From assembly GCF_014904695.1 (NCBI RefSeq), contig NZ_JACXXN010000001.1, positions 434,001 to 498,000 on the forward strand: a DNA stretch of 64,000 nt, in the 5' to 3' direction. Below are positions 1-64,000 of the stretch, in pieces. How positions within the stretch are numbered: the first letter of the stretch is position 1; every line of letters begins with the position of its first letter. Source of the DNA: Nostoc sp. MG11 (GTDB lineage: Bacteria > Cyanobacteriota > Cyanobacteriia > Cyanobacteriales > Nostocaceae). Position numbers and translations under genes: made by a program. The notes under the pieces are model-generated. The model saw only the letters and a list, made by a program, of their open reading frames with translations. It did no database searches and had not been told where the DNA came from.

Positions 1-1793
1 CAAACCCTACAGCACCCTTCCTCAAAGGTACATTAAATACTGGCCCTGCCTTGGGCGTAACTGTAGTAAGTGACTATGCTTACGTTGCTGGCAATGGTTT
101 AGAAATCATTGATGTCACAGACCCCGCTGCACCTTCCCTCACAGCTAGATTCGATACTCCTGGTAATGCTTATGGTGTGGCTGTAGCGGGTAACTACGCC
201 TATGTCGCTGACTATGGCAGTGGTTTGCAAATCATTGACATTACAGACCCGACTGCACCCTTTCTCAAAGGTACATTAGATACTACTGGCAATGCCTATA
301 ACGTGGCTGTAGCAGGTAACTATGCTTATGTTGCTGACACCACCAGTGGTTTACAAATCATTGATATTACAGACCCGGCTGCACCTTTCCTCAAAAATAC
401 ATTAGATACTCCTGGCGCTGCTTTAGGTGTAGCTGTAGTGGGTAAATATGTTTACATTGCTGATGAAAACAGTGGTTTGCAAATCATAGAGAACAATACA
501 GTTCCGACTTCTGCTGACAAAGCTATCACTATCAATTCCGACAGCCTCTACATTTTCCAGCCTAGCGACTTTGCATTTAGCGACCCTGACAGCGGCGACA
601 GCTTGCAAGCAATACAAATTATCACATTGCCTGAGTTAGGATTTTTCTTAGATAGCGATGATAACGATACTCTAGATTCTGGTGAAGCTATCTCATTGGG
701 GCAAATAATTCCGCTGGATAAATTGAGCCAGCTGAAGCTTAAGACTGATATTACTGCCACAGGTAACAATTTTGCCAGCTTCCAGTTCAAAATCACTGAT
801 GGCACAGATTACAGCGCTTCGCCAAACAACTTTACTATTAATGTTACTACACAAACAAATCTCTCTTTTAAGCTGGTAAAGCAAAGTTCTAGTATGGTCT
901 ACGAACTAGGAGTATTTACCGTTGACGATGCAGAAGGTAAGATTGGCGATATTGCTCCTGGTACAACCGGGTATACCGAAGCGGCTCTTAAACGAGCTAA
1001 GGTAGTTTTCTCTTCACTTGCTAATATCCCCAATGGGTTTAATACTGACTTAGCGACTCTGCAAGAATTCAACTCTGGTGAGAAGCTAAGGTTTTTCTTA
1101 GTACGCAACAGCAGTATTAATGGGGTGCTGACTGGAGAAGCTGCTTTCTCAGATGTAATTTTCTCCTCAGCGGCAAATTTTGAAGTTGAACCCTCAAAAA
1201 ATGAAGTATTCTCTCTCAACTTCCAGGATTTGGTAGTAGAAATTCAACCAACAAACCAAGAATTACCTTTGGGTACAGGTTTGCAAGGACAGCAAGAAGC
1301 AGAATTGATTGATTTACGGGATGTGACACAACAGGTGAAAGCTGAGTTTGTCGTCAATAGAGAAGCTGTTTTCAATAATTTTGTTGGCTTCTATCGAGTG
1401 AGTGATGAGAATGGTGGTATTGATATTAATGGCGATCGCACAGCAGATATTCTCGTTGGACAGGCGGGTTATACTGAAGCAGCGGTGCGTGGACGAGTCG
1501 CAGGTATTGACCTGACTGTGAACAATCAAGGTACGGCAACTTACGCCAGCACTTTCGAGCCTGATTCTTTGTTTGCACCATTTATTATTGTTGATGGTAG
1601 CCCCGATGCAATTCTCGATAGTAATGCCAATAACGATCCAGCAGTGTACTTTCCCTTCTTAAGTGCTAATACTGACAAAACCGATCACATTCGCCTGTTA
1701 GGGAATAACACCTTCGGTTTTGAAGATTTATTAAATGGCGGTGATAAAGATTACAACGATGTGATTGTGCGCGTAAATTTGAGTATTGCTTAA
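1..1793 (+). CDS. LVIVD-repeat protein with C-terminal DUF4114 (5' partial)
   Basis: The reading frame is open to the left edge, and the first in-window codons (NPTAPFLKGTL) already continue a repeat, so the start lies outside the window. The N-terminal part has about four repeats of roughly 41 residues (GNYAYVAD..SGLQIIDITDP), typical of LVIVD beta-propeller repeats. A cadherin-like stretch follows (PSDFAFSDPDSGDSLQAI), then a long beta-rich region ending in the DUF4114 hallmark GFEDLLNGGDKDYNDVIVRV near the C-terminus. The Asp-rich end could bind calcium; that is inference. The protein shares its whole C-terminal half with the next gene. No enzymatic motif is visible. Together with the HlyB/HlyD-like genes downstream, it is probably a secreted or surface protein exported by a type I system. 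Confidence 0.85.
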   Translation, partial: NPTAPFLKGTLNTGPALGVTVVSDYAYVAGNGLEIIDVTDPAAPSLTARFDTPGNAYGVAVAGNYAYVADYGSGLQIIDITDPTAPFLKGTLDTTGNAYNVAVAGNYAYVADTTSGLQIIDITDPAAPFLKNTLDTPGAALGVAVVGKYVYIADENSGLQIIENNTVPTSADKAITINSDSLYIFQPSDFAFSDPDSGDSLQAIQIITLPELGFFLDSDDNDTLDSGEAISLGQIIPLDKLSQLKLKTDITATGNNFASFQFKITDGTDYSASPNNFTINVTTQTNLSFKLVKQSSSMVYELGVFTVDDAEGKIGDIAPGTTGYTEAALKRAKVVFSSLANIPNGFNTDLATLQEFNSGEKLRFFLVRNSSINGVLTGEAAFSDVIFSSAANFEVEPSKNEVFSLNFQDLVVEIQPTNQELPLGTGLQGQQEAELIDLRDVTQQVKAEFVVNREAVFNNFVGFYRVSDENGGIDINGDRTADILVGQAGYTEAAVRGRVAGIDLTVNNQGTATYASTFEPDSLFAPFIIVDGSPDAILDSNANNDPAVYFPFLSANTDKTDHIRLLGNNTFGFEDLLNGGDKDYNDVIVRVNLSIA

Positions 1794-1794
1794 G

Positions 1795-1836
1795 AAATCT
1801 TGCTTATTTCGCTTAACTTCGAGCAAGATTTTTCCC
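1795..1836 (+). terminator. Intrinsic terminator after the LVIVD/DUF4114 gene
   Basis: An inverted repeat starts two bases after the stop codon. AAATCTTGCT (1795-1804) pairs with AGCAAGATTT (1822-1831) and is followed by a short T run. Position and structure fit a Rho-independent terminator. Confidence 0.7.
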
Positions 1837-1868
1837 CTTCTCTCTTTAACCGAGAAGTATTAGGCGAG

Positions 1869-1901
1869 AAACTCCATCTGATTGCGGGTGGAGTTTTTTT
1901 T
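1869..1901 (+). terminator. Second hairpin with T8 tail
   Basis: AAACTCCA (1869-1876) pairs with TGGAGTTT (1889-1896), and the T run continues to about 1901. This is a classic terminator shape. It backs up the hairpin just upstream and isolates the next gene. Confidence 0.65.
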
Positions 1902-2057
1902 ATCAGTTTATTTACTGAGGCAATTCACTAGATTGACACAATAAGCTGTACGGGTCATTCCTCGCCTTACGGACAAAGAATATTATCTTTGCTAATTATC
2001 TTGCGATCGCAGCACAAACAGGTGTGAGGAAGCTAACACCCTATTCATAAAAACAAC

Positions 2058-4478
2058 ATGAGCGCATCATTTGCAAATGCTACTAACTTTTTAGCTGGGA
2101 CAAATCCCAGTACCGTTGCAGTCAAAGATATTAACGGTGACGGCAAAAAAGACTTAGTGGTAGCTAATTATGGTTCCAATAATGTCTCGGTGCTGCTGAA
2201 CAATGGTAATGGCAGCTTTGGCACTGCCACTAACTTTGCAGCTGGGTTATCTAGCTATTTTGTTGCGATAGCAGACTTTAACGATGACAGCCAACTAGAT
2301 TTTGTAGTCACGAACTATGATTCCAGCACTGTCTCGCTCCTACTTAACGATGGTATGGGTGGCTTTGGCACTTCTACTAGTTTCTCAGTTGGGACAAATC
2401 CCATTTCCGTTGCATTAGGAGACTTTAACGCTGATAGCCAACTGGACTTAGTTGTAGCAAACTATGGTGCAACTAATGTCTCAGTGCTACTGAATAATGG
2501 CAGTGGTGGCTTTAACGCTGCCACCAATTTCACAGTCGGAACACAGCCTAGTTCTGTTGCTGTGGGAGATTTTGACGATGACGGCAAACTGGACTTAGTT
2601 GTAGCTAACTATGATTCCAACAATGTCTCAGTGCTACTGAACAATGGCAGTGGTGGCTTTAACGCTGCCACCAATTTCACAGTCGGGACAAAGCCTAGTT
2701 CTGTTGCTGTGGGAGATTTTGACGATGACGGCAAACTGGACTTAGTTGTAGCTAACTATGATTCCAACAATGTCTCAGTGCTACTGAATGATGGTATGGG
2801 TGGCTTTAACACTGCCACCAACTTCACAGTCGGGACAAGTCCTGGGTCGGTTGCCGTAGAAGATTTTGACGGTGACAACAAACTGGACTTAGTTGTAGCT
2901 AACTATGATTCCAACAATGTCTCGGTGCTGCTGAATGATGGTATGGGTGGCTTTAACACTGCCACCAACTTCACAGTCGGGACAAGTCCTGGGTCGGTTG
3001 CCATAGAAGATTTTGACGGTGACAACAAACTGGACTTAGTTGTAGCTAACTATGATTCCAACAATGTCTCGGTGCTGCTGAATAACTTCGACCTCAACGA
3101 AAACCCCACAGACTTGGTATTGAGTGCTATCAGCGACGATGATGACGATGACGACGATGATGACGATGATGATGATAATGATGGTAGTGGTGATGGAGAC
3201 GATGATGACGATAATGATCAAAAAATCATCGGTAACTTCACCACCATTGACCCAGACCTAGACGATGAGCACACTTATAGCTTGGTAGCAGGCAGTGGCG
3301 ATACTGATAATGATGCATTCATCATTGAGGGGAATAGCCTCAAGATTAAATCTTCCCTAAATAAATCTACTTACAATATTCGCGTCCGCACTACTGACCT
3401 TGGTGGACTCTCCTTTGAAAAAGAGTTGGCTGTTAATATTAACGAGTTTGGGTTTTTTACAAGTACCCAGGTGACAACTATTTTCCAGCTGACCAATATT
3501 ACTGAGAATGTTTTTACTGTCAAAAGTAAAGTTAAAGGTGGTAAAGCAAAGCTCTCAATCAAAATTAAAAGCAGCGTCTCTAAAGAGATTAATGAACTAT
3601 GTGTCTTTGCCGTTGACGATGAACAAGGTACGATTAACGGCATAGCCCCTGGTGCAGAAGGTTATACGCTAGTGGCTCTCCAGCGTTCAAAGGTGATTTT
3701 CTCCTCTATTGCCAATCTGCCCAATGGTTTTAATCCCGCTGACCTGAAAAATATTGTAGAATTCAACTCTGATACCAAACTTAGATTCTACATGGTATCC
3801 AATAGTACAACTCAATCTGTACTGTCTGGAAAAACCTCTTTCTCAAATGTCCAGTTTTCCTCAGCTACGAACACTAACACAGAAGATGATGGATTCTCTA
3901 TCAGCTTCCAGAATTTGGTTGTGAATATTCAGGCGACAGCCCAAGAGATATCTTTGGGTACAGGTCTGCAAGGAAAGTATCAAGGCGAACTCATCGATTT
4001 GCGCGAGGTTAAAACCAAGGTAAAAGCTGATTGTGTAGTCAACAGAGAAGCAGTTTTCAATAACTTTGTTGGCTTCTATCAGGTGGCTGATGAGAGTGGT
4101 GGTATTGACACTAACGATGATGGAGTAGCAGATATTTTCGTCGGACAGACTGGTTATGCTCAAGCCGCCGTGCGTGCGCGTGTTGTGGGCATTGACCTGA
4201 CAGTCAATAACCAAGGTACAGCAAATTTTAGCGGCAGTTTTGAGCCTGGTTCTATCTTTGCACCTTTTATTATTGTTAACGGGAAACCTGATGCAATTGT
4301 TGATGGCAATCTCAGTAATGATCCGGCGGTTTACTTCACGTTCTTGGGAGCGAACACTGATAAGGCAGATCACATTCGCCTGTTAGGCAATAACACCTTT
4401 GGCTTTGAGGATTTACCAAGTGGCGGTGATAATGATTATAACGATGTCATTGTCCGCTTGAATTTAAGTATTGCTTAG
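2058..4478 (+). CDS. FG-GAP/VCBS-repeat protein with poly-Asp tract and DUF4114
   Basis: This 806-residue protein has no obvious signal peptide. Residues 1 to about 345 are seven 49-residue repeats of the FG-GAP/VCBS type (core VAVGDFDDDGKLDLVVANYD), whose DxDxDG-like loops usually bind calcium. A run of Asp with a few Asn, Ser and Gly follows (residues about 360-387). Next comes a cadherin-like segment, then the same DUF4114-containing C-terminal half as the upstream gene, ending GGDNDYNDVIVRLNLSIA. The start ATG follows the two terminators of the previous gene by about 150 bp, so it is probably transcribed on its own. Lack of a Sec signal, Ca-binding repeats and nearby HlyB/HlyD-like genes suggest a type I secretion substrate (inference). 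Confidence 0.85.
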   Translation: MSASFANATNFLAGTNPSTVAVKDINGDGKKDLVVANYGSNNVSVLLNNGNGSFGTATNFAAGLSSYFVAIADFNDDSQLDFVVTNYDSSTVSLLLNDGMGGFGTSTSFSVGTNPISVALGDFNADSQLDLVVANYGATNVSVLLNNGSGGFNAATNFTVGTQPSSVAVGDFDDDGKLDLVVANYDSNNVSVLLNNGSGGFNAATNFTVGTKPSSVAVGDFDDDGKLDLVVANYDSNNVSVLLNDGMGGFNTATNFTVGTSPGSVAVEDFDGDNKLDLVVANYDSNNVSVLLNDGMGGFNTATNFTVGTSPGSVAIEDFDGDNKLDLVVANYDSNNVSVLLNNFDLNENPTDLVLSAISDDDDDDDDDDDDDDNDGSGDGDDDDDNDQKIIGNFTTIDPDLDDEHTYSLVAGSGDTDNDAFIIEGNSLKIKSSLNKSTYNIRVRTTDLGGLSFEKELAVNINEFGFFTSTQVTTIFQLTNITENVFTVKSKVKGGKAKLSIKIKSSVSKEINELCVFAVDDEQGTINGIAPGAEGYTLVALQRSKVIFSSIANLPNGFNPADLKNIVEFNSDTKLRFYMVSNSTTQSVLSGKTSFSNVQFSSATNTNTEDDGFSISFQNLVVNIQATAQEISLGTGLQGKYQGELIDLREVKTKVKADCVVNREAVFNNFVGFYQVADESGGIDTNDDGVADIFVGQTGYAQAAVRARVVGIDLTVNNQGTANFSGSFEPGSIFAPFIIVNGKPDAIVDGNLSNDPAVYFTFLGANTDKADHIRLLGNNTFGFEDLPSGGDNDYNDVIVRLNLSIA
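2160..3085 (+). repeat. Seven-copy 147-bp tandem repeat inside the FG-GAP gene
   Basis: Equivalent positions (GTAGCTAACTATGATTCC and variants) recur at 2160, 2307, 2454, 2601, 2748, 2895 and 3042, exactly 147 bp (49 codons) apart. The copies from 2601 to 3060 are almost identical at DNA level, suggesting recent expansion or gene conversion. Confidence 0.9.
3135..3218 (+). repeat. GAT/GAC microsatellite encoding a poly-Asp linker
   Basis: This is an in-frame run of GAT and GAC codons, broken only by a few Asn, Gly and Ser codons. It lies between the repeat propeller and the C-terminal half of the FG-GAP protein. Its length is likely variable between strains. Confidence 0.85.
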
Positions 4479-4497
4479 CTAGTTGATATAAAAACTT

Positions 4498-4535
4498 AAC
4501 AACCACAGCTTAGTAAGTTGTGGTTGTTTTATTTC
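4498..4535 (+). terminator. Intrinsic terminator after the FG-GAP gene
   Basis: AACAACCACA (4498-4507) pairs with TGTGGTTGTT (4519-4528). The stem extends inward through GCTTA/TAAGT with one G-T pair, and a T-rich tail follows. It sits 20 bp after the stop. Confidence 0.8.
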
Positions 4536-5315
4536 TAACAATATTGGACAGACTCGACACTAATACTAGTAAATTTACTGAAGGCAGTTATTGACTTGCT
4601 CACATAAATTTAATAGTTGACCAAATAATTATTAATTCATAGTTCATAATTCATAATTAAATGGGTTCAGAGCTAACGCTGAAATCTATGATTTCAGTGG
4701 TCTACAATCAGCGAAAAGTTCTGTAGGCAGGTTTCCCAACCTAGGAAACTTTTCAAGACAGTGGTGGGTCCAGAGCTACCACTGATTGCAATTATGAATT
4801 AGTAATTATTAATTATGAATTAGGTTGACTTATCTAACGTGGCACAAAAATCACCGACTCTACTTTTAGTGTTAATTTCTACCTAATTAGGCGAGATCGA
4901 ATTTAATTTATAATTCGTTTACTACTGCCAATGAGTGTTATTTGATTAGGGATGCGTAGACGTCAGCTGATCGTGAGACATTGCTCTATATTCTGAGTCA
5001 CTTGTACCCTCATACCTTCTTAAAAGCTTTGTCACAAATAATTCCTAAGATTAAACTTCTTCATGTGACGATATTTCTGTAGGGATTTACTTAGGTAGAT
5101 AATTATGATAGCTTTACCTAGAATATCAAAATTTAGCCAGTTTCAACGCCAATTTTTACAAACGCGCCTTCATACTGTACTTTTTGACTAAATATGCCTC
5201 TAATAAGTAAGTTAAATACAGAAAAGCAATTTGTATAAAATTATGTAACATTAACTAATTGATAACCTACACTCAATCTTAAATTGCGCTAATTTTTTTA
5301 AGACAATTCATAACG
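4536..5315. other. AT-rich intergenic region
   Basis: No convincing gene is visible. The stretch around 4620-4825 has repeated AT-rich words (AATTATTAATTCATAATT and its mirror) flanking a segment with short inverted pieces (ACTGAAATC / GATTTCAGT-like, CCACTG). This resembles a degraded small repeat. The rest is AT-rich and may carry the promoter of the secretion genes; no clear -10/-35 pair was fixed. Confidence 0.4.
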
Positions 5316-5522
5316 GTGAACATACTGTTAACAAGTGATATGAATGCAGGTCTGCAATTAGATAAAGTCGCTCTTTGGGCTTATACGCGTCTGCACGCGC
5401 TGGCTACCACAAAAGCTTTGCAACTGCTGGTAAAACAGCAAATACTGCTGTGGGTAAAAGAGATGTTTATTGCTCAGGTGATTGACCAACGTTCACGCTC
5501 TGCGATCGCAGAGTTAGAGTAA
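5316..5522 (+). CDS. Small hypothetical protein before the ABC transporter
   Basis: This 68-codon frame starts with GTG; an ATG at codon 9 is an alternative. The translation is mildly amphipathic (ALQLLVKQQILLWVKEMF) with no motif I recognise and no clear Shine-Dalgarno. It lies 69 bp upstream of the exporter start on the same strand, so it could be a leader gene, a small accessory protein or chance. A HIP1 octamer overlaps its end. Confidence 0.35.
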   Translation: MNILLTSDMNAGLQLDKVALWAYTRLHALATTKALQLLVKQQILLWVKEMFIAQVIDQRSRSAIAELE

Positions 5523-5591
5523 GGATTTAGCATCCCTAACTTGTAACTTTAGATACCTGACTCCACACTTTTAACTTGTGACTTGTTTGAT

Positions 5592-8500
5592 ATGACTTAT
5601 ACCAAGAATGCCTTACCTGAATTTCTCACTGCGTTGGAGGGTTTTGACCAACTACCAGAGGAGGCGATCGCCAAATTATCACAACAACTACAGGCTTGGC
5701 GCTATCGCATCGGTCAGAAAATCCTCGGTAAAGACAAACTCCCCGAACAAGTAACAATTATCTACGAGGGACAAGTGCGCCTGTTGGGTTACGACCCTCA
5801 AACGCAAATACCAGTTACCTTAAAATTACTTCAACCAGGGGCAATTCTGGGCGAAATAGGTTTGTTACGTCAGGTAGCTTGTGAGACAGCGATCGCTTCT
5901 ACCGAACTAGTATGTTTAAGCTTGAGTGCTGCTGAATATTTCAATCTCCTCTCTTCATACCCAGATTTTGCCAATATTCGCAAAAATCAGAGTTATTTGG
6001 TAGAAGTCTTTGATATTCTGAGCTTGCAATTAGCACAGCAAGCTAATGCTGCTTTAAATCTTAGAGAACTAACCGAGAAAGCTTTAGAAGGAGCAAAAGT
6101 ACATTACCTCCTGCCAGGAAAAACTCCATTCCATCAATTGGATAGCGACAATATTTGGTTTGTTAGTGGTAATGGTACAGTCACAAATTTCCCCGCTGGC
6201 TCTCGCTTAGAATCAAACGATGCAACAGACGTGATTGATGTGATTGGGAAAAGTCCCGCACGTTTGATTGGTATACGACCGTTAGATTTGTTATTGCTAG
6301 ATACTCATCAGGTACAGCTTGAGGTAAATCATAGCCAACTAAGTGGCGCAGATGATCTAGAAATTCCCTACGCCTCAACTGAAGAAGTTCCCCAGTCAGA
6401 TCCTTATGCGTCACAAGATAGACAAAAACATAAAAAATATCCGTTTGTGCGCGGTAAGGGAGAATTAAATACAGCCTTCGCCTGTTTCCAAATGCTCACG
6501 AAGCACTTGGAAATACCATTTCGTCGAGAAGTAGTTCGCCGCATCTTAACTGAGCAAATTAAACGCCAGGGTAGTATATCTTTTCAAGTTACTGCTTATT
6601 TAGCAGAGTTAATTGGACTCAAAGCACAGTTGATAGATTTACCCATCGCCTCAGTGACGCGCATTCCGACACCGGCACTGATTCGCTATGGTGATAGTTT
6701 TGCAGTCTTATATGCAGCAGATGCAAGCACTATAGTTGTGGGTGTACCATCCCAAGGAATCGTGCATTGCAAACCCTCTCAATTTATTGACCAATTAGAT
6801 GTTGATGAAACCAACTTACCGCCGCAAGTCAGGGTATTGCTGCTCGCTCCCACCAAAGACACACCCCAAGAGCGTTTTGGTTTACGGTGGTTTTTGCCTT
6901 ATTTGTCACGTCACCGCCGAGTCCTGATCGAAGTCTTTATTGCTTCCTTTTTCGTACAGTTAGCAGCCCTAGCAAATCCGCTTGTCGTCCAGTTAATTAT
7001 TGACAAAGTAATTGCTCAAAATAGTATTAGTACTCTACATATTTTGGGAATTCTGCTATTAGTAGTAGGACTATTTGAAGCAGTACTAACTACCTTGCGG
7101 ACTTACTTATTTGTCGATACCACTAACCGGATCGATATGGGTTTGGGGTCGCAAATCATTGACCACTTATTGCGTCTACCGCTGCGCTATTTTGAACGCC
7201 GACCGGTGGGTGAATTGGCTACTCGGATCAACGAATTAGAAAATATTCGCCAGTTTCTCACGGGTACTGCTTTAACAGTAGGATTGGATGCTGTATTTTC
7301 GGTAGTTTATATAGGTGTAATGCTGATTTATAGTTGGCAACTCACCTTGGTAGGTTTAGGCACAATTCCAGTGTTTATTCTAATCACTTTAATGGCCTCG
7401 CCTACGATAAGCAGACAATTACGTGCTAAAGCCGAACGCAACTCCGAAACTCAATCTTATTTAGTTGAAGTAATGTCGGGGATTCAAACGGTAAAAGCGC
7501 AAAATATTGAATTGCGATCGCGCTTTTCTTGGCAAGAGCGTTACGCGCGTTTTGTCGCAGCAGGCTTTAAAACCGTTGTCACTTCTACCCTAGCCAATTC
7601 TACCAGTAACTTTCTCAACAAACTCAGTAGCTTGATGGTTTTGTGGGTGGGAGCTTATCTGGTACTCCAAGGGGAACTAACTCTAGGCGAATTAATTGCC
7701 TTTAGGATTATCTCTGGTTATGTTACCAGTCCCATATTACGCTTAGCTCAACTTTGGCAGAGCTTCCAAGAAACTGCATTGTCTTTAGAGCGTTTGAGTG
7801 ATATTGTCGATACGCCCCAAGAAGCAGAAACAGACCGTCAAAATATTCCCTTACCTGCGATCGTTGGAGCAGTGAAATATGAAAATGTTTCCTTCCGATT
7901 TGCACCAAGTGGCCCTCTACAACTGGTCAATGTCAATGTAGAATTTGCTCCCGGAAAATTTGTTGGCATCGTCGGACAAAGTGGATCTGGTAAAAGTACG
8001 ATGATGAAATTACTGCTCAGGCTTTACGAAACAGAGTCGGGCAGAATTTTAATTGATGGTTACGATATTTCTAAGGTAGAACTTTATTCACTACGGCGAC
8101 AAGTTGGTGTAGTTCCCCAAGACTCGCTGTTATTTGATGGCACAGTTCAGGAAAATATCGCCTTGACGAATCCTGATGCGACAACCGAGGAAATTGTTGA
8201 AGCGGCTCGGATTGCCGCTGCCCACGAATTTATTATGAACTTGCCCAACGGTTATAATACGCGGGTAGGTGAACGTGGTGCGGCACTTTCGGGTGGACAA
8301 CGACAAAGAATTGCGATCGCCCGTTCAGTTTTACAACGACCAAAATTATTAGTTTTAGATGAAGCAACCAGCGCTTTAGACTATCCCACAGAGCGACAAG
8401 TTTGTCTCAATTTAGCCAAAGCATTTCAAGGTGATACAGTATTTTTTATTACCCATCGTTTGAACACCGTGAGTAATGCAGATATCATTGTCGTAATGGA

Positions 8501-8597
8501 TGGTGGCAGGGTGATAGAACAAGGAAGCCATCAAGAATTAATGGCTTCTAAAGGTCATTATTATTACCTGTATCAGCAACAAGAAGTAAATTTGTAA
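5592..8597 (+). CDS. HlyB-like type I secretion ABC transporter with cyclic-nucleotide-binding domain and degenerate C39 domain
   Basis: This is a transporter of about 1001 residues. A TTG lies nine bases upstream, but ATG 5592 is the better start. Residues about 15-150 form a cyclic-nucleotide-binding-like domain (GAILGEIGLLRQ). Residues about 290-415 are a C39-like domain in which the catalytic DCG is absent (GELNTAFACFQML), so it should bind cargo rather than cut leaders, as in HlyB. Membrane helices span about 440-720. The ATPase has Walker A GQSGSGKSTMMKL, signature LSGGQRQRIAIARSV and Walker B LLVLDEATSALD. Its HlyD partner follows at 155 bp. It most likely exports unprocessed proteins such as the DUF4114 proteins upstream. 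The N-terminal CNB fusion is a cyanobacterial style also seen in the second exporter of this window. Confidence 0.9.
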   Translation: MTYTKNALPEFLTALEGFDQLPEEAIAKLSQQLQAWRYRIGQKILGKDKLPEQVTIIYEGQVRLLGYDPQTQIPVTLKLLQPGAILGEIGLLRQVACETAIASTELVCLSLSAAEYFNLLSSYPDFANIRKNQSYLVEVFDILSLQLAQQANAALNLRELTEKALEGAKVHYLLPGKTPFHQLDSDNIWFVSGNGTVTNFPAGSRLESNDATDVIDVIGKSPARLIGIRPLDLLLLDTHQVQLEVNHSQLSGADDLEIPYASTEEVPQSDPYASQDRQKHKKYPFVRGKGELNTAFACFQMLTKHLEIPFRREVVRRILTEQIKRQGSISFQVTAYLAELIGLKAQLIDLPIASVTRIPTPALIRYGDSFAVLYAADASTIVVGVPSQGIVHCKPSQFIDQLDVDETNLPPQVRVLLLAPTKDTPQERFGLRWFLPYLSRHRRVLIEVFIASFFVQLAALANPLVVQLIIDKVIAQNSISTLHILGILLLVVGLFEAVLTTLRTYLFVDTTNRIDMGLGSQIIDHLLRLPLRYFERRPVGELATRINELENIRQFLTGTALTVGLDAVFSVVYIGVMLIYSWQLTLVGLGTIPVFILITLMASPTISRQLRAKAERNSETQSYLVEVMSGIQTVKAQNIELRSRFSWQERYARFVAAGFKTVVTSTLANSTSNFLNKLSSLMVLWVGAYLVLQGELTLGELIAFRIISGYVTSPILRLAQLWQSFQETALSLERLSDIVDTPQEAETDRQNIPLPAIVGAVKYENVSFRFAPSGPLQLVNVNVEFAPGKFVGIVGQSGSGKSTMMKLLLRLYETESGRILIDGYDISKVELYSLRRQVGVVPQDSLLFDGTVQENIALTNPDATTEEIVEAARIAAAHEFIMNLPNGYNTRVGERGAALSGGQRQRIAIARSVLQRPKLLVLDEATSALDYPTERQVCLNLAKAFQGDTVFFITHRLNTVSNADIIVVMDGGRVIEQGSHQELMASKGHYYYLYQQQEVNL

Positions 8598-8602
8598 TTA
8601 TT

Positions 8603-8632
8603 GGCACGGCATCAGCAGATTCTCGCCGTGCC
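8603..8632 (+). other. Hairpin between transporter and HlyD genes
   Basis: GGCACGGC (8603-8610) pairs perfectly with GCCGTGCC (8625-8632), six bases after the stop codon. There is no T run, so it may be an mRNA-stabilising stem or a weak terminator that lets HlyD be read through. Confidence 0.45.
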
Positions 8633-8752
8633 CATATTAGTCAGTTGTCAGTTGTGAAAAACTGCTGAAAATTGACAAGTAACGTAATTACGAATGAGCA
8701 ACTCAACAAGTACTAATCCTCAAATTCAATCATCCAACATCTAATAATAATT

Positions 8753-10336
8753 ATGGCTCTCATAAACGGTAATAAACTCAACGGTAATCATAAAAACGGC
8801 AAGCATAAAAACGAAACAAAGCAAGATTCACAAATACTTAAAAATCAAGGTAAGACTGCTAAACAGCCATTAACTAACTCCGATAATCCTAACTTTGAAC
8901 AATCCGTTGTTTTACGGCAATCTCCAGTTTGGTCACGTACAATCATGGTGACTTTAGTAGGGTTAGCCTGCTTTGGAATTGGTTGGGCTTCTTTTGCTAA
9001 AATCGAGCAAGTAATACCAGCGACAGGTCAATTAAAGCCTGAAGGTACGATTAAAGAAGTTCAAGCTCCTGTAAGTGGAGTAGTAAAAGAGCTTTATGTA
9101 AAAGATGGACAAGAGGTAAAACCGGGAGATTTACTGCTGACTTTCGACTCCATCGCCACCGTTGCTGAATTAAATTCCTTAAACAAAATTCGCACTGCAT
9201 TAACTCAAGAAAATCAGATTTATCGCCGATTAATGGGAGCAAGTTCCGGTGTTGTATCTGAACTGCAATTTTTGCGCGGTAAACTATCACAAGAAGCGAC
9301 TTTTCTCCTAAAAAGTCGGGCGTCGTTAGTTGCAGAAAATCAATTATTGCGAACTCAATTAGAAAATTTCGGTACAGGTGCAGGATTAGGAGCTGATGAA
9401 CTAGAACGTATACAGGTTGCCAAAAGAGAATTAGACTCTCGCTCAGCAGCAGCGCAATTAGAAGTAGAAAAAACCAAAAAACAACTAGCTCAAAATCAAG
9501 TAAAACTAGAAGATACTAAAGCAAGTTTAGCCATTCAAGAGCGGATTTTAAATAAACTTAAAATCTTGGCAGAAGAAGGTGGGATTTCTCAGCTTCAGTA
9601 TCTTAATCAACAGCAACAAGTACAAAATCTTGCAGCAGAAGTAGCACAATTATTTCAGGAAGGGCAACGCCTCAAGTTTGATATTGAAAAGGGGCGGCAA
9701 GACTTAAATAATACTGTGGCTGTTTCTGATAAAGTTATTTTAGATAAGATAGGTGACAATAAAAAAAGCATTGCTGAAATCGATAGCCAATTCATGAAAG
9801 TTGTGCTGGAAAATGAACAGCGTTTAGCAGATGTCAATAGCAAAATCTCTCAAACACAGTTAAATGTTAAATATCAAGAACTTCGCGCTCCTGTAGCCGG
9901 AACAGTTTTTGATTTGCAAGCCAAAAATCCTGGCTTTGTGGCGAATAGTACGCAAAAACTTCTCCAAATTGTGCCAAATGATAACTACATAGCTGAAGTT
10001 TTCATCACTAACAAAGATATTGGTTTTGTACGGAAAGGCATGAAAGTAGATGTGAGGATTGACTCTTTTCCTTACAGCGAATTTGGCGATATCAAAGGAG
10101 AAGTACTTGGGATAGGGTCAGATGCATTACCGCCAGATGAAACACATCAGTTTTATCGATTTCCAGCAAAAATCCAATTAGATAAACAATCCTTACAAAT
10201 TCGGGATGAAAACGTCTCTTTACAGTCAGGGATGTCGATTAGTGCCAATATTAAAGTGCGCGAAGAACGAACAGTAATGAGTCTGTTCACCGAGTTGTTT
10301 ACAAAACAAGTTGAGACTCTTAAAGAGGTACGTTAA
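8753..10336 (+). CDS. HlyD-family membrane fusion protein
   Basis: This 527-residue protein has a hydrophilic Asn/Lys-rich N-terminus, one membrane helix (about residues 62-82, TIMVTLVGLACFGIGW), a lipoyl-like half (GVVKELYVKDGQEVKPGDLLLTFD), a long coiled coil (about 135-370), the second lipoyl half (ELRAPVAGTVFDLQ) and a beta-barrel end. This is the periplasmic adaptor that links an inner-membrane ABC transporter to a TolC-type channel. It directly follows the HlyB-like gene and should be its partner. No outer-membrane channel gene is in the window, so a shared TolC elsewhere is expected. Confidence 0.9.
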   Translation: MALINGNKLNGNHKNGKHKNETKQDSQILKNQGKTAKQPLTNSDNPNFEQSVVLRQSPVWSRTIMVTLVGLACFGIGWASFAKIEQVIPATGQLKPEGTIKEVQAPVSGVVKELYVKDGQEVKPGDLLLTFDSIATVAELNSLNKIRTALTQENQIYRRLMGASSGVVSELQFLRGKLSQEATFLLKSRASLVAENQLLRTQLENFGTGAGLGADELERIQVAKRELDSRSAAAQLEVEKTKKQLAQNQVKLEDTKASLAIQERILNKLKILAEEGGISQLQYLNQQQQVQNLAAEVAQLFQEGQRLKFDIEKGRQDLNNTVAVSDKVILDKIGDNKKSIAEIDSQFMKVVLENEQRLADVNSKISQTQLNVKYQELRAPVAGTVFDLQAKNPGFVANSTQKLLQIVPNDNYIAEVFITNKDIGFVRKGMKVDVRIDSFPYSEFGDIKGEVLGIGSDALPPDETHQFYRFPAKIQLDKQSLQIRDENVSLQSGMSISANIKVREERTVMSLFTELFTKQVETLKEVR

Positions 10337-10436
10337 TCTTGGCGATTAGAAGATATTAGGGAAGAGGTAATCAGTAAAGTTGTAGTTTATATTAATAAAT
10401 TATTGCCAATTCCCAATTTCTAATCCAAAGTGCAAA

Positions 10437-10934
10437 ATGGTCTACCCTCAACGCATCGAACCCGCTTCCGGACAAGAATCAGTTTGGGATTACCCTCGTC
10501 CCCCTCGTTTGGAGGACACAAATAAACATATCCAGATTATTTTTAATGGCGTAATAATTACAGATACCCACAGCGCCAAGCGTGTTTTAGAAACTAGTCA
10601 TCCACCCTCTTACTACATACCTCCTGCGGATATCAAAATGGAATATCTGCTTTTGACACCGCAATCTAGCTTTTGCGAGTGGAAAGGACGAGCGGGTTAC
10701 TACACAATTAATGTAGATGATAAGACAGTTCAGAATGCTGCTTGGTTCTACCCTAATCCCACACCAGACTTTGCATCTATTAAAGACTACGTAGCTTTTT
10801 ATGTTCATCTCATGGATGCTTGTTATGTCAATGGCGAACAAGTACAACCGCAACCAGGTAACTTTTACGGCGGTTGGGTAACTAGCGATATCGTCGGGCC
10901 GTTCAAAGGTGGCCCTGGCTCTTGGGGATGGTGA
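10437..10934 (+). CDS. DUF427-family protein
   Basis: This 165-residue protein matches DUF427 (NTP_transf_9): NGVIITDTHSAKRVLETSHPPSYYIP, then CEWKGRAGYYTI, AAWFYPNPTPDFASIKDYVAFY and a C-terminal VTSDIVGPFKG. Family members are small beta-rich proteins without a settled function. It lies 100 bp behind the HlyD gene on the same strand, and could be co-transcribed with it; I see no functional link. Confidence 0.85.
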   Translation: MVYPQRIEPASGQESVWDYPRPPRLEDTNKHIQIIFNGVIITDTHSAKRVLETSHPPSYYIPPADIKMEYLLLTPQSSFCEWKGRAGYYTINVDDKTVQNAAWFYPNPTPDFASIKDYVAFYVHLMDACYVNGEQVQPQPGNFYGGWVTSDIVGPFKGGPGSWGW

Positions 10935-11165
10935 GCCTAATTCAGTTTTTTACAGCAAATATTTCGGTGTTGCTGAACTGAAGTATGAAATTTAAAAATT
11001 CGCTTTTTCAAACTCTTACTCTCTGCGCCTCTGTCTTGAAAAGTTTCCTGGGTCGGGCTAATCCTCCTTCTCCTGATGGAGACCGGAGGCGAACAGAACT
11101 TTTCGCTGCGTCTCTGGGTGAGATAAATTCATACCCCTAATCAGTAATGCCAATATTTCTTGCTT
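10935..11165. other. Intergenic region with common cyanobacterial repeat words
   Basis: It contains CTCTGCGCCTCTGTC and a GAAAAGTTTCCTGGGTCGG..GAACTTTTCGC segment, which pair imperfectly. These look like dispersed extragenic repeats of filamentous cyanobacteria. No gene was found. Confidence 0.4.
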
Positions 11166-11646
11166 GTAGGGTGGACATTGTAATCATTGGTGTCAACTTA
11201 ACGTGAAAGCCTAGTCTGATAAGCATTTCAAAGTTTTTCGATGTACCACTGAGACTTGAGATCCCCCCTAACCCACGCCAGTCGCTCCACTTGGGGAGAC
11301 CCCATCGCATGATTGCGTCTCCCCTTGGGAGAAGACCGCGCTGGCTCCCCTTTTTAAGCTACGGTGTACACACAAGTCTTTTAGAGTTGCCCCACAGGCT
11401 TTTGATCCCCCCAACCCCCCTTCAAAAGGGGGGCAAAAACCTCTCAAAGTCCCCCTTTTTAAGGGGGATTTAGGAGGATATACAACGATTTTGGTTTTGT
11501 ACAGAGATGTGTGTACACCGTAGCCTTTTTAAGGGGGGAATTAGAATCGAATGCCCCCTTTTGAAGGGGGTTGGGGGATCTGAAACTACTGGAAATTGAG
11601 TGTTTGAGCTGAAGTTGACACCAATGCATTGTAATGTCCGCCCTAC
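11166..11646. repeat. Nested inverted-repeat, MITE-like element
   Basis: Outer arms are 11166-11199 (GTAGGGTGGACATTGTAATC.., ending TGTCAACTT) and 11612-11646 (AAGTTGACACCAATG.., ending CCGCCCTAC), which are imperfect inverted copies. Inside, CTACGGTGTACACACA (11359-11374) and TGTGTGTACACCGTAG (11508-11523) are a perfect 16-bp inverted pair. The centre has several CCCCCTTTTTAAGGGGG-like palindromes. There is no transposase, so it would be non-autonomous or composite. The 60-codon plus-strand frame inside (11291-11473) is Pro/Arg-rich repeat translation, not a gene. Confidence 0.6.
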
Positions 11647-11863
11647 TGTGGTCTATTCAGATAAAACTTGCCGTAAATGTGGGATAGCCTAATACGACCT
11701 ATATGACTAAAGTCATTAATTTAGATGACTTTAGGCAATAAGAATAACAGATTTTTTAAATTAGCATTAAATCATAAGTTGAATTTGCAAGTAAAAATAT
11801 ATGAAATTTGTAACTACGCAGATTTTATATGAGATATCTTGCAAAATACCTATTTTGTTAATA

Positions 11864-13048
11864 ATGGGAAAATTACAGAGATTAACAATTATTTTAAGCA
11901 TAGTTAGTGTGTGTACTGCTTGTAATGCCACACAGCAGAACTCTACCCCAGACACTTCTGTAAAACCTGCTCCTGTTGCATCTGTTGTGGCGTTGGGACG
12001 GATTGAACCTGAAGGTGAAGTAATTAAAGTTTCAGTAGCTAATGCCCAAGACAGCCGCGTTAATCGAATTTTAGTTAAGGAAGGTGATTTTGTAAAAGCA
12101 AATCAGATAATTGCAATTTTGCAGGGTATTGATAGTAGTGAAGCTGCCTTAAGAGATGCTCTTGCAGAGATGCAGCTCAGAAAAGCAGAACTAACGAAAG
12201 TGCAGCAAGGAGAAGCCAAGAAAGCACAACTGAGGATGCAAGAGGCGGCGATCGCACGCTTGCAAGCACAAGTTGATACAGAAGTCCAGCAAAGAAAAGC
12301 TGTGATTTCTAGTGCAGAAGCAGCTTTATATGAAGCTCAACTAACTTTTGAGCGGCGGCAAACTTTAGCGAACCAAGGAGCAATCTCTCGTGCAGATAGA
12401 GATGTAGCACAGCGTGAGCTAGCAACTGCCCAAGCTACTCTAGTTGAGAGAAAAGCAGACTTAGAACAAACCACAAAAACCCTCTCAGCAGAAATTACCC
12501 AGGAAAAAGAAAGGCTAGCAGAACTCCTAGAGGTACGACCAGTAGACATCAAGATTGCTCAGTTGCAATTTGAGAAAGCTAGGATTGCAGTTGAGCAAAG
12601 AAAAGCAGATTTAGAAAATACTAAGGTACGAGCGCCCATAGCGGGACAAATTCTGAGAATTAACACTCGCATTGGCGAGCAAGTTAACACAGATCAAGGC
12701 ATTGTAGAATTGGCTCAGACTAACCACATGTTTGCAGTTGCCGAAATTTCCGAGACTGATATTGGCAAAGTCCGTCCTGGACAACGGGCAACTATTACCA
12801 GTGAGTATGGCGGTTTTCCAAATGAAATTCGTGGCGCAGTCGAATATATTGGTTTACAAATCGGTAGGAAATCACTCCAAGACGCTGCTGCTGCCAACAG
12901 TCCAACCACTGATCAAAATGCACGTATTGTTGCAGTCAAAGTCCGGATTGATAAACAGGATAATCCCAAAGTTGCTGGACTAACAAACATGCAAGTCAGA
13001 GTGAAACTTAACTTACAGCAAATAAATCAAGTAAGTGCTAAAAATTAG
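11864..13048 (+). CDS. devB: DevB-family ABC exporter membrane fusion protein
   Basis: The protein has about 394 residues if it starts at MGKLQRL. An upstream ATG at 11801 would add 21 residues in front of what looks like a lipoprotein signal (ILSIVSVCTAC), so the later start is preferred. An RIEPEGEVIKVSV segment opens the lipoyl domain. A long coiled coil rich in Ala, Gln and Glu spans about 85-260, then TKVRAPIAGQILRINTRIGEQV and a beta-barrel (TDIGKVRPGQRATITSEY). This matches DevB, the adaptor of the DevBCA exporter that carries heterocyst glycolipids in Anabaena. DevC and DevA homologues follow in the same direction but are separated by enzyme genes. Confidence 0.85.
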   Translation: MGKLQRLTIILSIVSVCTACNATQQNSTPDTSVKPAPVASVVALGRIEPEGEVIKVSVANAQDSRVNRILVKEGDFVKANQIIAILQGIDSSEAALRDALAEMQLRKAELTKVQQGEAKKAQLRMQEAAIARLQAQVDTEVQQRKAVISSAEAALYEAQLTFERRQTLANQGAISRADRDVAQRELATAQATLVERKADLEQTTKTLSAEITQEKERLAELLEVRPVDIKIAQLQFEKARIAVEQRKADLENTKVRAPIAGQILRINTRIGEQVNTDQGIVELAQTNHMFAVAEISETDIGKVRPGQRATITSEYGGFPNEIRGAVEYIGLQIGRKSLQDAAAANSPTTDQNARIVAVKVRIDKQDNPKVAGLTNMQVRVKLNLQQINQVSAKN

Positions 13049-13513
13049 CTGCTAGCTGTTAACAAAAATAGACATTTTTTTGATTTTTGTCAAACACTCT
13101 TACACAGTATTATCATTCGATTTTCCTCTAGAATATTATCCTTTTTACGTTAGTCTTGTTCTGACAAAGATTAATTTTATAGCAAGTCAGCAGACTGAAG
13201 TAATTTTTATCAAAACCATTTATTAAAGTCTCTAATGAGGAAAACAATCAGTTTAAACTGATTTGATGAAAATTTGACCGATTCTAAGTAGGTAGGCATA
13301 ATTAAAAATCAAATAAAATCCTAGTTCGTAGTACGTGATTTATCGCTCAAAACAAGGATTATCAGGACTAAAGTCCCGACTACAAGCTTGAATTTATTTA
13401 CGCCTAGCTACTTAGTAAAGTTTAACTCTTAGGGATGAAATGGATTTTCAGGTGATTGCTTAAAGGTAATTGTTCTTGTCAATTAAGTGTAATTCGAGAG
13501 GAAGAGTGAGGTT
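13049..13513. other. Intergenic region before the hydroxylase gene
   Basis: This is 465 bp without a gene. There are short imperfect inverted pieces around 13325-13385 (GTAGTAC..GACTAC, GGACTAAAGTCC). A purine-rich GAGAGGAAGAGTGAGG lies directly before the next ATG and can act as ribosome binding site. No promoter could be assigned. Confidence 0.4.
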
Positions 13514-14389
13514 ATGAACGAGTACATTGCATATCAGTTTACTGATTCTAACGTAATTATCAATCAGCTAGAGTTGTTCTTGTCAATTATGTTGGTAATT
13601 ATGATTGTTGAAGTTTTTATCGACTTTTGTGCTAAGAAAAAGCGAGATTACAAAGAAACTTTAGCTAACTTTGGTGTTAGTGTAGGGAACCAGATCATTG
13701 GTAGTACTGCTGGAAAAATTGTTGCTGGAATTGGAGTCTTATTCTTTTCAAATATAAGTCTCTTCAAACTTGAAGTGAATTGGTGGACATGGATTCTAGC
13801 ATTATTGATTGTGGATTTATCGTACTACTGGCTGCATCGAACCGAACACCGAGTACGATTGTTCTGGATGAATCACAATGTACACCATAGTTCCACTGAT
13901 TTCAATCTTTCAACATCAGTTCGACAAGGATGGTTTGATGACTTTACTTTGTGGACATTATTAATCCCCGCAGTATATTTTGGCTTCAATCCTTTGCAAT
14001 GCATTTTAGCTGGTCAAATTGTCGCATTGTACCAAATCTGGGTACATAACCAAAAAGTTGGTAAATTAGGATTCCTAGATGGAATATTAAATACCCCTTC
14101 TCTTCATCGAGTTCATCATGGTTCAAATCAGAAGTATATCGATAAAAACTACGGTGGAATACTGATAATTTGGGATAGGTTATTCGGAACATATGAGCCT
14201 GAAACCGAAAAAGTTGTTTACGGACTTACTGAAAATGTCAATACCCATAATCCACTCAAGATTAACTTTATTGAACACTTGAGAACTTTATCCATATTCA
14301 GAAAATCTCAAGGTTTTATGGAAAAGTCTCAGAGTATATTTGGGCCTCCAGAGTGGAAGCCTAAAGTACTTATGGACAAGCGTGATTAA
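13514..14389 (+). CDS. Sterol desaturase / fatty acid hydroxylase family protein
   Basis: This 291-residue membrane protein has hydrophobic helices at about 18-40, 65-85 and 90-106. It carries the His boxes of the family: HRTEH (starting at residue 108), HNVHH, and HRVHH with a distal His in VHNQKVG. These bind a di-iron centre, and members hydroxylate or desaturate lipid substrates. C-terminal YGGILIIWDRLFGTYEPE is also typical. It sits between devB and devC homologues, so the substrate may be the lipid exported by that transporter (inference). Confidence 0.9.
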   Translation: MNEYIAYQFTDSNVIINQLELFLSIMLVIMIVEVFIDFCAKKKRDYKETLANFGVSVGNQIIGSTAGKIVAGIGVLFFSNISLFKLEVNWWTWILALLIVDLSYYWLHRTEHRVRLFWMNHNVHHSSTDFNLSTSVRQGWFDDFTLWTLLIPAVYFGFNPLQCILAGQIVALYQIWVHNQKVGKLGFLDGILNTPSLHRVHHGSNQKYIDKNYGGILIIWDRLFGTYEPETEKVVYGLTENVNTHNPLKINFIEHLRTLSIFRKSQGFMEKSQSIFGPPEWKPKVLMDKRD

Positions 14390-14584
14390 CTGTTATTTTT
14401 TTCAAACATCTAATTGATTTGTAGGGTTATCAACTATTAACTGCTTGTAGCTGTATCTAGCATTCAAGAACAGCTACAAATTTTTCAAATTGTCTCTATG
14501 AAGCAATTACATGTTTGCTAGTAATACATTTACAAAAGCATTTATGTACGATTATTGTTTACATTCTGTTGAAAATTTTTGGAT

Positions 14585-15796
14585 ATGTCACCTTTTACTT
14601 CTTACCTCATGAAAGTTTCTGGATTTAAATCATTTCTTGATAAATTTGTAGATCAGCGTCCCCTTGCCATAGCACAACTATCTCATCAAAAAGTTCGCCT
14701 GACTGTAGCAATGGGTGGAATTGCTTTTGCTAACGTACTAATCTTTATGCAATTAGGTTTCTTGTCACTTTTCAGTGGTGGGGCAACCGCTTTACCCAAA
14801 AGTATGAAAGGGGATTTATTCTTACTAAATTCAACTACAGAATTTATAGGTTCTAATGGTTTTGATCTCATTCGTTTATATCAAGCAGCAGGAATAAAAG
14901 GCGTTACTAACACTACTCCGGTTTATACAAGTACGGGGACGCCTTGGGCATATTCTCAGCAAAAAAAATCTTTTGAAGCCCGCGTTTATGCCTTTAACCC
15001 TTCGCAACAAGTATTTTCTATTCCAGAGGTTATTAAACAACAATCTCTTCTTAATATCCCTAATAGTGTTTTATTTGATCGTATGGCTAAACCTGACTTT
15101 GGTCCGATTCCCCGACTCTTTACCAATAAAGGCAATGTGACTGCTGTACTTAACAATCGCCGGATTTCTGTTATAGGGCTATTTAATTTGGGAAATTCTT
15201 TTTTCTTAGGTTCAGGTAATCTGATAATGAGTGAAGCCACATATACAAATTTGTTTGGACAAAGTGCTCTAAATCAAGTCAGTATTGGAGTAGTAAATTT
15301 AGAAAATAACGCTGATATAAAAGCAGTTAAAAAAGCAATTGAAGCAAATGTTCCTGGCATCAAAGCATATACCCATGAAGAACTGATTAGAAAAGAATTA
15401 AAGTTTCAAGAAACCACTGCCGTTGGCCCAATTTTCAGTTTTGGTGCGATTATGGGGTTTATTGTAGGGGTTGTAATTGTCTATCAAGTTCTCTACGCTG
15501 ATGTTAACGATCACTTGGCAGAGTATGCAACACTCAAAGCAATAGGTTATTCTGATATCGCACTCCTAGGAGTAATTTTTTCTGAAGCAATTATTCTTGC
15601 CGTATTAGGATTTCTTCCTGGATTTGCTGTCTCTTTTTGGATGTACGGCTTTCTTGGTAATCTGACGCGCTTAGAATTGATCATGAATGCTGAAATAGTA
15701 GCGACTGTTTTCATTCTCACCATTGTTATGTGTGTTATGTCTGCGGCGATCGCTTCAGGAAAACTTCGTTCTGCTGACCCAGCTGATGTTTTTTGA
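14585..15796 (+). CDS. devC: DevC-family ABC exporter permease
   Basis: This protein of about 403 residues begins at MSPFTSY; a TTG six bases upstream is the alternative. One membrane helix lies near residues 42-62 (VAMGGIAFANVLIFMQLGF), a large extracytoplasmic domain follows, and three helices close the protein (FGAIMGFIVGVVIVYQVLYAD; VIFSEAIILAVLGFLPGFA; VATVFILTIVMCVMSAAIA). This is the FtsX-like MacB/DevC permease topology. LAEYATLKAIGYSD is the usual coupling segment. It should pair with the DevA-type ATPase downstream and the DevB-type adaptor upstream. Confidence 0.9.
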   Translation: MSPFTSYLMKVSGFKSFLDKFVDQRPLAIAQLSHQKVRLTVAMGGIAFANVLIFMQLGFLSLFSGGATALPKSMKGDLFLLNSTTEFIGSNGFDLIRLYQAAGIKGVTNTTPVYTSTGTPWAYSQQKKSFEARVYAFNPSQQVFSIPEVIKQQSLLNIPNSVLFDRMAKPDFGPIPRLFTNKGNVTAVLNNRRISVIGLFNLGNSFFLGSGNLIMSEATYTNLFGQSALNQVSIGVVNLENNADIKAVKKAIEANVPGIKAYTHEELIRKELKFQETTAVGPIFSFGAIMGFIVGVVIVYQVLYADVNDHLAEYATLKAIGYSDIALLGVIFSEAIILAVLGFLPGFAVSFWMYGFLGNLTRLELIMNAEIVATVFILTIVMCVMSAAIASGKLRSADPADVF

Positions 15797-15844
15797 ATTT
15801 GCGTATTCATACTCTGTTTTACTAGTTTAGAGCTACCCAAAAAT

Positions 15845-17140
15845 ATGACAAGTCACAAACGAATTGTTTTAACAGCTTTCGGCACTCTTGGTGATTTATA
15901 TCCAGCAATGATAATTGCACTCGAACTACAAAATCGTGGACATCACGTTGTTATTGCTACTACCGAAGGTTATCGTTCTAAAGTAGAAGAAATTGGCGTT
16001 AGCTTTCATGCCTTGCGTCCTAAAATACCCCCTAGCATGGGTGCGGAATGGACAAGCCTGCTTTTAGATCCTTTTATTCATGATCAGAGCTTAATGGACT
16101 TATTCTGTTCAACCCAAAGACAAACATATGACGATTTGATTAAAGCAGTCCAGGGAGCCGATTTGTTGGTATCTATCAACTGCACAGTTGTTGTTGCACC
16201 ACTCGTTGCTCAAAAGACCAGGATGCGCTGGATATCTTGTGTTGCAGATCCGTTTTACGTTGCCGAAGATTACTTGGGAATAACGCCATTCGCCTGGGTG
16301 AATCGTGCTTTTATTGAGTTGATGACATTTTTTGTGTCTTTTATAGCGTCCGTGCTGTTAATACACAAACATATTTCTCAGTTACGGGCAGAGTTAGGAC
16401 TACCACGAGTCAAACGAAATACATTTTTCTCAGACCTATTTTCGCCAGAACTAGTACTAGCATTATATTCACCCGTGATAGCAAAGCGGCGCTCCGATTA
16501 CCCTGTCAATACCCAAATCACGGGTTTCACTTTTGACAGCCAACTTCCTAATCAAGAACTCTCTCCAACACTGGCAGAATTCCTAGATTCTGGTTCTCCA
16601 CCCATTGTTTTTACGCTAGGTTCTTCAGCAGTTTACGCTGCGGATGCAGAAAATTTTTATACTCAGAGTGTGATAGCTGCTCAAAAGTTAGGCTATCGCG
16701 CCGTTTTGCTAGTTGGTAATAACACGCAAAATTTACCATCAAAGCCACTACCAAAGGGTATAGTTGCGGTCAATTATGCACCACATTCGGAAATTTTTCC
16801 TCGTGCTGCGCTAATCGTCCATCAAAGCGGGATGGGTACGACAGCACAGGCATTATTGGCTGGAATTCCGATGTTATTAGTACCATACGAGTATGAGCAA
16901 CCCGATACTGCGGCACGCCTGGTTCGCTTGGGTGTGGGGCGTATGCTCAAGCCAAAACAGTATCACGCGGATCGTGTAACAATTGAGCTAAACAAATTGC
17001 TGACTCAACCTCAATACAAAGTGAAAGCATTAGAAGTGCGAAATCGCATTCAGTCGGAGAAAGGAGTACAAACTACCTGTGATGCGATTGAAAAACACCT
17101 CAGTCTAAATTGCTCAACAGTTGAAAGGACGACAAGGTAG
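15845..17140 (+). CDS. Family 1 (UGT/MGT-type) glycosyltransferase
   Basis: This 431-residue protein is a GT-B glycosyltransferase. The N-terminal acceptor domain starts VLTAFGTLGDLYPAMIIALELQNRGH. The C-terminal donor domain has FTLGSSAVYAA, APHSEIFPRAALIVHQSGMG and LVPYEYEQPDTAARL, the nucleotide-sugar signature with His near residue 330. Such enzymes glycosylate lipids, polyketides or sterols. It starts 48 bp after devC, so the two are probably co-transcribed. Its position inside the devBCA-like locus suggests a glycolipid product, comparable in logic to heterocyst glycolipid glycosylation, but the acceptor is unknown. Confidence 0.88.
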   Translation: MTSHKRIVLTAFGTLGDLYPAMIIALELQNRGHHVVIATTEGYRSKVEEIGVSFHALRPKIPPSMGAEWTSLLLDPFIHDQSLMDLFCSTQRQTYDDLIKAVQGADLLVSINCTVVVAPLVAQKTRMRWISCVADPFYVAEDYLGITPFAWVNRAFIELMTFFVSFIASVLLIHKHISQLRAELGLPRVKRNTFFSDLFSPELVLALYSPVIAKRRSDYPVNTQITGFTFDSQLPNQELSPTLAEFLDSGSPPIVFTLGSSAVYAADAENFYTQSVIAAQKLGYRAVLLVGNNTQNLPSKPLPKGIVAVNYAPHSEIFPRAALIVHQSGMGTTAQALLAGIPMLLVPYEYEQPDTAARLVRLGVGRMLKPKQYHADRVTIELNKLLTQPQYKVKALEVRNRIQSEKGVQTTCDAIEKHLSLNCSTVERTTR

Positions 17141-17374
17141 TTAAAATCCTTGCCGTATAAGTGTCATAGCTTTTAAACCTCTTTGAGAAAATATCCCCTG
17201 ATTGCTAACGGAACCAATAAGTTCCTCAACCTATACTTGGCAATCATCAAAAGCAACTATCCAATGTCCATGTATTTCTTGAAAGTTACCTAAACTATTG
17301 CACTTTTTAGTTTTGTGATCTTGATTTATTCATCATCAAAATTGGAAAGCTGAATAATTTCTGAGTCTTGAACA

Positions 17375-18079
17375 ATGAATGCAACTTTATTAAAACCTAA
17401 TCCTGTCATTTCTACTCGTAATCTCAATCATAGTTTTGGCAATGGAGCTTTGCAGAAACCCGTACTTATGGATATTAATTTTGATGTTAATCCAGGAGAA
17501 ATTGTAATTTTGACTGGTCATTCTGGTAGTGGTAAAACAACGTTGCTTACCTTGATCGGTGGATTACGCTCAATGCAAGAAGGTAGTTTACAGGTTTTGG
17601 GTCAGGAGTTGAAGGCTGCTAGTAAAAAGAAACTTATACAAGTTCGGAGTCAAATTGGCTTTATTTTCCAGGCGCATAATTTGCTCAAGTGTCTAACTGT
17701 TTGGGAAAATGTTTCTATGTCATTAAAGCTACACGAAAATCTTTCTGGGAGTCAACGTAAAGAATACTCTGTGGCAATGTTAGAAGCAGTGGGTTTAGGA
17801 GAGCGAGTGAATTACTATCCAGAAAACATTTCTGGTGGACAGAAGCAAAGAGTTGCGATCGCTCGTGCGTTAGTGAGTCAGCCAAAGTTGGTTTTAGCTG
17901 ATGAACCAACGGCTGCTCTTGATAGTAAATCTGGTCGAGATGTGGCAGATATTATGCAGCGACTATCAAAGGAACAGAAGTGCGCTATTCTACTTGTTAC
18001 TCACGATAATCGGATTTTAGATATTGCGGATCGGATTATCCACATGGAAGATGGTCGCATTAAGCAATTGGAAATCTGA
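17375..18079 (+). CDS. devA: DevA-family ABC exporter ATP-binding protein
   Basis: This 234-residue ATPase has Walker A TGHSGSGKTTLLTL, Q-loop GFIFQAHNLL, signature ISGGQKQRVAIARAL and Walker B LVLADEPTAALD. It belongs to the MacB/LolD/DevA group, closest by style to DevA proteins (SIGFIFQAHNLLKCLTVWENV). With the DevB and DevC homologues it completes a tripartite exporter. A gap of about 230 bp separates it from the glycosyltransferase. Confidence 0.9.
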   Translation: MNATLLKPNPVISTRNLNHSFGNGALQKPVLMDINFDVNPGEIVILTGHSGSGKTTLLTLIGGLRSMQEGSLQVLGQELKAASKKKLIQVRSQIGFIFQAHNLLKCLTVWENVSMSLKLHENLSGSQRKEYSVAMLEAVGLGERVNYYPENISGGQKQRVAIARALVSQPKLVLADEPTAALDSKSGRDVADIMQRLSKEQKCAILLVTHDNRILDIADRIIHMEDGRIKQLEI

Positions 18080-18275
18080 CTTATTTTATGGCTATCTATA
18101 AATTAAGGAAATGAATTTATAACTCATCAGCTTATATGGGAAAGACTCAGCTTTTTAAACTTTGATATTTACAAAGTTTTACAGGAATTTTGCCATTATT
18201 ATAGATTTCCTTTTCTCTCAAGCAAAAAGTAATTTTTAAGTAAAATGGTTTACCTAATTTTCCCAAGTAAATAAT

Positions 18276-19889
18276 ATGAATCTCATCTGGTTTTTAGTTC
18301 GTACTTCCTGGCGTTTAATAATAATTTCTCTGATTTTAGGTACTATTAGTGGTGCTTGTAGTGTTTTACTTATTGCCCTGATTAACGACACTATTAATGC
18401 TAATCATCCAATTGACAATCAACTTCTTTGGAATTTTATTCAGTTGATAATTGTGATGATGATTACAGGGACACTTTCTCAATATTTTCTGGTTCGCCTA
18501 TCTCAATCAGCTGTTGTGAGACTTAGGCAACGTCTAGTAGATTGGATATTGGCTTGTCCCTTACGTTATCTAGAAGAACTGGGAGCTAGTAGGTTGCTAG
18601 CAACTTTGACAGATGATGTAGACAAAATTTCTGATTCTGCGATCGTTTTGCCATTTTTATTTATTGATTTTGCGCTAATTATTGGTTGTTTAGCATACCT
18701 AAGCATTCTTTCATGGCAAATCTTTCTTAGTATATTCATCTTTCTGTTGCTAGCAGTCGCAGTAATTCAGGTTTTTCTCACAAGGTCTGAAAAATTGATG
18801 GAACTTGCCCGCGAACAGCAAGATTACATGTTCAGACATTTTCAAACAATCATAGATGGTATTAAAGAACTCAAACTAAACAGCTATCGTCGTCAAGCCT
18901 TTGTGACACAAGAATTTCAAATCACAGCAGAGTCTCGACGGCGTTACAACGTCATTAGTATTACCCTTCTAGGATTTACCTCTTATCTTGGCCAACTGTT
19001 CTTTTTTAGTATCATGGGTATGTTGCTTTTTGTTATTCCAAAGCTTACAGGAATTAACACAACAGTACTGTCTGGATATGCTCTGGTAATAACTTTTTTA
19101 AACGATCCAATTTCAAACATTTTACAGATGTTTCCGCAGATAATCCAGGGAAGTGTTGCAATCAATAAAATTAAAAATTTAGGATTATCTCTAGCCAGTC
19201 GTTCTGAAGTTATTTTAAACGAATCCATTAATTTAACACCAGCTTTTCACAGTCTGGAACTAGTTGACGTAAAGTATTCATATCTTCGAGAGGGTGAAGC
19301 CAAAAATTTTTTATTAGGGCCGATTAATCTAACATTCCGTCCAGGAAGTGTGATTTTTATTATTGGTGGCAATGGTAGTGGTAAATCCTCACTTGCCAAG
19401 TTAATTACAGGTTTATATGTTCCAGAGTCAGGTGAAATTCTTCTAAATAGTAAACCAATAACAGACAATAACCGAGAGCAATACCGTCAGTTATTTTCTA
19501 CTGTCTTTTCTGATTTTTATTTATTTGAAAGGTTTTTTGGTATTAGTTCTGATAATCTGAATGCTGAAGCTTTTGAGTATTTACAAAAGCTTCAATTAGA
19601 ACATAAAGTTGAGATTAAGGAAGGTTCATTATCAACTATAAATCTTTCTCACGGGCAACGTAAGAGACTGGCACTTCTAACAGCATACTTAGAAGATCGC
19701 CCAATTTATTTATTTGATGAGTGGGCTGCCGATCAAGACCCCTACTTTCGAGAGATATTTTACAAACAGCTTTTACCAGAACTCAAGCATCAAGGCAAAA
19801 CTATACTGGCAATTACTCATGATGATCGCTATTTTTATTTAGCAGATAAACTAATTAAGCTAGATTATGGCAAGGTAGTTGAGAGGTAG
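18276..19889 (+). CDS. Cyclic-peptide-export type ABC transporter (SyrD/PvdE-like)
   Basis: This 537-residue protein fuses six membrane helices (about 1-290) to one ATPase. Walker A is GGNGSGKSSLAKL, the signature is the variant LSHGQRKRLALL, and Walker B is IYLFDEWAADQDP with the DEWAADQDP wording typical of the SyrD/PvdE/MicroJ-type exporters. These export siderophore or cyclic-peptide precursors across the inner membrane as homodimers. No NRPS lies next to it; the RiPP locus begins about 1.5 kb further on the opposite strand, so a link to peptide export is possible but unproven. Confidence 0.85.
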   Translation: MNLIWFLVRTSWRLIIISLILGTISGACSVLLIALINDTINANHPIDNQLLWNFIQLIIVMMITGTLSQYFLVRLSQSAVVRLRQRLVDWILACPLRYLEELGASRLLATLTDDVDKISDSAIVLPFLFIDFALIIGCLAYLSILSWQIFLSIFIFLLLAVAVIQVFLTRSEKLMELAREQQDYMFRHFQTIIDGIKELKLNSYRRQAFVTQEFQITAESRRRYNVISITLLGFTSYLGQLFFFSIMGMLLFVIPKLTGINTTVLSGYALVITFLNDPISNILQMFPQIIQGSVAINKIKNLGLSLASRSEVILNESINLTPAFHSLELVDVKYSYLREGEAKNFLLGPINLTFRPGSVIFIIGGNGSGKSSLAKLITGLYVPESGEILLNSKPITDNNREQYRQLFSTVFSDFYLFERFFGISSDNLNAEAFEYLQKLQLEHKVEIKEGSLSTINLSHGQRKRLALLTAYLEDRPIYLFDEWAADQDPYFREIFYKQLLPELKHQGKTILAITHDDRYFYLADKLIKLDYGKVVER

Positions 19890-19929
19890 CAATTAATTAT
19901 ACTAATAAAAATTTACTAATTTAATACCG

Positions 19930-21120
19930 ATGAATGAAATTAAGAACACTTTTCCTTCTATTCGCCGTACTATCCTATATGCTGAATGGACACTTTTACT
20001 TGTTACTACTTTTATTTGTTTAACAAGCAGCGCTATCTATTACTTACCAAATACACCTAAAATAGTAATTTTACCCTTTATATTTGCTTTTGCTTTATTA
20101 AGCCTAATATTTCCAATAAAGCACAATATTAATCAGAGAAGGGCATATATTTTTTTAGAAATTTTACTATTGCTATCCATCAGGTTAATTGGTTTTAATC
20201 TAGATACAATCTTAATCCATATCATTATTGCCAAAAGTTGCTTTTTATTGGGACGCAAAGATGTAATTATCACCGTAATAGCTACAGGATTAGCTTGGAG
20301 TCTCATATCGTTTTCGACTTTTCCTAGAGCAATCGAGTGGTTGAGTTCTGTTAGTCCTCCAACTGCGGAGGACACTAAGCAAATTATTATAGACTCTCTA
20401 ATTCAAGATGTTGGTTACTATTTAGCAGCTAGTGTGTTTGTAATTCTAATGAGCTTTGTTGTACTCGCAGAACAAAAAAGCCGTCAGCAAGCAGTTGCTC
20501 TTGCTCAAGAAGTAGAAGTCTTAGCAGCAACTTTGGAGCGCACCCGCATTGCTAGGGAAATCCATGATTCTCTGGGACACACGCTTACTACTCTCGATGT
20601 GCAATTAGAATTAGTACAGAGATTACGCCAGCGCAAACCCGAACAAGCTATACAGGCTCTAGATACTGCCAAAATTCTCGCAAAACAATGCTTACAAGAT
20701 GTACGCATTGCAGTACAAACAATGCGCTCAAAAGATTTTAATCTTAATCAAGCTTTGAGTACTTTAGTAGAACAGGTAAAACAAAATCAAAGCTTTACAA
20801 TTCGTGTGGATGTAAATCTGCCAAAATTGCCTCTTCAAACTAGCCATCAACTCTATTGCATTGTACAGGAAGGACTTACTAATGTTCAAAAACACGCTCA
20901 TGCTTCTTGTGTAATGCTACGGGGTTACTCTACTGTTTCTGCTATTATCTTGGAATTAACTGATGATGGTAGAGGCTTTGATAGTGAGCTTCCTCGTTCT
21001 GGATTTGGACTGCGGGGAATACAAGAACGGGTGCAATTACTAGGTGGTGATCTGAAAATTAACACTGAGCCAAGTAAAGGTACTTGTATTCAGGTGATGG
21101 TTCCATTACACGAGAATTAG
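19930..21120 (+). CDS. Sensor histidine kinase, NarL/DegS (HisKA_3) type
   Basis: This 396-residue protein has six or so membrane helices in the first 185 residues, then a short coiled coil. The HisKA_3 dimerisation box is RTRIAREIHDSLGHTLTTLD (His about residue 212). The HATPase_c domain has N-box QEGLTNVQKHAHA, G1 DDGRGFD and G2 SGFGLRGIQER. Such kinases normally phosphorylate a NarL-type regulator, which is not next to it. It follows the cyclic-peptide-type exporter by 40 bp and may sense envelope stress or the exported compound (inference). Confidence 0.88.
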   Translation: MNEIKNTFPSIRRTILYAEWTLLLVTTFICLTSSAIYYLPNTPKIVILPFIFAFALLSLIFPIKHNINQRRAYIFLEILLLLSIRLIGFNLDTILIHIIIAKSCFLLGRKDVIITVIATGLAWSLISFSTFPRAIEWLSSVSPPTAEDTKQIIIDSLIQDVGYYLAASVFVILMSFVVLAEQKSRQQAVALAQEVEVLAATLERTRIAREIHDSLGHTLTTLDVQLELVQRLRQRKPEQAIQALDTAKILAKQCLQDVRIAVQTMRSKDFNLNQALSTLVEQVKQNQSFTIRVDVNLPKLPLQTSHQLYCIVQEGLTNVQKHAHASCVMLRGYSTVSAIILELTDDGRGFDSELPRSGFGLRGIQERVQLLGGDLKINTEPSKGTCIQVMVPLHEN

Positions 21121-21305
21121 CGTTGCATAACTTGAAGCAGAGAAAAATATGAAATTTAAAATTTTGTTAATAAATCGATGATATTGTTTGATAAACTAAT
21201 AATTTATTTGATTAAGAGTTTATACAAGTATTTAGTACTACAGTTGTAGATAAAGAAATTAATTACACAGATATGCATTCTTTCTGTAACAATTAAAAAA
21301 TTCCC

Positions 21306-21333
21306 AAAAAGCTCTTAAGCTAGTAGCTTTTTT
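21306..21333. terminator. Bidirectional terminator between convergent genes
   Basis: AAAAAGCT (21306-21313) and AGCTTTTT (21324-21331) form a stem with T runs on both strands. It lies between the kinase gene (plus) and the last gene of the RiPP operon (minus), where a shared terminator is expected. Confidence 0.7.
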
Positions 21334-21389
21334 AAAATTTACAACTGTAGTAATTAATGTAATACAGTAGGGCAAAGTGTATTTTAAAG

Positions 21390-22154
21390 TCAGTTGTTCT
21401 TTATTAGAGTCTCAAAGTTAGAGTCACTTTGTTCTTTCAACCATGCTTGAAACATAATTTCCAAAATTGGCTCTTTAATTTCATTAAATTCACTGGGAAA
21501 CCACTTTTCAATTTTCAATATGTGGTAGCCCAGTTTTGTCTGAATTGGGCCGATCACTTCTCCTTCCTTGCCATTGACAATAGCTTGTGCCAGTTCTGAT
21601 AACAGTTCTGCCAGGAAACGAACACCAACGAAGCCACCACTTTCTTTTGACTGCTTACCCTGAGAATGCTCTAGTGCTAAGCTACAAAAAAAAGCCTTAT
21701 CCTCTTTGATCTGTTGGATTATTTTCAAAGCAGTTGTGAGATCGCGCACTAAAATTTGAGAAAGAGCAACACGTTTACAGTTATCGCGATTATGCAAATA
21801 AAAAAAATCGGCGTTGTCTGCAAAAAGATGCTCTTTGAGCTTTTTCGTTAGCAGTGCTACTTGAATACCTTGAGACCAATCTTGTACAGCAATTCGCTGC
21901 TGGTCAAACCAGCTAAAGGTTTCAGCAGCATCTAGCAATTTGTATTCTTGGCGAAAGGTATCTCCTGCCGCTTGCAACTCGTCTTCAGAAACAGTAATAC
22001 CAAACTGTTCACAAACGCTCAAAACAATAGCATCTCGCTCAGCTAAATCAGCAAATTCTGCAAATTTGCATGAATAGCGCAAATACTGGATAACTTTTTC
22101 ATCTGTTGCTGGTAATACTTTAGGTAGTGATATTGTTGCAGAATTGTCTTTCAT
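21390..22154 (-). CDS. PpiC/SurA-type peptidyl-prolyl isomerase-like protein (RiPP operon)
   Basis: This 254-residue protein has an N-terminal helical SurA-like segment and a C-terminal parvulin (rotamase) domain, with SQILVRDLTTALKIIQQIKEDKAFFCSLALEHSQGKQSKESGGFVGV and VIGPIQTKLGYHILKIEKW. It has no signal peptide, so it should act in the cytoplasm. Such proteins sit beside C39 exporters in cyanobacteria and may act as chaperones or escorts for the peptide. It starts 5 bp behind the aldo/keto-reductase gene as last member of the modification operon. A second homologue heads the exporter side (33802-34536). Confidence 0.82.
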   Translation of the reverse strand: MKDNSATISLPKVLPATDEKVIQYLRYSCKFAEFADLAERDAIVLSVCEQFGITVSEDELQAAGDTFRQEYKLLDAAETFSWFDQQRIAVQDWSQGIQVALLTKKLKEHLFADNADFFYLHNRDNCKRVALSQILVRDLTTALKIIQQIKEDKAFFCSLALEHSQGKQSKESGGFVGVRFLAELLSELAQAIVNGKEGEVIGPIQTKLGYHILKIEKWFPSEFNEIKEPILEIMFQAWLKEQSDSNFETLIKNN

Positions 22155-22159
22155 GTTTC

Positions 22160-23176
22160 TTATGCTTGGTAGATGAGTCGTTGAGGTGATACTTCTTCAA
22201 TTGACAAGCGATCGCGATGTAAATCGCCATATAAGTTGAGATAATCAATTTCATTCGGCTTCAGTTTGCCTTCTTTAACACCTGCGATCGCAGCATCTAT
22301 GTGTTCCCGCTTTTCCGGGCCCATCAAGGCAACATCCACACAGTTTTGGCTCAAAGAGTAGCGGTATAAATCGGGAACTGAAGGTTGCCAACAATCTTTT
22401 GGTAAACCTGCGGGAGTTTCCCAAAGAGGATTCAACATCCCAGCAGACTTAAATGTTACAACCCCTGGTCGTTGAGGGTTGTTAGCATCCAGATGCTTGA
22501 AGACATAATCCTGAGCATGACGGTGAGCGACATTGTGTCTGACCATCACCACATCAAGTAAAGGACTGTCTACCCACTGCTGAGCTAGATTGAGATCATG
22601 AAAAGAAGCACCTACGTAGCGAACGATACCCATTTTCTTCATGCGTTCTGAAGTGCCAATCATTCTTTCAATCAGACGATGATAAATGCTATTAGAACCT
22701 CTCAAGTCGCGAGAGGTATGCATACTATCTTCAAAAACTGCTCCATCATTATGGCCAATCCAACCCCAAAAAAACACATCTATATAGTCCATTTTTAGCT
22801 CTGTAAACTGGTCTAGCAGAGCAGCTGTTGCCGCTTCTGTACCTTTGAGGTAAGTCACAGTTGCTAGAACTACTTTCTCCCGCACTGAAGAACTACGACC
22901 ACATAACTGTCGTAGAGCATCAGACATGGGACTATAGATATAGTGATGTAAATCGCTGGAGTAGAAAAAGTAATTAATTCCTTGATCGAAGGCATAAAGA
23001 GTATCCTCGCTGGAAATACTACCACCACCTCCAATACCTAAACAACTGACTGTGAGATCGGTTCGTCCAAGTTTGCGATAAAACGGTAAATTAGAGTTTG
23101 AAAACTCGTTAACTACATGATTGGATGCATTTGGTAGCACCGACGAAGATTTCGCAGGAAGATCAAATATTTTCAT
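22160..23176 (-). CDS. Aldo/keto reductase-like protein with altered active site
   Basis: This 338-residue protein is of the AKR fold: FYRKLGRTDLTVSCLGIGGGG, LKMDYIDVFFWGW, GIVRYVGASFHDLNLA and a C-terminal CVDVALMGPEKREHIDAAI. The usual catalytic tetrad (Asp-Tyr-Lys-His) is not clearly kept: the Asp/Tyr region reads NYFFYSSDLHHY, the Lys region reads KVVLATVTY and the His region reads VFFWGWIG. It overlaps the HopA1 gene by 4 bp, so the two are translationally coupled. In the RiPP context it could reduce dehydroamino acids or serve a non-catalytic, peptide-binding role; both are inference. Confidence 0.85.
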   Translation of the reverse strand: MKIFDLPAKSSSVLPNASNHVVNEFSNSNLPFYRKLGRTDLTVSCLGIGGGGSISSEDTLYAFDQGINYFFYSSDLHHYIYSPMSDALRQLCGRSSSVREKVVLATVTYLKGTEAATAALLDQFTELKMDYIDVFFWGWIGHNDGAVFEDSMHTSRDLRGSNSIYHRLIERMIGTSERMKKMGIVRYVGASFHDLNLAQQWVDSPLLDVVMVRHNVAHRHAQDYVFKHLDANNPQRPGVVTFKSAGMLNPLWETPAGLPKDCWQPSVPDLYRYSLSQNCVDVALMGPEKREHIDAAIAGVKEGKLKPNEIDYLNLYGDLHRDRLSIEEVSPQRLIYQA

Positions 23177-24300
23177 ACTTCTAATGGTGTGTAGATATCT
23201 TCAGAACTGGCATTTAGGTAAGCACGCTGCCAGTCTATTCCCAAAAGAGAGAAATGTTGGAGGATTTTATTGATGCGTCCTTCCGAGGATTCATCCCCAG
23301 CAAGCCAAGCATCCAACAAACCATTAGCAACAATTTGACAGCGGTTAGTGCCAAAGCTTTCTTGTGTAGAGAATTTTTGGTCTGGCTCCTCTGCCAGTCC
23401 TAGTCCTGGTGCTAGTTGTTTGGTGAATAGAGGAACTTCTATTTTAAAATGCGCTATTTCCTCTATGTAAATAGCTTGCAGAGTTGGCAGGACATTCAAG
23501 TAATTGCTTTTTTGAAAGTAGAGCACAGCTGAGTCGTATCGCACGTAATCTTCTGGGTTATACAATGCCTTGAAAGTGAAGGGAATAAACAAATCATTCA
23601 GTTGTCGCGTCAAATTAGCCATTAGCGCAACTGCACCTTCAGCAGTGAGATTAAAGTAGATGCGTACAGTCCCAGAATTTCCATCTGGATTTCGATGGTC
23701 ATCTGGGCCAGCATTCCCAACTGCCATGTAGAATCCGTTTTGCACAAAATTCTGAGGCATCTTAATAGCTACTTGTTCACCAACAGCAGCAGATTGGTCA
23801 GCTAATTGTAAATGTCTACTACGTTCAATATGTAGGGTCAGCTCTTGTTTGAGGACTGCAAGTTGTCCATCGCTTTCTTGCCTAACCACAGACCAACCAG
23901 GATCAAAGTAGCCAGTACCGCTATTGCTATTGTGCAATTGCTCGTAAAATTCTAGGTCAACTCCTAAAAAAGTCTTGTTTTCTGGCTCTTGATCAAGCAG
24001 CAAATAATTTGTTGAATTGGTATCTGGTCTAAGAACAGAACGTAAAGAAGCGTTGTAATAAATGCCGTAAAGAAAATTGCTCAGTTGTTGAGTGAGATGC
24101 TTGTGTTGCATATCAGAAGGTAACTGATACAGACGCTCTACCATTTGATCTGGTAGTTTTAAAGGTTTGTAATCTGGATGGCTAATACAAAAGTTGGACT
24201 CAATTTTAACTTTGCTGACAATATCTTGCAGAGAACTTTGCAGGTGGGATGTAAAATCATCCAATATTTGACTATGTACAGAATCCAGCAGCTTGATCAT
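23173..24300 (-). CDS. HopA1-family protein (putative phospho-Ser/Thr lyase of the RiPP)
   Basis: This 375-residue protein carries the HopA1 (type III effector HopA1-like) domain in its second half: GTVRIYFNLTAEGAVALMANLTRQLND, IPFTFKALYNPEDYVRYDSAVLYF, and FSTQESFGTNRCQIVANGLLDAW. In class V lanthipeptides (LxmY) and thioamitides (TvaD-type), HopA1 proteins eliminate phosphate from Ser/Thr that a partner kinase has phosphorylated, giving dehydroalanine or dehydrobutyrine. Here the kinase gene ends 23 bp upstream and the reductase-like gene overlaps by 4 bp. The N-terminal 150 residues hold a conserved-looking stretch (LVDQ..NFLYGIYYNASLR-type) of unknown role. Assignment as lyase rests on family and neighbourhood. 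Confidence 0.85.
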   Translation of the reverse strand: MIKLLDSVHSQILDDFTSHLQSSLQDIVSKVKIESNFCISHPDYKPLKLPDQMVERLYQLPSDMQHKHLTQQLSNFLYGIYYNASLRSVLRPDTNSTNYLLLDQEPENKTFLGVDLEFYEQLHNSNSGTGYFDPGWSVVRQESDGQLAVLKQELTLHIERSRHLQLADQSAAVGEQVAIKMPQNFVQNGFYMAVGNAGPDDHRNPDGNSGTVRIYFNLTAEGAVALMANLTRQLNDLFIPFTFKALYNPEDYVRYDSAVLYFQKSNYLNVLPTLQAIYIEEIAHFKIEVPLFTKQLAPGLGLAEEPDQKFSTQESFGTNRCQIVANGLLDAWLAGDESSEGRINKILQHFSLLGIDWQRAYLNASSEDIYTPLEV

Positions 24301-24323
24301 GATCTAGTTGAAACGAAAAGAAC

Positions 24324-25499
24324 TTAGCTAAGAAAAATAGCAGAGGGAAATTCAGCGATCGCTTTGCCAAAAACCGTTGGCGCTGATTGTTTTGGAGTGC
24401 ATAACAAGGACTTAGCAACTTGAAGCATGGCAATTCCCATATTTCCAAAGGTTTTTTGATACTGAATTCCTGCCTGAACTTGTTGAATTAAGGTTAATCC
24501 AGCAAACTGAATAGCTCTTTGCAAGAAATTAAGACGACAGTCTAGAATTTCTGGGAAGTTCTTCAAATAAGCTTGAGTTAGAGCGGCAATAGAAGGTTGG
24601 ACTTTTTCTAATGGAACCGTTGCTAATTGCACAGATTCTTCAATACTCAAATTTTTAGTGATAATTAAGCTGTTTAACCAAAGTTGAAGGTAGCTAGCAA
24701 TCATTGCTCCCAAATCAGCCGCCGGATCTCCCCATGCAGACCTCTCCCAATCCAAAACACGCACAAGATTAGGACTAGATGGTGCATTCTGGCTGAGAGA
24801 TTGTTCCCAATCTCGATATAAAAGAACGTTGTTTAGCTTTAGATCATTGTGCGTCAAACAACATGGTTCGGAACTTGCACCTAGCTCTGCAACTGCTTGT
24901 CTTAAGCTTTCATAGCGTTGATAGAGAACAAAAAACTTGATACCATCCACCGGAACCGTGCCAAAAATTTCTGGTTCAACCCGATCTAAACTTCGAGTGT
25001 AGTCAGAAACTCGATAAATAGACTCATCTTGAGAATGTTGAGTCAGGAAATCTTTGTATTCTTGACGGTTTAGCGTTGCACGATGAATTGTAGCTATCAC
25101 ACTTCCTAAAGTAGCTGCAAGCTCAGTTGGAAAGACATTTTCCTTAGCATAAAAATCTGACAAATCACGATAGCTATCCAAGTAACTGCAAACAAGGACT
25201 GAGTAATTGGCATCAAAGTGGAGTATTTCTGGAACCCAGGGATGAATGTGCTGTAACTCTGGGAAGCGCTGCAAAAGCTCATAAAACTGCCATTCATGCT
25301 GAAATTCACCTGCTGCGTTTCCTTCGCGATCGTAACGTTCCTGTTTAACAAAGAGTTTACGACTACTAGGTAAAGTAATTAGCAGATTGAAGTTTTTACC
25401 AGAGATCCGTTCAGTGCTTCCTTGCAAATCCTCATCTATGCAAATACCTTGCTTGCATAAATACTCAAAAACATTTTGAGTGGTTAACCGAAATGTCAT
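24324..25499 (-). CDS. APH-like kinase (putative RiPP Ser/Thr kinase)
   Basis: This 391-residue protein is of the aminoglycoside phosphotransferase / protein-kinase fold. The N-lobe has KNFNLLITLPSSRKLFVKQERYD with the ATP Lys. The catalytic loop is CCLTHNDLKLNNVLL (HND..N), and the metal-binding motif VLDWERSAWGDPAADLG replaces DFG. Class V lanthipeptide LxmK and thioviridamide TvaC are of this type and phosphorylate Ser/Thr of the precursor before HopA1-type elimination. It is the first modification gene downstream of the two precursors (223 bp gap containing a hairpin). An antibiotic-resistance role is less likely given the operon. Confidence 0.85.
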   Translation of the reverse strand: MTFRLTTQNVFEYLCKQGICIDEDLQGSTERISGKNFNLLITLPSSRKLFVKQERYDREGNAAGEFQHEWQFYELLQRFPELQHIHPWVPEILHFDANYSVLVCSYLDSYRDLSDFYAKENVFPTELAATLGSVIATIHRATLNRQEYKDFLTQHSQDESIYRVSDYTRSLDRVEPEIFGTVPVDGIKFFVLYQRYESLRQAVAELGASSEPCCLTHNDLKLNNVLLYRDWEQSLSQNAPSSPNLVRVLDWERSAWGDPAADLGAMIASYLQLWLNSLIITKNLSIEESVQLATVPLEKVQPSIAALTQAYLKNFPEILDCRLNFLQRAIQFAGLTLIQQVQAGIQYQKTFGNMGIAMLQVAKSLLCTPKQSAPTVFGKAIAEFPSAIFLS

Positions 25500-25662
25500 A
25501 ATTTAACCTTCACTGGACTTAAGCCTTGACAAGATTTATCAGATTTTACAAAGGTCAGTCAGATTATGTGTACTAGATACAAGTATTTGCGATCGCAGTT
25601 TAAAAATCAATTTTCTTTAGCTGTTAGTTAAGACATAAATGTAACAGTCATGTCTTTTAAGA

Positions 25663-25696
25663 TAGCTGTAGTCTATGAAAATAAAGACTACAGCTA
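25663..25696 (-). promoter_or_regulatory. Candidate attenuator hairpin between precursors and kinase
   Basis: A perfect 12-bp inverted repeat, TAGCTGTAGTCT (25663-25674) and AGACTACAGCTA (25685-25696), has a 10-nt loop and sits 26 bp after the last precursor stop codon. Only a weak T-rich tail follows in the minus direction. A leaky terminator here would give many precursor transcripts per modification-enzyme transcript, a common RiPP design. Confidence 0.6.
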
Positions 25697-25721
25697 GCAA
25701 AATGCTAGACGAACTTATCGA

Positions 25722-25931
25722 CTATGGAAGTCTAGAGGGAAAAGTTCTAGTACGAGTCCAGCTATAAGAGTAAGTCCGAGTCACTGTCACTGAATAAGTG
25801 AGAGTTAAACTAACAAGTCCACCTTCTACAGTGGTAATCTCACCCTCAGTTAATTCATTCAGAAAGCTTTCTGAATCGTTGAATAATTCGGAACCTGCTG
25901 GTCTAAGATTGTGGATTTTGATGTTAGCCAT
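25722..25931 (-). CDS. RiPP precursor peptide 1, double-glycine leader
   Basis: This is a 69-residue peptide. Leader residues 1-38 (PAGSELFNDSESFLNELTEG, ending TTVEGG) end in Gly-Gly, the C39 peptidase cut site. The core, residues 39-69, places Ser or Thr at core positions 3, 5, 7, 9, 11, 13, 15, 17, 19, 21, 23 and 25, i.e. every second residue, with hydrophobic, Tyr, Trp or Arg between, and ends FPSRLP. There is no cysteine. AAGGAGA lies 9-10 nt before the ATG. The paralogue follows the same pattern. The kinase/HopA1 pair downstream should dehydrate the Ser/Thr. The family name of the leader is not known to me. Confidence 0.88.
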   Translation of the reverse strand: MANIKIHNLRPAGSELFNDSESFLNELTEGEITTVEGGLVSLTLTYSVTVTRTYSYSWTRTRTFPSRLP

Positions 25932-25970
25932 TTTAGATTCTCCTTAATTTTCAAAAAATTACAGCCGTGA

Positions 25971-26171
25971 CTAGAAAGTCCGAGTGCGAGTCCAGGTGTA
26001 AGAGTAAGTCCGAGTCAAGGTCACTGTATAAGTGAGAGTTATGGTTACGGTAGCGCGTGCACCACCTGAAACCCCAAGTTCTTCTTCAGTTAGCTCATTC
26101 AGAAAGCTTTCGGAACCCTTGAATAAGTCAGATCCAGCTGGTGCTAGATTATTGATTTTTATGCAAGCCAT
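25971..26171 (-). CDS. RiPP precursor peptide 2, double-glycine leader
   Basis: This is a 66-residue peptide. The leader, residues 1-37, shares PAGSxLFxxSESFLNELTE with the sister gene and ends GVSGG. The 29-residue core has Thr at positions 4, 6, 8, 10, 12, 14, 16, 18, 22, 24, 26 and 28 and Ser at 20: an unbroken period-two pattern (start ARATVTITLTYTV). The only cysteine is residue 3 of the leader. AGGAGT precedes the ATG. It is the promoter-proximal copy, 39 bp upstream of precursor 1. The cores are alike in their last 17 residues (TRTYSYxWTRTRTF), so the pair arose by duplication. Confidence 0.88.
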   Translation of the reverse strand: MACIKINNLAPAGSDLFKGSESFLNELTEEELGVSGGARATVTITLTYTVTLTRTYSYTWTRTRTF

Positions 26172-26395
26172 TTTCAGATACTCCTGAAAACTAAAGTATT
26201 AGATTGTCTGGTTTCATAGTTGTTCCAGACAAAAACAAGTATTCATTTTTTGACTTTTAAAATCAATATTTTTAAGTATCTATTTCAGACATTTATGAAT
26301 TATTCATGTCTCTTGAAATCCAAAAAGCATCTATTAATTTAATTTTAATAAAAAAGCAACTTTATAGATTTAGTTTGGCTAAATCAGGGTTAAAT
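26172..26395. other. Intergenic region upstream of the precursor genes
   Basis: This AT-rich stretch probably holds the promoter of the precursor operon (minus strand). No gene was found, and no -10/-35 pair could be fixed with confidence. Confidence 0.35.
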
Positions 26396-26516
26396 AACAT
26401 ATACAGCAGTTGGCATATTCATGAATAATACATAGGTAGAGACGTTACATGTAACGTCTCTACAGGGTTTCGGGTTTTATTTACATACTTCATTTACCTG
26501 AAATCTGCTGTATGTT
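26396..26516. repeat. Small MITE-like palindromic element
   Basis: Outer arms AACATATACAGCAG (26396-26409) and CTGCTGTATGTT (26505-26516) are inverted. Inside lies a perfect 28-bp palindrome at 26436-26463 (half site GTAGAGACGTTACA). GTAGAGACGT..ACGTCTCTAC palindromes are widespread extragenic repeats in filamentous cyanobacteria. It sits between the RiPP precursors and the membrane-protein gene. Confidence 0.65.
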
Positions 26517-26599
26517 GTTTCATAACGCTACTTTTACTATTCTTAATTAAGAGTCATTTAATAAAATAGACTAATGCTCAGCAGTAATTCAGCTATTCA

Positions 26600-27298
26600 T
26601 CAGAGTTGTACGAATACTGATAAACCCAATAAGAAAAATACTATCCCAATTACAGCAATAATTATTTGAACACCTATAGGGTTATACCGCAGCATCATAA
26701 AAGTGCCTAGATTGAAGCTACTGTGAATGATAGAACCAGGAAAAATGAAAAGAGACCATTTTGCTAATAAAAGCGTAAAACCAATGTGGAATGCAGTAGC
26801 AGAAAAACGCTCTATTATTCCTAAAAAAGGTGCTGATTCCGTTAGCATACCAAGTTCTTGAAGATACTCCCTAAGTTGGATAGCTTCTTCGTCATTTTTA
26901 TGGATGAGTGTGGTAATTAAATATCCGCTTAAAACAGCATACGCCACTTCAATTCCTCCCCAACCTAGACCAATTGAGTAGGCAGAAATAAAGTCCTTGC
27001 TTACTAGTGTTAGCGTACATAATCTGATTAACTCTTCTATTGGCCCTGAAGAGAGAACCACCCAACGCTGACCTACTTCGGTTGAACTAGCTTTTTTGTT
27101 TGCTATCAGTGCTACTGGGCCCCTAAGTATAAGCGCAACAATCCATGCAACAATACCCAAACCAACTAACTTCCAAAGTAGTTCTTTACCCCAAATCAAA
27201 GGCAGTAAACCAAACCCCACTGGAATCAGGAGATAAAATGGTGTTGCCAAAATAAATTGACGAAAGCTAGGTAAAGACGTTGCTGTTGGTGTTGACAT
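26600..27298 (-). CDS. Putative intramembrane protease, YhfC/CPBP-like
   Basis: This 232-residue protein has about six or seven membrane helices. It carries GPIEELIRL (an EE..R-like motif), FHIGFTLLL and IHSSFNLG, the Glu/His layout of YhfC and CPBP-type membrane peptidases. It is upstream of the precursors on the same strand, separated by the repeat element. Family members take part in bacteriocin maturation, immunity or membrane-protein turnover; which applies here is unknown. Confidence 0.65.
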   Translation of the reverse strand: MSTPTATSLPSFRQFILATPFYLLIPVGFGLLPLIWGKELLWKLVGLGIVAWIVALILRGPVALIANKKASSTEVGQRWVVLSSGPIEELIRLCTLTLVSKDFISAYSIGLGWGGIEVAYAVLSGYLITTLIHKNDEEAIQLREYLQELGMLTESAPFLGIIERFSATAFHIGFTLLLAKWSLFIFPGSIIHSSFNLGTFMMLRYNPIGVQIIIAVIGIVFFLLGLSVFVQL

Positions 27299-27688
27299 TA
27301 AGTGTCCCTTGTCGTGACTGTTTTTACTTAATTGATTAGAACTACCTCAAATCCTGACTTTTCATAAAATGTTTTGAAATCTTTGTGGAGGCTAGAGGTA
27401 GAGTGTAGGAGTTGATAAATTTGCAATGCATCCTAGTTCTTAATTCTCAACGCCTTACACCTAAAAGCCCGTTAAATGAAGAATTTATGCTCATTTTAGT
27501 GCCATTCTTGCAAGGTGTGAAATTACCGAAAAGAATTTTTTGGACAACACTGTTACAGTGATGTCTTCAATCTTCCTCATAAATTAGACTTTACAAATAT
27601 CCTCTAAACGCAAACCAGGAACCCCGGTTTTTTGAATAAACCGGGGTTCTCATATCCCAACTAACCTGATTAAGTTATGGCGCAACCT
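27299..27688. other. Intergenic region with palindromic repeat
   Basis: No gene was found in this stretch. A strong inverted repeat, GAACCCCGGTTT (27619-27630) with AAACCGGGGTTC (27638-27649), lies downstream of the CPBP gene. It is a frequent cyanobacterial extragenic palindrome and may also stop transcription. Confidence 0.5.
27619..27649. repeat. AACCCCGGTTT extragenic palindrome
   Basis: It has perfect 12-bp arms with a 7-nt loop. It stands 40 bp after the stop of the CPBP gene, so it could serve as its terminator, though no T run follows in the minus direction. Confidence 0.6.
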
Positions 27689-28585
27689 TTACTTTGACAT
27701 TACAGGCTCTTTAGCTAAGAAATAATCGTAGGCGAAAAGACCTATAATTACGATGGCGATCGCAATCAGTCCTGCTAACCCAGTTATCCCAACCGTTAAA
27801 TCGTTTCCTCCCTTAATCAGCGAAATAGGGAGTACAGCAAGTGCATTAGTTGTGCCATGCATAATAGCTGCCGCAATAACTGATTTTGATTTGATTCTGA
27901 TGTAACTATATATAGGGGATAATAATAAAGTCAAAATTGTCATCATAAGCACACCAATTTGAGGATGCTGAGGATAATTATGTCCTTGCAAAATTAATGG
28001 AGCGTGCCATACTCCCCAAGTTAGACCGATAATTGCTGATGACTTCCAGAAACCCATAAAATTAAGTTCTGTTTGCAAAAGTCCTCGCCAGCCTAATTCT
28101 TCACCAAAACCAAAAACTGCGTTAATTGTCACACCTGCAATCAAACCTTGCAGTATTCTTGTCAATATCAAAACATAGCTTGGCACAGCAGCTAAATCAC
28201 TTTGGATTTGTTTTAATTCTTCTGGCGTAACGATAGATTTAATCCGCTCTAATTCCTCTGACATGGTTGGAGAGTATTCAACGCCAGGAAACAGTAAGCT
28301 AATAGCTAAAGTAGCAAATACAATTATCAAAGGTAGTAGCCATGCTACCAAAAACCACTTATTTAACTTCCAAGATAACCCTAAAGATTTTAAAGATTCT
28401 CTGTAAATCAATTTCTGGGTAATGATAGCAATAAGCATAGGTATAAACATATAAACCGCAGTGACAATCAGTGCGTTAGGCATGACCCATTTCCCGCCTA
28501 GTGCAAAGTAAAGAGCTATCAGAAGATAATTGCTTAGGAAAGTAAAAACAATAAATAACAAAGCTTTTTTTATGTTTCTATTCAT
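27689..28585 (-). CDS. CPBP-family intramembrane metalloprotease
   Basis: This protein of about 298 residues has roughly eight helices and the full Abi/CPBP motif set: GFGEELGWRGLLQ (EExxxR), TWGVWHAPL (FxxxH-like) and a late HGTTNAL (HxxxN-like). GTG at 28588 is an alternative start directly before the ATG. CPBP proteases are common beside bacteriocin genes, where they give self-immunity or help maturation. It lies between the exporter genes and the precursors on the same strand, supporting a role in this locus (inference). Confidence 0.85.
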   Translation of the reverse strand: MNRNIKKALLFIVFTFLSNYLLIALYFALGGKWVMPNALIVTAVYMFIPMLIAIITQKLIYRESLKSLGLSWKLNKWFLVAWLLPLIIVFATLAISLLFPGVEYSPTMSEELERIKSIVTPEELKQIQSDLAAVPSYVLILTRILQGLIAGVTINAVFGFGEELGWRGLLQTELNFMGFWKSSAIIGLTWGVWHAPLILQGHNYPQHPQIGVLMMTILTLLLSPIYSYIRIKSKSVIAAAIMHGTTNALAVLPISLIKGGNDLTVGITGLAGLIAIAIVIIGLFAYDYFLAKEPVMSK

Positions 28586-28718
28586 CACTTTACCTATTGT
28601 GATTAATTTTGATATTGTGCATGAACATTTGATATAAAAAACTTACGTGATAATTGCGATAAAAAGGCTGGTCAATAGATATAACAAGCTTTGTAGTCTT
28701 TAATCAGACAATATGAAA

Positions 28719-30242
28719 CTACAATTTTACTCCTCCTTGCTGTAATTTCTTAAATGGGTCAAGAATAAAATCAATAATCCGGCGTTGGCGCACAATTACT
28801 TCTACCGTCGCTGTATCACCAGGACGCAAATCAGCACATTTATTCGCTGTAAAAATACAATTTTGATTCAAGGCAATTTTTAAATCGTAAGCTGATACTT
28901 TACCATTAGGTGTGTCTACTTGTATGGTAGTAGGAGATATTTCTAATAATTTCCCTTCTACTACTCCATAATCTTGAAATGGAAAAGCATCAAACTTTAA
29001 CTTAACTGGTAATCCTTTCTGTAAAGAACCACTTTCATCTGTTGGCATTTGCGCCCGTATGATTAAAGGCGAATTTATCGGCGCTATCTCCGAAACCATT
29101 GTACCAGGCTGCACTAAAGACCCTGCCTTTTCAATTGGCAACTTAAACACCGTACCACTCACAGGGGCTTTTAATACTCTTTGTTTTAATTGAAACTCCA
29201 ATGAGTTAATCTGAATTTTAGTTTGAGCAATTTCTGCCTGGAGTGTAGTAATTTCTGCTGTCAGATTTTTTAGTTGCTCCTCGCTTTTTAATGCCGCCAA
29301 CTTACCAGAATGAGTCAAAGTTCGATAACTCCTTTCTTGTTCTTCCAATCGCAGTTTGGCCTGATCAATATCTGCCTTGGCTTGCTGAATGCTGCGTTGA
29401 TAGTTACTTGTTTGTTCTGCAAAACGTAACTTTGCTTGTTGAATATCTGACTTGTTTTGTTCAAATATTTTTTGTTTTTCTTTAGCGATATCTTCTTTGT
29501 CTACGACTTGAATTTCTGAAACAATTCCTTCACGAGTTAACTTACTAAATCTTTCAACTTCTTTCCGGGCACTTGCTAAACTACTCTCTGCTAACTTAAT
29601 TACATCTTGATTATACTCAAGAGTCGTTTTTGCTTGATTAACTTGAGCTATTTTTTCTTCTTTTTGCAAATTATACGAATTCATAATAGTCTGATAGCTT
29701 TGTCGCGCTTGGTCAATTTGAACCTGCTTTTCTAACTCTTGAGCTTGATTTTGTTGTCGTTGTGTCGCCAAAGCTACAGCCAATTGATTTTTTAGTAAAT
29801 TTGACTGCGATCGCCGATTTAATTGACCTTCTAATTTATCTTTTGCCTGCCGTAATTCTGCATTAATTAATTCTGATTCCAGCACTAACAATGTCTGTCC
29901 ATCTTTAACTACATCACCTTCTTTTACCCTAATTGCTGTAACTATTCCCTCTACAGCAGCATCCAGTCTCACTGTGTTTCCTTGAGGCTCAAGTTGCCCT
30001 CTAGCTGTACCCGTTTCATCCACTTTAAACAGTATTGTCCAAGGTAAAATGATAGATACAAATACCACCAAAAAATATAGTAATCCTCTTGTCCAAACTT
30101 TAGGAAAGCTATCGAGTGATTCCTTAGTTACATTAGACCAATCATTAGTTAAAGTAGCTGTAACCGAAGAGGCTAAATTTTGAGAGTGCTGTTGATTATC
30201 GGGGATGTTGTTAGTAACTGATCCATTCAATGTATTTGGCAT
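28719..30242 (-). CDS. HlyD-family membrane fusion protein of the RiPP exporter
   Basis: This 507-residue adaptor has a membrane helix at about 52-72 (LLYFLVVFVSIILPWTILF), RGQLEPQGNTVRLDAAVEG opening the lipoyl domain, a long Gln/Lys/Glu coiled coil (about 130-350) and KAPVSGTVFKLPIEKAG before the beta-barrel. AGGAG precedes the ATG. It starts 49 bp behind the C39 exporter gene and should link it to an outer-membrane channel. It is not closely similar to the first HlyD protein (8753-10336) outside the general fold. Confidence 0.9.
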   Translation of the reverse strand: MPNTLNGSVTNNIPDNQQHSQNLASSVTATLTNDWSNVTKESLDSFPKVWTRGLLYFLVVFVSIILPWTILFKVDETGTARGQLEPQGNTVRLDAAVEGIVTAIRVKEGDVVKDGQTLLVLESELINAELRQAKDKLEGQLNRRSQSNLLKNQLAVALATQRQQNQAQELEKQVQIDQARQSYQTIMNSYNLQKEEKIAQVNQAKTTLEYNQDVIKLAESSLASARKEVERFSKLTREGIVSEIQVVDKEDIAKEKQKIFEQNKSDIQQAKLRFAEQTSNYQRSIQQAKADIDQAKLRLEEQERSYRTLTHSGKLAALKSEEQLKNLTAEITTLQAEIAQTKIQINSLEFQLKQRVLKAPVSGTVFKLPIEKAGSLVQPGTMVSEIAPINSPLIIRAQMPTDESGSLQKGLPVKLKFDAFPFQDYGVVEGKLLEISPTTIQVDTPNGKVSAYDLKIALNQNCIFTANKCADLRPGDTATVEVIVRQRRIIDFILDPFKKLQQGGVKL

Positions 30243-30291
30243 GATTTCTCCTGAACAAATTTTGGATTTTGGGTTGTAGAAACTTAGCGTG

Positions 30292-33066
30292 CTACATCTC
30301 TACTGCCATATTCAACTGCTGTTGATTCAAATAAAAGTAATGCCCTCGCTTTGCCATCAACTCTGAGTGAGTTCCGCTCTCAATCAACATGCCTCTATCT
30401 AGCACTAAAATCAAATCTGCATTCTGCACAGTTGAAAGACGGTGAGCAATAACCAAAGCGGTACGTCCTTTGAGAATTGTATTCAAATTCTTTTGAATAA
30501 TTCTTTCTGATTCTGTATCAAGATGAGAAGTCGCCTCATCTAAAATCAATAACCGAGGATTGCCTAATAAAGCTCTGGCTATAGCAATTCGCTGGCGTTG
30601 TCCACCAGACAACAACCCTCCACCTTCACCAATCTGCGTTTCATAACCCATCGGTAAGTTTTTAATAAATTCATTAGCGCCCGCTAGTTTTGCTGCTTCA
30701 ATAACCTCTGACAAACTTACTTCAGGATGTCCTAAACTAATATTTTCCCGAATCGTACCGCCAAACAAAAAGGTGTTTTGGTCAACAACTCCCACCTGCT
30801 GACGTAAAGAACGCAAGAAAATACTGTTAATATCCTGCCCATCAATCAACACTTTGCCATCCGTTGGCGGGTACAACCCCAAAACTAATTTAGAAATCGT
30901 CGTCTTTCCTGAACCACTGCGTCCCACTATTGCAACCGTTTGTCCTGGTTTTAGGATAAAACTCAGATTTTCCAAGACATTAATATCGCTTTCAGGGTGA
31001 TAGCGGAATGTTACGTTATTAAAGCAAATTTCCCCCTGAATTGGTGGTAAAGATTGCCGTGATTGATGGTTTAAGTCTTCCTCTGGTTCTGCATCTAATA
31101 CATCATTAATGCGTTCTACTGCAATTACAACTTCCTGCAATTCGTTCCACAATACGGTTAATCTTTGGAAGGGTGCAATAATATTATCTAGTAGCATATT
31201 AAATGCCACCAGTTGCCCAATAGTTAACTGATTTTGAATCACCAAATGTGCCCCAAACCATAGTAAGAGCGTGGTTGCCATTGCTTGAATTGTATTGCTA
31301 AATATTTGCAGACGATTGTTGATAATTTGTCCAGAGAAGTTAGTTTTTATCTCTTTATCTAGTAACTCTTCCCAATGCCAACGTACTGTTTGTTCCACTG
31401 CTGTAGCTTTAACTGTCCGCACACCAGTTAAGAATTCAATTAGATAACTACTCTCACTGGCAAAGGCATTAAAGATTTTCCGCGAAATCTTCTGTAAAAA
31501 AGGTGTAGCAATTAACGCTAGCAAGAAAAAAGGCGGCACAATCACCAATGACAATAACGCCATTTTCCAACTGTACCAAAACATCAATCCTACATAGATA
31601 AAGACCGTGAGTAAGTCCAGCAGAATAGACAACGCCTCACCAGAAAGGAAGCGTTGAATTTTCCGGTTTTCTTGTACGCGAGAGACGATATCCCCCACAT
31701 AATGCGACTCGAAGAATTTTAAAGGTAGCCGCAGAGTATGACCGATAAAACCAACAATTAACGCTAAATCGACTCTGTTGGCTGTGTGGTCAAGTAGATA
31801 CTGCCGTAACCCCATCATCGCTACCCGAAAGAGGCTAAACATCACCAATCCTAAGCCCACCGCTGTTAGAGTGAGTTCTGATCGCTGTACTACCACTCTG
31901 TCTAAAATCAACTGGGTAAATAGTGGGGTAATCAGCCCAAATATCTGAATAAATACGGAAGCGATGAATATTTCCAACATTACTAAGCCATGAGGCTTCA
32001 TTAATTCAAAGAATTGCCATGTTGTTGTTGTTGTCTCTTTGGCATCTTTGAACAAGACTGTGGGTTGTAGTAGTAGTGTATAGCCAGTCCAATTAGCTTT
32101 AAATTCAGCGTGACTGAGAGTGCATTGACCAATGGCTGGATCTGCTACAACGACCTTTTTCTGGCTGATTTCATGGACAACAATGTAGTGTTTTCCTTCC
32201 CAGTGGACAATTGCAGGTAATTTTTGCTTCGCTAGCTGGTCAAGACTTGCTTTTATCGGTCGTGTAGTGAAGCCGATACTTTCTGCTGCTGCCGATAATC
32301 CACGCAAGGATGCACCGTCACGGTTAACATTGGCGAGATCACGCAAGCGATTGATACTAAATTGTTTCCCCCAATATCTAGACACCATCACCAAACAAGC
32401 TACACCACAATCTGATGCACTTTGTTGGGCAAAAAAAGGATAGCGCCTAATCACCCTTTGCCATAGATGCCCGATTCGTTGTGTGGGAGTGGGTATGTAA
32501 GCTTTACTAATTTTTTTCTGTGGCTTTGGCTCTAACGCTGGCGTTGACGAACTATCATTATTAGATTCAACTGCGATCGCTACTGGAGAGTTATTAGAGC
32601 TAGTTAATAGGGAACTATGCGATGTCTGAGGACAAGCCGCTTCTCTGCTAGAGGCTCCGCCAACGCGTTTTTGCGCTTGAGTTGACAATTGCTCTCGGAT
32701 TTGTGGATACTTAGCCATCAATGGCAACAACACTTCACTAGGAACAAAGCACAAGTGCAGATTAATCGCAGCCCTAGCCATGTAAGGCTCAAACTCAGCC
32801 TTCGGAAACAAAGTGAATTCGCCAAAGGAATCTCCCGTCTCTAAAGTGGCAATTAACTCATCTGCCTCATCTAGCAACCTCACCTTGCCAGCAGTCACGA
32901 TGTAAATACCGGATGCAACTTCACCTTGCCAGAACTTTCCTACTTTCGGCTTGAGAACTTTAACTTGTTTAAGACAATGTTGGTATTCCTCTGCGGCAAG
33001 AGAACAGCCTAAAGTGTGGCTGAGCTGTTGCAAAGAAATTAATTGCTCGGATAGATTTTCCGCCAT
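30292..33066 (-). CDS. C39 peptidase-containing ABC exporter (PCAT) with cyclic-nucleotide-binding domain
   Basis: This 924-residue protein has four parts. Residues about 15-135 are a CNB-like domain (GDSFGEFTLFPK). A linker follows. The C39 protease domain (about 212-340) has the intact Cys motif QQSASDCGVACLVMVSRYWG (Cys about 220) and His in GKHYIVVHEIS. Membrane helices span about 360-640. The ATPase has VGRSGSGKTTISK, LSGGQRQRIAIARAL and LLILDEATS. PCATs cut leaders after Gly-Gly and export the core, so this fits both precursors at 25722-26171. The linker contains an in-frame dispersed repeat (32630-32668). The start overlaps the end of the HTH gene by 98 bp. Confidence 0.92.
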   Translation of the reverse strand: MAENLSEQLISLQQLSHTLGCSLAAEEYQHCLKQVKVLKPKVGKFWQGEVASGIYIVTAGKVRLLDEADELIATLETGDSFGEFTLFPKAEFEPYMARAAINLHLCFVPSEVLLPLMAKYPQIREQLSTQAQKRVGGASSREAACPQTSHSSLLTSSNNSPVAIAVESNNDSSSTPALEPKPQKKISKAYIPTPTQRIGHLWQRVIRRYPFFAQQSASDCGVACLVMVSRYWGKQFSINRLRDLANVNRDGASLRGLSAAAESIGFTTRPIKASLDQLAKQKLPAIVHWEGKHYIVVHEISQKKVVVADPAIGQCTLSHAEFKANWTGYTLLLQPTVLFKDAKETTTTTWQFFELMKPHGLVMLEIFIASVFIQIFGLITPLFTQLILDRVVVQRSELTLTAVGLGLVMFSLFRVAMMGLRQYLLDHTANRVDLALIVGFIGHTLRLPLKFFESHYVGDIVSRVQENRKIQRFLSGEALSILLDLLTVFIYVGLMFWYSWKMALLSLVIVPPFFLLALIATPFLQKISRKIFNAFASESSYLIEFLTGVRTVKATAVEQTVRWHWEELLDKEIKTNFSGQIINNRLQIFSNTIQAMATTLLLWFGAHLVIQNQLTIGQLVAFNMLLDNIIAPFQRLTVLWNELQEVVIAVERINDVLDAEPEEDLNHQSRQSLPPIQGEICFNNVTFRYHPESDINVLENLSFILKPGQTVAIVGRSGSGKTTISKLVLGLYPPTDGKVLIDGQDINSIFLRSLRQQVGVVDQNTFLFGGTIRENISLGHPEVSLSEVIEAAKLAGANEFIKNLPMGYETQIGEGGGLLSGGQRQRIAIARALLGNPRLLILDEATSHLDTESERIIQKNLNTILKGRTALVIAHRLSTVQNADLILVLDRGMLIESGTHSELMAKRGHYFYLNQQQLNMAVEM
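32630..32668 (-). repeat. Dispersed repeat inserted in frame in the exporter linker
   Basis: On the minus strand it reads GCGTTGGCGGAGCCTCTAGC.., a word family scattered through Nostoc-type genomes. It encodes VGGASSREAACPQ between the CNB and C39 domains, where length changes should be tolerated. Confidence 0.6.
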
Positions 33067-33682
33067 GAATGTCTGAATTAGTATTTAATTTTACTGAATT
33101 AACAGGTAAAAAATCGTTAGTAATCGGCATCTGTTGAGATTCCAGATCGCAAATCAGGATTTTGGAATTTTTTGTCTGAACAGAGGTATTATTTTCTTTA
33201 TTAGGCTTTGGTTTACAGGACAAGCCCATCTGTTTTAACAAACGATTAATATGGCGATCGCTTAAATCAATTCCAAATTCTTTCGACAGATGTTTATTCA
33301 GCCAATTCCCTGTCCAGCGCGTAAAAGGATAGCCGTAATCACGAGGGCTATGGTTTACTAGTTCTTTCAATCGTTCCAAATATTCCTGATTCACTGTCTT
33401 AGGGCCACCAATTGGACAGTCCTGCCACTGGTGCGCCATCCCAGCACGCGCTATATGTGTCCAATGGCGCACTGTCGCTGGACAACATCCCAAAATTTGA
33501 CTAATCTCTGTTTGGGATTTACCCTCGTCCGCCAACAACATAATTTCAATACGCTGGTGGTAGAACTGAGGTAAATCCTCTTGCATACTTTTTTGCAACA
33601 GTTTACGCTGAAACGCATTCAGAAACTTACCTTTAAAGGGTACTGAATTCTGGGCGTTAGAGGTTCCTTGATGATGTGACAT
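32969..33682 (-). CDS. Helix-turn-helix protein, transposase-N-terminus-like
   Basis: This 237-residue protein has an HTH with EGKSQTEISQILGCCPATVRHW (residues about 53-75) and a winged-helix-like segment YPFTRWTGNWLNKHLSKEFGIDLSDRHINRLLKQMGL, as in IS630-type transposase N-termini. The catalytic DDE domain is missing; the last 60 residues are low-complexity and overlap the exporter start. It is intact at both ends with a start 98 bp before the overlap partner ends, so it may be a domesticated DNA-binding regulator of the exporter operon. Confidence 0.75.
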   Translation of the reverse strand: MSHHQGTSNAQNSVPFKGKFLNAFQRKLLQKSMQEDLPQFYHQRIEIMLLADEGKSQTEISQILGCCPATVRHWTHIARAGMAHQWQDCPIGGPKTVNQEYLERLKELVNHSPRDYGYPFTRWTGNWLNKHLSKEFGIDLSDRHINRLLKQMGLSCKPKPNKENNTSVQTKNSKILICDLESQQMPITNDFLPVNSVKLNTNSDIHGGKSIRAINFFATAQPHFRLFSCRRGIPTLS

Positions 33683-33801
33683 AATTGTAAATTAGCAATT
33701 GACATGATCAAGTAATATTCATTGCTTAAAAACATTCCTTGAATATCCACAAACTAATATTCAATAAAGATATTTCATCACTAAAGTTCCTCAATGTGAG
33801 C

Positions 33802-34536
33802 CTAAAACTTATGAATAACTTCCAAGTTTTCAGTTTGTTGTTTCAGCCAGGTATGAAACAAATCAGAAAGAATTTTAGAAAACAATTTCTGATCTAATTG
33901 CGGTTGAATAATTTCCTCAACTAAAATTAGGTGTGCACCCGAAGAAGTAACAATTGGTTTGAGAAGATGCGGTGGCTTAACAGCAAAAACAGCCGCAGAA
34001 ATCTCCGGTTTTAAATCATTTCGGGTTACTATCCCTCGATACCCGCCTTTGCGGCGTAATTCTGTATCCTGGATATATTTGTGAGCTACATCATAGAAAC
34101 TCATCTCGTCTTGCTGAATGATATAAAACAGTTCTATTGCCAAATCTTGATCATCTATAATTAGCTCATAAATAGCTACGCACATGTAATCGAAGTAATT
34201 TTCAAAGAAATAAGGTTCAACTTTATCTTTAAATAAATGAGCAGCTAACTTTCCAGAGATAACTGTGTTATGAACTAATTCTTCAAAATCATCTACAGAA
34301 AGACCTTTCTTTTCTAACCACGCCAATGTATCATTAGCATTTTCCAGGCGGTTTATGAGTCTGAATTTGTCTGCTGCCTGCTGAAGTTCCTCGGTTTCTG
34401 TTGTGATGCCTGCACTAGCAGCAGCACTCTCAATTACCTGACGGCAAAGAATCTCTTCAATTATTTCAGTAATTTTGAAAGATAGCTTGATTTGATGAAG
34501 AACATCTTTGCTATTAATGATGGTTGTCTCTGACAT
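33802..34536 (-). CDS. PpiC/SurA-type peptidyl-prolyl isomerase-like protein (exporter side)
   Basis: This 244-residue protein is built like the one at 21390-22154: a helical N-terminal half (EILCRQVIESAAASAGITTETEELQQAADKFRLINRL) and a parvulin-like C-terminal half (FYDVAHKYIQDTELRRKGGYRG; LLKPIVTSSGAHLILVEEI). There is no signal peptide. AGGAG stands before the ATG. It is the promoter-proximal gene of the exporter side. It may keep the hydrophobic, beta-prone precursors export-competent (inference). Confidence 0.8.
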   Translation of the reverse strand: MSETTIINSKDVLHQIKLSFKITEIIEEILCRQVIESAAASAGITTETEELQQAADKFRLINRLENANDTLAWLEKKGLSVDDFEELVHNTVISGKLAAHLFKDKVEPYFFENYFDYMCVAIYELIIDDQDLAIELFYIIQQDEMSFYDVAHKYIQDTELRRKGGYRGIVTRNDLKPEISAAVFAVKPPHLLKPIVTSSGAHLILVEEIIQPQLDQKLFSKILSDLFHTWLKQQTENLEVIHKF

Positions 34537-35730
34537 GATGTTTCTCCTAGCTTATTCATTTGTTGTCAATTTTAGAAGAAATAAAATATAGAGTACTCGA
34601 TCAAAGGGGGTCATAATTGAGCTAACGAAAGCCTGTTGTTCTTGGAAGACACGCACCATATATCACCCAAAAAAGAGGGTAATCGCTATGATAATAAGTA
34701 ATGTTAAGTATTCTTCGGTAGGTTTCCTAAAAACCCTCCAGTAACAGCCACAGGTTTTGACAGACTCCACCACCGTGGAAAGTTAATCTTTAAATAATTT
34801 AGTATGTAAGTGATGTTATCATGAAACAATTTTTCTGACACTAAATTTTGGAGTATTGTTGCAAAAAATTCTTAAGAATCTGAAAATTCTTTTAGAAAGT
34901 TAACTTTTATACAATCACTCTAAAGGCTTGGGCAATAAATTCTGATTTTAAATTCTGACTTGCATCTATGAACCTGCCTTTTACGAATCATATACATCGT
35001 TTCATAACCAAGAAGTGTGATTATCACTGTATGAAATGATTTAAAGTTTCAATCCTGATTTAAGCGATCGCTTCATAAATCAATGAACTGATTTGATATA
35101 CCTATTTAAGTACTTGATTCGCCATAATTTACACTCCTTGGCTAAGTTTTATTCTTTTTTAAGCTCATAAATTGCAATTAAATCAGCAATATTTTTATTT
35201 ACATTAATTGCTCTATGAGTTCTATTGTGACAAGCTTTTAAAGCTTTTCGGAAAGAGCGGTGCTACTTAAATAGATATCTGGAGTTGATTTACGAGTTGC
35301 CAGAGAGCATCATCTTTGATACAAGTTTTACTTTTACCAGACGAGCCTTAGTCTTTGCAACAGAACTAGCTCAAATCAAAAAGGTACTTGTGTAACTATA
35401 CAGACATTCCGATTTAGTTAATCATAGTTGTATGACGTTTATCAACTGCTACATGCTAATAGCCGTCGAGTCTAGCGCACTCAACGTTTCCCAATGCCAG
35501 TTAAGCAAGTAGTATCAATTATATCTTTTGACAAATTCTCTAACCAACATAAAAAGGTTTGACAATTATGAACACAAAAGACATGAAGATTGAAAAATAG
35601 CCCTATATCATACAGCTTCAAATATTTTGCTGATATCACTTAATAAGGCAATATTTTTGTTTTGTCTTATTAAAGTAGTGTTGTGCTTGTTCTAGCCTGA
35701 GTTATCTTGCAAATATACAAATGCAACTTC
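34537..35730. other. 1.2-kb gap between the RiPP and PUFA-like loci
   Basis: Divergent genes flank this AT-rich region, so it should hold promoters for both sides. No intact gene is visible. At 35231-35395 there is a 54-codon open stretch without start codon (RYLELIYELPESIIFDTSFT..TELAQIKKVLV, then stop) whose protein-like composition suggests the remnant of a lost gene. A HIP1 octamer lies near 35064. Confidence 0.45.
35231..35395 (+). pseudogene. Possible 3' gene remnant
   Basis: This open frame runs from a TGA (35228-35230) to TAA (35393-35395) with no start codon. Its translation has a balanced, globular-protein-like composition ending LVFATELAQIKKVLV. I do not recognise the family. It could be the tail of a gene lost by deletion, or chance. 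Confidence 0.2.
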
Positions 35731-37344
35731 ATGATTGATAATGGTCTTTTTCCTAAAACAAATATTGCTTGTACACCCTTAAAGTGGAAAGGGTCAGATT
35801 ATCTACTCAAAACAGATGCAAAGCAAATTGAGTACTGTTTACACGATATAGACACACCATTCTATATATTGCACACTGGTTCTAGTATTGCGCTTGCAAC
35901 AGGTGGAGAAATTTCGCCTACAGGAGATTACAATTGCTTAGGTTTAATACCAGCTTTTAATCCTGAGTGTCTTGGTAGTGATGCCTTTAAAAAAGCTCAC
36001 GGCACAAATTATGCATACCAAGCAGGAGCTATGGCTAATGGTATTGCTTCCATTGATTTGGTAACTTCCCTAGGTAGAAAAGGATATTTAAGCTCGTTTG
36101 GCGCAGCAGGTTTACCTTTGAAGAGAGTAGAAGAAGCTATCACAACTCTCCAAGCTACTCTTCATGATGCTCCTTATGCTTTCAATCTTATTCACAGTCC
36201 TTCCGAACCCAACTTGGAAAGAGAATGTGTGGAATTGTATTTGAAGTACGGAGTAAAAACGGTAGAAGCGTCTGCTTTTATGAACTTAACGCCTAATATC
36301 GTTTATTATCGCGCTGCTGGACTTTCTCAGGGTAGTCATGGCGAGATTATAGCTAGAAATAACATTATCGCTAAAATTTCTCGCAGAGAAGTTGCAGAAG
36401 TCTTCATGAAGCCAGCACCAGATAAGATACTGCAAGATTTGGTATCAAAAGGTCTAATTACTACAGAACAAAGTGCTTTGGCTCAAAAAGTTCCTGTAGC
36501 TAGTGACATTACTGTAGAAGCCGATTCAGCAGGGCACACAGATAATAGACCACTTGTTTGTTTACTGCCTTTGATTCAAGAGATTAGAAACCGCATCCAA
36601 CAAGAGTACAAGTACGAAAAAAACATTAGAGTCGGAGCTGGAGGCGGAATAAGCACACCTCAAGCGGCTTTAGCTGCTTTTGCGATGGGAGCAGACTACA
36701 TCGTGACTGGTTCGGTGAATCAAGCGTGTAGAGAGTCTGGAGCATCGGAAATCGTCAAAGCCGCATTAGCACAAGCAGACATTGTAGATTTTGCTATGGC
36801 TCCTGCCGCAGATATGTTTGAAATGGGCGTAAAGGTACAAGTCCTCAAAAGAGGAACGCTTTTTGCTATGCGTGCCCAGAAACTCTATGAAATTTATCGA
36901 CAATATGATTCTATCGATGAAATTCCATTGATAGAAAGGAAAAAAATTGAAGAACAGTTGTTTCAAAAAAACTTAGATACGGTGTGGGATGAAACTGTTC
37001 AGTTTTTCCAGGAACGTGACCCTAGTCAAATTCAGAAAGCTTTAGAAAATCCCAAGAAAAAAATGGCCCTAATTTTTAGATGGTATTTAGGAAAATCATC
37101 TTTCTGGGCTAAAGCTGGAATGCAAGAACGAAAAATGGATTATCAAGTATGGTGCGGCCCAGCAATGGGAGCATTCAATGAGTGGGTAAAGGGTTCTTAC
37201 TTGGAGACACCAGAAAACCGTCATGTTATTGATGTTGCTTACCATTTGATGAAAGGAGCTGCTTATCTCTTCCGTATCCGTCAACTTAATAGTTTAGGGG
37301 TAAATTATGTTGATAGTTACGGAACTTATAAAGTAACACCATAA
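35731..37344 (+). CDS. pfaD: PfaD-like FMN enoyl reductase
   Basis: This protein of about 537 residues starts at ATG 35731; a TTG eight codons upstream is the alternative. It is of the PfaD/2-nitropropane-dioxygenase TIM-barrel type: FGAAGLPLKRVEEAITTLQ, VEADSAGHTDNRPL, VGAGGGISTPQAALAAFAMGADYIVTGSVNQ (FMN phosphate site), and the PfaD-specific tail (FRWYLGKSSFWAKAG, VWCGPAMGAFNEWVKGSYLE). In PUFA synthases PfaD is the trans-acting enoyl reductase that works with PfaA and PfaC. It opens the plus-strand cluster, so saturation of some double bonds is expected in the product. Confidence 0.93.
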   Translation: MIDNGLFPKTNIACTPLKWKGSDYLLKTDAKQIEYCLHDIDTPFYILHTGSSIALATGGEISPTGDYNCLGLIPAFNPECLGSDAFKKAHGTNYAYQAGAMANGIASIDLVTSLGRKGYLSSFGAAGLPLKRVEEAITTLQATLHDAPYAFNLIHSPSEPNLERECVELYLKYGVKTVEASAFMNLTPNIVYYRAAGLSQGSHGEIIARNNIIAKISRREVAEVFMKPAPDKILQDLVSKGLITTEQSALAQKVPVASDITVEADSAGHTDNRPLVCLLPLIQEIRNRIQQEYKYEKNIRVGAGGGISTPQAALAAFAMGADYIVTGSVNQACRESGASEIVKAALAQADIVDFAMAPAADMFEMGVKVQVLKRGTLFAMRAQKLYEIYRQYDSIDEIPLIERKKIEEQLFQKNLDTVWDETVQFFQERDPSQIQKALENPKKKMALIFRWYLGKSSFWAKAGMQERKMDYQVWCGPAMGAFNEWVKGSYLETPENRHVIDVAYHLMKGAAYLFRIRQLNSLGVNYVDSYGTYKVTP

Positions 37345-37502
37345 TCTTTCATCTTTCTCACTCTATGTAATTGGAGAAACGAAGCATTAATCCAATTATC
37401 AAAGCTGGGATTTTTCTCAAAAGTCCTTGGTTTGATGGGACTTTTCATGAAATGAATCATTTCTAATTATTCACTTAAATTTTAGCAGGTTAAGTAGAAG
37501 CA

Positions 37503-38828
37503 ATGCCAAAACTTAAATTTCCTCAATCTCAACAAGCAGCTAGTCAGGTGAAGAAATATTTACCTGGAGGAGTTCATTACAATTTTCGGTATGAGGGCAA
37601 AGATACCATCATACCTTTTAACAGAGGAAAAGGCTCAAGAGTATGGGATTTAGACAACAATGAACATCTTGATTTATTTTGTAAATTTGGTGCTTTGATT
37701 GTCGGACATCAAAATGAAGAATATAATGCAAAGTTAATTTACTACATCAATAAAGTACTTTCCGTAGACCAATGCGATTTGGAAGAACGCGTTTGTGAAC
37801 GGATTATTCATCATGTGCCTAGTGCTGAAATGGTACGTTTCGGGCTGAGTGGCACAGAAGCCGTGCAAAATGCGATTAGGCTTGCCAGAGCCTATACAGG
37901 TAAGCCCAAATTTGTCCGCTTCCAAGGGCATTATCACGGTAATGCAGACAATATTATGGGTGGTAAACCAACATCTTCTGAGTATCCTGTCCCTGTTGAA
38001 TATGAAGGAGATTACATGGGTACTGATGGACGTGCTCCTAACATTTTGGAGGAGCAGTCTTTCCTTATCCCCTGGAATAATATTGATGCTTTAGAAAAGC
38101 TATTGCTATATCGTGGTGATGAAATTGGCATTATTTTGATGGAGCCTATTTGTATCAATGGAGGCGGAATAGTACCTGCACCAGGATATTTAGAAAAGGT
38201 TAGAGAACTGTGCGATCAATATCACATAGCACTTATATTTGATGAAGTGATTACCGGTTTTAGAGTCGCTCTAGGCGGGGCACAATCCCTGTTAGGTGTA
38301 ACACCTGATATTACTGTTTTTGCCAAGGCAATGGGTGGAGGTGCTCTACCAATGTCTGCCATTGTCGGCAAGAAGGAAATCATGCAACTCTATACGGATA
38401 ATAAAGTTATCCACGCCGGCACATTCAATGGTTATCCACTTGGATTAGCTGCTGTACTAGCAACCATTGAGTTGTTGGAAAACGATCCATCATGTTATGA
38501 GAGAATGGCTAATTACCTGACACAAATAGGTCAGTCTCTTGTGGATGCTGCAAAAAATGTCGGAATACCAATGGTAGCTCAAGGTGTACCTGGTGTTTTA
38601 GTTTTCCATTCTGAGTCAGCACCACTTACTAAAGCTGAAGGTTACAACGAAACTACCAAGCTGCGGGATATCTTGATTACACGGCTTGCTAGAAATTATG
38701 GCATCCAATTTTCCCCGGTTTCTAGGTTTTTTAGTAATCTGCTCATGGATGACTCTGATGTAACTTTCTTTAAAGAAAGGATAGGTGAAGTCATGACTGA
38801 TATCGCCAGAATTAACGAATTTTTGTAG
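37503..38828 (+). CDS. Class III aminotransferase (glutamate-1-semialdehyde aminomutase-like)
   Basis: This 441-residue PLP enzyme has FGLSGTEAVQNAIRLARAYTG and FQGHYHGNAD for cofactor contacts, ILMEPICINGGG, LIFDEVITGFRVALGG, and the Schiff-base Lys 275 in TVFAKAMGGGALP. It is close to GSA aminomutases by motif wording, but its cluster position argues for a biosynthetic transaminase: an aldehyde or ketone made by the thioester reductase or the PKS would become an amine. The zeamine polyamine pathway uses an aminotransferase in the same way. It follows pfaD by about 160 bp. Confidence 0.9.
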   Translation: MPKLKFPQSQQAASQVKKYLPGGVHYNFRYEGKDTIIPFNRGKGSRVWDLDNNEHLDLFCKFGALIVGHQNEEYNAKLIYYINKVLSVDQCDLEERVCERIIHHVPSAEMVRFGLSGTEAVQNAIRLARAYTGKPKFVRFQGHYHGNADNIMGGKPTSSEYPVPVEYEGDYMGTDGRAPNILEEQSFLIPWNNIDALEKLLLYRGDEIGIILMEPICINGGGIVPAPGYLEKVRELCDQYHIALIFDEVITGFRVALGGAQSLLGVTPDITVFAKAMGGGALPMSAIVGKKEIMQLYTDNKVIHAGTFNGYPLGLAAVLATIELLENDPSCYERMANYLTQIGQSLVDAAKNVGIPMVAQGVPGVLVFHSESAPLTKAEGYNETTKLRDILITRLARNYGIQFSPVSRFFSNLLMDDSDVTFFKERIGEVMTDIARINEFL

Positions 38829-39144
38829 TGACAAGATTACGAATAATTGACAGGACTAAAGTGATTAATGCGCTTTAGGGCATAGGGTGCGGAGCGTAAT
38901 AGCACGCACCATTCCCCAACAATTTCATCAATTCAATCTTGTTTATTTGCCTCACGCAGAGAGAAGTTTAAGCAATACCTTTTGCCGCTGCGACAACTCT
39001 GGACAAGCAAGTGGCGACTTGAGCAAAGTGTACGTTGCGCAAGAAAGAACGTAAAATTAAGACTTTTGCAAGACGGGCAGCTGGTCATTGAGTAAAGGGG
39101 CTTCTCAAGTGTTCCAGACAATGCATATTTAGAACTTGAGAATA
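38829..39144. other. Intergenic region with short hairpin
   Basis: It contains GGTGCGGAGCGTAATAGCACGCACC-type inverted arms near 38886-38911, a dispersed repeat word. No gene was found. It separates the aminotransferase from the first SDR. Confidence 0.4.
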
Positions 39145-39927
39145 ATGCACAGTAACTATCAAATAAAAAGTCAAGATAGAATAGCAGTTGTCACTGGAGC
39201 AGCAGGCAGATTTGGACACCAGATTGTGCTGCAATTGTTGGCAGCAGGATTTTATGTAGCAGCAACAGATGCTTCTGAAGAGAAGCTGGCAAGCTTGCAG
39301 ACTTATCTAGGATCTTTTGAAAGACTTGGCTTGCTTTTTATGGATTCATGTAATTTGCAAAGCATTCAGAAAGCTGGTGAGCAGATTACTAATCTATTTG
39401 GAGAGCAGATTTTCGTTTTAGTTAACAATGCAGACATTTTGGAGCCTACTCCTATTTTGTCGTCAGAACATCATGATAAAGTCAGGGAAATTATCGATAC
39501 CAATCTGATAGGAACTTATAATTGCACCAGCTTTTTCTCCAGGTTCATGGTCAAAAGGAAAAGTGGACGCATTATTAACATTGCTTCTATTGCAGGTACT
39601 TGGGGAGCGTCTTTTGCCTCTGCGTATGCTGCTTCCAAAGCTGGGATGATTGCTGCTTCTAGATCTTGGGCCAGAGAACTAGGTTCTTATGGTGTGTGCG
39701 TAAATGCGATCGCGCCAGGTAGCTGCCATCCTAATACGCTAGAAAGTGCTGAGCAACAAAATTCTTCTGTTTCATTGAGAAAAAAGATATTGCTGGATTT
39801 TATTCCTGTTAGTCGTTTTGGCAATCCTGAAGATGTGGCTGAAGTAGTTCTATTTCTAGCTACATGTAAAACCAATTATCTCAACGGTGCAATACTCGAT
39901 TTAGACGGTGGGATAAATAAGGGATAA
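39145..39927 (+). CDS. Short-chain dehydrogenase/reductase, divergent copy
   Basis: This 260-residue protein starts at ATG 39145, matching the start of the sister gene; TTG 39136 is the longer alternative. The catalytic Ser and YxxxK are present (IASIAGTWGASFASAYAASKAG). The cofactor glycine motif reads TGAAGRFG instead of TGxxxGxG with Gly, and NNAG reads NNAD. It is a tandem duplicate of the next gene. The changes suggest altered cofactor binding or loss of activity. A role in keto reduction of the cluster product is inferred from position. Confidence 0.88.
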   Translation: MHSNYQIKSQDRIAVVTGAAGRFGHQIVLQLLAAGFYVAATDASEEKLASLQTYLGSFERLGLLFMDSCNLQSIQKAGEQITNLFGEQIFVLVNNADILEPTPILSSEHHDKVREIIDTNLIGTYNCTSFFSRFMVKRKSGRIINIASIAGTWGASFASAYAASKAGMIAASRSWARELGSYGVCVNAIAPGSCHPNTLESAEQQNSSVSLRKKILLDFIPVSRFGNPEDVAEVVLFLATCKTNYLNGAILDLDGGINKG

Positions 39928-40054
39928 ATAAGCTTATATAATCCGAATTTATTTGTGAAAGTTATAGTTTCAATTTGACGAACTACCAATACTTTCAATA
40001 AATAGATAGCCGGGGATTTATATAGGAATTAGCAATACATTTTAACTGAATAAA

Positions 40055-40861
40055 ATGAACAGTAACTATCAAATGATTAATCAAGATAGAATAGCAGTTG
40101 TCACCGGAGCAGCCGGGGGGTTTGGACAGCAAATTGTTCTTCAATTGTTGGCAGCAGGATTTTATGTTGCAGCAACAGATCTTTTTGAAGACAAGTTAGA
40201 ACGCTTGCAGAATTATGTAGGTTCTTCGGAAAAGCTTGGCTTATTTGGTATGGATATATGTGATTTGCAAAGCGTTCAAAAAGCTGGTGAGCAAATTATT
40301 AATTTATTTGGAGATAAGATTTTTGTTCTGGTTAATAATGCAGGTATTTTTGGGCGGACTCCAGTTTTGTTGACAGAATATCATGAGAAAGCACGGCAAA
40401 TAATCGATACCAATCTGATAGGAACTTACAATTGCACGAGCTTTTTCTCTAAGTTCATGGTTAAAAGGAAAAGTGGACGTGTGATTAATATTTCTTCTAT
40501 GGCGGGTACTTGGGGAGCGTCCTTTGCTTCTGCTTATTCTGCTTCTAAGGCTGGGATGATTGCTGCTTCTAAATCTTGGGCCAGAGAACTAGGTGCTTAT
40601 GGCGTGTGTGTGAATGCGATCGCGCCAGGTATCTTTCAAACCAATATGTTGGAACGGGCTGAGGAAGACGAACGTTCTGTTTCTATGAAAAAAAAGATAG
40701 TGCTGGATTATATTCCTGCTGGTCGTTTTGGCAATTCTGAAGATGTAGCTGAAGTCGTTCTATTTTTAGCAACATGTAAAACTGATTATCTCAACGGAGC
40801 AATATTCGAGTTAGATGGTGGTTTGAATATCGGCACTTTAGAAAGTATACATTTGAGTTAA
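40055..40861 (+). CDS. Short-chain dehydrogenase/reductase, canonical copy
   Basis: This 268-residue classical SDR has TGAAGGFG, NNAGIFG, catalytic Ser in ISSMAGTWG and YSASK, and the C-terminal FLATCKTDYLNGAIFELDGG. It is the FabG type, probably NAD(P)H-dependent. It is highly similar to the upstream gene along its full length (shared stretches such as FVLVNNA, GTYNCTSFFS, MVKRKSGR), and the duplication includes DNA-level identity. Its stop is 9 bp before the thioester-reductase start, so they are co-translated. Confidence 0.9.
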   Translation: MNSNYQMINQDRIAVVTGAAGGFGQQIVLQLLAAGFYVAATDLFEDKLERLQNYVGSSEKLGLFGMDICDLQSVQKAGEQIINLFGDKIFVLVNNAGIFGRTPVLLTEYHEKARQIIDTNLIGTYNCTSFFSKFMVKRKSGRVINISSMAGTWGASFASAYSASKAGMIAASKSWARELGAYGVCVNAIAPGIFQTNMLERAEEDERSVSMKKKIVLDYIPAGRFGNSEDVAEVVLFLATCKTDYLNGAIFELDGGLNIGTLESIHLS

Positions 40862-40870
40862 ACATTGATT

Positions 40871-42067
40871 ATGAATCAAGTAGATTGCAAAAATATTTTC
40901 ATCACAGGTGTAACAGGGGTAGTAGGGGGAAGACTCCTATATGAAATTCTTGCCTCTACACAAGCAAATGTATATTGCTTAGTCAGAGCAGATAATGTCC
41001 AAAAAGCTAAACAAAGAATTGCTGATATTCTTACAGTTTATGACCCACAACATAAAATATTTTCCCAGTTTGAATCAAGAACTAATGTTATAATTGGGGA
41101 TATTACCAATAAGCACTTTGGGTTAACAACTGAAGATTATTCTCACCTTGTTCAGAAGATTGATCAAGTTTTTCACGTAGCTGCAAACGTTAATATGGTA
41201 GCTAGTTTTGAAAAATTAGCTGAGGTCAATCTAAAAGGCACTTCAGAAGTTATTGAATTTTGCCTAGCTGGTCAAATTCCCATGCTCCATACATCTAGCT
41301 ATAGTGTTATAGGTAGTAAAACTATGGAGCCAGGTTTAGTATTCAAAGAAACCGACCTTGATATTGGGCAGACTTTTGATAACCAAAATTATGAACATAC
41401 TAAACTGCAAGCAGAGCAGCGAGTTCATGAGGCGGGAAATCGAGGACTCAAATGGGTAATTGTAAGACTTGGTGATATTCTTGGTGACAGTAAAACTGGT
41501 TGTTATCCGCTCACAGGTACAACTATTAAAGGCATATATTATGGTATTATTAAGGCTATTGTTGATACAGGGCTATTCTTTTTCTTAAAAGATTACTTTT
41601 ACATTACGCCAGTTGATTATGCGGCAGAATCTTCGCTTCACTTAGCGCTTAATCCAGAGGCTTACGGTAAAACTTTTCACATTATTAATCCCGACTGTAA
41701 ATCATTTTACGATTTTGTTAATCTGATCGTGGATGTTGGCTACAGAGTCAAAATACTTCCCTATGAAAAATACATATCTCTGTTTAGAGATAATTCAGTC
41801 TTCAAAGAAGGGAAGATTTACAGTTCTTCTTTTATTAATCTGTTGTTATTTTCGGATCTGATCACAGGTTCAGAATTATCTCCAGAATTGATAGATACAT
41901 CAGTAATCATTGATACATCAAATGCCGAAGAATTTCTTTCAAAGGCTAATATTTTCTGCCACAAGGTTGATATTGATTTACTCTCAACTTACTTGAAATA
42001 TTGTGTAGAAAAAGGCTTTATAGCCTCTCCGGCTAACCAGTCTCCCCTAGCGACTATCAAATATTAA
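40871..42067 (+). CDS. Free-standing thioester reductase (NAD-binding_4 type)
   Basis: This protein of about 398 residues starts at ATG 40871; TTG 40865 is the alternative. The Rossmann motif is FITGVTGVVGGRLL, the SDR-type catalytic Tyr174 and Lys178 lie in NYEHTKLQAEQRV, and VIVRLGDILGD and YFYITPVDYAAESS match the reductive release domains of PKS/NRPS lines. Such enzymes release an ACP-bound acyl chain as aldehyde or alcohol using NAD(P)H. With the aminotransferase, this gives a route acyl-ACP to aldehyde to terminal amine, as in zeamine biosynthesis. It has no carrier domain of its own. Confidence 0.88.
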   Translation: MNQVDCKNIFITGVTGVVGGRLLYEILASTQANVYCLVRADNVQKAKQRIADILTVYDPQHKIFSQFESRTNVIIGDITNKHFGLTTEDYSHLVQKIDQVFHVAANVNMVASFEKLAEVNLKGTSEVIEFCLAGQIPMLHTSSYSVIGSKTMEPGLVFKETDLDIGQTFDNQNYEHTKLQAEQRVHEAGNRGLKWVIVRLGDILGDSKTGCYPLTGTTIKGIYYGIIKAIVDTGLFFFLKDYFYITPVDYAAESSLHLALNPEAYGKTFHIINPDCKSFYDFVNLIVDVGYRVKILPYEKYISLFRDNSVFKEGKIYSSSFINLLLFSDLITGSELSPELIDTSVIIDTSNAEEFLSKANIFCHKVDIDLLSTYLKYCVEKGFIASPANQSPLATIKY

Positions 42068-42180
42068 CCTTCAGCAGATGGGTAGATATCGGGAAAGACC
42101 GTAGTATCTCATCAAGCACAAATTCAAAATAGTTGAATGACAGATTTCCAGCACTACTTATTAACTTCAAGAGAAAACCG

Positions 42181-43317
42181 ATGACAAACAATTTGAGTAC
42201 TTTGGATACAGCTACAACTAATACAACATCTCCTGTATGTTCTTACAATGAATGGGATCCGCTCGAAGAAGTCATCGTCGGCATTGTTGATGGGGCGATG
42301 GTTCCATCCTGGCATACTATCTATCGGGTGACGATACCTGGTGGTCAGGATAAAGAAGTGAACGAAATGAGCAAGCAGATAGAGCAATATCGGCTTCCTT
42401 ATCCAAAGAGGATGATTGAGGCTGCTACTAAGAACCTCAAAGAATTCGTCCATATTCTTGAATCTGAGGGAGTTGTAGTACGTCGTCCTGATGTTGTTAA
42501 CCATTCTGCATCCTTTAACACACCTGCTTGGAAGATACTTAATGGCTTCTGTTCTGCAAATCCTCGTGACGTATTTATAGTTATTGGGAATGAGATTATT
42601 GAGGCTCCTATGGCCGATAGGGGTCGTTATTTTGAAACTTGGGGCTATCGTTCTCTGCTCAAAGAGTACTTCAAGGGAGGAGCTAAGTGGACTGCGGTTC
42701 CTAGACCACAACTACTTGATGATCTCTATGACCAAGATTACAAATTCCCGGCTCCTGGCGAGAAGATGCGCTATGTAATCAACGAGTTTGAGCCTACTTT
42801 TGATGCAGCGGACTTTGTACGCTTTGGTCGGGATATTGTTGTACAGAAGAGTCATGTTACCAATAGCTTTGGTATCGCTTGGTTACAACGTCACATAGGT
42901 GATGATTATCGCATACATGTGGTAGATTCCCTTTGCCCACAAGCATTACACATCGATACCACCTTAGTTCCCCTCGCTCCAGGGAAGGTATTAGTGAATC
43001 CGATTAATTTAGATGTGAATAAACTTCCTGACTTCTTAAAATCTTGGGATATCTTGATTGCGCCTGAACCTAACAGAACTCCTAAGACACTTTATGGAAC
43101 AAATGTAATTAGCCATTGGGTGAACATGAACGTGCTGAGTATAGACGAAGAGAGAGTTGTCGTCGAAAAATCTCAGGAGTACATGATCAAAGCACTAAAA
43201 GACTGGGGATTTAAACCCATCGTATGTGAGTTTGAAGATTATTATCCATTCTTGGGTTCTTTCCACTGTTCAACACTTGATGTTCGTAGGCGCGGTGTAC
43301 TCAAGTCCTATGCTTGA
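42181..43317 (+). CDS. Arginine-type amidinotransferase 1
   Basis: This protein of about 378 residues starts at ATG 42181 behind AAGAG; TTG 42133 is a longer alternative. It matches glycine amidinotransferases (AGAT, CyrA, SxtG group): CSYNEWDPLEEVIVG at the N-terminus, catalytic Asp211 in FDAADFVRFGRD, His257 in LHIDTTLVPLAPGK and Cys363 in GSFHCSTLDVRRRG. These enzymes move the amidino group of arginine to an amine, forming a guanidine. Here the acceptor may be glycine (starter unit, as for CyrA) or an amine made by the aminotransferase. A hairpin follows the stop. Confidence 0.92.
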   Translation: MTNNLSTLDTATTNTTSPVCSYNEWDPLEEVIVGIVDGAMVPSWHTIYRVTIPGGQDKEVNEMSKQIEQYRLPYPKRMIEAATKNLKEFVHILESEGVVVRRPDVVNHSASFNTPAWKILNGFCSANPRDVFIVIGNEIIEAPMADRGRYFETWGYRSLLKEYFKGGAKWTAVPRPQLLDDLYDQDYKFPAPGEKMRYVINEFEPTFDAADFVRFGRDIVVQKSHVTNSFGIAWLQRHIGDDYRIHVVDSLCPQALHIDTTLVPLAPGKVLVNPINLDVNKLPDFLKSWDILIAPEPNRTPKTLYGTNVISHWVNMNVLSIDEERVVVEKSQEYMIKALKDWGFKPIVCEFEDYYPFLGSFHCSTLDVRRRGVLKSYA

Positions 43318-43339
43318 CCATCTCTCTGAGTGGTTGAGG

Positions 43340-43371
43340 AAAGTTAGTAGAAGTAAAAAACTACTAACTTT
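43340..43371 (+). terminator. Hairpin after amidinotransferase 1
   Basis: AAAGTTAGTAG (43340-43350) pairs with CTACTAACTTT (43361-43371). There is no long T run, so it may be a partial terminator dividing the cluster into an upstream tailoring part and a downstream synthase part. Confidence 0.5.
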
Positions 43372-43483
43372 CCGTCCCCTCAGGGGATAGAGATTAAATT
43401 GGGTGGGCGATACGACAAAGTGATATTTAACAAATAAATAAGCGATATCTCAACAATTCATTAAATAAAAATAAGGAATAGTA

Positions 43484-46432
43484 ATGAAGCAGATAAATCA
43501 TCCTACTCCTATTGCTATTGTTGGCATTGGATCTCTTTTCCCGGAAGCAAAAACAGTTGGAGACTTTTGGGATAATATTCTAACTCGAAAAAATTGCATT
43601 AAAGAGATAGTTGATGAAGACCCAAGTTTTGAAGGTTACTGGAGTATTGATGAGTATTTTGATCCAGATCCATCTGCTCCAGATAAAACATATAGCAAAA
43701 TCGGTGCTTTTATTCCAGAAGTAAAATTTGATCCGATGGAATTTGGAATTCCACCAATCAACTTAGAGTCAATTAGTACTACACAATTAATGGCACTACT
43801 AATAGCTAAGCAGGCTTTAGCGGATGCTGGTTACAACCGAGATGAATCTACGGCTGCAATCCGTGACAGAACAGGGGTTATTCTTGGGGTTGGAGGGTGT
43901 GGTAATACTGCTTTTCCACTGACAACGAGAAATAATTCTCCCCAGTGGGAAAAGGTCATCAAAAACTTTGGTTTTCCTGATGAAATGGTTATTGCCATCG
44001 TAGAGAAACTGAAAGATTTATATGCAGGTTGGCGAGAAAGTAGTTTTCCTGGTTTGCTAAGCAATGTAGTAGCTGGTCGGATTACTAGCCACTTTGATTT
44101 AGGAGGGACTAACTGCACTATTGATGCAGCTTGTGCTAGTAGCTTAGCAGCTATCAAGATGGCGATCGCAGAGTTAGCTGATGGTAGTTGTGATGCAGTA
44201 TTAACTGGTGGAGTTAATGTTGATAATTCCATCTTCGCCTATATGTGTTTTAGTAAGACTCCAGCACTTTCTAGAGAAGGTCGTTCTCGTCCTTTTGATG
44301 CATCATCTGATGGCATTGTTTTAGGTGATGGCGTAGGGATGATGGTTTTGAAGCGTTTAGAAGATGCAGAAAGAGATCATAATAAAATTTATGGTGTAAT
44401 TAAGGGTATAGGTACTTCCAGTGATGGACGGGCAAAAAGTATCTATGCTCCGAGGTTTGAAGGGCAGGTAAAAGCTTTAGATAGAGCTTATGAGAAAACG
44501 GGGATCAGCCCTAAACAAATTCAATTAGTTGAAGCACATGGAACAGGAACGGTTGCTGGAGATATATGTGAATTTCAAAGTATTAGTCATGTATATAAGC
44601 AAAATCAAGTCGCAAATTACTCTGTAGCTTTAGGTAGCGTAAAATCTCAGATTGGACATACCCGAACCGCTGCTGGTTCTGCTGCTTTAATTAAGACGAC
44701 TTTGGCTTTATATCATAAAATATTACCTCCGACAATTAATATTGTTCAACCAAACCCCAAATTTGATCTGGAGAACAGTAGTTTTTATTTAAATACTGAA
44801 GCTAGACCTTGGATTCAACCTATTGATGGTTCTAAACGTCGGGCGGCAATCAGTTCTTTTGGTTTTGGAGGTACTAACTTTCACGTAATTGTAGAGGAAT
44901 ATCAACAAGAGCATGATGCTGTGTATAGAATGCATAATGTTCCTGATATTGTGCTCATATATGCAGGCGATCGCAATGCTTTGATTAAAAAATGTGCGGA
45001 TTTACTGGATATTTTTAAATCGGAATCTGGCAAAAATGATTATTACCAATATCTCAATCATACCAAAAACAAAGATATTCCAATAAACTCAGCAAGAATT
45101 GGTTTTGTCAGTGAGTCATTAGAGCAAACTATAGAACTTTTGAAGGAATCTTTATCAATATTTAGTTCTAACTCTAAAGATAACTGGCAACATCCTAAAG
45201 GCATTTACTACCGAACTGCTGGCATGAACTTGAAGGGTAGAGTTGTAGCTTTATTCCCAGGGCAAGGTTCACAATACTTGAATATGGGGATAGATTTTGC
45301 TAAAAACTATCCAGAAATGCGTAGAGTTTTATCAGAGATAAATCAACTCTTCTATCAACAGAAGCAGTCTATTTTATCTGATATCATTTATCCGCCTTCA
45401 GTCTTTGATGAAAATAACATCATCAAACAGAAAAATGAGATTTTGAAAACTGAACATGGACAGCCAGCTATTGGTGCTATCAGTGTAGGAATTTACAAAA
45501 TACTTCAAAAAGCTGGGTTTAAACCTGACTTTGTGATTGGACATAGTTTTGGCGAAATTACTGCTCTATGGGCATCAGGCGCTCTCAGCGATCACGATTT
45601 TTATAAACTTGCCATAGCTAGAGGACACGCCATGAGGGCAGAAAACTCCTCAGTCAAAGAGAGGGGTTCAATGCTAGCAGTTAATGCTTATGAAGTAGAT
45701 GTCAATGCTCTAATTGCTAATTACTCTGATGTCATAATCACTAATTACAATTCCAACTCTCAGATAGTTTTAGGCGGAGCAGAGCAATCGATAAAGGCGT
45801 TATATCATACGTTGCAAAAGCAGGGAGTTCAATCTACTCTTTTAGCTGTTGATAATGCGTATCATACGAATTTTGTCAGACATGCTGCTGAACCTTTTGC
45901 TAGAGAAATTTCTCAAACAAACTTCCAAACGCCTTCTATCCCTGTTTATTCCAACGTAACTAGTAAACCTTATCCTCACAATGCAGATGATATTAAAAAA
46001 ATACTTGCAACTCACTTGTTAAGTCCAGTTGCTTTTAAACAAGCAATAGAAACAATATATAATCAAGGAGGTTATGTGTTTGTTGAAATTGGGCCGAAAA
46101 ACACATTAACCAACTTTGTGAGCGATATTCTTAAAGGTCGAGAACATTTGGCGATCGCTCTCAACCCGCGTTCCCAAAACAGTTCAGAATACGAGTTTCG
46201 CCGTTCTATAGTCCAACTTTTGGTAGGTGGTCTTGTGATTCAAGATATTGACCCTTATCAAACACCAAAACCTATTGAGCAACCTAAATCTGGAAGAAGC
46301 GTAGCTGTCAATTTGAATGGTGGGTTTTATTTCAATCCTAAAACTAAAGAACTCAGAGAAAAAGCACTTTTTGAAAAAGACACATCGCTTTTAGATGAAT
46401 TTCTCAATAAGCAAGCGCCATCACGTTCTTAA
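43484..46432 (+). CDS. PfaA-like polyketide synthase, KS-AT
   Basis: This 982-residue protein has a ketosynthase (about 7-480) with Cys217 in TIDAACASSLAAIKMA, His in VEAHGTGTVAGD and His in SQIGHTRTAAGSAAL. The acyltransferase (about 590-890) has FPGQGSQYLNMG and Ser688 in GHSFGEITALW. This is the first half of PfaA of PUFA synthases. The protein ends after the AT; ACP and KR-DH are on the next two genes. The stop overlaps the first possible start of the ACP gene (TAATG). It is likely to elongate with malonyl units; specificity cannot be read safely. Confidence 0.92.
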   Translation: MKQINHPTPIAIVGIGSLFPEAKTVGDFWDNILTRKNCIKEIVDEDPSFEGYWSIDEYFDPDPSAPDKTYSKIGAFIPEVKFDPMEFGIPPINLESISTTQLMALLIAKQALADAGYNRDESTAAIRDRTGVILGVGGCGNTAFPLTTRNNSPQWEKVIKNFGFPDEMVIAIVEKLKDLYAGWRESSFPGLLSNVVAGRITSHFDLGGTNCTIDAACASSLAAIKMAIAELADGSCDAVLTGGVNVDNSIFAYMCFSKTPALSREGRSRPFDASSDGIVLGDGVGMMVLKRLEDAERDHNKIYGVIKGIGTSSDGRAKSIYAPRFEGQVKALDRAYEKTGISPKQIQLVEAHGTGTVAGDICEFQSISHVYKQNQVANYSVALGSVKSQIGHTRTAAGSAALIKTTLALYHKILPPTINIVQPNPKFDLENSSFYLNTEARPWIQPIDGSKRRAAISSFGFGGTNFHVIVEEYQQEHDAVYRMHNVPDIVLIYAGDRNALIKKCADLLDIFKSESGKNDYYQYLNHTKNKDIPINSARIGFVSESLEQTIELLKESLSIFSSNSKDNWQHPKGIYYRTAGMNLKGRVVALFPGQGSQYLNMGIDFAKNYPEMRRVLSEINQLFYQQKQSILSDIIYPPSVFDENNIIKQKNEILKTEHGQPAIGAISVGIYKILQKAGFKPDFVIGHSFGEITALWASGALSDHDFYKLAIARGHAMRAENSSVKERGSMLAVNAYEVDVNALIANYSDVIITNYNSNSQIVLGGAEQSIKALYHTLQKQGVQSTLLAVDNAYHTNFVRHAAEPFAREISQTNFQTPSIPVYSNVTSKPYPHNADDIKKILATHLLSPVAFKQAIETIYNQGGYVFVEIGPKNTLTNFVSDILKGREHLAIALNPRSQNSSEYEFRRSIVQLLVGGLVIQDIDPYQTPKPIEQPKSGRSVAVNLNGGFYFNPKTKELREKALFEKDTSLLDEFLNKQAPSRS

Positions 46433-46470
46433 TGCTAAGCGTGAAAATCAAAAACAATCAGGAGACAATC

Positions 46471-47718
46471 ATGAGTGCAACAACACAAATAGCTAACATC
46501 GAAAAAAATAATCATTCTGGTAACGGCGATAATCGTAATCCTCAAAACCTTTCTGTAGCAGCATATCCTGTAGCCAATCAAACTGATATTCTGGCTCAGA
46601 TTCAAGAACAAAATTTCTTAAGTACAGTGCATCAACAATTCAATCAAAATCAAGGCAAGTATATTGATCTGCTGTCTAAAATTGTTGATTATCAAGCGTT
46701 AATGCTTGATAAATATCAAGATTCTGCTGCGCTACCCAAAGCAATGCATAATTTTGACCAAATACTGCAAATTTTGCAAAGAAATCAGCTTAATTACAAT
46801 ATCAATCATGAAGGTTATTTGCAGAATCAATTAAATTTGATTCGCACAAGTGAGTTACCAACAGATATGTCTAACAAGCTAGATGATGTTTCTGTGAGCA
46901 AACAACTCAATGCTGCAACTCCCGAAACTCAAGCTGTACTTCCTCTTTCTTCAAAACAAGAATTGCAAAGTTCTTTAGATTCATCTGCTAACCAATTAGC
47001 AAGTAATGTAGCTACACCGACAAAAACTGAGGAATTAGCTCAAGTTCCTTCTTCTAATGAGTTTAATTATATTCCTGTTAACAAAGAACCTAATGGTTCT
47101 GTACCTAAAACTAACGTTGTTGAAACCGTAGCTCCTACTCCTGGAATCGTTTCAACACCACCTAAACCCTCCTTCTTGCAGCAAGTTATTATCACCTCAC
47201 AACCAACCAGTGATGCTGTAGAGAGCATTTCTGCACCTAGTATTCCAACTGCTTCGCCAGAACCAACTAATAGTGCTGTAGAGAGCGTTTCTGCACCTAG
47301 TATTCCAACTGCTCCGCTAGAACCAACTAATAATGCTGTAGAGAGCGTCTCTGCACCAGTTCTTCCTCAAGAAGATGCTCCAGCTGCTTCAGTTGATTTG
47401 AGTGGATTCAGCAATCGATTACTGGAGGTAGTTAGCGATAAAACTGGATATCCAGTCGATATGCTGGATCTAAATATGGATTTAGAAGCAGATTTGGGGA
47501 TTGATTCAATCAAGCAGTTAGAAATTTTTGCTGCTATGCATGAGGAATTCCCAGATATGGATGTAGACCCAGAATTGTTCAGAGATTTGCGAACACTCGC
47601 TAAAATCGTTGATTATCTACAAGAACACTTGTCGAAACAAGCAACGCAATCTTCAAACAATGGCAAGGTTGATCAAGAACAAGGTATTGAAAGACAGGTT
47701 GTTAAAAAAAAATCCTGA
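46471..47718 (+). CDS. Acyl carrier protein with long Ala/Pro/Ser linker
   Basis: This protein of about 415 residues starts at ATG 46471, preceded by AGGAG at 7 bp; an earlier ATG at 46432 lacks such a site. The N-terminal 110 residues are helical and Gln/Asn-rich. The middle is low-complexity with a 20-residue repeat (AVESVSAPSIPTAPLEPTNN). The C-terminal ACP (about 310-395) has the phosphopantetheine Ser346 in LEADLGIDSIKQLEIFA, PfaA style. Only one ACP is present, whereas PUFA synthases usually have four to nine in tandem. The gene ends in an A9 run directly before the KR-DH frame (see findings). Confidence 0.9.
   Translation: MSATTQIANIEKNNHSGNGDNRNPQNLSVAAYPVANQTDILAQIQEQNFLSTVHQQFNQNQGKYIDLLSKIVDYQALMLDKYQDSAALPKAMHNFDQILQILQRNQLNYNINHEGYLQNQLNLIRTSELPTDMSNKLDDVSVSKQLNAATPETQAVLPLSSKQELQSSLDSSANQLASNVATPTKTEELAQVPSSNEFNYIPVNKEPNGSVPKTNVVETVAPTPGIVSTPPKPSFLQQVIITSQPTSDAVESISAPSIPTASPEPTNSAVESVSAPSIPTAPLEPTNNAVESVSAPVLPQEDAPAASVDLSGFSNRLLEVVSDKTGYPVDMLDLNMDLEADLGIDSIKQLEIFAAMHEEFPDMDVDPELFRDLRTLAKIVDYLQEHLSKQATQSSNNGKVDQEQGIERQVVKKKS
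47215..47350 (+). repeat. 60-bp tandem repeat in the ACP linker
   Basis: The units start at 47215 and 47275, with a partial third at 47335. Each encodes AVES(I/V)SAPSIPTAxxEPTNx. This is a flexible Ala/Pro linker next to the carrier domain. Confidence 0.85.
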
Positions 47719-47738
47719 GCAAACCCGATCAACGCAAG

Positions 47739-50153
47739 TTGCAACTGTCTAAAGGTCATATCTGGTTAATTACTGAGGGAGGTGAGGGAGTAGGAATTGC
47801 TGTAGCAGAAAAGCTACATCAGCAGGGACAAAAAGCAGTCATCCTAAAACTCCCTACCTACTCAGCTTTTAATCAACAAGTTGCTCAAACTAATATTGAT
47901 GTAATCAACCTAAATAATTCAACAGAATTGCACATCAAAGAAACTCTAGAGACAATTCAAGAACAAGTTGGTTTGATTGGAGGATTTATTCATACTCATC
48001 CATTAGCTCAAAATGTTTTATCCTCCAACGACCTTTTTCAAGAACAAGACAAAGAGACAGTTAAATTAGTCTTTTTAATTGCCAAACATCTCAAATTATC
48101 TTTGAATAATGCGTGTGAAAATAATCGTGGCAATGCTTATTTTGTAACTGTTACCAAGCTTGATGGAGAGATGGGAACTTCTGGAAAAAAAGCCTGTGCT
48201 GTTATAGGTGGTGGTTTATCAGGGTTAGTCAAGTCATTAAATCGCGAATGGGCAAATGTTTGTTGTCGTTACATTGATTTGGAATCCAGTATCAACATTA
48301 AGGAAGCTGCAAACATTGTTATGGAGGAAATAGCCGATACTAATTTGGGGTTATTAGAAGTTGGGCGTAATCAAGTAGGAGAGCGGATTACCCTCACCAC
48401 AGAGCGCATTCATAATCTTAGTTACCTTGGAAAAACTCCAGACTCTCAGAGTGTGTTTTTAGTTAGTGGCGGTGGACGTGGAATTACTGCCGATTGTGTA
48501 GCAGAACTTGCTAAAGCCTATAAATCTAAGTTCATTTTATTAGGACGCACTGTTTTACAGCCTCATGAGCCTGAATGGGCGAATAACTGTACTGACCATA
48601 AAGAATTCAAAAAGCTGATTATTAATGATTTCATCCAACAGGGAAAGAAACCCACTCCTATTGAAGTCGATAAAGTTTTACATGATTTAATATCACAACG
48701 TGATATTAGAAATTCATTAAAGCAGATAAAGCAATATGGTGGAGAAGCAATTTATCTTAGTGTAAATGTCACTCAAAAACTTGATTTAGCAAAGCAAATT
48801 GAAAAATTACCAGAACATTTTAAAAATATTACAGGTATTATTCATGGAGCTGGCAATATAGCTGATAAACGCATTGAGAAGAAGACAGAAGAAGACTTTA
48901 ATCGAGTATTTGAACCCAAGATTAAAGGATTAGAGAACTTGCTCTCTATTGTTAATTTAGAAGAACTTAAGTATGTTATTTTATTTTCTTCTGTCTCTGG
49001 GTATTTTGGGAATGCAGGTCAAACAGACTATGCTTTGGCTAATGATGTTCTGAATAAATTTGCCTACTCTTTTAAACATCTCTTTCCTAAGATTCGGATC
49101 GTTTCAATAAACTGGGGGCCTTGGGATAGGGGAATGATCAGCCCAACGCTAAAGAAATTTTACCAAGAAAGTAATATTGACCTTATTCCTGTGGATATAG
49201 GCATTAAATTCTGCCGGGATGAATTACGAATTAGCAAAGACCATGCTGTAGAACAAATTCTTGTAAGTGGAAAATTAAGCTTACCTAGTAATCACCAGAT
49301 AGAACAAATAAATGTGGTAGAAAGTAAACGGATTATGCAGCAAAATGGTAATCCATTCATCAAAGACCATGTAATTGGCAAGAATGCAGTTTTACCAGCG
49401 ACTTGTGCCGTTAACTGGATGGTGAAATCTTCTGAGGATGTTTTGCCAAACCATAAAGTTAGAGCTATTGAGAACTTCCAAGTACTTAAAGGTATTGTCT
49501 TTGATGAACAATATCAAGAAGAATATTTGGCTCGGATAACTCTTGCTAATGCTGAAGATAATGTACAGAGTTTTGTAGTCAAAATCAGCAGCCAGCCAAA
49601 AGATAAAAATAACTCACTTTATCATTATGGTGCAACGCTCTTTTTTGAAAAAGAATGGGGTTCCATGCCTATTTATGGCAATCTAGATATTAAATCAGAT
49701 GGTAAAACGTATAAAACTTATCAGGAAGGAAGTGGCTTATTTCATGGGAAAAACTTTCAAGGGATAAAGAAAGTTTTACAGATTAGCGATCGCAAAATTA
49801 CTTCACTCTGTAATTTGCCTACGATTAGTCAAAAACAACAGGGACAATTTACTGTTAATTCATTTAATCCTTTCCTAGGTGATGTCCAGTTACAGGGTGT
49901 ACTTATATGGACTTATTACCAACTGGACAATACTTGTTTACCAATGGGATTTGAAAAATTTGAGCAATTCCAAGCTCTTGATTTTGATACCGATTTTTAC
50001 GTTTCAACTGAAATTGTTTCTTTTAATAAAAGCAAGCTAACAGCCAATATTTTTGTTCACAATGAACATGGAGAGATATATATTCGCTGGCTTGAAGTTA
50101 GTTATATTATGATGAAAAATCTCCAAGCGTTGTATTGGGAAAAAGGAGTGTAA
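47739..50153 (+). CDS. KR-DH polyketide synthase segment (PfaA C-terminal half-like)
   Basis: This 804-residue frame is listed from TTG 47739. No ATG is available before about residue 188 and no Shine-Dalgarno is seen; the frame is open back to 47706, through the A9 run at the end of the ACP gene. A -1 shift there would fuse it to the ACP. The first 240 residues are a structural KR subdomain. The catalytic KR has SGGGRGITADC and Tyr431 in QTDYALAND, with Ser in LFSSVSGYFG. The hotdog DH-like end has His544 in HVIGKNAVLP (HxxxGxxxxP). In PfaA these parts follow the ACPs on one chain. Confidence 0.88.
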   Translation: MQLSKGHIWLITEGGEGVGIAVAEKLHQQGQKAVILKLPTYSAFNQQVAQTNIDVINLNNSTELHIKETLETIQEQVGLIGGFIHTHPLAQNVLSSNDLFQEQDKETVKLVFLIAKHLKLSLNNACENNRGNAYFVTVTKLDGEMGTSGKKACAVIGGGLSGLVKSLNREWANVCCRYIDLESSINIKEAANIVMEEIADTNLGLLEVGRNQVGERITLTTERIHNLSYLGKTPDSQSVFLVSGGGRGITADCVAELAKAYKSKFILLGRTVLQPHEPEWANNCTDHKEFKKLIINDFIQQGKKPTPIEVDKVLHDLISQRDIRNSLKQIKQYGGEAIYLSVNVTQKLDLAKQIEKLPEHFKNITGIIHGAGNIADKRIEKKTEEDFNRVFEPKIKGLENLLSIVNLEELKYVILFSSVSGYFGNAGQTDYALANDVLNKFAYSFKHLFPKIRIVSINWGPWDRGMISPTLKKFYQESNIDLIPVDIGIKFCRDELRISKDHAVEQILVSGKLSLPSNHQIEQINVVESKRIMQQNGNPFIKDHVIGKNAVLPATCAVNWMVKSSEDVLPNHKVRAIENFQVLKGIVFDEQYQEEYLARITLANAEDNVQSFVVKISSQPKDKNNSLYHYGATLFFEKEWGSMPIYGNLDIKSDGKTYKTYQEGSGLFHGKNFQGIKKVLQISDRKITSLCNLPTISQKQQGQFTVNSFNPFLGDVQLQGVLIWTYYQLDNTCLPMGFEKFEQFQALDFDTDFYVSTEIVSFNKSKLTANIFVHNEHGEIYIRWLEVSYIMMKNLQALYWEKGV

Positions 50154-50159
50154 GCTTAA

Positions 50160-53100
50160 ATGAATGAGATTGCCATTGTTGGGATTGGTTGCTTATTTCC
50201 CGGAGCAGAAAACCCTGAAGAGTTTTGGCAGATGTTAATGAGTGGCAATGATGTCACTTCTGAAGTAACTGCCGAAGACATGGGTAGAGATCCATCGATA
50301 TACCACAGTCAAAAACGGGGAATACCAGACAAGATTAGCTATACGAAAAACGGTTATATTCGGGATTTTAACTTTGACCCTTACGGTTATAAAGTTCATC
50401 CCGAAAAGCTAATCGCCTTAGATAGGATATTTCACTGGTCTTTATATGCAGCAAGAGAAGCTCTGAAAGACAGTGGTTATCTTAATGATCAAGAGGTATT
50501 AAACAAAAGTGGACTGATTCTAGGCAATCTCTCTTTTGCGACAGAGCATTCTAGCAAGCTTTTTTCGTCAATGCACTTAAAGACTTTAGAGTACTTTGTC
50601 AAAGAGCTTCTCAACTATCAAGATTTTAGTTTTAATGACCCAACATCGGGACTGAATATTTCTCTCGATAATGCTATAACTGCTAGCTTACCAGCTAGTA
50701 TTGTTTGCAGCGGTTTGGGACTAGGAGGAATTCGCTACGCAATTGATTCTGCTTGTTCCAGTTCATTATATGTCATGGAGCTAGCTTCTTATTATCTGAA
50801 TACTGGTCAGGTAGATATGATGCTTGCTGGCGCAGTTTGCGGTTCAGAACGCCTGAATATTATTCACGGATTTAATGTGCTGAATGCTTTTCCAGACCAA
50901 GGAAATAGCGCTCCTTTCGATCAATCATCCGAAGGTATAAAAATCGGTGAAGGAGTAGGCATGTTTGTCTTAAAGCGGCTTTCAGATGCCGAGAAAAATG
51001 GCGATCGCATATATGCTGTAATTGAAAATATCGGTCTATCCAATGATGGTGGCGGGAAACATATCCTGAGTCCATCGAAGAAAGGACAACATCTGGCGCT
51101 GAAACGAGCTTATCAGGGGTCAGAACCAGTAGATTATATAGAATGCCATGCAACTGGAACTTCTTTAGGTGATCAGACAGAACTCAATTCCATAGAAGAA
51201 TTCTTTGCAACCAAGGATAAAATACCTTTGCTGGGAGCCAATAAAGCTCATACAGGTCACATGCTGACAGCTTCAGCCATGGCCAGCATGATTAAAGTCA
51301 TCTGGGCAATGAAAGAAGGGGTTATCCCTGCTACCATTGGCGTTGAGAATGCGATCGCTACTCAAAATGGCATAATAACCTCTGCAAGTATCGTCTGTGA
51401 GCATACACCCTGGCCGCAGACAAATAAACCTAAAAGGGCCGGGATAAATGCATTTGGTTTCGGTGGTACAAATGCTCATTTAATTCTGAGAGAGTATAGC
51501 CCGACTTCCACTCAACCGACTTCACTTGTACTCAAGCCAAAACAGAGCAAACCAAGTATTCCAGCTATTGTTGGTATGCACATACAGATTGGCGCTATCG
51601 AAGGACTTGAGGCTTTTGCAAAGATACTTTGCGAGAGTCGGGAAGTGATGGAATCTTTACCACCTGAACGCTGGTCAGGAGCCGAAGAGACGCTAAGTGA
51701 AGCTCCACCCAAAGCAGCCTATCTGGATAAGTTTGATCTTGATTGTATTGCTTTCAAAATGCCTCCTAATGAAGTGGGATCTGTCTTATTTGATCATCTG
51801 TTCATGATGAAAGTTGCTGATATAGCTCTGCGTGATGCTGGTTTCAAACGACACCATGATTTTAGCAATACAGCTGTCATCATTGCTACAGAAATGAATC
51901 TGACAATTCACCGCAATATTACCAGGCTCAATATGCCCTGGCATCTTCGGGAATGTTTTCAGAAATTCAATATTCAATTAACAGATGTCCAGGTGAATCA
52001 ACTGGAATCGGCCTTGAAAGATAGTATGTCGCCATGCCTTTATGTAGAGGGAGTAACAGGAGGAATAGGCAATTTAGTAGCTAGTCGAATTGCAGCCCTC
52101 TGGGATTTTACAGGGCCAGCTTTCACAGTCTCAGCTCAAGAAAGTTCTGTTTATAAAGCAATTGAAATAGCCAAGCTTTTACTAGACTTCGGTACAGTAG
52201 ATGCTGTGGTAGTGGGAGCCATTGACCAAGCAGCAAGTTGGGAAAATGTAGAATTGCGAAAACAACTTAATCAGCATAATTCTCAACTTACATTTGGAGA
52301 AGGTGCAGGTGCGATCGTCCTGAAGCGAAAAGAAGATGCACAAAAGTCTCAAGATAAGATTTATGCCACGATAGAGTCGCTAGCAATTATTCAAGGAAAT
52401 GGAAATGAAGTTGTTTCTGACTGCGTGTGGCAAGCAACACGAAAGTCTTTAGCAACAGCCGAGGTTAACCCTAACGAAGTGGGTTATATAGAATTGAATG
52501 AAAGTGGAATATTTGCCAAAGATAAGGATGAAAAAGTAGGTTTGAATACACTGTATTCTCTTGAACACACAAATGTGGGTTCTGTTAAAGAGAATGTTGG
52601 TAATAGCTTTGTGCTATCAGGTATGGCAAGTATTATCAAAACATCTTTGTGCCTCTATCATCGCTTTATCCCAAGCATTTCTCCGCAACAGTCTGTCCAA
52701 TCATGGCAGTTACCCAGTCAACAAAAAAAGCGATTTGGGGCTGTTAATATGATTAGTAATGATTACTCCTATGCTCATCTAATTTTGGGTGAAGGAGATT
52801 ATCAAGAAATACAGCTAAGTCCCCAAGTTGCTCATCAAGTAGCAAGTAAAAAAGGGGTGATAAAAACCATGTTGAACGGTAGTGCCAGAATGAGAGATGT
52901 TATTCTGAGTGACGATAATATCAAACAATTTAGCACTATCAAAATTCCCAAACTTATAAAACTTACACCAGAACAATCTTTTTCAGAGAATTATTGGATG
53001 GGGGGACAGCCTACTATGCGCGATAGCGAAGCACTGCTGCGTTCGCGGAGCGTCTCGCAGAGAAACGCAGAACGCAAACAAATGCTTGCCGAAAAACAGT

Positions 53101-54479
53101 ACTTATGGAATGCAAAATTACAGAATTTGTTTTTACAAATTCAAGATGCATTTTATGATAAAGTTAGTTCAAGTTTGACAACTAATATAGAGCAATCTGA
53201 ATCGAAGAATTTAGCTGTAGATATTGTTGCTAACGCATCATCAAATCAAAAAAATGCAACTATATCAACTTCTATCCAAGCAGACGAAAGTAAGTCAGTT
53301 CATGAATCAAAAGAGCTAATTTGGAATTTAAAAGAAATAACAGAAATAGTAGATGGAAAAATCTCGAATGTACTAGGGGCTTATTATCAAGAAATGGATA
53401 AACGGCCTATACGTACTAGAACACCTTCGCCTCCTTTTATGTTCATCAGCAGAGTCACCAAGATGACAGCTGAGCGTGGTAAGTTGCAACCATGTATGGT
53501 CGAGTGGGAATATGATATTCCTCCAGATACGTTTTATGCGGCTCATAATACTCTGTCTGGATTGATGATCTTAGAGGCTTCCCATGCAATGCTGCTGGCT
53601 CTTGCTTACATAGGTTGTGACATGATGTTTGAAGGGCAGTTACGCTACAGAGCTTTAAGCTGCCAGTCTGAATGTCTAGATGAGTTTCCTGCACCAGGTG
53701 AGACGATACGCGGGGAAGTATATATCCATAAGCTCATAAAAGCCAAAAACAATCTGCTCTTGCAATACGAATATATCTGCTATCACAAAAATCGGCCCTT
53801 AGTCAGACTTAATGCTAATTCAGGTTATTTTTCAGACGCAGATATCAATAATTCTAAGGGATTACCCGCGTTTACAGTTTCCCCAGGACAAACTATTGTC
53901 AAACAGAATTTTTCACCTCTGCTGACATGCGACAAAACCAAATTCAGCGACGAGGATATTCAAGCTCTGCAAAAAGGTAATTTCAATATCTGCTTTGGTG
54001 ATGCCTACCAACCGCAAAAGCCCTACGCTCTTGCCAGTGATAAACTACTAATGATTAATCGAATTTTACACGTTGATCCTCAAGGGGGAGCGTGGGGTTT
54101 AGGACAGGTTTTAGGCGAAGTAGATATTGACCCTGAGCATTGGGTATTTAACGCACACTTTAAAAATGATCCTGTTATGCCAGGAACAATGCTGATAGAG
54201 GGCTGCTATCAAGTTGTGTTTTTCTACATGTACTATCTAGGTTTACATACTAAGTTTAATAACTGTAAACCTGTATTTTTTAGCTCTCTAAAAAGCTCAA
54301 CTAAATTCCGTGGTGAAGTAAAAAGGGAAAAAAATCAGGTTCAATTTCGAGTAACAGTTAAAGAACTTGTTAATGCAGATGAACCTTACCTGATTGCTGT
54401 AACGGAAGTTATCTATAACAACAGAATAATAGGTATTTGTGATGATTTATATATCAAGCTGGTGGAACGTCAAAGCTAG
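50160..54479 (+). CDS. PfaC-like synthase, KS-CLF-DH-DH
   Basis: This 1439-residue protein has a ketosynthase (about 1-450) with Cys199 in IDSACSSSLYVM and His in ECHATGTSLGD and KAHTGHMLTASA. The second, KS-like unit (about 465-880) has Gln660 in place of Cys (TVSAQESSVYKA), the mark of a chain-length factor. A linker with a dispersed repeat follows. Two FabA-type hotdog domains fill about 1085-1439, the second with His1333 in FNAHFKNDPVMPG. This is the PfaC order of PUFA synthases. It starts 6 bp after the KR-DH stop. FabA-like domains imply isomerised or retained double bonds. Confidence 0.92.
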   Translation: MNEIAIVGIGCLFPGAENPEEFWQMLMSGNDVTSEVTAEDMGRDPSIYHSQKRGIPDKISYTKNGYIRDFNFDPYGYKVHPEKLIALDRIFHWSLYAAREALKDSGYLNDQEVLNKSGLILGNLSFATEHSSKLFSSMHLKTLEYFVKELLNYQDFSFNDPTSGLNISLDNAITASLPASIVCSGLGLGGIRYAIDSACSSSLYVMELASYYLNTGQVDMMLAGAVCGSERLNIIHGFNVLNAFPDQGNSAPFDQSSEGIKIGEGVGMFVLKRLSDAEKNGDRIYAVIENIGLSNDGGGKHILSPSKKGQHLALKRAYQGSEPVDYIECHATGTSLGDQTELNSIEEFFATKDKIPLLGANKAHTGHMLTASAMASMIKVIWAMKEGVIPATIGVENAIATQNGIITSASIVCEHTPWPQTNKPKRAGINAFGFGGTNAHLILREYSPTSTQPTSLVLKPKQSKPSIPAIVGMHIQIGAIEGLEAFAKILCESREVMESLPPERWSGAEETLSEAPPKAAYLDKFDLDCIAFKMPPNEVGSVLFDHLFMMKVADIALRDAGFKRHHDFSNTAVIIATEMNLTIHRNITRLNMPWHLRECFQKFNIQLTDVQVNQLESALKDSMSPCLYVEGVTGGIGNLVASRIAALWDFTGPAFTVSAQESSVYKAIEIAKLLLDFGTVDAVVVGAIDQAASWENVELRKQLNQHNSQLTFGEGAGAIVLKRKEDAQKSQDKIYATIESLAIIQGNGNEVVSDCVWQATRKSLATAEVNPNEVGYIELNESGIFAKDKDEKVGLNTLYSLEHTNVGSVKENVGNSFVLSGMASIIKTSLCLYHRFIPSISPQQSVQSWQLPSQQKKRFGAVNMISNDYSYAHLILGEGDYQEIQLSPQVAHQVASKKGVIKTMLNGSARMRDVILSDDNIKQFSTIKIPKLIKLTPEQSFSENYWMGGQPTMRDSEALLRSRSVSQRNAERKQMLAEKQYLWNAKLQNLFLQIQDAFYDKVSSSLTTNIEQSESKNLAVDIVANASSNQKNATISTSIQADESKSVHESKELIWNLKEITEIVDGKISNVLGAYYQEMDKRPIRTRTPSPPFMFISRVTKMTAERGKLQPCMVEWEYDIPPDTFYAAHNTLSGLMILEASHAMLLALAYIGCDMMFEGQLRYRALSCQSECLDEFPAPGETIRGEVYIHKLIKAKNNLLLQYEYICYHKNRPLVRLNANSGYFSDADINNSKGLPAFTVSPGQTIVKQNFSPLLTCDKTKFSDEDIQALQKGNFNICFGDAYQPQKPYALASDKLLMINRILHVDPQGGAWGLGQVLGEVDIDPEHWVFNAHFKNDPVMPGTMLIEGCYQVVFFYMYYLGLHTKFNNCKPVFFSSLKSSTKFRGEVKREKNQVQFRVTVKELVNADEPYLIAVTEVIYNNRIIGICDDLYIKLVERQS
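53018..53070 (+). repeat. Dispersed cyanobacterial repeat in frame within the PfaC-like gene
   Basis: GCGCGATAGCGAAGCACTGC.. followed by GTTCGCGGAGCGTCTCGCAG belongs to a word family scattered between genes in Nostoc-type genomes. Here it encodes RDSEALLRSRSVSQRN in the linker between the CLF and DH parts. It is GC-richer than the surrounding coding DNA. Confidence 0.7.
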
Positions 54480-54535
54480 GAACGTTGTCAGCAAAGATTA
54501 TCAAGCAAATTAGAAAAATTTTGGAGCAGATAGTT

Positions 54536-55702
54536 ATGGAACTTAGCAGCATACAAACAACAAATAGAGTGACGGAAAGTAAAACTTATGAAAAGGAAGA
54601 ATTCCAACATGCAAATACAGATAGTCTAGTTGTCAATTCATATAATGAATGGGATCCATTAGAAGAAATTGTTGTTGGTAGATTAGAGGGTGCTATTCAT
54701 CCACCTAAACATATATCTTTGTTAGGAGGAATCCCCAAGAAACTTTATAATGTTCTTTCCTTGGTCGGTGGAAGTAAAGTTTCCAAAAGATGGGGTATTG
54801 CGCCAGCGCAAAAAGAATTAGATGAGTTTATTCATATTCTCGAATCAGAAGGTGTGAAGGTCAGACGTCCTAGTTTTACTGACTATAGTCGGACTTTTTC
54901 TACTCCTAACTGGAAATCTAAAGGTAACTGCTCAGCTTGCCCACGAGACTGTTTTTTGGTCATTGGCAATGAAATTATTGAAGCACCTATGTCCTGGAGA
55001 TGTCGTTATTTTGAACGTCATGCTTATTACCCTTTATTTAAGGAATATTTTGAGCAAGGTGCAAAATGGACTTCTGCTCCTAGACCGCTACTACTAGATT
55101 CTCTATATGACAAAAACTATACTGTCCCTAAAGATGGAGAATCTATGCGCTATGTTATTAACGAATCTGAAGTTGTTTTTGACGCTGCCGATTTTGTACG
55201 TTGTGGCAGAGATATTTTCGTAACTAAAAGTAATGTAACTAACCAAGCTGGAATAAACTGGTTACAACGTCATTTGGGAAATGATTTTCGTGTTCATACT
55301 ATTGAGACACGCTCAAAACAACCTATGCATATTGACACTACATTTGTGCCTCTTGCACCAGGAAAAGTAATGATTAACCCAGAGTATATTGACGTTAAAA
55401 AACTGCCATCAATTTTAAAATCTTGGGACATACTAGTTGCACCCAAACCAGTCATTATCAAAGGAGGTTTATTCAGTGAAACTGCTGCTCTATGTAGTAT
55501 GTGGTTAAGCATGAATGTTTTGGTTCTAGATGAAGAACGGGTAATATGTGAAAAATCTCAAGAACCAACAATCCAAGCCTTAAAAGATTGGGGTTTTAAA
55601 CCAATACCTTGCAATTTTTTACACTTCAATCCCTTTGGTGGTGCATTTCATTGTGCAACTTTAGACATTCGACGTCGCGGCACATTACAATCCTACTTTT
55701 AG
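54536..55702 (+). CDS. Arginine-type amidinotransferase 2
   Basis: This protein of about 388 residues starts at ATG 54536 behind GGAG; TTG 54485 is a longer alternative. The catalytic set is complete: FDAADFVRCGRD (Asp), MHIDTTFVPLAPGK (His) and Cys373 in GAFHCATLDIRRRG. Compared with amidinotransferase 1, the substrate-side loops differ (SACPRDCFLVIG and ALCSMWLSMNVL against SANPRDVFIVIG and NVISHWVNMNVL), so the two probably use different acceptors or act at different steps. It follows the PfaC-like gene closely and precedes the discrete ACP. Confidence 0.92.
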   Translation: MELSSIQTTNRVTESKTYEKEEFQHANTDSLVVNSYNEWDPLEEIVVGRLEGAIHPPKHISLLGGIPKKLYNVLSLVGGSKVSKRWGIAPAQKELDEFIHILESEGVKVRRPSFTDYSRTFSTPNWKSKGNCSACPRDCFLVIGNEIIEAPMSWRCRYFERHAYYPLFKEYFEQGAKWTSAPRPLLLDSLYDKNYTVPKDGESMRYVINESEVVFDAADFVRCGRDIFVTKSNVTNQAGINWLQRHLGNDFRVHTIETRSKQPMHIDTTFVPLAPGKVMINPEYIDVKKLPSILKSWDILVAPKPVIIKGGLFSETAALCSMWLSMNVLVLDEERVICEKSQEPTIQALKDWGFKPIPCNFLHFNPFGGAFHCATLDIRRRGTLQSYF

Positions 55703-55751
55703 ACCTGATGTAAAAACAACTTAAACATTTGAAAATCCTCTCTCATCAGCC

Positions 55752-56282
55752 ATGACTGACTCTCTTTTACTAAAAATTAGTGAGCCTCTTACAGATAAGC
55801 AGAATAATAAAAATCACTGCCTTGCAACAACATCATCTGAAGTTTGGGACTTTCGCATTGATTGTTATAGATATCAGATTTGTAAGCAATGGCTGCAAGC
55901 CCGCAACGGTTTTCCTTTAAATAAGGAAGATATTCAACGCTACCAACGTATTTTAATGATCCTGAAAGAATTAGCTAAGCTCATGGAGGAAATTAAAATA
56001 ATAACTCAGTCTAACCAGTTGAAGAAGGTAAAAGTTTTTGAAAAAGTCCAAAATATTGTTGTAGAAAAGTTGGGAATTGATCCAGAAAAAGTCACTCCCA
56101 TTGCAAATTTTACCAGAGATTTGGGAGCGGATTCTTTAGATATATTAGAACTAATAGTTGCTCTTGAAGAAACATTCAATATTGAAATCTCTAATCAAGC
56201 AACTACAAAATTTGAGACAGTACAACACACTATAGATTATATTAGCCAACAACTTGAGATTGACTTAGAGTTAGCTAATTGA
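55752..56282 (+). CDS. Discrete acyl carrier protein with N-terminal extension
   Basis: This 176-residue protein has residues about 95-170 forming a type II ACP: VFEKVQNIVVEKLGIDPEKV and Ser in FTRDLGADSLDILELIVALEE. The 90-residue N-terminal extension (VWDFRIDCYRYQICKQWLQARNGF) is helical and not recognised. It may be the partner of the thioester reductase, the aminotransferase or the amidinotransferases, or a second carrier for the iterative synthase. A start 49 bp after amidinotransferase 2 suggests one operon. Confidence 0.9.
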   Translation: MTDSLLLKISEPLTDKQNNKNHCLATTSSEVWDFRIDCYRYQICKQWLQARNGFPLNKEDIQRYQRILMILKELAKLMEEIKIITQSNQLKKVKVFEKVQNIVVEKLGIDPEKVTPIANFTRDLGADSLDILELIVALEETFNIEISNQATTKFETVQHTIDYISQQLEIDLELAN

Positions 56283-56328
56283 AGATCAACCTACCACTAG
56301 ATTAATATCCAAAAGAGGTAAATGAGAT

Positions 56329-57099
56329 ATGACTACTTTAACTAGCAATGTTGTTATGCGACCCTATGTATCTTATTGGGGTATGCACAAGTCTGCCCGG
56401 ATTTTAGATTTAATTACATCACTTTATTTCCCGCTATATGAGCTTTCATATAAAGATTTTTTTGCTTATTATCCAGTTCTAGGCTTTGTGGAAGCTTTAG
56501 TATATGAAGTTGATGAGGCAGTAGAAGCCCTTCAGGAGAAAGAATTATTTTCTGAAGTCAAAAACTCCTGGAATCAAAAGCATAAAATCATCATTGATGT
56601 ACTTAAAACTAGAAACTTGTATCATTCGTTAATTGAACAAGAATTAGAAAATTTAGGAAAATACTTTGAATTAGAAAGTCAGCTATTATCTCAGAAAGAT
56701 GTAACTTATGAAGATATTATCAAAGCTACTGAGTTACGCACTTCTGATATACGTGCTCTGCACGGAATTTTAGTACAAGTAGCTAAAAAGACTTATGATC
56801 AAAAAACCTTTGATGTTATGTGGCCTTTAGAGGTACTTATTGATATTTACGATGATATTACTGATTATAAAGATGATGTGGATAAAAACCACTACAACAC
56901 CTACCGCATGTTTGTTAAGTTCTATGGAAAGAAAGCACCTGACTATCTAAAAAAAGAGTTGGCTCGATACGAGTCTCTATTTGTCAAGAGACTAGATAGT
57001 TTACCAAGGAAAGAGCAAAAAAGATTTATAAAACTTGTATCTGAATTGGAAAAAGATAATTCTGATAAGACTATTCCTCAACCAATTTTGGAATGGTAA
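56329..57099 (+). CDS. All-helical protein resembling class I isoprenoid synthases
   Basis: This 256-residue, wholly helical protein has one Asp-rich stretch, LEVLIDIYDDITDYKDDVDK, followed by NTYRMFVKFYG. The wording resembles the second Asp-rich motif region (DDxxDxxxD) of polyprenyl synthases and short proteins labelled class 1 isoprenoid biosynthesis enzymes. A first DDxxD motif is not obvious (DEAVEALQEKE lies earlier). It might prenylate or bind an isoprenoid, or have another role. AGAGG precedes the ATG. Its presence in a PUFA-like cluster is unexpected. Confidence 0.55.
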   Translation: MTTLTSNVVMRPYVSYWGMHKSARILDLITSLYFPLYELSYKDFFAYYPVLGFVEALVYEVDEAVEALQEKELFSEVKNSWNQKHKIIIDVLKTRNLYHSLIEQELENLGKYFELESQLLSQKDVTYEDIIKATELRTSDIRALHGILVQVAKKTYDQKTFDVMWPLEVLIDIYDDITDYKDDVDKNHYNTYRMFVKFYGKKAPDYLKKELARYESLFVKRLDSLPRKEQKRFIKLVSELEKDNSDKTIPQPILEW

Positions 57100-57181
57100 G
57101 GTAGTCTGTCTTGCGCTATTTATGAGACATCTTGCATGAATCAGATTATCAACTCTTAAACAGATAAGTTTCTCATTACTC

Positions 57182-57216
57182 TCTGCGTCTCAAACTTTCC
57201 AAAAAAGAGACGCAGA
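57182..57216. repeat. CTCTGCGTCTC hairpin repeat
   Basis: TCTGCGTCTC (57182-57191) pairs with GAGACGCAGA (57207-57216). It is a common cyanobacterial extragenic repeat between the isoprenoid-synthase-like gene and the amidase gene. Confidence 0.55.
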
Positions 57217-57268
57217 AAAAGATTTTAAAATTCAGACTTTTGCAATAAGGTTATTAATGGAGTAAATA

Positions 57269-58636
57269 ATGATGATTGATCAAGTTTGGGAAAATTCAAC
57301 TATGGAAGTCATTGGATATGGTATTGATAATGGCAATATAGATCCACGCGAATTAGTTGAGTATTTTTTAACTAAAATTGATCAAGAAAAAAAGAAGGAA
57401 AAAATATTTATAGAGGTTTTTGAACAACAAGCTAAAAGTCAAGCAGATGCCGCATATAAAAGGGCGACTACTAACACACGACTTTCGCTTTATGATGGGA
57501 TTCCCCTCGCATGGAAAGACAATTTTGATATTCAGGGTAAACCGACAAGTGCAGGGTTGAAGGTTCTATTGGATAGAGTTGCTCAAAAGGATGCAGTAGC
57601 TTACAAAACATCTGTTGATGCTGGCTTTATTTGTCTTGGTAAAACTAATATGACGGAATTGGCTTTTTCGGGTTTAGGAATTAATCCTACATTCGGGACA
57701 CCAATAAATCCTTTTAGTTCTGAGCAAGCAAGAGTTCCCGGTGGTTCTTCATCAGGTTCAGCTGTTGCTGTGGCAAAAGGTTTATGTTGCGCTGGTATAG
57801 GAACTGACACGGGTGGCTCAATCCGAACACCCGCTGCTTGGAATAATTTAGTTGGTTTAAAAACAACTGCGGGGCTAATTTCAACAGAAGGTGTTATTCC
57901 TCTAAGTCAAACATTAGATACAGTTGGTTTTATTACTCATTCCGTTGAAGATGCAGCTATCCTTTACCATGTAATTGCTCAGACTGATAAGATTAATTTT
58001 GCGGATGTTGGATGTAAAGGTCTAAGTTTATTAGTATGTACAAATATTGTCTGGGACGATGCTGATTCGGAAGTTGCGGCTATTTTGGATGCTTCTATAG
58101 ACAATATTGCAGCACAAGGGGCAATTATTAAAAGGAGCAATATTCCAGAGTTTGAACAAGCACTAAAACTTATTAATACAAAAGGTAATATTGTTAACTA
58201 CGAGGCAAGTAAAAATTGGCTCGAATTTTTAGAAGCTCATCCTAACTCTATTTCACAAGATATACTGGATAGATTTTATGTAGGAGCAAAAATTCAGGAG
58301 AGCGATGCTTATGAAGTGTATCAGGGTTTGAAAGACCTTAAAAAGCAGTATTTGCAGAGAACGAATGATTATACTGCTGTTATTATGCCAACTGTGGCAA
58401 ATGTACCACCCATTATTAATGATTTAGAACAAAATAGTCAAAAGTACGCCGCAGAGAATCTCTTGTCATTACGAAACACGCGTTTAGCAAACATGCTAGG
58501 ACTGTGTGCAATTTCCCTACCTGTGGGATTTACTTCTTCAGGGTTGCCAGTCGGACTGATGTTGTTGGCAGCACCCTTCTCTGAAGTACTGCTTTTGCGC
58601 CTAGCTTTAGCGATAGAAAAGATATTTTCAAGATAA
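57269..58636 (+). CDS. Amidase signature family hydrolase
   Basis: This 455-residue enzyme has an intact Ser-cisSer-Lys triad: Lys in PLAWKDNFDIQG, cis-Ser in GGSSSGSAVAVAKG and nucleophile Ser in GIGTDTGGSIRTPAAW. The family includes GatA, fatty-acid amide hydrolases and bacterial amidases. It is unlikely to be GatA, as there is no GatB/C partner. In guanidino-polyketide pathways of actinomycetes amidases open guanidino-amide units, so a role in trimming an amide of the product or starter is plausible here (inference). Confidence 0.88.
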   Translation: MMIDQVWENSTMEVIGYGIDNGNIDPRELVEYFLTKIDQEKKKEKIFIEVFEQQAKSQADAAYKRATTNTRLSLYDGIPLAWKDNFDIQGKPTSAGLKVLLDRVAQKDAVAYKTSVDAGFICLGKTNMTELAFSGLGINPTFGTPINPFSSEQARVPGGSSSGSAVAVAKGLCCAGIGTDTGGSIRTPAAWNNLVGLKTTAGLISTEGVIPLSQTLDTVGFITHSVEDAAILYHVIAQTDKINFADVGCKGLSLLVCTNIVWDDADSEVAAILDASIDNIAAQGAIIKRSNIPEFEQALKLINTKGNIVNYEASKNWLEFLEAHPNSISQDILDRFYVGAKIQESDAYEVYQGLKDLKKQYLQRTNDYTAVIMPTVANVPPIINDLEQNSQKYAAENLLSLRNTRLANMLGLCAISLPVGFTSSGLPVGLMLLAAPFSEVLLLRLALAIEKIFSR

Positions 58637-58843
58637 CCCTTCTGAGACCAGCCCTTTCTTTCAAAATGCACTGTATTTTTCTCGGTGTCTCAGTACCTTG
58701 GTGGTTTTTTGGGTTTTTTACCCACCTTGAAAAGGCTAGTTATAAGACTTAAACATTGTACAAATGAATATCATGTGTACTAACAAAAATAGGTTGTTTT
58801 AGTTTTTTCAATCATCCTTTGATAAGTTTGGTTATGAGGTAGC

Positions 58844-60451
58844 ATGGTAAGTCGCAAACAGATTGTCTGGTTAAAGTTTTTAGTCATCATTTTATTGTTA
58901 TTGGGTGTGTTTTTTCGCTTCGTTAATCTTGGTCGAAAAGTTTACTGGTTTGATGAGACTTTTACTTCATTACGAATTTCAGGCTACACACAACAAGAAG
59001 CAGCCAAGCATGTCTGTGATGGACGCGAAATTGGTGTTGAAGATTTACAGAAATATCAGCTTTCTGCTGTTGGAAGAACGTCAATAGATACTATTAAATC
59101 TTTAGCAGTGGAAGTCCCTCAGCATTCACCTCTGTATTTCGTGATTGCGAGGTTTTGGGTGCAATGGTTTGGCAATTCAGTCGCAGTAACGAGAAGTTTG
59201 TCTGCCTTAATTAGCTTGTTAGCGTTCCCCTGTATTTATTGGCTATGTCTGGAATTATTTAAATCATCTTTGATGGGATGGGTAGCAATTGCACTGCTAG
59301 CTGTATTGCCACTTCATGTATTGTACGCACAAGAAGCACGGCAGTATAGTTTGTGGACTGTAACGATTTTACTATCAAGTGCAACACTACTACGAGCAAT
59401 GCGACTGAAAACAAAGTTGAGCTGGGGAATGTACGCAGCTACCGTAGCATTGGGGCTATATACGTTTCTGTTTTCTGGGTTTGTAGCAATTGCTCATGGT
59501 ATCTATGTAGTTGCAACTGAAAGCTTCCGATTAAGCAAGACTGTTACTGCCTATTTACTTGCGTCTCTAATAGGGCTTTTAGCTTTTATGCCTTGGTTGT
59601 TGATTGTTATTATTCAGTTAGCCCAAATTAATGAAACAACAAGCTGGACATCTGACACTAAGATATCTCTTTTAGAATTAATTGCAGTTTGGACTCTTAA
59701 TATTAGCTCTCTTTTTGTTGATTTAAACTACGATTTTGTGCAGACTTTTAATAATACAACATTGGAATATATACAACTATGTTTGATTCCTTTTATCTTA
59801 GTTTTAGTAGGATATTCAATTTATTTTCTCTGTCGCAAAGCTTCAAAGCGGATTTGGTTGTTTGTTTTAACGTTGATTGTAGTTCCAGTGCTACCTCTAG
59901 TAATACCCGATCTAATTTGGGGAGGAATTCGATCAACAAACCCTCGGTATATAATCCCCACTTATTTGGGTATTCAGTTAGCTGTTAGTTACCTCCTGGC
60001 CACTCAAATTACCTCAACATTTGTTAATATTTGGCAACAGAAGCTTTGGCAACTGATCATGGTTGCATTGCTCTCTGTTGGAATCTTATCCTGTGCAATT
60101 AGTTCTCAAGCAGATACTTGGTGGAATAAGTCCCTTAACATTTATACTCCTCAAGTGGTTCAGATCATTAACAAAGCTACTCACCCACTTTTGATTACTT
60201 CCTGTCAACTAAATGGTATAGGCGATGAACTATCTCTGAGCCATCTGCTTGCTCCAAAGGTAAGGCTTCAGTTGGTGAACGAGCTAAATATGCCCCAGAT
60301 TTCTAATAATTTTAGTGATGTATTTTTATACCTTCCCAACCACAATTTTTCTATGGAATTAATTAGGGAGAAGTTGGAAAAAGGGCAAAAATATAAGCTA
60401 GAGGATATTTATCCCAAGAAGCTTCAGCTTTGGAAACTAGTAAAAATTTAG
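58844..60451 (+). CDS. GT39-like membrane glycosyltransferase
   Basis: This 535-residue protein has about ten membrane helices. The N-terminal signature RFVNLGRKVYWFDETFTSLR (Asp-Glu in the first loop) and VPQHSPLYFVIARFWVQWFG are typical of ArnT/PMT-type GT-C enzymes that use polyprenyl-phosphate sugars on the outer face of the inner membrane. LYAQEARQYSLWT supports the same class. It lies between the amidase and a cytoplasmic glycosyltransferase and may glycosylate the exported product or an unrelated acceptor. Confidence 0.82.
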   Translation: MVSRKQIVWLKFLVIILLLLGVFFRFVNLGRKVYWFDETFTSLRISGYTQQEAAKHVCDGREIGVEDLQKYQLSAVGRTSIDTIKSLAVEVPQHSPLYFVIARFWVQWFGNSVAVTRSLSALISLLAFPCIYWLCLELFKSSLMGWVAIALLAVLPLHVLYAQEARQYSLWTVTILLSSATLLRAMRLKTKLSWGMYAATVALGLYTFLFSGFVAIAHGIYVVATESFRLSKTVTAYLLASLIGLLAFMPWLLIVIIQLAQINETTSWTSDTKISLLELIAVWTLNISSLFVDLNYDFVQTFNNTTLEYIQLCLIPFILVLVGYSIYFLCRKASKRIWLFVLTLIVVPVLPLVIPDLIWGGIRSTNPRYIIPTYLGIQLAVSYLLATQITSTFVNIWQQKLWQLIMVALLSVGILSCAISSQADTWWNKSLNIYTPQVVQIINKATHPLLITSCQLNGIGDELSLSHLLAPKVRLQLVNELNMPQISNNFSDVFLYLPNHNFSMELIREKLEKGQKYKLEDIYPKKLQLWKLVKI

Positions 60452-60674
60452 ACTAGAGTTTTATCGATAGTAAAAGCTCAAAACCAATCTATATAAACTT
60501 TCCACAAGTTATTTGATTAACCTTGAAAAAATAGTATTCAGATAAAAAAGAAGCGATAGTACAAGCAAAATTAGCATCGTAGCTCTCAAATGTTGCTTGA
60601 AAATTACTTAGTATCAGCACCTCTAAATTTTTATCACCTTAGAAACAATTAGCGAACTGTCAGGAGCATATAGG

Positions 60675-61991
60675 ATGGAGCGTATAGTGCAAGAAAACAA
60701 GTCTATATTGTTTGCTTTATATCCTGAATGGGGTGGGTTCATGCCGATGATGGCATTGGCGAAGGCTTTTTCTAGACGCGGATGGGACGTGCTGTTTGTT
60801 CTCCCACCAGAAGGAGATGAAAAACTCTCTCTTCATAGCCAGCAGGTGGAACATTACAAAAAGTATATAGAAGAACAAGGGTTTCAATATAAGCTTCTGA
60901 GGCCATTTCCCAAGCGGTTCGGAGGGATGCTTGCACAGACTCGCCGTGAAACTGAGATTTTGGCGAATATACTTGAGGACACTATCAAGATTATCAAAGA
61001 GTGCAATGTAGGTCTGGTGCTCATTGATTCAATTATTTCATTCGTTGCTATTGCGGCCATAGAATCTGGGGTTCCTTATGTTGGGGTTGGTACGGCATTT
61101 GCTGGATTTATTAATTCAAAAATTCCCCCTTCAGACTCATCGTTTATTCCCGATCGCAGCTCACGTTCATCATTGATAATTCTGTTGGACTGGATGTTGT
61201 TGGCTTTTGTGGTGAGATTGTTTATAACGTTTCGCCCCAAACACTTCCTCAGATATTACTTTGGGATCGGAGCATTCGTCAGGGATCGTGCGCGTGCGAC
61301 GGGATTAACACTAGGTTTTTCAGATTACGGCCCGATGTTCAAGTCTCCCCTACACTATTTGATGCCGAAAAGGCTAGATTTTGAATCCCGTCCTGGAGCT
61401 GAGTATCTTGGGTGTGTTGTGGATCTCTCACGTGCAGATGAAGATTTCAAGGTGGATAAGCTCAGTGGCACTAAACCGCTGATCTACTGCTCGTTGGGCA
61501 CACGCAGTTGGGAATATCCTGCCAGCAAGCGCTTCTTCCGGGTTGCCCTTAAGACGTTCCAGCAACGACAAGACTATGAGTTCGTACTCAATATCGGAAA
61601 CACCTGCGAAGTGGAAGATCTTGGGGAGATTCCAGATAATGTGTATGCCTGCAAGTGGGTTCCGCAAATGGCGGTTCTGCAAAAAAGTGCAATGATGATT
61701 ACTAATGGAGGGATGAATACGATCAAGGAGTGCATCTGTCTTGGTGTCCCGATGATAGTTTTGCCCGCCAGAAACGATCAACCCGGAAACGCAGCCAGGG
61801 TAGTTTATCATGGGTTGGGTGTACGAGGAGATCTTAGGTGGATCGAGCATCAGGAATTGTCCAGACTCATCAATAAGATTTCCAGCGACAACAGCTATAT
61901 GAAGAACATTGAGCAAATGCAAAAAGAATTCATGCGTCTGGATAAGTTTGAGAATGGAATTGATTTACTTGAAAGTTACATTGCAGCATAA
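60675..61991 (+). CDS. Family 1 (UGT/MGT-type) glycosyltransferase, cluster end
   Basis: This 438-residue GT-B enzyme has an N-terminal LFALYPEWGGFMPMMALAKAFSRRGWDVLFVLP acceptor domain. The C-terminal donor domain has LIYCSLGTRSWEYP, KWVPQMAVLQKSAMMITNGG and GVPMIVLPARNDQPGNAARV. AGGAG precedes the ATG. It is distinct from the glycosyltransferase at 15845-17140. By eye the second half uses more G/C-ending codons (CGCAGC, ACGCAGT, GCCAGG) than its neighbours, hinting at separate origin. It is probably a tailoring enzyme of the PUFA-like product. Confidence 0.87.
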   Translation: MERIVQENKSILFALYPEWGGFMPMMALAKAFSRRGWDVLFVLPPEGDEKLSLHSQQVEHYKKYIEEQGFQYKLLRPFPKRFGGMLAQTRRETEILANILEDTIKIIKECNVGLVLIDSIISFVAIAAIESGVPYVGVGTAFAGFINSKIPPSDSSFIPDRSSRSSLIILLDWMLLAFVVRLFITFRPKHFLRYYFGIGAFVRDRARATGLTLGFSDYGPMFKSPLHYLMPKRLDFESRPGAEYLGCVVDLSRADEDFKVDKLSGTKPLIYCSLGTRSWEYPASKRFFRVALKTFQQRQDYEFVLNIGNTCEVEDLGEIPDNVYACKWVPQMAVLQKSAMMITNGGMNTIKECICLGVPMIVLPARNDQPGNAARVVYHGLGVRGDLRWIEHQELSRLINKISSDNSYMKNIEQMQKEFMRLDKFENGIDLLESYIAA

Positions 61992-62028
61992 TAAGACTTA
62001 CAAAAAACAAAATATCCAGTAAATAATG

Positions 62029-62073
62029 GGGTAATAACAAACTGCTGACAGCAGCTTATTCTTACCCTTTTTG
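62029..62073 (+). terminator. Terminator after the last glycosyltransferase
   Basis: GGGTAA (62029-62034) pairs with TTACCC (62063-62068), with CTGCTGACAGCAG forming an inner stem, followed by TTTTT. This likely marks the end of the plus-strand cluster transcript. Confidence 0.75.
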
Positions 62074-62095
62074 TATTAGTGATTTATTGATATAG

Positions 62096-62190
62096 CGGCT
62101 GTCATCATGGTTAGGACAAGTCTGCTATGGATAGCTATGACAGCCGCTCTCTTACGACTTGCTAATGTCCTAAGCTACCTAACCACTGCT
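62096..62190. repeat. Complex inverted repeat
   Basis: GCGGCTGTCAT (62096-62106) and ATGACAGCCGC (62138-62148) are perfect 11-bp arms. TTAGGACA and TGTCCTAA form a second, overlapping pair. Together they could fold alternatively. It is probably a dispersed extragenic repeat. Confidence 0.5.
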
Positions 62191-62393
62191 ATATCTGCTG
62201 TGGAACAATATCTTTTTTAGAAATAGTTATCAAAGTTATATATAACTATAATTAACAATACTAAAACTCCAGAATTTTACCAGAAATAAAGCAACATAAG
62301 TGCAAAACTTTCATGCGTATTTGGATAGAGAAAGGGTTGCAGTTTCTCGATTTTTTCGATAATTTATTCTTTGGAAGTTTCTTACTCACACAG

Positions 62394-64000
62394 TCAGTGA
62401 GAGAAATCTCCCAATTTTGGCTGCTCCAGGCTGTTTTCACCAACTTGAGACTCTCCCCTCTGTTTACACCAAAGTCGATAATACAGACCCCGAAGCTTAA
62501 CTAACTCTCTATGAGTACCCTGTTCAATTAGCTTTCCTCTTTCAAGCACGAAGATGCGATCGCAATTCACAACGGAAGTAAGTCGATGCGTTACAGAGAT
62601 GACGGTACGACCTATTGCTAAATTTTTTAGGGTGGTATTGATGGCTGATTCGGTCTCTGGATCTAGCGATGAAGTCGCCTCGTCGAGTATAAGTATTGCT
62701 GGATTGCGTAAGATTGCCCGTGCTATAGCAATTCGCTGCCTCTGACCACCTGAGATTTGCCCACCTCTTTCACCCACTACGGTGTCATATCCCTGAGGAA
62801 AACGCAGAATCGTGTCATGGATTTCCGCTGCTTTTGCGGCTGCTTCAATTTCCAAATTGGTTGTATCGGGCTTACCCAGGCAGATGTTTTCACGAATTGT
62901 GGTGTTGAAAAGGAAAGTTTCTTGGAAGACAGTGCCTATTTGTGCGCGTAGCGATGCCTGAGTGACTTGTCGCAGGTCGTAACCGTTAAAGAGGACTGAA
63001 CCCTGGTTAGGATCGTAAAACCGCACGAGCAGGTTGAGGATTGTGCTTTTGCCAGAGCCACTAGGGCCAACAAAAGCTACAGACTCACCTACTTGAATCG
63101 TAAAACTGATATTGTCCAGAATGGGCTGCGTTCCGTAATAGTTAAAGGTTACATTTTCAAAGCGAATCTCTTTGGCCAGCTGTGATAGTGGCAATGCATC
63201 AGCTGAATCCATTACCTCAGGTTGCTCAGCCAGCAGTTCTTTGATGCGTAGCATCCCACTCGTAGTCCTTATTAGGGCTGGCACTTGTTGAGTTAAACCA
63301 TCAGTTGCGATATTCACGTTTAACAGAAGGCTGATAAACCCGATTAATGCTCCTGTTGTTAGATAGCCACGCATGGCTAAAAAGGCACCAAAACCAATGA
63401 TTAATAACTGAAGAAAGTTAATGCTCAGGTTTGAAAGCCTCCCTAGTAGAACACTGTAGAAGTTACTGCGTAGGCTGCTATGTAATAAGACAATCAGTTG
63501 CTCTCGGAATTGGAATAGCGCTGACTTTTGCAATCCAAAGTTCCTAATCACAGGTTGGGCACTGATATTCTCTTGAAGTATACTTAAAACTTTTGCTTCG
63601 TCTTGTCTGCGTCTATAACTGGTCTTAGCAACCCGTAACCCGAATAGGTGTGGCCCTATGAAGCCTACGGACAACGTAACTAAAGTGACTAGAGCCAGTC
63701 GCCACTCGACGACGAAGAGTAAGAGGGTACTAATAACCATTAAAAGGATGTTGAAAGTACCCATCGGGATATCAATGACAATCGCTCTTTCAATATCAGA
63801 TAGATCGCTGGAGAAGCGAGACATGAGTTCGCCCGCTTGAACGCGAGTGTAAAAACCCAAGGATAAGTGCTGCAAATGATTGAACATTTTGAGGCGTATA
63901 TCTTTCAAAACACCTGCCCCTATTCGAGCACTGAGATAATCCTGACTAAGACCAGCTAAGGATTGGATGATGAAAGCAACAGCTAGTCCGCTCAGTAAGA
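62394..64000 (-). CDS. MsbA-like ABC exporter (5' partial)
   Basis: The frame stays open to the right edge, so the N-terminus lies outside the window (the edge codons read LLSGLAVAFIIQSLAG, a membrane helix). It has the transmembrane domain with HLQHLSLGFYTRVQAGELMSRF and the ATPase with Walker A VGPSGSGKSTILNL, signature ISGGQRQRIAIARAI and Walker B LILDEATSSLDPETE. It is a type IV ABC exporter of the MsbA/lipid-multidrug group. Convergent with the PUFA-like cluster, it may export a lipid-like product, but strand and distance leave the link open. Confidence 0.9.
   Translation of the reverse strand, partial: LLSGLAVAFIIQSLAGLSQDYLSARIGAGVLKDIRLKMFNHLQHLSLGFYTRVQAGELMSRFSSDLSDIERAIVIDIPMGTFNILLMVISTLLLFVVEWRLALVTLVTLSVGFIGPHLFGLRVAKTSYRRRQDEAKVLSILQENISAQPVIRNFGLQKSALFQFREQLIVLLHSSLRSNFYSVLLGRLSNLSINFLQLLIIGFGAFLAMRGYLTTGALIGFISLLLNVNIATDGLTQQVPALIRTTSGMLRIKELLAEQPEVMDSADALPLSQLAKEIRFENVTFNYYGTQPILDNISFTIQVGESVAFVGPSGSGKSTILNLLVRFYDPNQGSVLFNGYDLRQVTQASLRAQIGTVFQETFLFNTTIRENICLGKPDTTNLEIEAAAKAAEIHDTILRFPQGYDTVVGERGGQISGGQRQRIAIARAILRNPAILILDEATSSLDPETESAINTTLKNLAIGRTVISVTHRLTSVVNCDRIFVLERGKLIEQGTHRELVKLRGLYYRLWCKQRGESQVGENSLEQPKLGDFSH

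Follow-up and report, generated by a model that had tools for sequence, protein, structure and literature searches.

A region of the cyanobacterium Nostoc sp. MG11 places a polyunsaturated fatty acid (PUFA) synthase-like gene set beside an aminotransferase, a thioester reductase and two amidinotransferases, which raises the question of whether these genes form one pathway and what kind of lipid it would make. Within the window (the whole stretch of 64,000 nucleotides that was analysed), the ORF list and profile searches define a forward-strand block from the PfaD gene to the second amidinotransferase gene (35707-55702), in which all named genes are intact:

35707-37344, forward: PfaD-type enoyl reductase, 545 aa (TIGR02814, 670 bits against a cut-off of 449; alternative ATG start at 35731)
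37503-38828, forward: class III PLP aminotransferase (AMT), GSA-aminomutase/GntE-like, 441 aa (PF00202; NF041362 at 301 bits, under the cut-off of 525)
39136-39927, forward: FabG-type SDR 1, 263 aa (PF00106; FabG models under their cut-offs)
40055-40861, forward: FabG-type SDR 2, 268 aa (PF00106; FabG models under their cut-offs)
40865-42067, forward: free thioester reductase (TR), 400 aa (PF07993 above cut-off; TIGR01746 at 203 bits, just under 213)
42133-43317, forward: amidinotransferase AmT1, protein start probably at 42181 (phmmer against the PDB; D, H and C motifs; own clade)
43484-46432, forward: KS-AT, front half of PfaA, 982 aa (TIGR02813, 1119 bits against a cut-off of 1010)
46432-47718, forward: ACP protein with one ACP, 428 aa (PF00550 in one stretch; LGIDSI)
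47739-50153, forward: KR-DH, rear half of PfaA with a PKS-type dehydratase, 804 aa (PF08659, PF14765, PF21089)
50160-54479, forward: KS-CLF-FabA (PfaC), 1439 aa (two KS domains and one FabA above cut-off; AHN motif upstream)
54485-55702, forward: amidinotransferase AmT2, start probably at 54536 (phmmer against the PDB; D, H and C motifs)

A preliminary description of the locus had proposed PfaA-, PfaC- and PfaD-type proteins accompanied by an aminotransferase, a TR and two amidinotransferases, and this gene set is confirmed by profile searches, motifs and synteny. The KS-AT protein retains the KS Cys and His together with the AT motif GHSFGE. In KS-CLF-FabA, Gln replaces Cys in the second KS (VSAQESS), profile searches gave no AT domain match, and the closest solved structure is 6riw ("ORF10", 633 bits). 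The AMT carries the Lys in its FAKAMGGG motif, and the TR shows the motifs GVTGVVGG and YEHTK. Among the scanned cluster proteins, profile searches returned no PfaB, no PPTase family match, no adenylation, acyl-ligase or condensation domains and no modular PKS. The linker of the one-ACP protein contains a 60-bp tandem repeat (47201-47357). EPA/DHA-type PUFA synthases, for which the available part of the source describes several tandem ACPs (4-6; PMC13291983), were considered and rejected, since the cluster has one ACP and lacks PfaB.

Synteny of the block extends over seven of the 217 family genomes, MG11 itself among them. Five belong to the genus of the window, in which Komarekiella is included, and the others are one Calothrix and one Scytonema MAG; PfaD forms the left boundary in all seven. 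Because the genome itself and six others keep this gene order, these genes are not neighbours by chance. A single SDR was found at the SDR site in Calothrix and Scytonema. Furthermore, the cluster is under purifying selection: comparison of 16 genes with as many as six relatives gave omega values of 0.01-0.43, and of 0.01-0.13 for AmT1/AmT2; beyond the genus, dS approaches or exceeds 1. The AMT has an orthologue (at least 75%) in nine of the 217 family genomes, eight of them with an AmT2 of the same clade; in one genome (G084) the AMT gene is present, but the 36 kb examined there contain no cluster. Wider searches returned few carriers: the genome itself alone among 386 at phylum level (AMT, E 1e-120), and three of 388, all previously known, at order level under a very strict KS-CLF-FabA threshold (E 1e-300). 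Plasmid searches with KS-CLF-FabA, AmT2 and AMT gave no similar cluster among the matches listed, of which three regions were inspected.

Downstream of AmT2, the gene series continues with a second ACP, an amidase and a glycosyltransferase, followed by a convergent ABC exporter:

55752-56282, forward: second ACP (PF00550; LGADSL)
56329-57099, forward: accessory 256-aa protein (at this site in the genus only, 5/5)
57269-58636, forward: accessory amidase (PF01425; 5/5 genus members)
58844-60451, forward: accessory PMT_2 membrane glycosyltransferase-like protein (PF13231; 4/5 genus members)
60675-61991, forward: MGT/UDPGT-type glycosyltransferase (PF00201; TIGR01426 under cut-off; 4/5 genus members)
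62394-64000, reverse: ABC exporter, 603 aa, extending past the window end (PF00005, PF00664; 4/5 genus members)

The two SDR genes, the second ACP, the 256-aa protein, the amidase and the PMT_2 protein lie inside the range first described and go beyond that description, which ended at 61991, just short of the exporter (62394, reverse strand). The second ACP occurs in all five genus members and also in Calothrix; neither it nor the glycosyltransferase was detected in the Scytonema stretch examined. The 256-aa protein gave no match in Pfam, NCBIfam, PDB or PHROGs, and its family is present in 24 of the 217 family genomes. In Calothrix the exporter gene lies behind AmT2 and is co-directional, and it is likewise placed, albeit interrupted, in Scytonema; on this comparison it is probably a cluster member. 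Glycosylation, suggested at the outset as a possibility, has weaker support: four of five genus members have the glycosyltransferase and the Calothrix operon has a different one (20% identity), and the stretches examined from Scytonema and G002 showed none. The PMT_2 protein and the exporter were likewise not detected in the G002 stretch, where the contig stops 4.3 kb beyond the amidase.

The two amidinotransferases give no Pfam or NCBIfam match above cut-off. Both are nevertheless complete AGAT-type enzymes, as had been proposed: phmmer against the PDB places AmT1 closest to SxtG (6u1r, 1.4e-163), then HsvA (2.2e-98) and AGAT (1jdw, 5.2e-86), and AmT2 closest to SxtG (1.5e-134), then AGAT (6e-95) and HsvA (7.4e-95). 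Both copies carry FDAADF, HIDTT and FHCxTLD, the D, H and C motifs, whose Asp, His and Cys we take to be the catalytic residues of AGAT-like amidinotransferases. They are the only amidinotransferases found in a search of the genome. A tree of 123 proteins, reduced to 110 without near-identical sequences after matches of 280 aa or less had been excluded, places them in separate supported clades, although by a quick method and with several long branches; on this tree, an origin as tandem duplicates was rejected. A similar amidinotransferase occurs in 34 of the 217 family genomes, mostly without the PfaD-to-AmT2 block. In one genome (G146) a copy from the sister clade of AmT1 adjoins a fatty-acyl ligase-ACP-oxoamine synthase fusion, and in another (G175) a copy adjoins a protein whose start resembles that fusion protein; both neighbourhoods are compatible with an amidinotransferase acting on lipid amines.

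The best evidence for joint action comes from Nostoc sp. FACHB-892, where orthologues of AMT (80%), TR (63%) and AmT2 (77%) stand beside a different, glycolipid-type synthase. The KS-AT and KS-CLF of that synthase group with C128, one of two further pfa-like islands that the MG11 genome carries, and the locus also contains a carbamoyltransferase and a Rieske oxygenase. FACHB-892 has a single amidinotransferase at E up to 1e-60, so two guanidines would not be universal. Finding these three enzymes on a synthase of glycolipid type opens the modular exchange of head groups in lipid synthases to direct testing.

Taken together, we favour reading the locus as a stand-alone polyamine-lipid pathway with guanidinylation, export and possible glycosylation. 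KS-AT, the ACP protein, KR-DH, KS-CLF-FabA and PfaD would build a long chain iteratively from malonyl units on one ACP. In selected cycles the AMT would convert the beta-keto group to an amine in place of full reduction, and a FabG-type SDR would perform a ketoreduction. Release by the TR would leave the chain with an aldehyde end, and the same AMT would turn this into a terminal amine. AmT1 and AmT2 would then transfer amidino groups from arginine to chain amines, probably at two different positions, before possible glycosylation and export by the ABC protein. The most likely product is an exported long-chain amino or polyamino lipid that bears one or two guanidines and may be glycosylated. 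Zeamine/fabclavine-like machinery is combined here with two guanidine-forming enzymes, and the product is therefore probably a new kind of cationic lipid. More tentatively, the locus may represent a new natural-product class, a PUFA-synthase polyamine bearing two guanidines from separately recruited amidinotransferases and serving as an exported cationic membrane-active agent, with a mobile AMT-TR-AmT head-group cassette on at least two lipid synthases.

A simpler product is conceivable if the chain were fully reduced, released by the TR as an aldehyde and aminated only there, giving a plain long-chain guanidino-alkane. The free-standing TR and AMT would suit this route, and terminal transamination belongs to the published zeamine model, as set out in the available part of PMC3547906. 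However, the AMT belongs to the GSA-aminomutase type, which is described for MycA and Zmn12 with respect to beta-keto thioesters (PMC3547906, available part), and the presence of two amidinotransferases from separate clades points to more than one acceptor. A single-amine lipid consequently appears unlikely to us. Priming of the synthase by a guanidino acid that an amidinotransferase had made, a type of starter proposed for cylindrospermopsin, would fit the closeness of both AmTs to SxtG, a natural-product enzyme, and the fusion of a homologue to an NRPS A-PCP protein in another genome. This route is nonetheless improbable, given that the scanned cluster proteins contain no adenylation or acyl-ligase domain and that two free amidinotransferases exceed the need of one starter.

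It had also been foreseen that the amidinotransferases might be general glycine amidinotransferases, lying beside the lipid synthase by accident. Relatives at 55-63% identity are indeed widespread (at least 577 confirmed stretches), and 75 of the 80 best loci lack KS-AT or PfaD in the flanks examined, some of which are short. On present evidence this reading is nevertheless very improbable, because both copies, the only ones found in the genome, lie inside a block kept in seven genomes of three genera and belong to separate clades, and because in FACHB-892 the orthologue of AmT2 accompanies AMT and TR on a different synthase. It is equally improbable that the cluster encodes a variant of a heterocyst or akinete glycolipid synthase. 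The cluster KS-AT shares 49-50% identity with its counterparts in the two further pfa-like islands of the genome, which by size and content would be of the heterocyst glycolipid (hgl) type. These islands, however, exist separately in the same genome, and the cluster KS-AT (100/100) and KS-CLF (100/100) form clades of their own, apart from them (20 sources, of which 15 entered the KS-AT tree and 13 the KS-CLF tree; sequences were kept if they covered more than 75% of the query). Moreover, the cluster has the AMT, two AmTs and a KS-CLF-FabA without AT. One of the two islands carries a TR, and their 20-kb stretches gave no AMT or AmT match.

The literature searched, partly as top-ranked matches only, yielded no described pathway with the same gene order, in line with the initial expectation, no paper containing both "amidinotransferase" and "PfaD", and no example of guanidinylation of a polyketide amine chain, which the pathway, if correctly read, would add. 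Zeamine-like relatives were also sought in 369 genomes from the class of a Methylomonas genome. Of these, 17 gave PfaD matches, with no match lying in an open frame of about 1010 aa, and the 20-kb neighbourhoods in nine of the 17 showed no match to AMT, TR or an amidinotransferase at 1e-8; E. coli MurG had no close relative in 53 of the 369. Long-chain oligoguanidines are familiar as synthetic fungicides and disinfectants, and a biological route would therefore attract interest both for antibiotic chemistry and as a source of enzymes.

Among known systems, the hgl and hgl-like islands share a Pfa-related cyanobacterial synthase with the cluster (PMC11804610, available part). Among the sequences used in the tree, the cyanobacterial islands are the nearest to the cluster KS-AT, yet the cluster synthase does not group with the islands that presumably are of hgl type. 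The products of hgl systems are glycosylated long-chain alcohols. AmT1 and AmT2 belong to the sequence family of SxtG and AGAT (PDB 6u1r, 1jdw) and share the D, H and C motifs, but their genetic context is a lipid synthase. Clade II PKS-NRPS-PUFA hybrids are likewise cyanobacterial pfa-like genes for specialised lipids, but have PKS-NRPS and no CLF, whereas the cluster has a CLF and no PKS-NRPS; the main text, as available, contains neither "amidinotransferase" nor "guanidin" (PMC13291983).

The closest likeness appears to be with the zeamine/fabclavine polyamine module (Zmn10-14, FclC-G), which the set seems to match by domain content and size. The zeamine-like release and amination first suggested for the locus are supported and can be taken further: apart from gene fusions and the second SDR, every Zmn10-14 part described for Serratia plymuthica has a like-sized counterpart here (PMC3547906, available part, also for what follows on zeamine). 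Zmn10 (2259 aa) has one ACP, and the cluster has a PfaA-like KS-AT-ACP-KR with a single ACP, split over three genes (43484-50153). Zmn11, with two KS domains and one FabA, has 1439 aa, the same length as KS-CLF-FabA, a PfaC-like protein without AT. Zmn12 (1010 aa) fuses PfaD to a GSA-AT-like aminotransferase, which here are adjacent separate genes. Zmn13 (255 aa) is a reductase and Zmn14 (412 aa) a TR, matched by the free FabG-type reductases and free TR; ABC export genes and the absence of PfaB are common to both systems. Unlike zeamine, the cluster has no NRPS/PKS arm. That arm is also absent or truncated in Xenorhabdus bovienii, whose fabclavine/deoxy-polyamine module (FclC-H) is polyamine-only and which produces the polyamine without a complete one (PMC9113149, available part). 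In the fabclavine module, beta-keto groups are transaminated or reduced, and reductive release is followed by terminal transamination; FclC, like KR-DH, has a PKS-type DH, a nitrilase is listed there, whereas the present cluster has an amidase, and no amidinotransferase is named in the part available (PMC9113149). The two amidinotransferases and the cyanobacterial host set the present cluster apart, and our reading, if right, would extend the zeamine/fabclavine polyamine logic into cyanobacteria.

All genes of the PUFA-synthase-like cluster named in the preliminary description, including its two amidinotransferases, aminotransferase and thioester reductase, were found intact on the plus strand between positions 35707 and 61991. 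The order begins with PfaD, a class III aminotransferase (AMT), two FabG-type SDRs, the thioester reductase (TR), the first amidinotransferase (AmT1), KS-AT, a one-ACP protein and KR-DH, and continues with KS-CLF-FabA, the second amidinotransferase (AmT2), a second ACP, a 256-aa protein, an amidase, a PMT_2 protein and a glycosyltransferase. Motifs were found in the KS, AT, AMT, TR, ACP and amidinotransferase proteins. The 1439-aa protein carries Gln instead of Cys in its second KS, in line with what a chain-length factor should show. An exporter gene follows the cluster:

62394 to past the window end, convergent with the cluster: ABC exporter, 603 aa

The ACP linker carries a 60-bp tandem repeat (47201-47357). 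Separately, the minus strand at 21390-33066 encodes a HopA1-domain protein, an APH-type kinase, an aldo/keto reductase-like protein, a PPIase, an HlyD protein and a C39-peptidase ABC exporter, with a further PPIase at 33802-34536; the genes at 21390-33066 resemble a RiPP cluster, a candidate for the class V lanthipeptide or the thioamitide type.

Conservation as a unit was assessed among 217 genomes of the same family. An amidinotransferase match (E up to 1e-60) was present in 34 genomes, and in seven of these, own genome included, a single contig carries both AmT2 and AmT1, separated by approximately 12-13 kb; the seven comprise five genus members, Calothrix sp. FI2-JRJ7 and an uncultured Scytonema MAG. 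The order from PfaD to AmT2 is complete in all six relatives, with a single SDR in Calothrix and Scytonema versus two in the window, and with shortened PfaD, AMT and KS-AT frames in Scytonema. Protein identity to the relatives is 81-99% within the genus and 43-84% beyond it, the ACP being lowest. Omega ranges from 0.01 to 0.43 across 16 genes (0.01-0.13 for the two amidinotransferases), values outside the genus being rough because dS is near or above 1 there. Synteny differs among relatives upstream of PfaD, and gene content is variable downstream of AmT2, where Calothrix carries a different glycosyltransferase, an ABC exporter, ACP2 and an amine-oxidase-like flavoprotein, and Scytonema an ABC gene start interrupted by an apparent transposase (label by eye). 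The ABC exporter is carried by four of the five genus members, Calothrix and, as a broken copy, Scytonema; no exporter was found within the stretch fetched from the remaining genus member (G002). The 256-aa protein, amidase, PMT and glycosyltransferase look accessory. Furthermore, scanning the amidinotransferase alignment against GTDB contigs yielded at least 577 confirmed stretches; among the best 80, which were kept, KS-AT was matched near the amidinotransferase at four loci and PfaD at one more, within flanks of 10 kb or less.

The 256-aa protein (56329-57099) has family members in 24 of the 217 genomes. One of them (G125, L211) lies among DXS/IspG/IspH-like and CrtE-like proteins (by eye) and a Pyr4-type terpene cyclase, and the family may comprise isoprenoid-related enzymes without a Pfam model.

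AmT1 and AmT2 are the only amidinotransferases found in the 8.4-Mb genome, and the nearest PDB relative of both is SxtG, followed by HsvA or AGAT. In a 110-row tree built by a quick method, the two separate. The AmT1 clade (8 rows, 99) has an NRPS-fused homologue alongside and copies in four genomes (G146, G175, G180 and G094) as its sister, while the AmT2 clade (8 rows, 97) includes Nostoc sp. FACHB-892 and has Desulfobacteraceae-type copies as its sister. The active-site motif of AmT1, ALHIDTTL, is as in SxtG, and that of AmT2, PMHIDTTF, resembles PMHIDATF of AGAT, a difference that would fit different acceptors. In G146, the AmT1-like gene adjoins a 1142-aa fusion of fatty acyl-AMP ligase, ACP and a BioF/serine-palmitoyltransferase-like domain, and in G175 a 1162-aa protein with a similar start; these neighbours suggest that the AmT1-like clade may act on lipid amines.

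Several related loci were observed in addition. The AmT1-like gene and ligase-ACP-oxoamine synthase fusion (domain scan: G146) belong to a small cluster at L212:9949-14534 (G146) and L213:2798-7425 (G175), together with an SDR and an MFS-like exporter (both by eye), which may make guanidino long-chain amino-ketones. The NRPS-fused homologue (G109, L157:8055-11462) is an AmT1-like amidinotransferase (77%) with a C-terminal fusion to an NRPS adenylation-PCP protein. AGAT-like genes occur in tandem pairs approximately 1.2 kb apart at L051, L053 and in G208-G210, the L051 pair being near YdjC-like and B12-radical-SAM-like proteins (labels by eye).

In Nostoc sp. FACHB-892, AMT (80%), TR (63%) and AmT2 (77%) occur together in one cluster beside a synthase that differs from that of the window (KS-AT 49%, KS-CLF 40%); these three enzymes are therefore found with two different synthases. 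In trees, the FACHB-892 KS-AT and KS-CLF group with two other pfa-like islands of the window's own genome (C128 and C183) and not with the window synthase: KS-AT joins C128 at 94/93 (not starred) and C128 plus C183 at 99/97, and KS-CLF joins C128 at 100/100 in a tree built without C183. Gene sizes and content point to these islands being of the heterocyst-glycolipid type. The FACHB-892 cluster, which we regard as the strongest test of whether these enzymes are functionally associated, further encodes carbamoyltransferase, Rieske oxygenase, ABC exporter, HlyD, FtsX and PapA-like proteins. The variant was seen at loci L046 and L153, its PapA-like protein being acyltransferase-like. Across the family, an AMT orthologue is present in nine of the 217 genomes, eight of which have AmT2 of the window clade; in the ninth (G084), no other cluster gene was found across the 36 kb read.

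In the openly licensed PMC literature, no paper was found for amidinotransferase jointly with PfaD, or for amidinotransferase, PUFA synthase and cyanobacteria, and broader queries returned no such cluster, judged by title and opening of the abstract, among the matches listed. The term 'amidinotransferase' is absent from the main text of Shulse and Allen 2011 (PMC3098273), a 2025 hgl survey (PMC11804610) and a 2026 hybrid-lipid survey (PMC13291983).

The closest comparison is provided by the polyamine modules of zeamine (Zmn10-14) and fabclavine (FclC-G), the likeness being one of domain content and protein size as known from published descriptions. In the zeamine model, selected cycles transaminate beta-keto groups, TR frees an aldehyde and the aminotransferase yields the end amine (PMC3547906). 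By analogy, the window cluster would probably transaminate beta-keto groups in selected cycles, and aldehyde release by TR followed by end-amine formation by AMT is likewise probable; guanidinylation probably follows once the polyamine is made. Xenorhabdus bovienii is reported to make such a polyamine without a complete NRPS/PKS arm (PMC9113149). The zeamine description lists a one-ACP PfaA of 2259 aa, split in the window as 982+428+804 aa; a two-KS-FabA PfaC of 1439 aa, matching the 1439-aa KS-CLF-FabA; a 1010-aa fusion of PfaD with a GSA-AT-like aminotransferase, versus unfused PfaD and AMT of 545+441 aa; a reductase of 255 aa, versus SDRs of 263 and 268 aa; a TR of 412 aa, versus 400 aa; and no PfaB (PMC3547906).
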